A stretch of 32,994 nucleotides of DNA from Pseudoselenomonas ruminantium. GTDB lineage: Bacteria; Bacillota; Negativicutes; Selenomonadales; Selenomonadaceae. The stretch covers positions 1-32,994 of the forward strand of contig CACZIV010000021.1 of NCBI GenBank assembly GCA_902781305.1. Direction: 5' to 3'. The translations under genes and the position numbers were made by a program. A model generated the notes under the pieces. That model did no database searches and was not told where the DNA came from. It saw only the letters and a program-made list of their open reading frames with translations. Shown piece by piece: positions 1 to 32,994 of the stretch (positions are counted from its first letter, which is position 1; every line of letters begins with the position of its first letter).

Positions 1-39
1 TATAATAGGGATATGCTATTTTAGGAGGAAGATTGAATA

Positions 40-243
40 ATGGCAAGAAAAGCAAATTATGAAGAAAAAATCAGCGCTCTGGAAGCAAAAATTGAAAAGA
101 AGCAGAGCGAAATCAAAGCACTGAAGGCTAAGGCTGCTGAGCTGAAAGCCCAGAAGGCTAAATACGACTATCAGGAACTGACTGAATACATGCAGGCTAA
201 TGCTCTGACCGCTGCTGAAGTCCTGGCTTGCATTAAGGACTAA
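40..243 (+). CDS. small Lys/Ala-rich coiled-coil protein
   Basis: This is a 67-residue protein of unknown function. Residues 1-45 are rich in Lys, Glu and Ala with regular hydrophobic spacing, which predicts one long charged coiled coil. The last 20 residues form a different segment that ends in an LTAAEV-type helix, faintly like a small DNA-binding tail. There is no signal peptide or membrane segment. A strong AGGAGGAAG ribosome binding site lies about 8 bases before the ATG, and a TATAAT box sits at positions 1-6, so the promoter probably starts at the window edge. It is followed directly by a terminator and looks monocistronic. A nucleoid-associated or H-NS-like role is possible from composition but is not shown. 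Confidence 0.75.
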   Translation: MARKANYEEKISALEAKIEKKQSEIKALKAKAAELKAQKAKYDYQELTEYMQANALTAAEVLACIKD

Positions 244-262
244 ATTTAATCATGAAGAATAG

Positions 263-288
263 CAGGGCTGATATGGCCCTGTTTTTTT
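263..288 (+). terminator. intrinsic terminator of the coiled-coil gene
   Basis: CAGGGC (263-268) pairs with GCCCTG (276-281) and is followed by seven T residues. It lies about 20 bases after the stop of the gene at 40-243. Confidence 0.85.
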
Positions 289-294
289 GATGAA

Positions 295-323
295 AAACGC
301 CTCGGAGAACCTCCGGGGCGTTT
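295..323 (-). terminator. second hairpin, possible minus-strand terminator
   Basis: The arms at 295-307 and 311-323 are almost perfectly complementary around an AAC loop. The T run lies on the minus strand (five A at 293-297), so it would stop transcription arriving from the right. No minus-strand gene is visible just to its right, so it may instead back up the preceding terminator. Confidence 0.5.
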
Positions 324-509
324 GGCTATATGTGAATTTTTAACAGAAAACCAAGAAGGCTTTAACCATATGTTAAGAATATCGTGATATAATCTCTCAG
401 TGTTTGTGTGGATACAGCTATTATAAACACATGGCTATTTCTGTAAGCAGTAAAGAATCGATTTGACTGTGATGAGAAAAACTATGCAGGTTTAACGGAG
501 GAATGGAAG

Positions 510-908
510 ATGAAAAAAATCGTAATGGCAGTTATAACCATACTGTTAATGAGCAATGTGGTATTTGCTATGCAACAGCGGGGTTCGGATGGGATTGTCT
601 ACTGGAATGGTGACAGAAATTATCCGATTTGGGATGCTGGCAACCATGGAGGTTCCTGCATAGACGTAAGTTCTGCCGTGATGAAGGTAAACAGTAAGAG
701 TGAGTGCCTGATTGCGGTACTGGATTACTCCGTAAATTTTGATACGGACAGCATGGCTTCCAAGGGCGTTGTGCAATTCAAAGAGGATAAGAAAACCGGC
801 CAGATTTACTTTTATGTACAAGGAAGCAAATGGGGCTGGCAGAAATTCGGTTCCAGCTACCATCCGGAAGTATACTATCTTGTGAAGTCCCATTTGAATC
901 AAAGATAG
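510..908 (+). CDS. small secreted protein, NGDRN family
   Basis: This 132-residue protein has an N-terminal signal peptide: Lys residues, a hydrophobic core at about residues 4-19, and probable cleavage after VFA. The mature part carries an NGDRN motif at about residues 33-37, then a DxSS element and alternating hydrophobic and aromatic stretches that suggest a small beta-rich fold. The function is not recognised. The protein at 3993-4514 shares the NGDRN motif and general layout, and the one at 14825-15229 shares the layout without the motif. The start is supported by GGAGGAA at 497-503. The protein is probably exported to the periplasm or outside the cell. Confidence 0.8.
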   Translation: MKKIVMAVITILLMSNVVFAMQQRGSDGIVYWNGDRNYPIWDAGNHGGSCIDVSSAVMKVNSKSECLIAVLDYSVNFDTDSMASKGVVQFKEDKKTGQIYFYVQGSKWGWQKFGSSYHPEVYYLVKSHLNQR

Positions 909-997
909 GATTAAGGACTGTGTAGGCAGGTATCCGCAGGTAAGACCGCGAATAAATGACGCAGAGCCAGCAGAACATTCATTGGGAGGCGTCATTT

Positions 998-1657
998 ATG
1001 ATAGCGGATAAGCATACCATACAGGTCAAAGGTATTGGCCGAGTAAGTAGAACACCGGATACCATCATCGTTTGGATGCATGTGGAATCCTGCGATACTG
1101 ACTATAAGCAGGCAGTAGATAGTGCAGCACAGCAGCTGAATCTTATCCGGGCTAACCTTGGGACGATTGGTTTCACGAAAGAAGACCTGAAAACCACAAG
1201 CTTTGATATTCATGCAAGATATGATAACATCCACCGGGAAGACAATACCTACAAAGAGGTGTTTATAGGCTACGAAGTCAGACATGACCTCAGCCTGTCC
1301 TTCTCTAAGGATATGGCGAAGCTGGATGAGGTGATTTCTGTTTTGTCGATGTGTCTGGCAGACCCTGATGTCAGAATAGGCTTTGCCCTTTCGGATATTG
1401 ATGGGGCTAAAAAGGAAATTTTGGAAAAGGCAACAAAAGATGCCTTGGAAAAAGCCAATATACTGTGCAATGCAGCTAATGTGAAACTGGGGCAGTTGTT
1501 GTCTATAGATTACAGCTGGGACGAAATAAGCTTTGAAGCACATGATAAGTTCAGGATGAGTGACCTGAGCATCGGTTGCGAGGAGGTGAGTTTCGATTTT
1601 GAGCCGGATGACATAAAGGCCAGCGATACCGTGGAGTTTACATGGGAAATTAAGTGA
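998..1657 (+). CDS. SIMPL (DUF541) domain protein
   Basis: This is a 219-residue protein of the SIMPL/DUF541 family. The N-terminal part has the family pattern in which a 'V-x-G-x-G' strand is followed by 'PD' and further beta strands (VKGIGRVSRTPD), and the middle has a long helix with AKKEILEKATKDALEKA-type sequence. I chose the ATG at 998 because GGGAGG lies at 984-989. An in-frame opening at 956 has no ribosome binding site. Most SIMPL proteins carry a signal peptide, but none is visible here, so this copy is probably cytoplasmic. The biochemical role of the family is poorly defined, with links to envelope and oxidative stress. Confidence 0.85.
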   Translation: MIADKHTIQVKGIGRVSRTPDTIIVWMHVESCDTDYKQAVDSAAQQLNLIRANLGTIGFTKEDLKTTSFDIHARYDNIHREDNTYKEVFIGYEVRHDLSLSFSKDMAKLDEVISVLSMCLADPDVRIGFALSDIDGAKKEILEKATKDALEKANILCNAANVKLGQLLSIDYSWDEISFEAHDKFRMSDLSIGCEEVSFDFEPDDIKASDTVEFTWEIK

Positions 1658-1682
1658 GTGTGCGTTTGTATAGGAGGCGTCT

Positions 1683-2855
1683 ATGAATACTTTTATAAAA
1701 AAACATATTCATCAAGAGCCTTTACAAGGCGATTATTTATTATATAGATATGTATATATACCTACGCAAGAAACGGTTTATGTAGGTATGACTATCGATC
1801 TCAGAATTGATGGGAATAGTAGGGATGCATGTCATCGTTGTTTATCGAAAGATTATGCTCCAATGGATAAGGCTCTAAACGAAGAGCCGGATAACTACAA
1901 ATTTGTTGCTATTGGTTATTTTGATAAAGAACATATAGAAACAGCCGAAATTTATTACATTGCAAGATTCAAAACGTATTATTACTGGTACAAAGATGAA
2001 CGAGAACGTGCATTTAATAGGCATATAGGAGGCCCGTTGCGCAAGAAACTGAGCGTAAAGGTTGTAACACAAGAGTTTTTAGATGATATGCACAAAAAAT
2101 CTGTGGAAGTAAAAAAGAGTAGAGGTTCTTATAAAAGTGCAGGGCAGAAAGCATTGGAAACGAAAAAGAGAAAGGGTATATTAAAGAGTATTGCGCAAAA
2201 AGCTGCAAAGACGCGCAGAGAAAAAGGAATAGATAAAATTGCTGCAGAGAAAGCAAAGAAAACAAAAGAAGAAAAGGGAATAAATATTATAGTTGGACAG
2301 AAAATATCAGCAGCCAAAAAGGGGAGTCAAAAGGCTAAGGAGGCTTCTGCAAAAGCACATCAAACTAAACTAGCTAAAAACCTTTACGTAGTTGCTGCAA
2401 AAAAAATGTTAGCGACCAGAGCGAGGAATGGCACTGATAAAGTTATAGGGCCCAAGATGGCTGCCACACGAAGAGCGAACAATTCCTTTATAACTGGTGC
2501 TCGTAAGGCTGCAGCTACAAAAATAGCTAATGGACAAACAAAAGCTGATGCAGCAAAAGGAATTAAAACTCGACAAGCAAGACCTGATTGCCCCGAAATA
2601 GTAGCCAAAATGGTCGAAGCACATAAAAAAAATGGTACATATGAGTTGATGGCTAGTATTCGGAGACAAAGAACAATTATTATTTTTTCGTCAGGTGAAA
2701 AAATAGAATTTTCGTCTAGAAATGAAGCAGCACGTTTTATTGGTATGGCAGAGTCATATATAAGCAGTATAATAACTAAAAAGCGTCAAATAGGGGCAAG
2801 ATTGAGGAAAAAACTTATAGAAAAAGGGATTGTTGATATAAAATCAGATACTTAA
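1683..2855 (+). CDS. GIY-YIG nuclease with 17-residue repeats and NUMOD-like C-terminus
   Basis: This 390-residue protein resembles a free-standing homing endonuclease. Residues 19-100 form a GIY-YIG-type domain: YRYVY stands for GIY (21-25), VYVG for YIG (32-35), basic residues lie near CHRC (50-53), and a Glu falls in AEIYYI (E89), where the family's metal-binding Glu is expected. Residues 135-321 are eleven back-to-back 17-residue repeats rich in Lys and Ala. Residues 328-375 look like a NUMOD1/helix-turn-helix module (EFSSRNEAARFIGM, then YISSII). The gene is clearly more A+T-rich than its neighbours and has its own AGGAGG site, which suggests recent acquisition. A TrbJ-like fragment follows it, so the region may be a mobile-element relic. 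Cleavage activity is inferred from the family. Confidence 0.8.
   Translation: MNTFIKKHIHQEPLQGDYLLYRYVYIPTQETVYVGMTIDLRIDGNSRDACHRCLSKDYAPMDKALNEEPDNYKFVAIGYFDKEHIETAEIYYIARFKTYYYWYKDERERAFNRHIGGPLRKKLSVKVVTQEFLDDMHKKSVEVKKSRGSYKSAGQKALETKKRKGILKSIAQKAAKTRREKGIDKIAAEKAKKTKEEKGINIIVGQKISAAKKGSQKAKEASAKAHQTKLAKNLYVVAAKKMLATRARNGTDKVIGPKMAATRRANNSFITGARKAAATKIANGQTKADAAKGIKTRQARPDCPEIVAKMVEAHKKNGTYELMASIRRQRTIIIFSSGEKIEFSSRNEAARFIGMAESYISSIITKKRQIGARLRKKLIEKGIVDIKSDT
2085..2645 (+). repeat. eleven tandem 17-residue coding repeats
   Basis: Residues 135-321 of the GIY-YIG protein fall into eleven 17-residue units with no insertions. Position 5 is Lys in all eleven. Position 9 is mostly Thr and position 10 nearly always Lys or Arg. 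Position 14 is often Gly or Asn, and positions 1-3 are small or aliphatic. The DNA copies (51 bases each) have diverged, so this is an old protein repeat, not a recent DNA expansion. Confidence 0.85.
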
Positions 2856-2936
2856 CCTTGTACTTGTTCATTGCAGCTCTGGTCAAAGCGTATGTTCTGC
2901 TTGCTATCGTTATTTGCTTAATTTTCGTAGCATTAC

Positions 2937-3476
2937 TTGCTGATTGTGGGGGAGGGGCTGGGAAATAGGGGAAGGTCTGTATTAGCAGAGATTGAAAATA
3001 CCAATAAGGATTTTGGCATCCCGGACTGGCTTGATGGAGATAATTATTTTGTGGGTTACAGCAGCAAGTGGCTGAGAACCGGCTATGACAGCAATGATAA
3101 GTATGGCTGGATGGCCAAGATATTTGCCAAAGGGATTGAAAATGCCCGGAAAAACCAAGGGGATTTGGATGAGCGGATGGGAACACTCAATGATATCCTC
3201 CAAAACTCACGGGAGGCAGAGGGAAATATGGAAGTTATGCAGTCCGAAATACAAATGCAGGGCCTTATGGATAGTGAAATCACAAGGCGTAGCAGGCTGC
3301 TTGCTAACCATGCTCAGGTACAGGCCGCAGGCGACCAACTGCGGCTGGATAAAGAGCGGCGGGCAATGCTCGCGGAAGACTGGGTGATGACATTCAAAAT
3401 CATGGACAGGAACAATATGACGGAGCAGGATAACGCGGTAGGCGTAAAAGAAAGCAGTGGCTTTAAGAATTTTTAA
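2937..3476 (+). CDS. TrbJ/VirB5-like conjugation protein, probably lacking its 5' end
   Basis: The open frame gives up to 179 residues. The central part (about 85-145) has the helical, Gln/Glu-rich pattern with an 'AEGNMEVMQSE' element that resembles TrbJ/VirB5 minor-pilus proteins of type IV secretion systems. Full-length members are usually about 230-260 residues with a signal peptide, and both the signal peptide and N-terminal region are missing. The only candidate starts (TTG 2937, GTG 2946) have no ribosome binding site. I read it as the 3' part of a decayed conjugation gene lying beside the acquired GIY-YIG gene. The family call is from pattern only. No other transfer gene is visible. 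Confidence 0.45.
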   Translation: MLIVGEGLGNRGRSVLAEIENTNKDFGIPDWLDGDNYFVGYSSKWLRTGYDSNDKYGWMAKIFAKGIENARKNQGDLDERMGTLNDILQNSREAEGNMEVMQSEIQMQGLMDSEITRRSRLLANHAQVQAAGDQLRLDKERRAMLAEDWVMTFKIMDRNNMTEQDNAVGVKESSGFKNF

Positions 3477-3595
3477 GGGGAGCTGAAATGCTGCCGGGGA
3501 TATTCTTGAAAATATTTTTCCAATATGCAGGATTCAGGCATAGAAGGTAGAAACTTCAATCGAAGAGGTAGTATGCGTGATTGGAGGAAAAACGT

Positions 3596-3946
3596 ATGGA
3601 TAAAGCCACGATTAAGGAAAAAGTCGAAGCGATGATTTCAGCTCCCAGCTGTTGTGCTGAGCTGAAGACGGCAGGCGAACGGTATCTAAAAGCCATCGGT
3701 ACGCCCGAGGAGAAAGATGAGGCCAAGAAGCTATTAGACGAGATAAAAATGGATGTATGCACCATTGACCAAGTAATTGAGCTTTTTACATCGGCCAAGG
3801 GAGAAGAGCTGTTTGGCAAAGAACAAGCTGCAGCGATTGCTTCCCATGCTAAAGAAGTAAAAGCAAATGGCGGAGTGTATTGTGATTGCCCGGCCTGTGC
3901 TCCAGGCGTAGAACTAATGGACGCAGCCGCAGATATACTAAAGTAA
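3596..3946 (+). CDS. small Cys-containing protein, often labelled 'Hsp90-like' in databases
   Basis: This is a 116-residue soluble protein. It starts MDKATIKEKVEAM, has a CC pair near residue 20 and a Cys near 48, and ends with a CDCPAC cluster at about residues 95-100. From memory this resembles a conserved Clostridia/Negativicutes family that is sometimes labelled a chaperone. It lacks any real Hsp90 domain. The clustered cysteines suggest metal binding or thiol chemistry, which is inference. The ATG at 3596 is preferred because GGAGG is at 3583-3587, and a TTG at 3581 overlaps that site. The next gene, a secreted protein, begins 46 bases downstream and may share a transcript. Confidence 0.75.
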   Translation: MDKATIKEKVEAMISAPSCCAELKTAGERYLKAIGTPEEKDEAKKLLDEIKMDVCTIDQVIELFTSAKGEELFGKEQAAAIASHAKEVKANGGVYCDCPACAPGVELMDAAADILK

Positions 3947-3992
3947 ATTACCCAGCAAATATGTCAGGAAATTGAGGATGGGAGGAATTACG

Positions 3993-4514
3993 TTGAAACG
4001 AATAGTAGTAACTGTTTTTAGTTTGCTGTTGTTGTCCTTGGCATCTATAGCGAATGCAAACTATCCGACTTACCTTAATGGTGATAGAAATCTAATATTA
4101 TGTGATGGTCACATGGGCGTAGCATGGTATGTTGACCGCACAACGCTAAATGTAGAAAAATATGCGCCACCGCAGTATATTATCAGCGTAAATATCGTAA
4201 CAGCAACGAGTGCCTATGGTAACGAACAGGATTTTTACAGTGGGGGTAAAGGCAAAATAACAGAGGTACGCAGAGCAAGGTTCTTTTATAATTGGGATTT
4301 AAGGGAAATGTATGTTGATTCTACCGGCAAAGATGGTTGGCGATTCTTGCCACCGCTGGGAAGCTGGGCTGAAACCGGCGTATCTATGCCAGCTGGTGAA
4401 ACCGCATTTTATCTTGCCTATAAGATGAAATTCTACGGGAGTAAAAAATTCTATGATTCTTTCCTAAAGAAATCGATTTGTCCATATGGTGATGAGTTCT
4501 ATGCAAGAATCTAA
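3993..4514 (+). CDS. secreted protein, NGDRN family
   Basis: This is a 173-residue exported protein using a TTG start, chosen because GGAGGA lies at 3981-3986. An in-frame ATG at 3978 overlaps that site. The signal peptide has a Leu-rich core and probable cleavage after ANA (residue 22). The mature protein begins near the NGDRN motif (about 29-33) shared with the protein at 510-908, followed by WYVDRTT and a long beta-rich region with many aromatic residues. The function is unknown. A good terminator lies just after the stop. The two NGDRN genes flank the GIY-YIG and TrbJ-like insertions, so they may once have been closer neighbours. Confidence 0.8.
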   Translation: MKRIVVTVFSLLLLSLASIANANYPTYLNGDRNLILCDGHMGVAWYVDRTTLNVEKYAPPQYIISVNIVTATSAYGNEQDFYSGGKGKITEVRRARFFYNWDLREMYVDSTGKDGWRFLPPLGSWAETGVSMPAGETAFYLAYKMKFYGSKKFYDSFLKKSICPYGDEFYARI

Positions 4515-4530
4515 ATAAGCGTAATATAGG

Positions 4531-4556
4531 GGACTGCGTATAAGGCAGTCCTTTTT
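4531..4556 (+). terminator. intrinsic terminator
   Basis: GGACTGC (4531-4537) pairs with GCAGTCC (4545-4551) around a short loop, followed by TTTTT. It ends the transcript of the secreted-protein gene. Confidence 0.9.
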
Positions 4557-4691
4557 GCTGTTATATCTAAAAAAGTTCCTTGAGAAAATGTGATATCTCA
4601 CGAAAACTCGTTATGAAAAATGTAATAGTACATTAAAAGTCGCTTGAAAAAATGTATTTTAATGATAATATATAGACAGGAGGTGGTATCA

Positions 4692-6005
4692 GTGCTGAAA
4701 CGAAAAATTACAGATAAGCTGCTGCAATGGAAGCAGCTGGAAGATAGATTGCCCCTGATTATCAAGGGGTGCAGGCAGTGTGGCAAGACACGTGCAGTGC
4801 TGGATTTTGCCGGTAATAACTACGAGCACGTTGTTTACCTGAATTTTTTTGAGAACTCCAGCTATGGAGCTATCTTCAAGGATAACCTGGAGGTAGACTT
4901 CCTGACGATGATGATGACAGCCCAGGTAAAGGACGCTGTTTTTGAGGCAGGTAAAACGGTAATAATTCTGGATGAGATACAGGAGTGTCCTGAGGCACGC
5001 ACAGCCTTGAAGTTTTTCAAACTGGACGGACGCTATGACGTAATTGCCACAGGTTCACTTTTAGGCGTTAAAGGTTACGGGGAGCCCAAATCTGTTCCAG
5101 TTGGCTACGAAACGATGCTGACCATGGTACCGATGGATTTTGAGGAATTTCTCTGGGCCAATGGCATTGACGAAAAGCTGATAGCTTTACTGAAGGACTG
5201 TGTGGCTGAAGAAAAGCCGGTACCTGAAGCATTACACGCAAAGATGCGAATGCTCCTTCTCCAGTATGTGGTAGTTGGAGGGATGCCAGCGGTGGTACAA
5301 AATTTTGTTGACCACCACAATATGGCTCAGGTGCTTCAGATGCAAAGAGACATCACCATGTCATATGAGGATGATATGATGAAATATGCTCCTGACCGTG
5401 ACAAGGTTCGTATCAGGAAGTGCTACCGCTCGATTCCTAAGCAGTTGGCCAAGGAAAACAAGAAGTTCCAGTATTCTGTGGTGGAGCGAGGCGCAAGAAG
5501 CAAGGATTATGATAGCTGCTTGTCCTGGATAGAGGATGCGGGGATTCTGCACCACTGCTATAACCTTTCTATTCCGGAACTGCCGTTGGACGGCAATTCA
5601 GAGGAGGATATATTCAAAGTTTACATGGCAGATACCGGGCTTTTCATCAGTATGCTGGAAGATGGTACTCAGGCAGATATTCTGCAGGGGAACCTGCTGG
5701 GCTACAAAGGGGCCATATTTGAAAATCTTGTGGCAGACTTCTTTGGCAAGATGGGACGCAAGTTGTATTATTTCCGTAAAGACTCGGGGCTGGAGATCGA
5801 TTTTGTCATCAAATACAAGGGAAAGGCAACATTGGTAGAAGTAAAGGCCACTAATGGGAATGCTAAGAGCATGAAGCAAGTCTTGGCCAATCCTGACAGA
5901 TACCATGTGGAGCAGGCTATAAAACTGGCAGACGCGCAAGTAGGAAGAAATGGGCAAGTGTTGACGCTGCCATTATATATGGGAGCTTTTATCACGAGGG
6001 TGTGA
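4692..6005 (+). CDS. AAA_14 / DUF4143 ATPase
   Basis: This is a 437-residue cytoplasmic ATPase of the widespread AAA_14-DUF4143 family. The Walker A motif is GCRQCGKT (26-33) and Walker B is VIILDEI (89-95). A sensor-like ATGSLLG follows. The C-terminal DUF4143 half carries a nuclease-like core (LEIDFVI, then VEVKATNG), the pattern seen in PD-(D/E)xK folds. The GTG at 4692 is chosen because AGGAGG lies at 4679-4684. The ATG at 4644 has no such site. Length is normal for the family, and its C-terminus ends close to where the IS3 remnant begins (about 6006). The family's role is not settled. Its ATPases are often found as lone accessory genes. Confidence 0.88.
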   Translation: MLKRKITDKLLQWKQLEDRLPLIIKGCRQCGKTRAVLDFAGNNYEHVVYLNFFENSSYGAIFKDNLEVDFLTMMMTAQVKDAVFEAGKTVIILDEIQECPEARTALKFFKLDGRYDVIATGSLLGVKGYGEPKSVPVGYETMLTMVPMDFEEFLWANGIDEKLIALLKDCVAEEKPVPEALHAKMRMLLLQYVVVGGMPAVVQNFVDHHNMAQVLQMQRDITMSYEDDMMKYAPDRDKVRIRKCYRSIPKQLAKENKKFQYSVVERGARSKDYDSCLSWIEDAGILHHCYNLSIPELPLDGNSEEDIFKVYMADTGLFISMLEDGTQADILQGNLLGYKGAIFENLVADFFGKMGRKLYYFRKDSGLEIDFVIKYKGKATLVEVKATNGNAKSMKQVLANPDRYHVEQAIKLADAQVGRNGQVLTLPLYMGAFITRV

Positions 6006-6808
6006 GCATGATTAAAATCCCGGATTCTAAAGCGGTTCAGCCATTCACGCTTTATCAATGCGTGAAATGACTCGATACAGGCATTATCCCATGGATAAGC
6101 TTTCTTGGAATAGCTCCGCTGCATTCGTGCGGTGGCCTTCTTATATTCTTTAGCTACGTATTGGCTGCCTCGGTCTGAGTGGATAATCAGTGGTAAATCG
6201 AGGTTGCGGCGTAATTTCGCTTTTTGAATTGTTTCCGTTACGCAGCTTACTTCTAAGCTGTCAGAAAGCGTCCATGCGATGATTTTGCGAGAGTACAAGT
6301 CCATAATGCTGGTCAAGTATACAAATCCGTCAATTGTCCATACATAAGTGATGTCTGAGCACCAAACCGCATTAGGCCGTTCCGGATTAAATTGTTCATC
6401 CAATATGTTCTGCAGACTGTCACTGAAGTCTGGAGCAACGGTAGTTGGAACCCAGGGCTTAACCCATTGAGCACAAAGCCCCATCTGGCGCATATATTGA
6501 CCTACAGTCCTTTCAGAGATGATTTCTCCGGCTTTACGCAGTTCTGATGTGATTTTAGGCGCACCATAATTTTGATGAGACTCATCGTAGATTCGCTGGA
6601 TTTGTTCTTTTACTTCCTGGCATCTTATTGATGTGTCTGATGGCAGACGATGGCGCCAAGCGTTATAGCCCGAGCGTGAAACGCCAAGTTTTCGCAGCAT
6701 TCCGGAGACGGAAATAGGGCGTCCTTCTTCTTTTGCAATTTCCGCCTGTTCAGAGACCTGAAGATAAATGGCCTCTGTTATTTTCCCAGAATGCTGATGG
6801 CTTTTTTT
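6006..6808 (-). pseudogene. IS3-family transposase orfB (DDE integrase), 3'-truncated
   Basis: This is the catalytic half of the transposase, in the -1 frame relative to orfA. The HTH_21 region is followed by the rve integrase core with the DDE residues visible: Asp in WCSDITYV, Asp in IIHSDRGSQY and Glu in NACIESFHA. A complete protein would continue about 40 residues past 'RIRDFNH' with an R-L-V-type helix and a 'YNxxRxHxxLG' segment. Here the frame enters ATPase antisense sequence instead. The gene would normally be read as an OrfAB fusion by -1 frameshifting at the A-rich stretch near 6802-6809. It is probably inactive. Confidence 0.88.
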
Positions 6809-6990
6809 TACACGTCAAGTGCGTCTTTCGTATCGCGCAATTCACGGCGTAATCTGGCAATTTCTTTCTGTTCATCGGATTCGTAGTTGCCGGAACCTCT
6901 TACAACGATATCGCCGGAATCACGAAGTTCTTTGCGCCACTTGGTCAAAGTGCTGTAACCGATGCCAAGGTTATTGGCGCAACCACGCAA
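6808..6990 (-). pseudogene. IS3-family transposase orfA fragment
   Basis: The fragment matches the helix-turn-helix part of OrfA (LGIGYSTLTKWRKEL) followed by the short coiled coil (IARLRRELRDTKDALDV). About 20-25 N-terminal residues are missing, because the frame is closed by a TGA just upstream. The reading stops at a TAA (6808-6810) directly on the run of eight A residues. In active relatives I would expect TTA here, so that the ribosome slips on the A run. A T-to-A change would explain the stop and would block OrfAB synthesis. That comparison is from memory of the family. Confidence 0.75.
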
Positions 6991-7056
6991 GCCAAGCTCC
7001 TTTCATACAGCATTATCCTTTCTGGAAACAAGCGAAGCAAGTTAATCTTTTATCAG

Positions 7057-8274
7057 TTAAGCATGAATAGTAATGATGCAGGTGTTAATATTGGTCAACG
7101 TTAAGTTTCTGCCCAGTGTTTTTTGTATGATAAGAAATACACGAATTCCGGCAGAGGTGATGTATTCCAGTTTTGCGCAGTCAATTTCTGCTCCCATAGG
7201 CATACTGGTAGTTTTTATTTTTTCCCAAGCCGTTAAAAGTTGTGGCGCTGTAAGGCTGTCAAGTCTGCCGACTATGGATACTTTGAACATATTGTTTTCC
7301 AGAGTGTAGTTCATCTCAAAGGGAGTGGATTGTTGTTCGGTGTCGTCAGCCTGCTGTCTTTGCTCATCGAGGGTTATAACCCAATAATGGCAATCGTTCA
7401 TAGCGGTTTTAAAGTTTCTGATTTGTTCCTGCGTCAGCTGCTGGTATATGCTTAAGTTGGGGATGTGCTCAGCTAATGTTATTTTTTCGACCTTCATTCC
7501 GTGGCTGTTTATAAAATTCTCAGCTGTTTTTGCTGAGCGGATAATATCATCGGGGTTAATTATCAAAGGATTAGACAGGTTGGTTACATTAGCCTGCTGT
7601 TGGGCACTTTCTTTGGAAGTGGCCAGTTTGGCCAGTGAATCCTTGCCAAATATAGAATGGAAGCTATAAAAAAATTGCAGTATAAATTCTGGGTCAGGCG
7701 TTATCCATAAACCGCCATGCAGTTCAAGCATTGCACGGATATTGGAAACTACAGCGTCTGCCTCATGTGCGTCAAAATACATCATCATTCCCTCGGTGGT
7801 AATGCACAGCGGCCCGGTCACATTTTGCAGCGCAGTACGGATAGACTCATAGTTGGTGGCATCTATACCGTGAAAGGTGATTTCGTCAGAGCTTGTAGTA
7901 AGCGAGCGAATGATAGGCTCAATTTCCTGAACTACAATGGGCAAATCAAGCCCGATGAAACGCATGCCTGCCTTGGACAGATGCAAAGCTTTCGGGGTAT
8001 ACCCGCATGGTAGGTCAACACATACATGACAGCCGGAATCTTTTATCAAAGAGCACATGGCGCGATATTTTGTTTCAACTACCAGAGCATTGCCAAGTAT
8101 AACATCAGGGTCAATCATATTTTGCAGAGGGTCATGATTTTCAAGTTCTAAGCAACGGACGATTGTGGAAGCATCAGGAATATTAGCGGCAGCCATAAGG
8201 CAGATGGCAGTTTTTGCCGTCATGAATACAGGGTTAGCTTGTGCTTGTGAATTTCGTTCCGTTTCAATGGTCAT
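7057..8274 (-). CDS. LCM-type SAM methyltransferase fused to a STAS domain
   Basis: This is a 405-residue fusion. Residues 1 to about 305 look like a leucine-carboxyl/O-methyltransferase: VETKYRA, a SAM-binding strand and loop (VDLPCGYTPKA at 86-96, then GLDLP), and ITTEGMMMYF, where the LCM family has its late motif. The last 85 residues are a STAS (anti-sigma-factor antagonist) domain with GRLDSLTAP and YITSAGIRVF, where the phosphorylatable Ser region lies. The STAS domain ends early at 'LTLTNIN', missing its final helix, next to the IS3 remnant. The ATG at 8274 has AGGGAAG eight bases upstream. The ATG at 8334 is a weaker alternative. A role linking methyl transfer to partner-switch signalling is inference. 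Confidence 0.75.
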   Translation of the reverse strand: MTIETERNSQAQANPVFMTAKTAICLMAAANIPDASTIVRCLELENHDPLQNMIDPDVILGNALVVETKYRAMCSLIKDSGCHVCVDLPCGYTPKALHLSKAGMRFIGLDLPIVVQEIEPIIRSLTTSSDEITFHGIDATNYESIRTALQNVTGPLCITTEGMMMYFDAHEADAVVSNIRAMLELHGGLWITPDPEFILQFFYSFHSIFGKDSLAKLATSKESAQQQANVTNLSNPLIINPDDIIRSAKTAENFINSHGMKVEKITLAEHIPNLSIYQQLTQEQIRNFKTAMNDCHYWVITLDEQRQQADDTEQQSTPFEMNYTLENNMFKVSIVGRLDSLTAPQLLTAWEKIKTTSMPMGAEIDCAKLEYITSAGIRVFLIIQKTLGRNLTLTNINTCIITIHA

Positions 8275-8363
8275 AAGGCAGACTTCCCTAATCATATAGT
8301 TATATCTGTGTGAAATTAAGTCTTTATTCGTCATCAGAACGTTTTTTTCCTGTTTTCAGACAG

Positions 8364-8389
8364 GCGGGGAAGGTCGTGCCGCTTTTTTT
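8364..8389 (+). terminator. possible leader terminator upstream of the acyltransferase-like gene
   Basis: GCGG (8364-8367) can pair with CCGC (8379-8382), followed by seven T. Just before it, CCTG and CAGG form a second small stem that abuts and partly overlaps the first arm. The stem is short, so termination is uncertain. Confidence 0.4.
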
Positions 8390-8428
8390 ATGGTAAAATA
8401 GTTGTAGCTTGAGGTCGGAGGTGCTGGC

Positions 8429-9697
8429 ATGGAACAGAAACTTTTTACCGAAATCATTCCCCTTTATCGTTCACGTAAGGATAATCCATATACAATTAGA
8501 ATCCGTATACGGCTGCAAGATGCTGTTGCCCCTGTGGTACTACGCAGGGCAGTGGATACCACGATGGAGCGGTATCCGTATTTCTGTGTGAAATTGCAGA
8601 CTCGTGGTGCTGGTTTTATCTTTACAGAGAATCGGGAGCCGGTAGTTATTTCCAATTCAAAGCAGGGCGTAACATTAAATTCGGCAGACTCGAATGATCA
8701 TTTGCTTTCGTTTTCGTACCATGATGACTGGCTGTTCATGGATATTTTTCATGGCTTGACCGATGGTGCAGGGGCTTATGAAGTGATACGTACTTTGTTG
8801 TATTATTATTGCTGTCAGCGCTACAATGTGACGCTATCGACAGCAGGCATCCATATTGTGGGCGATAAAATCTCTCCGGAAGAATGGGAATGTCCGGTAA
8901 CGAAAGCACGAAATCTGCCAACTCCGCGGCGTCATGAGTGGACAAAGGCGCTGCTCCCTGGTATAGCTGCAAAACTGCAGATGGAAAGCCCGGACTATGT
9001 TTATAGCCTATTGCTGGCTGAAGTCGATTTTATGCGCTTTTGCAAAGAAAATGGCGGCAGTCCGGGAACCATGGTGTCCTTGCTTCTGAGCCGCAGTCTG
9101 GCTAGACTGTATCCCCATGCCGCGGAAAGCATACGAATTGTTTTGTGCGTTAATCAGCGCCAGGCCCTGCATGCCCCCCAGGCTCATCAAAGTCTGGTCG
9201 GAGGTGCTTTTCTGGAATATGATGAACAGCTGCGTAAATTGCCACGCCCTGAGCAGGTGAAGGCATATAGGAATAGGACTGCGGCACAGGCAAATGAGGA
9301 GACTGTACTATCCGGCGTGGCGCATATGGCCGGCTTGACCAAAATGCTTTTGGCAAAGGGAACGCATAGGGAAAGACTGGAGATGATGGCAAAGGTTGAT
9401 GAGGCTGCCAATCGCTTTGCTGCGGCCAACGTGAGCTATGTGGGAAAAGCGAATTTCGGAGAAGCGGAAAAATACGTAAAAGAGTTCCATGCCTGGAGTG
9501 CCACTGTTATGGACATCACCATTCAAATTTCAGCGGTAAATGGCAGGTTTACACTGGACTTCATGCAGAAGTTTCAAAGCCCCATTTACCTAAAGGCTTT
9601 TTTGCAGGAACTGGCGGATAACGGCATAGTTTATGAACTGCAGGATAAACAGATAAGGTCATTACCTGCGTTCAGAGTGTCGTGGCAGGGCTTATAG
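8429..9697 (+). CDS. condensation/acyltransferase-fold protein (HxxxDG)
   Basis: This is a 422-residue cytoplasmic protein with the chloramphenicol-acetyltransferase-like fold used by alcohol acetyltransferases and condensation domains. The active-site motif is FHGLTDG, with catalytic His at 108 and structural Asp-Gly at 112-113. The N-terminal half has the usual acceptor-side pattern (LRRAVDTTMERYPYF). The second half carries a 'NQR' and 'SYVGKANF' strand like that of AATase-type enzymes. The DFGWG motif of plant BAHD enzymes is absent. GGAGG sits ten bases before the ATG. It is not next to other biosynthetic genes, so the substrate cannot be guessed. Confidence 0.75.
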   Translation: MEQKLFTEIIPLYRSRKDNPYTIRIRIRLQDAVAPVVLRRAVDTTMERYPYFCVKLQTRGAGFIFTENREPVVISNSKQGVTLNSADSNDHLLSFSYHDDWLFMDIFHGLTDGAGAYEVIRTLLYYYCCQRYNVTLSTAGIHIVGDKISPEEWECPVTKARNLPTPRRHEWTKALLPGIAAKLQMESPDYVYSLLLAEVDFMRFCKENGGSPGTMVSLLLSRSLARLYPHAAESIRIVLCVNQRQALHAPQAHQSLVGGAFLEYDEQLRKLPRPEQVKAYRNRTAAQANEETVLSGVAHMAGLTKMLLAKGTHRERLEMMAKVDEAANRFAAANVSYVGKANFGEAEKYVKEFHAWSATVMDITIQISAVNGRFTLDFMQKFQSPIYLKAFLQELADNGIVYELQDKQIRSLPAFRVSWQGL

Positions 9698-9749
9698 CTT
9701 CATTTAGTTGAAAGGACAAATTGAAGGTATTATAAGCATGGATGACAAG

Positions 9750-9768
9750 GATGTTAATAATTAACATC
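9750..9768. promoter_or_regulatory. 19-bp perfect palindrome, candidate operator
   Basis: GATGTTAATAATTAACATC is a perfect inverted repeat around a central A. It lies in the 409-base gap between the acyltransferase-like gene and the anion transporter, about 190 bases before the transporter promoter's -35 box, so it could be a regulator site or serve another unit. It has no T run and is not a terminator. Confidence 0.45.
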
Positions 9769-9788
9769 TGCATTGACTAGATAGCTGC

Positions 9789-9830
9789 CAAAGATGTTTT
9801 TATGGATGAAGAATCGCAAATGCATCTTTG
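9789..9830. repeat. imperfectly spaced inverted repeat
   Basis: CAAAGATG (9789-9796) and CATCTTTG (9823-9830) are perfect 8-base arms about 26 bases apart, just after the palindrome at 9750. It could be a second regulator half-site or part of a decayed element. The rest of the gap from 9698 to 9956 shows no gene. Confidence 0.35.
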
Positions 9831-9956
9831 CTTGAATCTGTGGTGATAGTATGGTGACTTATAGTTTAACAAGTCAGCTTAGTCATTTGATATGTTAGAA
9901 TGTAAGTTTATCAAGAATTAAGTTGGTTTTCTGGTTTACAAGTTTACAAAAACATG

Positions 9957-9985
9957 TTGACAAAAGATATCAATTAAGTTAATAT
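9957..9985 (+). promoter_or_regulatory. strong sigma-70 promoter for the anion transporter
   Basis: TTGACA (9957-9962), exactly 17 bases, then TAATAT (9980-9985). Transcription should start near 9992 and leave a leader of about 115 bases before the transporter ATG. Confidence 0.8.
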
Positions 9986-10025
9986 GTAAAAAAAGCATAG
10001 GACATATGTAGATAATGTATAGTAA

Positions 10026-10086
10026 ATGTACAAAGGGGTACATCGCATTGAGGAACACAAATTCCTGAGTGAGGTGTGCCTTTTTT
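10026..10086 (+). promoter_or_regulatory. candidate transcription attenuator upstream of the anion transporter
   Basis: A long hairpin (arms 10037-10055 and 10062-10080, two mismatches) is followed by six T and ends about 20 bases before the gene, so it is an intrinsic terminator inside the leader. A smaller stem, ATGTAC (10026-10031) with GTACAT (10038-10043), closes a six-base AAAGGG loop. It shares bases 10038-10043 with the terminator's first arm, so the two cannot form together. This is the classic layout of attenuation, but the ligand or factor is unknown. Confidence 0.65.
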
Positions 10087-10106
10087 GCGTGAAAGGATGG
10101 ATGTAA

Positions 10107-11564
10107 ATGAGAAAAAAGATAGGTTTGCCGTTAGGATTATTTACGCTGTTGGTGATACTTTTGTTGCCTACACCACCAGATTTGTCAACAGCAGGACATA
10201 GAATGCTGGCGATATTGGTGTTCTCTGTCGTAATTTGGATGTTTGAAACGGTTTCTTATCCGGTATCTGCTGCAATAATCATCTCGCTTATGGCATTCCT
10301 GCTTGGCACGGCACCGAATATGATGAATCCTGATAAGGTTTTAGGAACTTCCGGAGCACTAAAAATGGCAATGTCGGGATTTTCTAGTCCTGCTCTTGCC
10401 TTGGTAGGGGCAGCGTTATTTATCTCAGCCGCGATGATGAAGACTGGTCTTGATAAACGCTTGGCCTTGTTTATTCTGTCTAAGATTGGTGCCAAGACTA
10501 AAAATGTGCTAGCCGGAGTAATTCTGGTAGGTTTTATCCTAAGTTTTTTTGTCCCCAGCACTACAGCCAGAGTGTCATGTATGGTGCCGATTGTTATGGG
10601 CATCATTGCCGCTTTTGGTGTGCCACTTAAAAGCCGTTTTTCAGCGGTGATGATGATTGCCATCGCTCAGGCTGACAGCATTTGGAATGTTGGGATAAAG
10701 ACGGCAGCGGCGCAGAACATGATTGCGTTGGAATTTATCGAGAAACAGTTGGGGACAACTGTTAGCTGGCTGGATTGGTTTATAACAGCGGCTCCTTTTG
10801 CTGCAATTATGAGCGTGATTTTGTATTTCTTGTTGTTGAAACTTGTACCTCCTGAAATGGATGAGATAGAAGGTGGGCAGGAAACCGTGGCACGGGAATT
10901 GAAAGCGTTAGGCCCGATGACGCTGAGTGAAAAGAAACTGCTGGGAATATCCCTGTTGCTGTTATTTCTATGGTCTACGGAAAAGATATTGCATAACTTT
11001 GATACATCTTCCACGACAATGGCGGCGATAACGGCCATGATGCTTCCAGGGATAGGGATTATGACGTGGAAAGAAGCACAGGCCAAAATTGGTTGGGGAA
11101 CACTGGTGCTGTTTGGTGTAGGAATAAGTCTTGGTTCTGCAGTCCTATCTACCAAGGCTGCAACTTGGATAGCGCATATGATTGTGAATGTATTTGGTCT
11201 GTATCATACGTCTGCTTTTATGATTATAGCTATTCTGGCTATGTTCCTGATTGTGATTCATCTGGGATTTGCTAGTGCAACTGCATTAGCGGCAGCGATG
11301 ATTCCGATTATTATTTCGGTGCTTCAAGGAGCAGCAGAATATTCACATCTTAACGTTGTAGGGATGACACTGATTTTGCAATATGTCATTTGCTTTGGAT
11401 TTATCCTGCCGGTAAATGCTCCACAGAATATGGTGGCTTTCGGTACGGAAACATTTGAGGCAAAGACATTTATAAAGACAGGTATTCCGCTGACCGTAAT
11501 AGCTTATAGCCTCATTATGCTGATGGCGGCAACATATTGGAAGTGGCTTGGAATTATCATTTAG
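10107..11564 (+). CDS. SLC13/DASS-family anion transporter
   Basis: This is a 485-residue inner-membrane protein with about a dozen hydrophobic segments, typical of the DASS (SLC13, CitT-like) family that moves di- and tricarboxylates or sulfate with sodium or by exchange. The N-terminal half contains an STTARVSC-type substrate-region motif near residue 150, and the C-terminal half contains ILPVNAPQNMVAFGT near 440, where the family has its second SNT-type motif. The substrate cannot be told from sequence alone, though C4-dicarboxylates would suit an anaerobe. AAAGGA precedes the ATG. The gene is monocistronic with its own promoter, attenuator-like leader and terminator. Confidence 0.88.
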   Translation: MRKKIGLPLGLFTLLVILLLPTPPDLSTAGHRMLAILVFSVVIWMFETVSYPVSAAIIISLMAFLLGTAPNMMNPDKVLGTSGALKMAMSGFSSPALALVGAALFISAAMMKTGLDKRLALFILSKIGAKTKNVLAGVILVGFILSFFVPSTTARVSCMVPIVMGIIAAFGVPLKSRFSAVMMIAIAQADSIWNVGIKTAAAQNMIALEFIEKQLGTTVSWLDWFITAAPFAAIMSVILYFLLLKLVPPEMDEIEGGQETVARELKALGPMTLSEKKLLGISLLLLFLWSTEKILHNFDTSSTTMAAITAMMLPGIGIMTWKEAQAKIGWGTLVLFGVGISLGSAVLSTKAATWIAHMIVNVFGLYHTSAFMIIAILAMFLIVIHLGFASATALAAAMIPIIISVLQGAAEYSHLNVVGMTLILQYVICFGFILPVNAPQNMVAFGTETFEAKTFIKTGIPLTVIAYSLIMLMAATYWKWLGIII

Positions 11565-11636
11565 GTCTCATAGCTGACTGCAACTGAAGATATCATCCAA
11601 ATGGCTATCAAAATTGTGGGATGATAAGTTTTAATG

Positions 11637-11676
11637 GCTTGGCACATAGTTTATTGGACAATGTGTCAAGCTTTTT
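11637..11676 (+). terminator. terminator of the anion transporter gene
   Basis: GCTTGGCACAT (11637-11647) pairs with ATGTGTCAAGC (11661-11671, one G-T pair), followed by TTTTT. A second stem, TATCATCC with GGATGATA, precedes it at about 11591-11626. Confidence 0.8.
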
Positions 11677-11707
11677 GTGTTGTTGCAGAGCTCCGGTGGT
11701 GTGTGGA

Positions 11708-11971
11708 TTAAAATAAGTCGCATAATTTTTTCGAGTAGAAGAAATTATGCTTCATGGAATAGTATTCAACCCATAGAGGCCTTGTTTTACAAATATCTTT
11801 TCTGGGACACTCCCGATTTCCATCTGCCAGACAAGCAACAGGAGCCAAAGTTCCTTCTATAAGTTCGATAATTTCTCCGACCGTATAGTCCTCTGGTGGA
11901 CGAGACAGTTTATAGCCGCCGCCTTTACCGCTTGTGCCAATAATCAGATGGCTGCGAACTAAATCTTTCAC
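11708..11971 (-). pseudogene. Rrf2-family (IscR-like) regulator, C-terminal fragment
   Basis: The 87-residue frame matches the second half of Rrf2 transcription factors: GGGYKLSRPPEDYTVGEII, then a three-cysteine segment (CLADGNREC, then KDIC) at the site where IscR/NsrR-type members bind an iron-sulfur cluster. A complete protein is about 130-150 residues. The N-terminal helix-turn-helix is missing, because an in-frame TAA lies two codons before the GTG. Without the DNA-binding part it should not work as a regulator. Structured non-coding sequence replaces the missing half, so this is a truncation junction and not a sequencing slip. Confidence 0.75.
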
Positions 11972-11989
11972 AATTTATTCTGTTTGTAG

Positions 11990-12190
11990 GGATAGTCGTT
12001 TGGGCCAATTCCATGCGGAACAGTCTCGTTGACCGGACCTACGGCGTTGCCGCCTGTTACGCTGTTCAATTCCTCGGAATAATTATCGCTTCATGTTCAC
12101 CTTATATCTTTACATCCAGGGCTGAGTATCGACTGATTGCTAGGCTTTATCGAATTCGGAGTTTCACCGAACTATGATTCACTTTAAGTA
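11990..12190 (-). other. structured non-coding segment, possible group II intron fragment
   Basis: No gene is present here, but the sequence is more balanced in base use and folds well on the minus strand. GGCG-GCAA-CGCC (12054-12043) is a stem closed by a GNRA tetraloop, and TTCGG and CCGAA (12155-12159, 12067-12071 arms at 12155-12159 and 12167-12171) close a loop with GAAA. Both are common in domain I of group II introns. I see no GUGYG 5' end, no domain V and no reverse transcriptase, so it would be a relic. It abuts the broken Rrf2 gene. The intron identity is tentative. Confidence 0.3.
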
Positions 12191-12241
12191 TAAAGCGTTG
12201 CTTGCCAGTTAAACAAATAATAATATAGATTTCTACACCTA

Positions 12242-12270
12242 TTGACACAATGGGTGTAAAGTTGTAATAT
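12242..12270 (+). promoter_or_regulatory. strong sigma-70 promoter for the hydrolase-permease operon
   Basis: TTGACA (12242-12247), 17 bases, then TAATAT (12265-12270). Spacing and -10 match those of the anion-transporter promoter. The leader would be about 135 bases long. Confidence 0.8.
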
Positions 12271-12273
12271 AGA

Positions 12274-12357
12274 CACATCGCTAGATGTGGGAACTGACTG
12301 GACAACCAGAGGTTTTGCAGTGGGAGTAGTATTTCCTATGCAAAGCCTCTTTTGTTT
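12274..12357 (+). promoter_or_regulatory. structured leader with terminator before the gamma-glutamyl hydrolase gene
   Basis: Three stems follow the promoter: CACATC with GATGTG (12274-12289), CTGG with CCAG (12298-12309), and a 12-base terminator stem (12308-12319 with 12339-12350, one G-T pair) followed by a T-rich run. The second stem overlaps the terminator's first arm by two bases. This suggests that the operon is controlled by premature termination. No known riboswitch core was recognised. Confidence 0.6.
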
Positions 12358-12416
12358 TAGGATTCCGCAAAGGCGCATGGCTAACGATTTAACTGTATAC
12401 AAGGGAGGTTTGATTG

Positions 12417-13130
12417 GTGAAAAAAATCATCGGCATTGGGGGAAATTTGATGTTTGATGCAGCGGGTATGTTCCCAGGATATCCCCGAGCCTATGTGAAC
12501 CATGATTATGTGGCCGCCGTAAAAGCTGCTGGAGCTGTACCACTGGTTTTGCCGGTTTTGTCTGATGCTGAATGTGTTGAACGACAGCTGTCTGTGGTTG
12601 ATGGCCTGATAATTACCGGCGGCTATGATGTAAATCCGTTGCTGTTTGCGGAGGAGCCACATAAGTTATTGGGAGAAACACTCAAGGAAAGGGATGATTT
12701 TGACCTGCTATTAATAAAAACAGCAAGACGCTTGGGACTGCCGGTACTGGGCATTTGCCGTGGCCTGCAAATACTGAATGTAGAAGCGGGGGGAAACTTA
12801 TATCAGGATTGCAGCGAAGATGATAAATGTTATGTCAGACACTGGCAGGGCAGTAATCCTGCGCAGGCTACCCATACGGTTTCGATTTTGGAGGACTCAT
12901 GGCTGTATTCTATATTTGGAACTAAAACTGAAACCAATTCCTTTCATCACATGTCCATAAAGAAAATTGCTGACAGGTATAAAGCAGTTGCTTGGGCGGC
13001 TGATGGGACTGTCGAGGGCATTGAGTCAGTGGAGGGCCCGTTTGCAGCAGGCGTGCAATGGCACCCGGAGATGATGCATCGGCAGGAAAAGATGCTTGCT
13101 TTGTTCAAATCGTTTGTGTCTAAGACATAA
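12417..13130 (+). CDS. gamma-glutamyl-GABA hydrolase family (peptidase C26) protein
   Basis: This is a 237-residue class-I glutamine-amidotransferase-fold hydrolase related to PuuD. The nucleophile Cys is in GICRGLQ (C114), the oxyanion region is TGGYDVNP, and the catalytic His-x-Glu is in QWHPEM near residue 214. Such enzymes release glutamate from gamma-glutamyl amines. The GTG at 12417 is chosen because GGGAGG (12403-12408) is spaced 8 bases from it; a TTG one codon earlier is possible. It is followed 25 bases later by an amino-acid permease, so the pair may import and process a gamma-glutamyl or amine compound. No other putrescine-pathway gene is present. Confidence 0.85.
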   Translation: MKKIIGIGGNLMFDAAGMFPGYPRAYVNHDYVAAVKAAGAVPLVLPVLSDAECVERQLSVVDGLIITGGYDVNPLLFAEEPHKLLGETLKERDDFDLLLIKTARRLGLPVLGICRGLQILNVEAGGNLYQDCSEDDKCYVRHWQGSNPAQATHTVSILEDSWLYSIFGTKTETNSFHHMSIKKIADRYKAVAWAADGTVEGIESVEGPFAAGVQWHPEMMHRQEKMLALFKSFVSKT

Positions 13131-13155
13131 TATTTGCTTGTAGAGGGGGATTTTT

Positions 13156-14496
13156 ATGGTAAGAGAGAAATTTGGCTTTTGGAGTATAGTTTTGTTGGGG
13201 ATTAACGCTATCATCGGTTCAGGCATTTTCCTGCTTCCCAACAAGGCGTACGCGCTGTCCGGCAGTTATTCTTTGCTGGTTATTCTGTTTGATGCTTTTC
13301 TGGCGATTTCACTGGCTTTGTGCTTTGCAGAACTAAGCGGTTTATTCACGCGTAATGGTGGCCCTTATATTTATGCCAAGGCAGCTTTTGGCAACTTCAT
13401 CGGTTTTGAGGTTGGCTTTATGAAGGCTGCTATCAGTATTATTGCCTGGGCGGCGATGTCCAATGGTTTTGCTACGGCATTAGCCGCTATATATCCAGAG
13501 GCTGGGATACCTTTGGTGAAAAACTTCATCATTGTGCTCCTTATGGGCTCTTTAGGACTTATGAATATTTTTGGCGTAAAATTGTCTAAAGCTGTGAACA
13601 ATCTGGTAACAGTGGGGAAATTGTTGCCGTTGGTTCTGTTTATTGCGGCAGGATTGTTCTGCCTTCAGGGCAATAATCTCGAATTTGGCACGGCGGCTGC
13701 GGCAACTGAAGATTTTTCCTTTGGTGCAGCTGCGTTGTTGATATTCTACGCATTCACGGGTTTTGAGGCCATTGCTGAAGCGGCAGAGGATATGGAAAAT
13801 CCCAAGAAAAATCTGCCACGCGCAATCGTTATGGTCATGTTGGTCGTATCGGTATTTTATTTCTTGATACAGACGGTTTCCATTGGTGTTTTGGGGGCAG
13901 GATTAAGTGAGACTAAGACGCCGATTGCGACGGCAGCAGCTTATATTTTTGGCCCGGTTGGTTTGGCATTGGTAACTGCTGGCACGTTAGTATCCATCGG
14001 CGGCATCAACATGGCTTCATCTTTTTTGACCCCCAGGGTAATTGTCGCTATTGCTGATGATAAAATGCTGCCGCCGGTTTTATCGCGTTATAGCCGTTGG
14101 GGGACACCGTATGTGGCGATTATATTTTCTACGGTTGTGGGCATACTGATTGCGCTGTCCGGCTCGTTCACGACCTTGGCCGCTATCAGCGTGGTTTCCC
14201 GTTTTGCCCAGTATCTACCCAGCTGCCTGGCTGTTTTGGTTCTGCGCCGCCGTCACCCGGAAGCGCCAAGCTCTTTGCAAGCGCCATTTGGGCCGCTGTT
14301 CCCTGTAGTTTCCATTGCTGTTAGTATTTGGCTGCTTTTGCAGGCAGATATAGATAAGATCATCTTTGGCCTTGGGGGACTGGCAGTAGGTATACCTTTT
14401 TACTTTTTGATGAAAAAACAATACCTGTCCAAGCAGGGGGAAAATGAACAAGATAATGATGAAGGCGTTCCCGTAGAGAGCACAGCAGGTAGATAA
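13156..14496 (+). CDS. APC-superfamily amino acid permease
   Basis: This is a 446-residue inner-membrane protein with about twelve hydrophobic segments. It starts with the family signature FGFWSIVLLGINAIIGSGIF, in which the unwound first helix binds the amino acid backbone, and has the conserved GFEAIAEAAEDMENPKKNLPRAI region after helix 6. It ends in a short acidic cytoplasmic tail. The substrate is unknown; amino acids or polyamines are typical. It is the second gene of a two-gene operon with the gamma-glutamyl hydrolase and has its own GAGGGGG ribosome binding site. Confidence 0.88.
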   Translation: MVREKFGFWSIVLLGINAIIGSGIFLLPNKAYALSGSYSLLVILFDAFLAISLALCFAELSGLFTRNGGPYIYAKAAFGNFIGFEVGFMKAAISIIAWAAMSNGFATALAAIYPEAGIPLVKNFIIVLLMGSLGLMNIFGVKLSKAVNNLVTVGKLLPLVLFIAAGLFCLQGNNLEFGTAAAATEDFSFGAAALLIFYAFTGFEAIAEAAEDMENPKKNLPRAIVMVMLVVSVFYFLIQTVSIGVLGAGLSETKTPIATAAAYIFGPVGLALVTAGTLVSIGGINMASSFLTPRVIVAIADDKMLPPVLSRYSRWGTPYVAIIFSTVVGILIALSGSFTTLAAISVVSRFAQYLPSCLAVLVLRRRHPEAPSSLQAPFGPLFPVVSIAVSIWLLLQADIDKIIFGLGGLAVGIPFYFLMKKQYLSKQGENEQDNDEGVPVESTAGR

Positions 14497-14576
14497 AGAA
14501 CTGTATTGGAGCTTGGGCAAGAGACAAAGCATCTAAGAAATAGACGGTTGGCTGACATATAGACGTGCTTCGATGG

Positions 14577-14690
14577 TATAATTTGCATCTATAGCTATTG
14601 TCTGTGTATTGAGGTTTTTTTAATAGGGAGTCCTATAAAAGGCTAATACAGGGGATGTTGCACGATTTTCTTACGTGCAACATCCCTTTT
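14577..14690 (+). ncRNA. short transcript unit: -10 box plus strong terminator (small RNA or leader)
   Basis: A TATAAT box lies at about 14577-14582 with only a weak -35 (TGACAT, 18 bases upstream). About 70 bases later a perfect 13-base stem (14652-14664 with 14674-14686) is followed by TTTT. The product would be about 100 nt and has no open frame. It may be a small RNA or the terminator of the upstream permease operon. The rest of the 328-base gap (14497-14824) has only a weak promoter, listed next. Confidence 0.45.
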
Positions 14691-14717
14691 GTCGTTGGTG
14701 AGGCAGGTATTTGTTAG

Positions 14718-14746
14718 TTGAAAATTGAATTATACAGAAGTAATTA
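14718..14746 (+). promoter_or_regulatory. weak candidate promoter of the secreted-protein gene
   Basis: TTGAAA (14718-14723), 17 bases, then TAATTA (14741-14746), about 80 bases before the ATG at 14825. Confidence 0.35.
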
Positions 14747-14824
14747 GGATGTGTTCATCGTGAGTATTTTTAGTGGATTGATTGTCCATACATTTGAGAT
14801 CGATGTTAAGGAGGCGAAAAAGGA

Positions 14825-15229
14825 ATGATGATGACGTGGAAAAAAATTAAAAGAATATTGTGTATCGTTTCTTTGGTGCTAGGTTTGATGATGTTGCCCA
14901 ACGGCCAGCAGATCGAAGCTGCGGATGTTTGGGTAGCCCATTGGAACAGTGAAGGAATCGATGTTTATGTCATGGATGATACATTGTCACATGGAACGAG
15001 CTCAACTGGACGCTGGTTCTCAATCTCTACCAAAATGGTGAAAAATGGCCGTTTGAAAGAGGTCATCACCTGGAATTACAGCAAATACCAGACGGATATG
15101 TGGCGTTACCAGACAAATACCATGGATCGGAGCCATGATACCGTTGTTTCGCCTGGGGACAAAGTGTTTGCTTATGGCATGAACAGGATTGGCTGGCCTT
15201 ATGAGGTTCGTGAATTCTGGGTATACTAA
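14825..15229 (+). CDS. small secreted protein
   Basis: This is a 134-residue exported protein with a signal peptide (MMMTWKK followed by a Leu/Val core) and probable cleavage near EAA-DV at residues 32-34. The mature part has an IDVYVMDDT element, a central Tyr/Trp-rich segment and a C-terminal GMNRIGWPY stretch. Its layout resembles the two NGDRN-motif proteins at 510-908 and 3993-4514 (a D-x-[ST][ST]-like site, paired beta strands, a GW before the end), though it lacks NGDRN. Three ATG codons are in a row; the first is best placed relative to AAGGAGG at 14808-14814. It lies just before a LytTR/GHKL two-component system, which could regulate it. Confidence 0.75.
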   Translation: MMMTWKKIKRILCIVSLVLGLMMLPNGQQIEAADVWVAHWNSEGIDVYVMDDTLSHGTSSTGRWFSISTKMVKNGRLKEVITWNYSKYQTDMWRYQTNTMDRSHDTVVSPGDKVFAYGMNRIGWPYEVREFWVY

Positions 15230-15325
15230 ACGAGTTACGAGGGAAAATGCATAAAGCTGCTTGACGCTGGCTGACACGCATTATCGTCATTCGCACCGCA
15301 AACCGTGCCGTTCACTCCCTAGCCA

Positions 15326-15355
15326 TTGAAACTTCCGTCTTATAATCGCTATAAT
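15326..15355 (+). promoter_or_regulatory. promoter of the two-component operon
   Basis: TTGAAA (15326-15331), 18 bases, then TATAAT (15350-15355). A second TATAAT lies at 15341-15346 but is too close to the -35. Confidence 0.6.
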
Positions 15356-15392
15356 GTATCATGGTGACTAATAGACAAGGGAGACTTGAACT

Positions 15393-16127
15393 GTGAGAAT
15401 AAAAATCGCTGTTTGCGATGGTGATAAAGAAGTATGTCGCTATATTGCCGAAATCATCGCCAGGCAAAAGCCTGAGGTGTTGGTGAAGACGTTTTACACA
15501 GCGGAATCACTGTTGCAGGATAGGGATGACTATGATATTTACTTTCTGGACATCAAGGATGTCAACGGCATGGAGACTGCCCGCATCCTTCGTTCCCGTG
15601 AACAGGGCCTGCATAGCATCATCATCTTTGTGACAGGCTATCGGGAGTATATGCCTGCCGCCTTTGATGTGCAAGCTTTTCATTATTTGCTCAAGCCCAT
15701 CGACAAGCTGAAATTTGCCAAGGTGCTCGAAAATGCCTGTCTGGAAGCCAGCTATCTGCAAGCACAAAAGGAAGATTATGTGCTGCTGAAGCTCAACGGT
15801 TCGGTCGGAGATTTGCGCAGCCGCCGCAAGGTGTCCCTGCAGGATATTTACTTCATTGAGAGCAACAACAAGAATGTCATTGTCCATACCACTGAAGGCA
15901 CTTATGAAGTGCAGGGGAAAATGGACGAATTTGAAAAGTCTTTGGGCACAGGCTTTTATCGGTGTCATCGGTGCTACCTGGTGAATCTAGCCCAAATTTC
16001 GGCTTACAGCCCGGAAGGAATTCAGGTGACCAATGGCGAAAGGGTTATGTTGGCAAATAAGAAATATGCGGCTTTTGTTAAAGCATATTTACATTATGCC
16101 AAGAGAGGCGGCATTGTAAATGTTTGA
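15393..16127 (+). CDS. LytTR-family response regulator
   Basis: This 244-residue regulator has a receiver domain (about 1-120) and a LytTR DNA-binding domain (about 135-240). The acidic pocket is at D9/D11 and the phospho-acceptor is D53 in YFLDIKD; the conserved Lys is K101 in LLKPID. LytTR regulators of the AgrA/ComE class control peptide signalling, bacteriocins and surface functions. Start is GTG, with a GGGAG ribosome binding site just upstream. The last 8 bases overlap the kinase gene, so the two are translated together. No precursor-peptide gene or peptide exporter is visible nearby. Target sites were not identified. Confidence 0.9.
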   Translation: MRIKIAVCDGDKEVCRYIAEIIARQKPEVLVKTFYTAESLLQDRDDYDIYFLDIKDVNGMETARILRSREQGLHSIIIFVTGYREYMPAAFDVQAFHYLLKPIDKLKFAKVLENACLEASYLQAQKEDYVLLKLNGSVGDLRSRRKVSLQDIYFIESNNKNVIVHTTEGTYEVQGKMDEFEKSLGTGFYRCHRCYLVNLAQISAYSPEGIQVTNGERVMLANKKYAAFVKAYLHYAKRGGIVNV

Positions 16128-17589
16128 GCAGTATTTGATGGATGTTTTTGTTTACGGAGCTTTGGGATACTTGAGTTTCCGCTATGCAGAAACAATTTTG
16201 ACCGGTCAATTTTCCCGGCGCGGTTTGGTTCTGACAAGCTGGATTATTCTTTATACGGCCGGCAGTCTTGTTGGGCGTTTCGGGCTGGATTACGCCCCTA
16301 TGGGCGAAAACAGCGTTTACGGAGGATTTCTCCATATTTTGCCCGGTGCATTGCTTCTGCTTTGTTTGCAAAAAAAATATTTCCCTACCAACTGGCCGAG
16401 GCAGTTATTTGCCTTGGCTAGTTTTATTGCCGGCTGGGCGGTGTTGCGCTTTACGGTAAGCCCGCTGTCCTATGTGCTCTTTGATTATTGGAATCCCTTT
16501 TGGACATGGCTGGTGGACTACAGCCTGGCGCAGGGATGGATGACAGCAGAACAGCTGCTGGGGGTTATGGGGATTATCAATGATGCAGCCCTTATGGCGG
16601 TGTTGGCTTTTTGCCGTCTGGTGCAGCTGGGGATTCTGACGCTGTATCTTTGGCTTATCCAAAAGTTTTTCTGTGGGCGGGATTATGAATTATCATGGAC
16701 GGAAAGTCTGTTCCTGCTGGCCCCCTGCGTAACGGTGCTGGCTATAGATGCAACCCTGCGGGCAATGGCATACTCTGTGGATAACAGCGCGCTGATGTTG
16801 GTTTACTATCGGGTGCCTGAAACACTGCTGCTTTTGCCATTGGTCAGTCTGCTTCTGCTGGGCATGATGATTACGGCAGTCCGGTTGTTTCACGGCATAG
16901 TACAGTTCAAAGAGTCTGAAGCGAAACGGCTGCTATTGGAAAACGGCATAAACGATATTCATCGACAGGTGGAGGAAATGCAGGATATTTATGGCGATAT
17001 GCGTGGCTTGCGGCACGATTTGCGGGGACATATTGAGAGTTTGACCGCATATGTGCATAATCATCTGCAAGGGAAACATACGCAAATAGAAGATTATCTG
17101 GCACAAATGACCAAGACAACACAGCGATTGGACTTTGCGGATAAGACGGGTAATCCCATCACAGACATCATTCTGCACCAGATTCGCCAGCAGGCGAAAA
17201 GACAGGGAATTGTCCTTACGGCTGACTTCCATTATCCTGCGCAGGCGCCTTTTGACCTATACGATATCAGCGTTATCCTCAATAACGGCCTGAAAAATGC
17301 CCTGGAGGCTTGTGGCAAAATGCCGCCGCCCGCAGAGGTAGAAGTTCGTTCTTATAGCAAGGGAAATCTATACTTTATCGAAATCGTCAATGATTTTGCA
17401 GGAGACTTAATCTGGAATAAGGAGAACGACCTTCCGTGTACCACCAAGGAAGATAAACAGCGACATGGCATAGGCCTTATGAATATTGCCCGCTGTGCGG
17501 AAAAATATCGAGGCAGTATGGAAGTCGAAGTGGTACAAAAAGAAAACCGCCAGCGCTTTTGTCTGACGGTCATGCTATTATTGAGATAG
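16120..17589 (+). CDS. GHKL sensor histidine kinase (AgrC-like)
   Basis: This is a 489-residue inner-membrane kinase. Residues 1 to about 265 hold six or more hydrophobic segments with no recognised extracellular ligand domain. A coiled-coil linker follows. The H-box is GLRHDLRGHIE, with the phospho-accepting His at 299. The N-box is LNNGLKNALEA (388-398) and the G-box is HGIGLMNI (449-456). It pairs with the LytTR regulator that overlaps its start. The many membrane segments suit sensing of a peptide or membrane state. Its 3' end overlaps the convergent thioredoxin-fold gene by 12 bases. Confidence 0.9.
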   Translation: MFEQYLMDVFVYGALGYLSFRYAETILTGQFSRRGLVLTSWIILYTAGSLVGRFGLDYAPMGENSVYGGFLHILPGALLLLCLQKKYFPTNWPRQLFALASFIAGWAVLRFTVSPLSYVLFDYWNPFWTWLVDYSLAQGWMTAEQLLGVMGIINDAALMAVLAFCRLVQLGILTLYLWLIQKFFCGRDYELSWTESLFLLAPCVTVLAIDATLRAMAYSVDNSALMLVYYRVPETLLLLPLVSLLLLGMMITAVRLFHGIVQFKESEAKRLLLENGINDIHRQVEEMQDIYGDMRGLRHDLRGHIESLTAYVHNHLQGKHTQIEDYLAQMTKTTQRLDFADKTGNPITDIILHQIRQQAKRQGIVLTADFHYPAQAPFDLYDISVILNNGLKNALEACGKMPPPAEVEVRSYSKGNLYFIEIVNDFAGDLIWNKENDLPCTTKEDKQRHGIGLMNIARCAEKYRGSMEVEVVQKENRQRFCLTVMLLLR

Positions 17590-18153
17590 TTTTTTCATAA
17601 TAAGGGATTTATTTATAGCGGAGGGGGAGTCTGCGGCCATCAGGCGGCGGGTTTCTTTTTTTATCAGGTCGGTTTCGTAACCGGTCACAGGCTGGCCAAT
17701 GAGCTGACCGTATGGATTTACAAAGCAGATTGTCGGGGCGGCTTTGATGGTGGTAAGAAAAGCAGCCATATCGTCATTGACCAGTAGCTGAGGGATGGGG
17801 ATATCTTGGGCAATGTTTTGGGCCAAGGCGATTTTATCATCATTATCCGTGGTTTTCACATCGCCTATAAGACCGATGATTTGCATATCGACACCTTCAT
17901 GCACTTGCCAATCCGTCAACTCCTGTAACAACTGGCGGCTATTCGTATCCTTGATAACCCAAAGCACAAGAATCGTAAATTTGCCGGCAAAGACTTCATT
18001 GGTTACAACATGGCCTGCTAAGTCACGGGTTTGAAACTGGGGAAATGCGGCAGGCGTTTGTTTGGTGTTTGAAGGAGCGTGCAGCACATTTATTGCCAAA
18101 ATGGCAAATAGAAGGGTCAGCGGCAGCAGAACGTAACGGAGATTTTTCTTCAT
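17578..18153 (-). CDS. membrane-anchored thioredoxin-fold protein lacking CxxC
   Basis: This protein of about 191 residues has an N-terminal membrane anchor (LRYVLLPLTLLFAILAINVL) and a TlpA/ResA-like domain outside the membrane. The strand before the active site reads FTILVLWVIKDTNSRQL, where redox-active members have WCxxC. Both cysteines are absent, so it should not act as a normal thiol-disulfide oxidoreductase. The cis-Pro loop is represented by AAPTICFV. GAGGTG lies before two adjacent ATG codons (18156 and 18153); spacing of eight favours the second. It is convergent with the sensor kinase. It may be a substrate-binding or structural version of the fold. Confidence 0.75.
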   Translation of the reverse strand: MKKNLRYVLLPLTLLFAILAINVLHAPSNTKQTPAAFPQFQTRDLAGHVVTNEVFAGKFTILVLWVIKDTNSRQLLQELTDWQVHEGVDMQIIGLIGDVKTTDNDDKIALAQNIAQDIPIPQLLVNDDMAAFLTTIKAAPTICFVNPYGQLIGQPVTGYETDLIKKETRRLMAADSPSAINKSLIMKKLSQ

Positions 18154-18297
18154 CATGGTCACCTCATATCGTTTCACACCGATAATCGAGCTGTTCACGC
18201 CATGGCTATTAGGCGCTAAAAAGTTTTGACGATATAGTTGTAAAGAGGAGTAAAAGACGATAACGCATTATCTTGGTGTACAGGGAGGTAGAGGATT

Positions 18298-19272
18298 ATG
18301 CCGGTAAAGATTGGCGGAAGCTATGTGTCAGAAGCAGCTTACAGCTTTGCCCAGGCACAGGTTAAAGACAAAGAGGAAAATAATGGTGTTATGAAAAGTC
18401 TAGCAGAAAAATTCCCGAATCTCAAGTTCAGCGTGGGAACAAAGCCTTTTTCCGGGATGGGGATGAATAATGTGTCCATTTCGCCGAAAATCCTCAAACA
18501 GATGGAACAGGACCCGGAAAAACGTATGGAGTATGAAGCGTTAATCTACGATATTGCCCATACAGATGTACAAAGTGGCCGCGCACCAGAGCATAAGCTA
18601 AAATCCCATGGCTTTATTATCGAAGATGATGGCGGTTTGCGCAGCTGGGGCATATCCGAAAGCAATGAGGGCAACCGCCGTCAGCAGTCGAAGGTAAAAC
18701 GCTCACAGAAAAGGAATTGGTGGCAGGAGCTTTTGGATAAACTGTCCAGCCCGGACAAGAAGTTCAACAATACCAATGAACTGACCAACTACTTGCGGGA
18801 GAATTTCAATATAGTAGGGGCGGGTATGGCAAAGATTTCCGGCAAATTTTTACAGAAATGCCTGACGGATGAGGAGAGCCGCCAAAAGCTATTCGATAAT
18901 CTGCGGGCGGCAGAGGACTCCTATGCCAGCCGCAAGGATGAAGTGGGCTTTCAGGGCATGCAGGTCATGATTGACGAAGATGGCGAAATGACGATGGAAT
19001 CGTCCAAACGTACCGTAAGCATCAACGAAGATAAACGTCGCCGCCAGATTGCCGCCGCGGCAACACAAGGCGATATGCAAGCGGTGCTCGCTATTTTGCA
19101 GCAGGACTTGCAGGAACTCGAAGATGGATACAAGCAAAATGCCTGTGATGCCGCCGAGGTGGAGAAGGCCAAGAAACTCATCGAACAAGCCAAACAGCAA
19201 ATGGGCAGGCTGCCTGACCGAGCGCCTACAATGGCTGAGGCAAGTGCCATGACCATTAACATGCTGATATGA
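18298..19272 (+). CDS. DUF6033-like protein
   Basis: This 324-residue protein has no signal peptide or membrane segment. The N-terminal 100 residues (KFPNLKFSVGTKP, then VSISPKILKQMEQDPEKRMEY) resemble DUF6033 proteins from gut Clostridia, as I recall the family. A basic linker (about 128-145) is followed by alpha-helical regions rich in Lys, Gln and Ala. A possible coiled coil runs from about 255 to 305. The biochemical role is unknown. The start is supported by GGGAGG, and a clean terminator follows, so it is transcribed alone, just ahead of the MoxR-VWA pair. Confidence 0.65.
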   Translation: MPVKIGGSYVSEAAYSFAQAQVKDKEENNGVMKSLAEKFPNLKFSVGTKPFSGMGMNNVSISPKILKQMEQDPEKRMEYEALIYDIAHTDVQSGRAPEHKLKSHGFIIEDDGGLRSWGISESNEGNRRQQSKVKRSQKRNWWQELLDKLSSPDKKFNNTNELTNYLRENFNIVGAGMAKISGKFLQKCLTDEESRQKLFDNLRAAEDSYASRKDEVGFQGMQVMIDEDGEMTMESSKRTVSINEDKRRRQIAAAATQGDMQAVLAILQQDLQELEDGYKQNACDAAEVEKAKKLIEQAKQQMGRLPDRAPTMAEASAMTINMLI

Positions 19273-19284
19273 ACAAAGCAAAGG

Positions 19285-19309
19285 CCACGCGATAATTGCG
19301 TGGTTTTTT
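19285..19309 (+). terminator. intrinsic terminator
   Basis: CCACGC (19285-19290) pairs with GCGTGG (19298-19303), followed by six T. Confidence 0.9.
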
Positions 19310-19404
19310 CATTGCCTACGTAAATGCAGCAGGTATTTTTTTATTCACCAAGAATTTCTAAAGAGAAGATATAACTATGTGCTCCTATACGGAGGTGTTT
19401 GCTG

Positions 19405-20328
19405 GTGGTAGTGGATGATATAGACGCTTTTTTTCGGGAACAAGGCTTGCGGGCAGAACTTTTGACAGAGGCTGCAGCATTTCGTAGACAATATAATGGG
19501 CAGGGCGTGCGTAAAATCAGTAAACCACACTTTCCCTACTTTGGCCGTCAGATCGTGGAAGCTGCGCTAAGTGCCCTGCTTACTGGCGCCAATCTGTTGC
19601 TGGTCGGACCGAAGGCTGTGGGGAAGAATATTTTGGCAGAAAATCTGGCATTTCTGCTGGGGCGGCCGATATGGAATGTATCCTTTCACATTGATGTTGA
19701 TGCTGCTTATTTAATTGGGATGGACACGTTTCGGGATGGTGCCGTTTGCTTTCGTCCGGGACCAGTATATGAATGCGTCACAGCGGGCGGCATCTGTATT
19801 TTGGATGAAATAAACATGGCCAGAAATGAAGCTCTGGCAGTGCTTCATTCCCTGCTTGACCATAGACGGCAAATGGAAGTACCGGGATATGACCGATTGG
19901 TTTTGCATCCTGCTGCACGCTTTATCGGAACCATGAATTATGGCTACGAGGGTACACGTAATCTCAACGAAGCTCTGCTGTCCCGTTTCGTGGTGCTGCA
20001 TCTGCCCGTGCCAGGAGAACAGGAGCTGCAGGAACTATTGACGTATGAATTTGCAGATTTGCGTAAGGGAGTAGCGAGCACATTGTCTGCGTTATTCCTG
20101 GATATCCGTAAAAAATATGAAGCCAAAGAAATATCTGGGCGAGCCTTGGATTTACGCGGTCTGCTGGATGCTGTGCGGCTTGTTCGGCAGGGACTTACGG
20201 CAGAACAGGCTTTGGATATGGGCTTAACTGGAAAATGTTTTGACGCTCAGGAGAGAGCCTTGGTGAAGGATTTACTTGCCTTGCGTATACCACCAGATTG
20301 GGGACGGGAAGATTTTTTTGCGAAGTGA
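19405..20328 (+). CDS. MoxR-like AAA+ ATPase
   Basis: This is a 307-residue AAA_5-type ATPase. Walker A is VGPKAVGKN (67-75), Walker B is ICILDEIN (about 130-137), and a sensor-1 pattern FIGTMNY lies near 175. Upstream the PHFPYFGR stretch is the usual N-terminal lead-in. MoxR/CbbQ/NorQ ATPases act with a VWA protein as chaperones that help assemble or activate metal enzymes and other complexes. The VWA partner follows after four bases. GTG at 19405 has GGAGG at 19391-19395. The TTG two codons earlier is too close to that site. Confidence 0.85.
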   Translation: MVVDDIDAFFREQGLRAELLTEAAAFRRQYNGQGVRKISKPHFPYFGRQIVEAALSALLTGANLLLVGPKAVGKNILAENLAFLLGRPIWNVSFHIDVDAAYLIGMDTFRDGAVCFRPGPVYECVTAGGICILDEINMARNEALAVLHSLLDHRRQMEVPGYDRLVLHPAARFIGTMNYGYEGTRNLNEALLSRFVVLHLPVPGEQELQELLTYEFADLRKGVASTLSALFLDIRKKYEAKEISGRALDLRGLLDAVRLVRQGLTAEQALDMGLTGKCFDAQERALVKDLLALRIPPDWGREDFFAK

Positions 20329-20331
20329 GTC

Positions 20332-22041
20332 ATGATGACATACCAATCATTATCCGATCAAAGACAAAAACGAGCTTTGAATATTGTCTGGGCAGCTGCC
20401 GGTCAGTATGGGATATGGCCGGATTTTTTGGCTTTTTGTCAAAATGGTGAGCCGGATATTTACTTGAATTCTATCGTGGGGCTGGTATATCGGCACTACG
20501 ATAGTGAAATGCTTATGCGCTATATAAGAGAACAACTGTATAAATCCCTGTTTGCTGAACTCTTTACCGAACTATTTTGGCTAGGGCTGGAAAATGCCGC
20601 TTATGAGAAGGAAATATCCTGCCGTCCCGCGCTAAAAGACCTGCGCTATCGCCATGCAAAACGATTTTTAGCAGAAGATGCATCCGTAGATATTTCCCTG
20701 CAACAGTTGATGCTGCGCCAGGAACTGGCGCATACGCTAAAATGTAACCGCTGCCGGGAAATATTAGGAGACCCTGCTATTATATTAAATCCATGGGACA
20801 AACGTCTCTACCAGGCACTTGCTTTTTCGGGCAATATGAATACAGCGGAACTCATCGCAGCCATGGAGAATATTATCCGTTCTTTTTTCCGCTTTCATTG
20901 GCATAATAAGCCTCGCGAGGTTATACATTTTACCAGTCATGCTTTTTTGCTGAATTTGCTCAAAAAAATATGGCCATTTCACCAGGGCCATCGAGAAGAA
21001 CAAATCCAGCAGCTAACCTTTATTGCATCTGCCGCGGACAAAGGCAATAGTCTAAAGACCATATTTAACCGCCAAGATAAAATACCGACGGATAAAGAAC
21101 TATCTGCCTGCTATGGCAGGTCACTTTTTTCACAAGACCGTCTGGCAGAGATTACGCGTAGATATTGTCAGGGAATTCACCGCCAGGTATGCTTGTGGTT
21201 CAGTGCGGAAAAAGGAGCAGTCCGTAAGGAAAATACGGCTTATTTTCATCAGCATCATGCCCGCTTTACCACAGAATTGCACGCGTTGACCAATCGTTTG
21301 CAAAATGCGTTGCTGCTTGGTCGGCAAGCGGTGCAACTCCCCGCCCGCAATGGCAGACTGACAGCAGACAGAGTTTGGCGAGGCCTTATCCTGCATGATG
21401 GACGAGTCTTTTCCGCGATAGAACCAACCAAACGGGAAGATATTTCGGTCATGCTGCTTTTGGATGGTTCAGCTTCACGGCAGGGGCGTCAAAGCATTAT
21501 TGCCAGTCAAGCCTATCTGCTGACTGAAGCTTTGCGGCAGGTGGGGATTCCCTTATCCGTAGTATCCTTTTTTAGCCAGGATGGTTGTACGGTCTTGAAA
21601 AGACTAAAAGCTTTTCAGGAAAAATCTGCGCAAGGCATCTTTGCCTATAAGACGCAGGGCTGGAATAGAGATGGGCTGGCCCTGCGGGCTTTGCCTGAGC
21701 TTTGGCGCGATATGTACGGACAAAAGCTGCTCTTTATATTGACGGATGCTGATCCGAGTGACGAACGCAGTATTCCAGCGCAAGGTATCGCCTTGGAGAA
21801 ATTCTATGGTGGAGAGCCTGCCTGTAAAGATACGAAAGAGGCCGTAAAGGAACTTCGTCAACAGGGGATTCAGATAATGGCCTTGATTAACAGCGTGGTT
21901 GCCACAGAGCTGGTCACCAAAGCAGCACAGCATATTTATGGCGAAGATTATATTATCTTACAAAGTCTTTCCAATATGGCGCAAAAAGTTGGGGATGTGC
22001 TTGAACAGGCAATTTTTTACGTTCATAATCAAAAAATGTAA
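20332..22041 (+). CDS. VWA-domain protein, NorD/CbbO-like partner of MoxR ATPase
   Basis: This 569-residue cytoplasmic protein has a long helical N-terminal half with a CNRC pair near residue 140, and a C-terminal VWA domain. The MIDAS metal-binding motif is DGSAS at 378-382, followed by the expected Thr/Asp region (LFILTDADPSD). The gene starts four bases after the MoxR ATPase gene with only a weak ribosome binding site, so it is probably translationally coupled. By analogy with CbbQO and NorQD the pair should remodel a target protein; no candidate metalloenzyme lies beside it, so the client is unknown. Confidence 0.82.
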   Translation: MMTYQSLSDQRQKRALNIVWAAAGQYGIWPDFLAFCQNGEPDIYLNSIVGLVYRHYDSEMLMRYIREQLYKSLFAELFTELFWLGLENAAYEKEISCRPALKDLRYRHAKRFLAEDASVDISLQQLMLRQELAHTLKCNRCREILGDPAIILNPWDKRLYQALAFSGNMNTAELIAAMENIIRSFFRFHWHNKPREVIHFTSHAFLLNLLKKIWPFHQGHREEQIQQLTFIASAADKGNSLKTIFNRQDKIPTDKELSACYGRSLFSQDRLAEITRRYCQGIHRQVCLWFSAEKGAVRKENTAYFHQHHARFTTELHALTNRLQNALLLGRQAVQLPARNGRLTADRVWRGLILHDGRVFSAIEPTKREDISVMLLLDGSASRQGRQSIIASQAYLLTEALRQVGIPLSVVSFFSQDGCTVLKRLKAFQEKSAQGIFAYKTQGWNRDGLALRALPELWRDMYGQKLLFILTDADPSDERSIPAQGIALEKFYGGEPACKDTKEAVKELRQQGIQIMALINSVVATELVTKAAQHIYGEDYIILQSLSNMAQKVGDVLEQAIFYVHNQKM

Positions 22042-22112
22042 ATATACTACTTTAGTAGTAGCAGGTTAAAAAGTTTCTACTTTCGGATGATTTTCTTTTA
22101 CAGCAGATAAGG

Positions 22113-22231
22113 TATAATGAGTCATGTCACTTGGGGAAGTGATCACACACAAAATAACCTTCAATAGTGGGGAAGCTTTACAGGTAAAGGAATTTTATAC
22201 GGAAAACGCAGGTCGCAGGACCTGCGTTTTT
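22113..22231 (+). promoter_or_regulatory. structured leader with terminator before the DUF1294 gene (or small RNA)
   Basis: A TATAAT box at 22113-22118 starts a leader of about 107 nt. It contains TCACTT-GGGG-AAGTGA (22127-22142), CTTTA-CAGG-TAAAG (22076-area arms at 22176-22180 and 22185-22189), and a strong terminator (22205-22214 with 22219-22228, then TTTTT). It also carries the 10-mer TCAATAGTGG (22161-22170), found identically in the leader at 28805. Nearby, TACTAC-TTTA-GTAGTA (22045-22060) forms a short stem after the VWA gene. Confidence 0.5.
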
Positions 22232-22327
22232 GGCGTTTATGCGCTTACATCATGCAGGAAATAGGTGTAAATTGGAGAATTATTAAAATCAATAGTATAC
22301 TTATTTGCCTGTGGAGAGGTGATTTTT

Positions 22328-22600
22328 ATGACAATGCATGAATTGATTTACTGGTATTTAGCGATAATCAATATTGTTGTTCTGGTTGTCTATGGCGGAG
22401 ATAAGCTCTTTGCCAAGCTGGGCAGCTGGCGCGTGCCGGAAAAAATATTGCTGCTGTTTGCCTTGCTCGGCGGCAGTGTTGGTGCGTTGCTGGCCATGCA
22501 GATTTTCCGGCATAAGACACGCCATCTGAAATTCCGTTATGGCGTGCCATTGATTTTACTGTTGCAGATAGCAGGCGTTGTATACCTGCATTGGCAATAG
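22328..22600 (+). CDS. DUF1294 small membrane protein
   Basis: This is a 90-residue inner-membrane protein with three hydrophobic segments. The family pattern is clear: YGGDKLFAK, then WRVPEKILLLFALLGGSVGALLAM, then FRHKTRHLKF. ATG at 22328 is preferred over an in-frame GTG at 22319 because GAGAGG lies about nine bases before it. The function of the DUF1294 family is unknown. It is transcribed behind a leader with a terminator, which suggests conditional expression. Confidence 0.85.
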   Translation: MTMHELIYWYLAIINIVVLVVYGGDKLFAKLGSWRVPEKILLLFALLGGSVGALLAMQIFRHKTRHLKFRYGVPLILLLQIAGVVYLHWQ

Positions 22601-22660
22601 ACGGTTATTGTGTTAGGCAGCTGGAATCAGAATGTTGGTGCTGCTTTAATGTTTGGGCAG

Positions 22661-23368
22661 TTAAGGCTGGACGAATGGATGAATCTGCGGTTGAATTTTA
22701 AAGACATCAACAATTAATTCACGCTCGTTGCGTTCATTAATGTAGGCAAGAACATGCTTTTTGCTGATTACAGCGGTTAAGAGCTGACCTTGGCTGCCGC
22801 TTTCGTAGCGTTTTTTGAACCATGTAGCGATGGTTTGGTCTGCAGTCCAGGATAGTCCGAACTTTGCCCTGTGCGGGCTGACACCACGATAAATCGTCAG
22901 CGTATCGGGAAGTTTCTGGTAATGGGCAAGGTCCTCAGGTGTCATCAGGAATTGCTTATCTGCCTGCCGGAAATAGTGGATAACTTCCTCGCGGCTGACT
23001 TGTGGGTCTTGATTGGGGTCTTCCTCATCCAGCCAGCTGTGCTTGAGATAATAGGCAAAGTCCTCAGGGCTCATATAATCTTTGCATAGCTGAAACCAGG
23101 TGAGTTTATAGTCGTCGAGAATCAGGTCATAGATAAACGGCAGGCTAAGGCTGTTTATCCTGTTCAGGATAAAACGGCGATAAAAAGTATAGCTGTTCGG
23201 TGTAGAAATATCCAGCCATTTTTTCTGCTCATGATGATAGAAGAAAATCGACTTGGCAAAGGGATGACAGACGGCACCCATATTTTCGATAGCTTTGACC
23301 GGAATGAGGGGCGCTGTATCAAAGAGCTTTATGGTCTGTTCCCGGATTTTGGTGAGATTTGTCTGCAT
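22661..23368 (-). CDS. ADP-ribosyltransferase-like protein
   Basis: This is a 235-residue cytoplasmic protein. The C-terminal 80 residues look like an ADP-ribosyltransferase of the R-S-E type: Arg in TIYRG (R161), an S-x-T-like strand in GLSWTAD (173-177), and an E-x-E in NERELIVD (E215, E217). The N-terminal 150 residues are helical and not recognised. Similar short 'YRG...LSWT' proteins occur in phages and bacteria, but activity is not shown for this one. GGAAGGA precedes the ATG. It lies divergent from a nicotinamidase-like gene, and ADP-ribosylation releases nicotinamide, so the pairing may be meaningful. Confidence 0.6.
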   Translation of the reverse strand: MQTNLTKIREQTIKLFDTAPLIPVKAIENMGAVCHPFAKSIFFYHHEQKKWLDISTPNSYTFYRRFILNRINSLSLPFIYDLILDDYKLTWFQLCKDYMSPEDFAYYLKHSWLDEEDPNQDPQVSREEVIHYFRQADKQFLMTPEDLAHYQKLPDTLTIYRGVSPHRAKFGLSWTADQTIATWFKKRYESGSQGQLLTAVISKKHVLAYINERNERELIVDVFKIQPQIHPFVQP

Positions 23369-23523
23369 GATGTTGTCCTTCCTTATAATTAAGCGGATAA
23401 TAATAGATTTTCCATTTTTCCCTGGATAATCCTGCTGATTTACAGAAGATAATCGGTGAGCATAACATTTTTATGGTATAATAATGACAAATTCGTGTAT
23501 TCGTTAGGGGAGGTCTATAACGT

Positions 23524-24045
23524 ATGAAAAAAATTATTGTTGTAGTAGACATGCAGAATGATTTTATTGACGGCAGTTTGGGGACGGCGGAAGCACAGGA
23601 AATGCTGCCGCGGCTGAAAGAGAAGCTGAAGCAGGTGACGGACAATGGTTCGGCTGAGCTTATTTTTACCATGGATACGCATGGTGAAAATTATCTGCAG
23701 ACGCAGGAGGGGAAAAATCTGCCTGTGGAGCATTGCCTAAAGGGCAGTCATGGTTGGGAGATTACACCGGAACTGCAGGAATTTGTTAAACAGGCTAAGG
23801 CTGTAGTGGAAAAGCCGACGTTTGGTTCGCTGGATTTGCCTAAACTGCTTGGCGAGACAGATGAAGTGGAACTGGTAGGGCTTTGCACAGATATTTGTGT
23901 CATCAGCAACGCGATGGTGATTAAGGCGGCTTATCCGGAAGTGCAAGTAAGCGTGGATGCAAGCTGCTGTGCCGGAGTTACGCCCGAAAGCCATAAAAAT
24001 GCTCTGGCCGCCATGAAGATGTGTCAGATTAAGGTGCTTGAATAA
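23524..24045 (+). CDS. isochorismatase/nicotinamidase-family cysteine hydrolase
   Basis: This is a 173-residue cytoplasmic hydrolase. The catalytic triad is visible as D9 (VDMQNDF), K97 (VEKPTF) and C125 (LCTDICV). Metal-site residues of nicotinamidases are partly present: DTH at 51-53 and a VEHC His at 70, while the third His of the usual set is not obvious. Nicotinamidase (PncA) converts nicotinamide to nicotinate in NAD salvage; other amide substrates are possible. A TATAAT box lies at 23477-23482 and GGGGAGG is 10 bases before the ATG. A terminator on the opposite strand lies just after it. Confidence 0.8.
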   Translation: MKKIIVVVDMQNDFIDGSLGTAEAQEMLPRLKEKLKQVTDNGSAELIFTMDTHGENYLQTQEGKNLPVEHCLKGSHGWEITPELQEFVKQAKAVVEKPTFGSLDLPKLLGETDEVELVGLCTDICVISNAMVIKAAYPEVQVSVDASCCAGVTPESHKNALAAMKMCQIKVLE

Positions 24046-24070
24046 AAAAGGCCACACAGTAATGCGGCCT
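24044..24070 (-). terminator. minus-strand terminator of the hydE operon
   Basis: Reading the minus strand, AGGCCGCA pairs with TGTGGCCT (one mismatch), followed by TTTTTT. It overlaps the stop of the methyltransferase gene and may act in both directions. Confidence 0.75.
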
Positions 24071-24668
24071 ATGGATGTACCTTATAGATGAGTAGTTTTT
24101 CGCGGGAATCTTTGCCGTTGCTGATACCGCAGCAATCGAGACTGTCAACCAGTGTTAGCTGGGATATAGTCGTCAAATAATCAGTGTATGCTTTAGACGG
24201 ATAGTAGAAAAATAGGAGAATCTCCCGCGGAAATTCTCGGCAGGATGCCAGCAAATTCATCATGACTGTCCGTAAAATATCCGTAGAAAACGGATTAAAG
24301 AAAAATGCTCGGTCAGCATATTGGGGGACGGCAAAATCCGTTGCATCCTGTTGTACAATAGTGACTAAATGCCCACGGCAAGCCCTGTCCTTATTGGTCA
24401 GGGCTTTTTCGTATAAGCGGGGATTGTATTCCACCCCGATAGAGCGGCACTTGGTCTGGCTGGAAAGGAAGAAACTCACACGTCCTTTGCCGCAGCCATA
24501 ATCAATCAAGGTATTATTCTTGCGTATCAAGCCGGTATTGGCAACCTGCTCCAATACGCTGTAATCTGTTGGCTCGTAAGGGTAGCGGGTAAAATCGGAA
24601 ATGGTATCGTCACGTCCGGTGGTTTTGATATTCAGCAGGCGGTCCCATTCCTGTTCGTAATCGGTCAT
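24069..24668 (-). CDS. class I SAM-dependent methyltransferase
   Basis: This is a 199-residue cytoplasmic enzyme. The SAM-binding motif is LIDYGCGKGRVSFFL (about 54-68), followed by the acidic GVEYNP at the end of strand 2 and a later FFFNPFS strand in the position of motif IV. The substrate is unknown. Its ATG overlaps the stop of hydE by four bases (ATGA), so the two are translationally coupled. Coupling with a hydrogenase maturase is unusual and may point to a link, though it may simply be operon packing. Confidence 0.85.
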   Translation of the reverse strand: MTDYEQEWDRLLNIKTTGRDDTISDFTRYPYEPTDYSVLEQVANTGLIRKNNTLIDYGCGKGRVSFFLSSQTKCRSIGVEYNPRLYEKALTNKDRACRGHLVTIVQQDATDFAVPQYADRAFFFNPFSTDILRTVMMNLLASCREFPREILLFFYYPSKAYTDYLTTISQLTLVDSLDCCGISNGKDSREKLLIYKVHP

Positions 24669-25723
24669 GTTTTTGGTGTTCCTCTCTTGTTGGGATGGTC
24701 GCCACGGTTGACGACAATGTTATAGCCGGTTGATTCCACGCGGGCGGCTAAACAGCGGATACACTCTGCCGCCTCTTCGCCAGTGCAGATTTTATTGTCA
24801 TAGAGCGCGTATTTTTTGCGGACTGCAGTCGGTGAAAGATTAGGCATGAGTACATTGGCGCCGGCAAGCAGCCCCTTTTCCCGTCCTTTCGTATCAATTG
24901 TGCCCAAAGCAGTAGTGGCAGGCAGCAGCACATTCGGCAAAAGCAGGCGGATAATGGAGAGCAGGCGCAAGGTCATAGCGACTGTGCCGCCCGCCTCCTG
25001 CGCAAAGGGCGTATCATGTTGGGGAATAAACGGGCCGATTCCGACCATTTCCGGCTGGAGCTCCTGTAAAAGACGCAAATCCTGGATTAAATGTTCTGTC
25101 GTTTGTCCCGGCGAACCAACCATCATGCCACAGCCGACCTGATAGCCGATGGCTTTTAAGTCGTGCAGGCATTGTAGACGATGGTTATAGGACATTTCAG
25201 CAGGGTGCAGCTGCTCATAATGGGCTTTATTGGCCGTTTCATGGCGGAGTAAGTAGCGGTCAGCACCGGCGTGGAATAAGCGCTGATAACTTTCCTTGCT
25301 TCGCTCGCCAATAGACAAGGTTATGGCACAATCCGGATGGCGCTGTTTGATTTCCTGCAGCAGCGCACAGAGCCGTTCGTCTGTAAAGTATGCATCCTCA
25401 CCGCCCTGCAGGACAAAGGTGCGAAAGCCCAGCTGATAGCCTGTGTCACAGCAAGCTAAAATCTGCTCGGCGGTCAAACGGTAACGCTGTGCATTTGGAT
25501 TGTCACGGCGTATGCCGCAGTAATAGCAGTTATTGCGGCAGTAATTGGTAAATTCGATTAATCCCCGGATGTATACGTCTTTACCGTAATAACGTTCGCG
25601 AAGTTTGCGGGCACGCTGAGCAAGTTCGGCATCATCTGCAGGCGATGCCGATTTCAGTAGTGCCATAAATTCTTCATCCGAAAGATTGTGTGTAAGTTCT
25701 AGTTTGTCCATTATTGCCCGCAT
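24665..25723 (-). CDS. hydE: [FeFe]-hydrogenase maturase HydE (radical SAM)
   Basis: This 352-residue radical-SAM enzyme has the normal HydE length. The cluster-binding CxxxCxxC motif is CRNNCYYC (C62, C66, C69), directly after GLIEFTNY. A GGE-type SAM motif (VLQGGEDAY) and the LLRHETAN segment typical of HydE follow. HydE works with HydF and HydG to build the H-cluster of [FeFe] hydrogenases. No hydF, hydG or hydrogenase gene lies in this window, so the partners must be elsewhere. GGGGAGG precedes the ATG by seven bases. It leads a two-gene operon with a methyltransferase. BioB- or PylB-like relatives are less likely. Confidence 0.9.
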   Translation of the reverse strand: MRAIMDKLELTHNLSDEEFMALLKSASPADDAELAQRARKLRERYYGKDVYIRGLIEFTNYCRNNCYYCGIRRDNPNAQRYRLTAEQILACCDTGYQLGFRTFVLQGGEDAYFTDERLCALLQEIKQRHPDCAITLSIGERSKESYQRLFHAGADRYLLRHETANKAHYEQLHPAEMSYNHRLQCLHDLKAIGYQVGCGMMVGSPGQTTEHLIQDLRLLQELQPEMVGIGPFIPQHDTPFAQEAGGTVAMTLRLLSIIRLLLPNVLLPATTALGTIDTKGREKGLLAGANVLMPNLSPTAVRKKYALYDNKICTGEEAAECIRCLAARVESTGYNIVVNRGDHPNKRGTPKT

Positions 25724-25797
25724 ATGGAAACCTCCCCTGTGGGTTAAGCGGTTGTGAAAAGGATTATGGTCAGCAGCGTAGAATATGGTAGAATATA

Positions 25798-25995
25798 TTA
25801 GAGGAGCATATTGTTTGCGGCATCACTGAGGGCAATAAGCACCAACAGCACCGTAATGCCGCCGATTAAATATTCTGCACAGCCTAAAAGATTTTTGGAC
25901 TGCCAGTGACTTTTTACATTAGCCCAGACGACTTCCAAAGTGATAAACAGAGCGATAAAGCAAACGATGTTGATGATGTAACGTAAAATTTCCAT
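25798..25995 (-). CDS. small membrane protein
   Basis: This is a 65-residue protein with two hydrophobic segments (about 2-24 and 42-62) separated by a short basic loop, so it should sit in the inner membrane with a helical hairpin. No family is recognised. The ATG at 25995 is preferred because AAAGGAGC precedes it. The longer frame up to 26067 has no ribosome binding site and would overlap the start of nudC. It is divergent from nudC, with about 50 bases between the two starts. Confidence 0.65.
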   Translation of the reverse strand: MEILRYIINIVCFIALFITLEVVWANVKSHWQSKNLLGCAEYLIGGITVLLVLIALSDAANNMLL

Positions 25996-26045
25996 AATGG
26001 ATAAAGCTCCTTTGAATGCTAATGGTTTGGAGATGATTTGATAAC

Positions 26046-26882
26046 ATGATTCACGAAATACAGCCACATAAACTGAACAACGTATTTGTTGCAGGCCGAA
26101 AACCCGCAGCTGGTGATATCGTAATCTGCGTAAAAGAAGATAGTTTAATGGTAAGCGAGCTTGAGGGGAATGTCAAGTTTCCGACCTGGCAGGAACTGCT
26201 GGAAACACTGGATTATCAATATTTATTCAGCTTAGATACGCAAGGCGTGTTTTATCTTCTGCAAGAGGGCAGAGAACCATTGCCCGGATTTACCTATAAG
26301 ACTTTACGCGAAATCCGCTATGAAATTGGAGCTCCGTTGCAGCTTATGTATATGATGTATACGGCGTGGCATCTTATCTGCTGGTATCGGGATAATCGTT
26401 TTTGCGGGCGGTGCGGCAGTCATACCAGGCATTCAACACGGGAGCGGGCACTCATCTGTGATAAATGCGGCAACAGGATTTATCCGCGCATTGTTCCTGC
26501 GGTAATTGCCGGTGTAATCTGGGAGGATAAGATTTTGCTGACCAAATATGCCCATCGCAAAATGTCCTTTTACGCATTGATTGCGGGTTTTACGGAAATC
26601 GGTGAAACCTTGGAGGAATGCGTTGCCCGCGAAGTTATGGAGGAAACCGGGCTGAAGGTCAAAAATATCCGCTATTACAAATCCCAGCCCTGGGGCAGTG
26701 TGCAGGACTTAATTGTGGGCTTTTACTGTGATGTAGATGGTGATACCCATATTCATATTGACAAAAGTGAGCTGAAAGAAGGCGTATGGGTTTCGCGAGC
26801 GGAAATCGAAGGTCAGCGGGATGACTGGAGTCTGACCAATCATATGATGATGGCCTTCAAAGCCGGTAAAGAACCACATTGA
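26046..26882 (+). CDS. nudC: NudC-type NAD+/NADH pyrophosphatase
   Basis: This 278-residue protein has the full NudC layout. A four-Cys zinc ribbon (C120, C123, C138, C141) is followed by a perfect Nudix box (G181 x5 E187 x7 R195-E-V-M-E-E-T-G-L203). NudC cleaves NAD(H) to NMN(H) and AMP and can remove NAD caps from RNA. The SQPW motif that follows the box is present at 213-216, but the usual PFPxS continuation is replaced by GSVQD, which may change substrate preference. No good ribosome binding site is seen; a GGAGATG lies about 14 bases upstream. The next gene begins 20 bases after its stop. Confidence 0.88.
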   Translation: MIHEIQPHKLNNVFVAGRKPAAGDIVICVKEDSLMVSELEGNVKFPTWQELLETLDYQYLFSLDTQGVFYLLQEGREPLPGFTYKTLREIRYEIGAPLQLMYMMYTAWHLICWYRDNRFCGRCGSHTRHSTRERALICDKCGNRIYPRIVPAVIAGVIWEDKILLTKYAHRKMSFYALIAGFTEIGETLEECVAREVMEETGLKVKNIRYYKSQPWGSVQDLIVGFYCDVDGDTHIHIDKSELKEGVWVSRAEIEGQRDDWSLTNHMMMAFKAGKEPH

Positions 26883-26902
26883 TGGATGAGGAGTGAATAG
26901 TC

Positions 26903-27667
26903 ATGCGTAAAAAATTTTGGTCAAAAACAATCGCCGCCTGCTTGCTGACCAGTGCGCTGAGTATGGGGACGACGGCTGCTGCCGATACGGATGAGGTTCG
27001 TGTAATTCCCTACCCGGCCGAATTGGATACCAAAACCGAAGGCGCATCTTCGGCACCGGCAGAGATAAATCATGCCGATTCGCCTTACTTCAAGCATTTG
27101 GATATCTATGAACTGGAAACCATTATCGGCCGTCGCATTGTACTGCCGCATTATCCGACCTACCAACAGTCCCGGGAATATACCTGTGGGCCAGCAGCTG
27201 CCCTTACGGTGCTTTATTGGTATGGCAATAAGGATTATGATGAACTGTCCCTGGCTAAAGCAATGAAAACACAGGGCTATCCCATTGGCACAAGTATGAA
27301 GAACATGGTGAACTTCTTCAAAGGTATCGGCTGGACGGTAAAAAGCGGCTTGAACGCAGATAAATTCAGCCGTTTTGATGACTTTCGTACTTTTTTGATG
27401 GAGCCGCTGGCCCACGGACGGCCGATTTTGGTGGAAAATGTAGAGTGGGGCGGCCACTGGCGGGTGATTATCGGCTATGACAACATGGGCACAGAATCGC
27501 CTTTGGATGATATGCTCATCTTTGTTGACCCCTACGATACCTGTGACCATTATCAGGATGGCTATACTGTAGGAAATGCCACAAAATTCTTCTCCATGTG
27601 GTTTGACCATTCCATGCTGCCCAAGAAAGAACGTTATCAGCCGTGGATTATTGCCTATCCGAAATGA
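26903..27667 (+). CDS. secreted C39-like cysteine protease
   Basis: This is a 254-residue exported protein. A signal peptide (MRKKFWSKTIAACLL) ends near AAA-DT at residue 27. The papain-like C39 core has the nucleophile C95 in REYTCGPAAALTVLYWYG, a His at 185 in GGHWRVIIGYD, and an Asp at 209 in FVDPYD. The family includes double-glycine leader peptidases and stand-alone secreted proteases. There is no ABC transporter attached, so it probably works in the periplasm or on the surface. Its substrate is unknown. It is co-transcribed with nudC. Confidence 0.8.
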   Translation: MRKKFWSKTIAACLLTSALSMGTTAAADTDEVRVIPYPAELDTKTEGASSAPAEINHADSPYFKHLDIYELETIIGRRIVLPHYPTYQQSREYTCGPAAALTVLYWYGNKDYDELSLAKAMKTQGYPIGTSMKNMVNFFKGIGWTVKSGLNADKFSRFDDFRTFLMEPLAHGRPILVENVEWGGHWRVIIGYDNMGTESPLDDMLIFVDPYDTCDHYQDGYTVGNATKFFSMWFDHSMLPKKERYQPWIIAYPK

Positions 27668-27722
27668 GGGTGTCATCATTATTTGACCATACTTGCCAGG
27701 CTTTTTTATTGGAGGATTTTTA

Positions 27723-28751
27723 TTGCAAGTACTTTTTACGTTAGTTGTTGGAATATGCGGCGGATTTATTCTATCCATTGTCAATGCGCCGCTGCCATGG
27801 ACATTAGGGCCGGTATTAGCCGTCTCGCTCACTTCATTATTGCTTAAACGACAGTTAATATGGCCTTTGTTTCTGCGTAATATCGCGTTGATTCCATTGG
27901 GGTACTCTATGGGACGCCCGTTTACCGTTGAAACAGGGCATGCTATACTAAGCCAACTGCCATTTATGTTAATGGCTACATTCGTCACAATTTGTGCAGG
28001 GCTTTTCTCTGCGTGGCTGATGTATCGCCGGACGGACATTGATTTGAGCAGTTGTCTTTTAGGATGCGTCCCTGGGGGGCTTTCGCAAATGGTTATTTTA
28101 GCAGCGGAACTGAAGGAAACGGACCTGACTGCCGTTACAATCATGCAAACCTTACGAATGTTGTCCGTAGTGTTTGTTATCCCTTTTCTAGCGATTCATG
28201 TTCTCCCTGCTGAAGGAGCATCTGCGCATCTCATAGAAAATGAACCTACAGGTGATATCCTGATGTATGCTATTGTAGCAGTAGCCGGTGCTGTAATAGG
28301 CAGGCTGATAAAACTGCCCACAGCAAATTTGCTGGGGCCATTGCTTGCTACGGCTCTTTACATTGTAAGTTTTGGTCATACGGCACCAATTATTCCTCAG
28401 CATTATCTCTATGCGGCACAAGTCTGTGTTGGAAGTTATATTGGCAGTAGTATAGACCTAAGAAAGATTCGTGAGTATAACGGTATGGGACCAGTGCTGC
28501 TTGGAAGCGTCCTGCTGGTTCTGGCAGTCTCTATGGTGATGGGCTGTGTGATAGCTTTTTGTACGCCGTCCTCGATTACGACGAGCTTCTTGTCAACAGC
28601 ACCAGGCGGCTTGGCAGAGATGGGGATAACCGCGTTAACGGTAGGAGCCGACAGCTCAACAATGACGGCTTATCAGCTGACAAGATTGTTATTTATCATG
28701 CTGATATTTCCTTATGTGGCACGCTTTATTCGACGTAGATTTGGCAAATAG
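27723..28751 (+). CDS. AbrB-family (PF05145) membrane protein
   Basis: This is a 342-residue inner-membrane protein with about nine to ten hydrophobic segments. It has the family's internal duplication: CVPGGLSQM near residue 120 and TAPGGLAEM near 295, each followed by a polar helix that starts before a Leu/Arg-rich segment. Members of this AbrB family (unrelated to the AbrB DNA-binding protein) are thought to be transporters or permeases of unknown substrate. TTG at 27723 is chosen because GGAGG is at 27711-27715, and an in-frame TTG ten codons earlier has no ribosome binding site. Confidence 0.8.
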   Translation: MQVLFTLVVGICGGFILSIVNAPLPWTLGPVLAVSLTSLLLKRQLIWPLFLRNIALIPLGYSMGRPFTVETGHAILSQLPFMLMATFVTICAGLFSAWLMYRRTDIDLSSCLLGCVPGGLSQMVILAAELKETDLTAVTIMQTLRMLSVVFVIPFLAIHVLPAEGASAHLIENEPTGDILMYAIVAVAGAVIGRLIKLPTANLLGPLLATALYIVSFGHTAPIIPQHYLYAAQVCVGSYIGSSIDLRKIREYNGMGPVLLGSVLLVLAVSMVMGCVIAFCTPSSITTSFLSTAPGGLAEMGITALTVGADSSTMTAYQLTRLLFIMLIFPYVARFIRRRFGK

Positions 28752-28768
28752 TGTGCAATTTTTATTAC

Positions 28769-28797
28769 TTGACACTGGATTGGCAATATGCTATTGT
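28769..28797 (+). promoter_or_regulatory. sigma-70 promoter for a short leader or small RNA
   Basis: TTGACA (28769-28774), 17 bases, then TATTGT (28792-28797). The -35 and spacing are the same as the promoters at 9957 and 12242. Confidence 0.7.
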
Positions 28798-28812
28798 AAA
28801 TTTATCAATAGT

Positions 28813-28856
28813 GGCAAAGGAGCCCAGGCGAAATATAGGTTCGTCTGGGCTTTTTT
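28813..28856 (+). promoter_or_regulatory. AAAGGN-loop stem nested in a terminator (leader element 1)
   Basis: GGC (28813-28815), the loop AAAGGA (28816-28821) and GCC (28822-28824) form a short stem. The 3' side of this stem is the start of a 12-base terminator stem (28821-28832 with 28840-28851, one G-T pair) followed by TTTTTT. The product from the promoter at 28769 would be about 50 nt, so it may be a small RNA or an attenuated leader. Confidence 0.55.
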
Positions 28857-28897
28857 ATACCCTTGGATAGCTGCTGTTGGTAATATATTGGTATTGC

Positions 28898-28945
28898 AGG
28901 ACAAAGGTGTCCTAAATCATTGTTTTATGGTTTAGGACGCCTTTT
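28898..28945 (+). promoter_or_regulatory. AAAGGN-loop stem nested in a terminator (leader element 2)
   Basis: AGGAC (28898-28902), the loop AAAGGT (28903-28908) and GTCCT (28909-28913) form a perfect stem. GTCCT also belongs to the first arm of the next hairpin (28906-28916 with 28931-28941), which is followed by TTTT. This second element lies 80 bases after the first and about 30 bases before the gene at 28976. Confidence 0.55.
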
Positions 28946-28975
28946 CTTGCATTTTTACGAGGGGGAAGAATAATT

Positions 28976-29371
28976 ATGATTACATTTCCGTTGTTTACTG
29001 AATTAGAAAAACACCGTGATGAGGCCAATGAAAATTTCCATCGCAATATTAGGCCGCAGCTGGTTGAACGTCTCAAAGCCTTTGGGTTTGAAAGCATTAG
29101 CGAGGATGTTACGGGGATTATGCAGCTACAGGAACAGTCGACCCAGAATAAATATGTTCTGGCTATCCGCAAATATGAAATTACAATTCATTTCCAGCAT
29201 GTAAAAACAGGGGAGCAGTTACTGATTTGTTCCATAAGCAATTTTGAACTGAGTGCGCATGTGATTCTGGATATCATTATTGACTCCATAGATAGCTGGC
29301 TGCAGTATGGGGAGCTTTATGATTACAAGGCTGCACAGAATCTGACGGAAAGAGCAAAGAAAAGACGGTAA
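28976..29371 (+). CDS. hypothetical protein
   Basis: This is a 131-residue soluble protein of unknown function. It starts with a charged helical region (ELEKHRDEANENFHRNI), has a central beta region and ends with a basic Lys/Arg tail (ERAKKRR). No motif is recognised. GAGGGGG precedes the ATG. It is preceded by two tandem terminator-type leaders, so its expression is probably conditional. Confidence 0.65.
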   Translation: MITFPLFTELEKHRDEANENFHRNIRPQLVERLKAFGFESISEDVTGIMQLQEQSTQNKYVLAIRKYEITIHFQHVKTGEQLLICSISNFELSAHVILDIIIDSIDSWLQYGELYDYKAAQNLTERAKKRR

Positions 29372-29483
29372 GCAGGAATAATCGTTGCTCGGAAAAAGGA
29401 CAGGTGATAAAATAGGCTGGACGATAAGCAAATGGTAAGGGGATACCTATTTAGACCTTTGCCGGGGAAGGAAGCGTATTGGT

Positions 29484-30878
29484 GTGAATTATTCATTGGC
29501 TCATTTGGTAATAATGGCCATGACGATTGGTGTGGTTTTAGCAGGTGGGCTTTATGCTGCAAGGTCAGTAAAATCAGCCGAAGGGTTTAGCCTGGGCGGC
29601 CGTTCGGCAGGTATACCGATGATAGCTGGCAGTATTGCTGGAACTTGCGTTGGCGGCGGGGCAACGGTAGGAACAGCCCAGTTGGCAGGTTCAATCGGTT
29701 TGTCAGCAGTCTGGTTTACTATTGGCGTCGGCCTGTCGCTATTGATTATGGGGATTATTTACGCGCGACCGCTAAGATATACAGGCCTTGAAACGATATC
29801 GCAATATCTGGTCGAAAACTACGGTAAATGGGCTGGACGTTTTACCAGTTTTGCTACATCTTTGGGGATTTTGTTCAGTGCTGTTGCCAGTACCTTGCCG
29901 GGAATTGGCTTGCTGGCAGCCTTGACAGGATTTTCTTATGCAATATCAGCAGGTATATTACTGTTGTTAGTGATTTTGTATGCTTTTTTCGGCGGGATGA
30001 AAACCGCCTCTGTCGGTGGCATTTTGAAGATGCTCATCCTGTTCGTGACTTTGTTTGCATTGGGAATTGTAGCTTGGCAAGGCCTTATGGGGACGCCAGA
30101 AATGCTCGTCAATAAGCCAGCAGGTTTTCTAAGTATCTGGGGCATCAGTACTGGTTCCATTCTGAATAATCTTGCCTCTATAATTGTGGGGATGATTTGT
30201 ACACAGACCTATATACAGGCGATATTTTCAGCGGCAACACCACGAACTGCTGCTGTTGGCCTTATATTGGCGGCGATGGTGGCTATTCCTGTTGGCTTGC
30301 CGTGTGCAGTTATGGGAATTTATATGCAAGCGTTACATCCGGAAATCCCAGCTATGCTTGCATTACCTGCTTATTTGCTGCAATATACGTCTCCGCTTAT
30401 GGGCGGTGCAGCACTGGGAGGAATTGTGCTGGGGATAATCGGTTCTATTGCTGGCTTATCCTTGGGCGTAGGAACGATGGTGGCAAGAGATATGTTGGAG
30501 CCACTCCTAAAAATACAATCCGAACAAGGAAAATTAACCTTGATGCGCTTATCTGTTGTAGCTGCGATAATAATCGCAATGCTGATTGCCATAACCCATA
30601 AAGATTCCCAAATCCTGTTTTGGAATTATCTGTCTATGGCACTTAGAGGCTGTGGCATATTTATACCGCTAACACTGGCTATCTTTAGGCCGAGGGCAAT
30701 TTCGCCACGTTGGGCGCTTGCATCTATGGTGCTGTCGCTTGGTACGGCGATACTTGCAGGATTGGTTCATACGGCTATATCACCAATCTTTGTTGGCTTA
30801 GGAGTAAGCCTGGTTGTGGTGGTTATGGGGATGTGCTGGAAAAAGATAATGTCTGAAGCATTATCTGTACATGCGTAG
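29484..30878 (+). CDS. sodium:solute symporter (SSS) family transporter
   Basis: This is a 464-residue inner-membrane protein with about thirteen hydrophobic segments, typical of SSS (PutP/PanF-like) symporters. Visible family features include SAEGFSLGGRSAG after helix 1, GTCVGGGATVGTAQLA in the next core helix, and a GGMKT element (about 172-176) seen in the middle of SSS proteins. The substrate cannot be named. GTG at 29484 is used, with GGAAGGA about 11 bases upstream. A long bidirectional terminator follows. Confidence 0.82.
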   Translation: MNYSLAHLVIMAMTIGVVLAGGLYAARSVKSAEGFSLGGRSAGIPMIAGSIAGTCVGGGATVGTAQLAGSIGLSAVWFTIGVGLSLLIMGIIYARPLRYTGLETISQYLVENYGKWAGRFTSFATSLGILFSAVASTLPGIGLLAALTGFSYAISAGILLLLVILYAFFGGMKTASVGGILKMLILFVTLFALGIVAWQGLMGTPEMLVNKPAGFLSIWGISTGSILNNLASIIVGMICTQTYIQAIFSAATPRTAAVGLILAAMVAIPVGLPCAVMGIYMQALHPEIPAMLALPAYLLQYTSPLMGGAALGGIVLGIIGSIAGLSLGVGTMVARDMLEPLLKIQSEQGKLTLMRLSVVAAIIIAMLIAITHKDSQILFWNYLSMALRGCGIFIPLTLAIFRPRAISPRWALASMVLSLGTAILAGLVHTAISPIFVGLGVSLVVVVMGMCWKKIMSEALSVHA

Positions 30879-30917
30879 TAAGGCATAAAGCAATTGTATT
30901 TTTAGCAAACTAAAAAA

Positions 30918-30965
30918 AGCTCCGGAACTCGATAACAAATCGTTACTGAGTTTCGGGGCTTTTTT
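30918..30965. terminator. long bidirectional terminator between symporter and integrase genes
   Basis: Arms 30918-30936 and 30942-30960 pair over 19 positions with one mismatch and several G-T pairs. A run of A precedes and a run of T follows, so it can stop both the symporter transcript and the convergent integrase transcript. Confidence 0.9.
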
Positions 30966-30988
30966 CATGTCTAACGAATATGACGCCG

Positions 30989-32137
30989 TTAATAGATGTG
31001 ATAATCTTGTATTTTTCTCGTCAGCCCTTTATTTACAAGGGGTTCTGATTTTTTTTTCTCGTCTATGACCACGTTTTGACCACAAATAAATGCTTTTTCG
31101 AGCATGACCGCAACATCACCGGCAGATTCCTCGTACATATGGGAATATACCGATAGGGTAACACTGGCATTGGCATGTCCTAGACGGCGGCTTATGGTGG
31201 TAACGGGAACATTGTTATGGATGAGGTAGCTGACATGGGAATGCCGCAGGTCATGAACGTGGATGGGCGGCACGCCTGCTTTGATGGCATATCGTTTCAG
31301 ATAGTCACGATATACTCTCTGCGAGTATATGAAAATCCGTTCGGGCGGCTCCATAAAGCAATTTATAAAGTCCTGTACCTCTTTCATCAGGGCGGGCGGC
31401 ATAGGCACCATACGGACGCTGTACGGCGTTTTGGGCGTGGTCACCTTACCTGTTGAAAGCATAACGCTTTTGCTGATATGGATAGTGTTGGCTGTAAAAT
31501 CGAAATCGGCAGGGGAGAGCGCCAGTAGTTCGCCGATACGCATTCCACTGTAAAAGAGCAGCAGATAGGCAAGTTTCAGCTCCAGATTGTCAACCTGGGC
31601 GATAACCTGGGAAAATTCTTCCAAGGACCAAAAAGCCTGCCGCTTTTGTCTTTTGCCAATGGTATCCACGGCCTTGGTGGGATTCTTGGCAAGGTCATAA
31701 TATTTTACGGCATAGTTAAAGACCGCATTTAGCTGAATATTTATCTGCCGCAGCGTGCTGGGGGCATAGGGGCGGTTGTTATATGCCTGCTTTTGCAGCA
31801 GGTCATTTTGCCACTGCCGGATATCCAGTTTGCTTATCTCATTGACCGGGCGCCGGCCGAAAGCCGTGCGGATGTGCGAATTGATGATTTTTTCCGTTCC
31901 CTTGTATGTGCTGGCTTTTTGATTGACCTTCCTATCCTTTAGATAGGCATCACATAAGGCATTCATCGTCAGCTTGGCCGTGTCGCCGGATTGAGCCTTG
32001 AATTCGGCCTCATACTGGAGGGCGGCCTTCTTGGTCTTAAAGCCTCGCTTTGTGGTCTCGTGCTTCTCTCCGGTATAGTCGGTATAGCGGAAACGACAGT
32101 ACCAGGTGCCACGCTCTATATCTTTATATGCACTCAT
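30989..32137 (-). CDS. tyrosine site-specific integrase
   Basis: This is a 382-residue phage/ICE-type integrase. The N-terminal part (MSAYKDIERGTWYCRFRY) resembles the arm-type DNA-binding domain, the core-binding domain spans about 55-160, and the catalytic domain carries R200 (SGMRIGE), H295-D-L-R298, H321 (RLGHAN) and the nucleophile Y331 (SVYSHMY). AAAGGAGC lies before the ATG. An integrase normally marks one end of an integrated element, but no partner attachment site, tRNA gene or excisionase is visible in the window. The TA genes to its right could belong to the same element. Confidence 0.9.
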   Translation of the reverse strand: MSAYKDIERGTWYCRFRYTDYTGEKHETTKRGFKTKKAALQYEAEFKAQSGDTAKLTMNALCDAYLKDRKVNQKASTYKGTEKIINSHIRTAFGRRPVNEISKLDIRQWQNDLLQKQAYNNRPYAPSTLRQINIQLNAVFNYAVKYYDLAKNPTKAVDTIGKRQKRQAFWSLEEFSQVIAQVDNLELKLAYLLLFYSGMRIGELLALSPADFDFTANTIHISKSVMLSTGKVTTPKTPYSVRMVPMPPALMKEVQDFINCFMEPPERIFIYSQRVYRDYLKRYAIKAGVPPIHVHDLRHSHVSYLIHNNVPVTTISRRLGHANASVTLSVYSHMYEESAGDVAVMLEKAFICGQNVVIDEKKKSEPLVNKGLTRKIQDYHIY

Positions 32138-32234
32138 GCTATATCACGCTCCTTTGTGATTGAGTATAGCAGAATGCAAGTATTTTATTCCTGTGCCGAT
32201 ACACCGGAATTATTTTTAGAGGTGATAATATGTA

Positions 32235-32264
32235 TTTACATTGTGAGTGCTTATGTAGTATAAT
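32235..32264 (+). promoter_or_regulatory. promoter of the toxin-antitoxin operon
   Basis: TTTACA (32235-32240), 18 bases, then TATAAT (32259-32264). TACAT (32237-32241) and ATGTA (32253-32257) form an inverted repeat between the boxes, which is a likely place for antitoxin binding. Confidence 0.6.
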
Positions 32265-32287
32265 TAACTTAAAAGGAGGGGTTCACT

Positions 32288-32542
32288 ATGAAGGCAACTA
32301 CACTTACAATGCGGGTTGACCCCATGCTTAAAGAACAGGCAGAAGCATTATGCGCCGAAATGGGGCTGACGCTTTCAACAGCGTACACCATGTTCTTAAA
32401 GGCAATGGTACGGACACGCTCGATTCCTTTTCCGATAACCGCTGACCCGTTCTATAGCAAAAAGAACCAGGCATATCTTGCCGAATCCATAGCAGAACTG
32501 GAAGCAGGCGGCGGAGAGGAGCACGAGCTCATTGATGTGTAA
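32288..32542 (+). CDS. dinJ: RelB/DinJ-family antitoxin
   Basis: This 84-residue protein has an N-terminal ribbon-helix-helix DNA-binding domain (TTLTMRVDPMLKEQAEALC, then MGLTLSTAYTMFLKAM), typical of DinJ/RelB antitoxins, and a flexible acidic tail that wraps the toxin. It neutralises the toxin encoded next and represses the operon. AAAAGGAGG lies just before the ATG. The two genes overlap by 8 bases. Confidence 0.88.
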   Translation: MKATTLTMRVDPMLKEQAEALCAEMGLTLSTAYTMFLKAMVRTRSIPFPITADPFYSKKNQAYLAESIAELEAGGGEEHELIDV

Positions 32543-32792
32543 AAAATGGTCTGGTCGTGCATGGCAGGAATATTTGGACTGGCAGCTGGAAGACAAGAAG
32601 ACTGTAAAACGGATAAACGCTCTGATAAAGAGCGTAGAGCGCGATGGCGTGCTGGAAGGTATCGGCAAGCCTGAACCACTTAAACATAATCTGCAGGGCT
32701 GGTTCAGCCGGCGGATTGATGACGAAAACAGGCTGGTATATCGCGTAAAAGAAACCACCATAGAGATTGCCCAGTGTAAAGGGCATTATTAA
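32535..32792 (+). CDS. yoeB: YoeB/Txe-family mRNA interferase toxin
   Basis: This 85-residue protein closely follows the YoeB pattern: WSGRAWQEYLDWQ at the N-terminus, GIGKPEPLKHNLQGWFSRRIDDENRLVYRV in the core (cut in two here: catalytic Glu in GKPEP and Arg in RLVYR), and the terminal His-Tyr (GHY). YoeB binds the ribosome and cuts mRNA. The ATG at 32535 lies inside the antitoxin gene, which is the usual overlapped arrangement. An adjacent TTG at 32532 is an alternative start. Confidence 0.88.
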   Translation: MCKKWSGRAWQEYLDWQLEDKKTVKRINALIKSVERDGVLEGIGKPEPLKHNLQGWFSRRIDDENRLVYRVKETTIEIAQCKGHY

Positions 32793-32814
32793 AGGGGCTG
32801 TTGCACTGATATGC

Positions 32815-32861
32815 TCCCCCTATGAGAGACAGTAAAAAATAAAACTGTCATCATAGGGGGA
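32815..32861 (+). promoter_or_regulatory. hairpin that hides the transposase ribosome binding site
   Basis: TCCCCCTATGA (32815-32825) and TCATAGGGGGA (32851-32861) pair perfectly, with an inner GACAG and CTGTC stem. The only good ribosome binding site for the transposase (AGGGGGA) is in the 3' arm, eight bases before its ATG. A read-through transcript from outside would fold and hide the site, a known way for insertion sequences to limit transposition. Confidence 0.75.
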
Positions 32862-32868
32862 TTTTTCT

Positions 32869-32994
32869 ATGCCAAACAAACAGAAAGTCGCAATGGAAGA
32901 AAAAGTAGAATATGTACGAGCTTATCTGCGCGGAGAAATTACTCAAGGTAGGATTAGCAAAGCAGCAGGAGTAAGCCTGGCCTCAGTACAAGTG
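32869..32994 (+). CDS. transposase N-terminus (HTH, IS3/OrfA-type), partial
   Basis: The 42 codons present read MPNKQKVAMEEKVEYVRAYL and onward, with a Lys/Glu-rich helix and then GRISKAAGVSLASVQ, the recognition part of a helix-turn-helix as in IS3-type OrfA proteins. The frame is open to the window edge. It is not the same sequence as the remnant at 6006-7008. Confidence 0.7.
   Translation, partial: MPNKQKVAMEEKVEYVRAYLRGEITQGRISKAAGVSLASVQV

Follow-up and report, generated by a model that had tools for sequence, protein, structure and literature searches.

Three short hairpins in a 32,994-nucleotide stretch of Pseudoselenomonas ruminantium DNA (contig CACZIV010000021.1, analysed at its full length and called here the window) raise the question of what kind of element they form and what reads them. 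A first-pass annotation had given their sequences and positions, which direct reading found to be exact, and had placed TTGACA-N17 promoters before two of them, both of which were found (Table 1). Our best reading is that the hairpins represent a form of ANTAR antitermination that lacks the first hexaloop (P1), lies close to the promoter and is used mostly at nitrogen genes.

Table 1 Features of the window around the three hairpin sites
Feature	Position	Strand	Basis
Site 1 promoter, sigma-70-type, predicted, TTGACA-N17-TAATAT	9957..9985	+	sequence
Site 1, A1/G4 hexaloop hairpin AUGUAC-AAAGGG-GUACAU, proposed ANTAR site	10026..10043	+	read directly, orthologous leaders, covariation
Site 1 intrinsic terminator, excludes hairpin; U run 10081-10086	10032..10086	+	fold
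DASS-family sodium-coupled anion symporter, 485 aa	10107..11564	+	PF00939 E 1e-108; TIGR00785 above cut-off
Sites 2/3 promoter, sigma-70-type, predicted, TTGACA-N17-TATTGT	28769..28797	+	sequence
Site 2, A1/G4 hexaloop hairpin GGC-AAAGGA-GCC, -10 box 15 nt before	28813..28824	+	read directly, leader comparison
Site 2 intrinsic terminator; U run 28851-28856	28816..28856	+	fold
Site 3, A1/G4 hexaloop hairpin AGGAC-AAAGGU-GUCCU, second of tandem	28898..28913	+	read directly, leader comparison
Site 3 intrinsic terminator	28903..28945	+	fold
131-aa protein of unknown function, gene proposed to be governed by sites 2/3	28976..29371	+	homologues in 39/121 family genomes
Sodium:solute symporter family protein, next gene downstream	29484..30878	+	PF00474 E 6e-11

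Hairpins nested in terminators

All three loops are hexanucleotides whose first base is A and whose fourth is G (A1/G4), and at each site a stem of at least 3 bp overlaps an intrinsic terminator that uses the 3' arm of the hairpin and loop bases. In the minimum-energy folds the terminators (-27.4, -24.3 and -25.9 kcal/mol at sites 1, 2 and 3) outcompete the small hairpins; a fold constrained to keep the small stem is less stable by 12.3, 11.0 and 15.2 kcal/mol, respectively. The proposed attenuator design, with small stem and terminator excluding each other, is thus borne out by the folds. Site 2, with its stem of 3 bp, is unremarkable alone (z -0.44). A scan of both strands of the window for A1/G4 hexaloops competing with a downstream fold listed six elements: sites 1 and 2, two weak ones (-3.0 and -2.5) and a minus-strand pair (-16.8 and -25.5) whose folds were not terminator-like by eye; the scan halted at an earlier T run, so that site 3 is not among the six.

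Rfam gave no match above the gathering score in the window and eight related loci. A riboswitch reading was rejected on this result, and the failure of the first-pass annotation to name the element is understandable because no Rfam family matches. CsrA-type motifs carry GGA in the loop; this reading was rejected as well, since many conserved loops (AACGAA, AATGAA, AACGUU) have no GGA. Contrary to the first-pass annotation, which knew of no named riboswitch with this core, the design has a known counterpart: the ANTAR-target RNA, whose P2 half is an A1/G4 hexaloop nested in a terminator, as described in the available text of PMC3369931 and PMC8934654. The ANTAR proteins EutV, NasR and AmiR bind such a hexaloop to block termination.

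Conservation in related genomes

Orthologous leaders keep the hexaloop, their stems covary and their terminators diverge. In 21 DASS hairpins, 35 stem cells were changed on both sides, compared with 11.2 in shuffles. The recurrence of the design had been staked on covarying homologues in related genomes, and these exist. The AAAGGN core describes the three window sites but not the relatives, in which the conserved rule is C-[ANNGNN]-G. With no selection on the loop, A1 and G4 occur together in 65 of 162 distinct hexaloop hairpins from leaders of genomes with an ANTAR domain (ANTAR+), against 6.5% in shuffles.

Leaders with an A1/G4 hexaloop and a U run were counted in four gene families and compared with 100 shuffles. 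For glutamine synthetase they were found in 13 of 15 ANTAR+ leaders (shuffle mean 1.0) and in 2 of 15 ANTAR- leaders (0.6; 15 of 16 counted, one with Ns being left out), second copies in G058, G070 and G092 being left out. A set of 30 genomes used in the analysis was hand-picked (16 of the 32 ANTAR- and 14 of the 89 ANTAR+). The counts were 24 of 30 for DASS (2.0; 30 of the 42 DASS genomes), 21 of 30 for the 131-aa protein (1.1; 30 of its 39 genomes) and 13 of 13 for the ammonium transporter (0.7), where three of 16 matches were left out (L176 at a contig end, L188 and L189 weak). By the rule used the hairpin is absent from six DASS and nine 131-aa-protein leaders, and a few leaders (L083, L092, L152) have G at loop position 1. 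The ammonium-transporter leader of the genome under study repeats the tandem layout of sites 2 and 3.

Around ANTAR genes, ten stretches were analysed, most of them picked for a pattern match near the gene, and the element precedes kinase and ANTAR operons in L134 and L135 (kinase confirmed by Pfam) and in L137, L138 and L140 (kinase recognised by eye); L141-L143 have too little upstream sequence to test for it. It also lies before an ethanolamine permease gene located between an ANTAR gene and EutA. The proposed nitrogen-metabolism targets comprise glutamine synthetase, ammonium transporter and ethanolamine permease/EutA leaders. A glutamate synthase identity for the ANTAR neighbours in L136 and L137 was dropped, with no Pfam match for either and none in NCBIfam for L137. 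Pfam and NCBIfam searches with the 131-aa protein gave no match; the sodium:solute symporter gene behind it is possibly co-transcribed.

The candidate regulator and its distribution

One ANTAR domain (PF03861, E 1.5e-21) was found in the genome under study, which is 88.6% complete. The protein, a receiver-ANTAR response regulator adjoining a PdtaS-like kinase with HisKA_2, matches EutV at E 1.9e-46 and has its best match (E 4.6e-58) in 1s8n, which we take to be Mycobacterium Rv1626. The four residues that hold G4 in EutV (R142, K149, E160 and Y164) are identical; among the 11 RNA-contact residues of EutV, K147 is replaced by R, and R168Q, N173Q and R177P differ. As for autoregulation, there is no A1/G4 hairpin near the start of the ANTAR operon, the sole one in 360 nt sitting ~330 nt upstream.

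The pattern GGCAAYGRNGCC followed by T5 is present in 79 of 89 ANTAR+ and 11 of 32 ANTAR- genomes, a comparison made without a tree; ANTAR presence follows genera, so that it amounts to few contrasts (about four lineages by our estimate); its hit totals recount a site for each longer U run. DASS matches at E 1e-100 (42 of 121 genomes) and 131-aa-protein matches at E 1e-5 (39 of 121) are all in ANTAR+ genomes. Among the matches listed, hand-picked with one row per site, terminator nesting was seen for 52 of 89 sites from ANTAR+ genomes and for 3 of 12 from ANTAR- genomes; two of these three look coding by eye, and the third is in G106, of genus g7, where 7 of 11 genomes have ANTAR. Of the 11 ANTAR- genomes with the pattern, four (G046, G077, G106 and G111) have ANTAR+ congeners. 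Genus g13 has a weak ANTAR match in 1 of 12 genomes, yet the pattern in 5 of 12.

Within the genome under study, GCAANGRNGC followed by T5 matched 28 times, compared with 8 for the control, and only site 2 and the glutamine synthetase and ABC transporter leaders were kept after reading. The last of these (L066) has a P1-like hairpin, UCUUA-AGAAAA-UAAGA, whose loop agrees with A1 but lacks G4. As further targets, L058, which precedes a gene identified by eye as uvrA, and L062 were considered and set aside as ordinary or unclear.

Proposed mechanism

The three elements are very probably ANTAR-responsive attenuators with no P1, in which a P2-like hairpin stands close behind the predicted transcription start. 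With no signal, the nascent leader would fold into the intrinsic terminator and transcription would stop before the gene. The PdtaS-like kinase would activate its partner receiver-ANTAR protein, which would then bind the short A1/G4 hairpin, with Arg, Lys, Glu and Tyr contacting G4 in the manner of EutV; the bound hairpin would withhold bases needed by the terminator and the polymerase would read on. Sites 2 and 3 would work as two gates in series, like the ammonium-transporter leader. The analysis establishes how the leaders are built, that they are conserved, that their stems covary and that they co-occur with ANTAR genes and nitrogen genes; protein binding, the direction of control, the signal and the dispensability of P1 are what we infer here. 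Against this reading stand the missing P1, the four changed EutV contact residues, the family leaders in which the hairpin is absent, the ANTAR operon with no hairpin near its start, the pattern in genus g13 and the hexaloop that G030 and G052 keep (see below). The first-pass annotation had the loop read by a factor or a small molecule: a loop-reading factor is indeed the likely switch, its ligand being most likely a protein and not a small molecule. We lean slightly towards the broader view that in this bacterial family natural single hexaloops directly behind a promoter, often as two serial gates, run a largely nitrogen regulon, and that P1, a recruitment hairpin regarded as necessary for antitermination, is dispensable where the site is at the 5' end of the transcript.

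The absent P1 and alternative readings

No A1/G4 P1 was found before sites 1 and 2, which in this respect depart from the dual-hexaloop definition (Ramesh 2012). Site 2 was also considered as a canonical P1 for site 3 and rejected, as the two are 73 nt apart with a full terminator between. The P1-P2 linker in eut leaders is 5-12 nt, and according to the available text of PMC3369931 and PMC8934654 EutV antitermination was lost when this distance was altered. One G4 hexaloop is described as enough for ANTAR protein binding (single-hexaloop minimal binding motif, Walshe 2022), and by sequence sites 1-3 appear to fit this motif. Among the leaders of glutamine synthetase, the ammonium transporter and the 131-aa protein, 42 of 49 have the hairpin 11-25 nt past the predicted -10 box.

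The elements could nevertheless be ordinary dual-hexaloop ANTAR targets, with a P1 that is degenerate or was missed (AU-rich, with a non-consensus loop) or a start further upstream than predicted. We regard this as unlikely. In its favour, where a promoter was called in DASS leaders, 21 of 24 have 40-47 nt between the -10 box and the hairpin, several folding an AU-rich hairpin in that gap (e.g. GCUAUA-9 nt-UAUAGC), and the glutamine synthetase leader of G045 (L136) has a textbook P1 (10-bp stem, AACGGC loop) before P2. Considering the first hexaloop of each leader, though, only 3 of the 82 elements for which a promoter was predicted show an A1/G4 P1 candidate, and in 32 of the 82 (20 of 22 131-aa-protein leaders, 8 of 13 ammonium-transporter leaders and four others) the stretch predicted to be transcribed ahead of the hairpin could not accommodate a P1.

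That the hexaloop is read by a non-ANTAR agent (another RNA-binding protein, a small RNA or a metabolite) seems improbable, given the co-occurrence with ANTAR genes, the placement before ANTAR operons and eut genes, the identity of A1/G4 with the published site and the conserved G4-contact residues; in its favour, G030 and G052, of one genus, keep a GGC-AGCGUU-GCC hexaloop before glutamine synthetase, and a search for an ANTAR domain there found none. Least credible is that these are ordinary terminators in which an A-rich stretch pairing with the U run gives an AAAGG loop by chance. The loops of sites 1 and 3 do pair with CCUUU of their own terminators, and single sites of the ACAANGNNGT..TTTT kind arise by chance: their count in the genome under study (72 matches) does not exceed that of the reversed control (96); two nested-looking look-alikes have no same-strand gene behind them, one lying between convergent genes and the other between two opposite-strand genes. 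The comparative data contradict this explanation, with a hexaloop that is kept, stems that covary and terminators that diverge, and with the element in 13 to 24 leaders of each family where shuffles give 0.7 to 2.0; this support is far above chance.

Relation to known ANTAR systems

The ANTAR reading can be set against the EutV-controlled eut-operon leaders of Enterococcus faecalis, which in the available text of PMC3369931 and PMC8934654 are alike in the A1/G4 hexaloop, the stem of at least 3 bp and the nesting in an intrinsic terminator, as well as in the receiver-ANTAR protein with a kinase partner and the nitrogen-related targets. In contrast to them, there is here no P1 hexaloop in front, hairpin-terminator units come in tandem, and a DASS transporter and a 131-aa protein of unknown function are among the targets; the ethanolamine permease of relatives is of a target class known for EutV. 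Actinobacterial ANTAR-target RNAs, as presented in the available part of PMC8164766, share A1/G4 hexaloops and a PdtaR/PdtaS-like protein pair, but they are dual stem-loops with a linker of 2-25 nt and reported translation control, unlike the single hairpins inside terminators found here. According to PMC3369931, the NasR-nasF and AmiR-amiE leaders also have a hexaloop beside a terminator under ANTAR protein control, although they are described as single-locus, dual-hexaloop systems with other sensor domains. This source already reports ANTAR RNAs in front of genes for ammonium transporters and for glutamine/glutamate synthases elsewhere among bacteria, and some of the leaders analysed here may be among the hits in its supplementary tables; among open-licence PMC papers, none was found with both 'ANTAR' and 'Selenomonas'.

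More bioinformatic and experimental work on the reach of single-hexaloop ANTAR sites is called for in the available text of PMC8934654. Naming the elements and tying them to a candidate regulator provides a concrete case for that question. It also suggests that Selenomonas and its relatives have a nitrogen-control circuit, of which the anion transporter and the 131-aa protein are probable members.

Nested hexaloops in three leaders

The first-pass annotation had described three leaders in which a small hairpin with an AAAGGN loop is nested in an intrinsic terminator. Reading the sequence directly, the hairpins of sites 1-3 lie exactly where it had placed them, and folding shows that the 3' arm and loop bases of each are absorbed into the first arm of the terminator. 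Forcing the small stem gives a best fold that is 11-15 kcal/mol less stable than the terminator, so read-through would require a stabiliser of the small stem. Two TTGACA-N17 promoters are predicted upstream of the sites, as had been proposed. The gene behind site 1, annotated as an anion transporter, codes for a DASS-family sodium-coupled anion symporter, and the one behind tandem sites 2 and 3 does code for a protein (131 aa) with no family match.

Features of the window
Feature	Position	Strand	Basis or remark
Site 1, ATGTAC-AAAGGG-GTACAT	10026-10043		
Site 2, GGC-AAAGGA-GCC	28813-28824		
Site 3, AGGAC-AAAGGT-GTCCT	28898-28913		
DASS gene	10107-11564	+	
131-aa protein gene	28976-29371	+	
TTGACA-N17-TAATAT promoter, then two small hairpins and terminator	12242-12360		predicted
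ORF resembling IS3-type transposase	5768-6700	-	by eye
ATPase-like ORF	4644-6005	opposite to transposase-like ORF	by eye
Rrf2-family regulator	11708-11971	-	matches profile positions 44-129 only

Similarity to ANTAR antitermination targets

The binding site described for the ANTAR antiterminator is a hexaloop with A at position 1 and G at position 4 (A1/G4) on a short stem at the terminator foot (parts of PMC3369931 and PMC8934654). Judged from sequence, sites 1-3 are most probably attenuators of this known kind. The first-pass annotation knew of no named riboswitch with this core; its attenuator observation stands, and what is new here is not a riboswitch but a variant lacking P1, the first of the two hexaloop hairpins (P1 and the terminator-nested P2) of published targets. 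No paper with both 'ANTAR' and 'Selenomonas' was found among open-licence PMC papers. The own genome (GCA_902781305.1, 88.6% complete) yielded one ANTAR domain, which belongs to a receiver-ANTAR protein adjoined by a GAF_PdtaS/HisKA_2 kinase. This protein aligns with EutV (6wsh/6ww6) with an E value of 1.9e-46, and the residues named as holding G4 in EutV, R142, K149, E160 and Y164 (part of PMC8934654), are identical in the alignment, as are K143, M172 and R175; K147 is replaced by R, while R168, N173 and R177 differ.

Conservation and covariation

Among 121 family genomes, four from the same genus match the site 1 leader DNA along most of its length (identities of 98, 94, 72 and 67%), and five more matched over 19-49 bases only. 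At least one A1/G4 hexaloop with a U run was present in 24/30 leaders of DASS orthologues (30 loci from 42 genomes; shuffle mean 2.0), 21/30 of the unknown protein (30 leaders from 39 genomes; 1.1) and all 13 ammonium-transporter leaders sampled from 16 matches in the genus (0.7). For glutamine synthetase (30 hand-picked genomes plus the own genome) the counts were 13/15 in genomes with a detected ANTAR domain (1.0) and 2/15 in those without (0.6). When every hexaloop hairpin with a U run downstream was counted, whatever its loop sequence, A1 and G4 occurred together in 65 of 162 distinct hairpins of ANTAR-positive genomes (fraction 0.065 in shuffled leaders) and in 1 of 13 of ANTAR-negative ones.

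Wherever the hairpin is present, C-G closing, A1 (G in a few) and G4 are mostly kept and the other loop bases vary, as in GGC-AAUGGA-GCC, GUGC-AAUGGC-GCAC, GAUGC-AACGUC-GCAUC, GAGAC-AAAGGC-GUCUC and AUGC-AACGAG-GCAU. Among 21 distinct DASS hairpins four of five stem pairs change on both sides, with both-side changes in 35 cells (11.2 in shuffles) and a covariation score of 0.776 (0.252); changed pairs (4 vs 3.5) and further pair types (9 vs 9.4) were not above shuffles. The score of 16 ammonium-transporter hairpins was 0.302 vs 0.149. Pairing and loop were the selection criteria for both sets, which in itself accounts for part of the percentage paired. In some unknown-protein leaders the terminator takes the 5' arm instead of the 3' arm (by eye), and the hairpin is still kept.

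Five named contigs carry close relatives of the 131-aa protein, all Selenomonas and four of them S. ruminantium. In genus g25 (L025-L029, L031) its gene sits behind another gene in the same direction, which in L025 resembles an alanine-type sodium symporter (by eye); an A1/G4 hexaloop leader of its own was not seen at these six loci.

Co-occurrence with ANTAR

An ANTAR domain was found in 89 of the 121 family genomes (above cut-off in 88). The pattern GGCAAYGRNGCC followed by T5 was present in 79/89 ANTAR-positive vs 11/32 ANTAR-negative genomes, with 273 and 28 matches in total (33 and 5 for the reversed pattern), totals in which a site counts again for each longer U run. Every genome with a DASS orthologue (42) or with the unknown protein (39) has ANTAR; the probabilities calculated for this ignore phylogeny. 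In genus g9 none of 13 genomes has ANTAR and one has a pattern match; in genus g13 one of 12 genomes has a weak ANTAR match and five have a pattern match. The clear exception is genus g30, in which G030 and G052 retain the hexaloop before glutamine synthetase with no detectable ANTAR domain. ANTAR is distributed by genus and the comparison was made without a tree, so we estimate about four lineages, three for the association and one against.

Apparent lack of P1

Published ANTAR targets have two hexaloops; in contrast, the leaders collected here mostly lack an A1/G4 P1. The described linker between both is 5-12 nt in E. faecalis eut (part of PMC3369931) and 2-25 nt in actinobacteria (part of PMC8164766), and when it is altered EutV antitermination fails or drops (parts of PMC3369931 and PMC8934654). 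With a predicted promoter called for 82 of 84 elements, and the first hexaloop per leader considered, a P1 candidate appeared in 3/82, and the transcribed gap was too short for one in 32/82. The test is able to detect P1, for it flagged a 10-bp AACGGC hairpin ahead of P2 in the glutamine synthetase leader of G045 (L136, 1400-1500), a textbook dual-hexaloop target within the same family. The gap is wider in the DASS leaders (40-47 nt in 21/24), and several of them fold an AU-rich hairpin with other loops there, e.g. GCUAUA-9 to 10 nt-UAUAGC in L148-L150, L154 and L156. Lying between promoter and A1/G4 hairpin, it may be a degenerate P1; its loop is not conserved. The variant without P1 would act independently of it.

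Putative regulon

Nested hexaloops also precede glutamine synthetase (L063) and an ABC transporter ATPase (L066) in the own genome, and its ammonium-transporter leader (L228) carries a tandem pair arranged like sites 2 and 3: GGAC-AACGUU-GUCC and GGAC-AAAGGC-GUCC, with one terminator apiece (by eye). Relatives have them ahead of kinase-plus-ANTAR operons in L134, L135 (kinase by Pfam), L137, L138 and L140 (by eye), an Amt-PII fusion (L137) and an ethanolamine permease, followed by EutA in L138, in the near-identical stretches L134 (TIGR00908 above cut-off) and L138. Close to the start of the own ANTAR operon no A1/G4 hexaloop leader was found; an A1/G4 hairpin, GUUCC-AAUGGC-GGAAC, lies farther off, about 330 nt before the kinase start (L044). 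Published targets are mostly nitrogen genes, including ammonium transporters and glutamine/glutamate synthases (part of PMC3369931).

Other features of the window

The leader at 12242-12360, with hairpins CACATC-GCTA-GATGTG and CTGG-ACAA-CCAG, the second overlapped by the terminator's first arm, resembles a different type of attenuator; neither loop matches the A1/G4 hexaloop. Behind it are an amino acid permease gene and one which we take, by eye, to resemble gamma-glutamyl-GABA hydrolase. The C-terminal part of the transposase-like ORF, possibly an insertion or truncated element, overlaps the end of the ATPase-like ORF. The Rrf2-family regulator appears to lack its N-terminal third.

Proposed mechanism

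The default state would be termination. A signal received through the kinase with the PdtaS-type GAF domain would lead to phosphorylation of the ANTAR protein, which would then grip the hexaloop as it exits the polymerase and withhold the terminator bases, so that transcription goes on. Tandem leaders would put two gates in series to be passed, and the basal level would drop.
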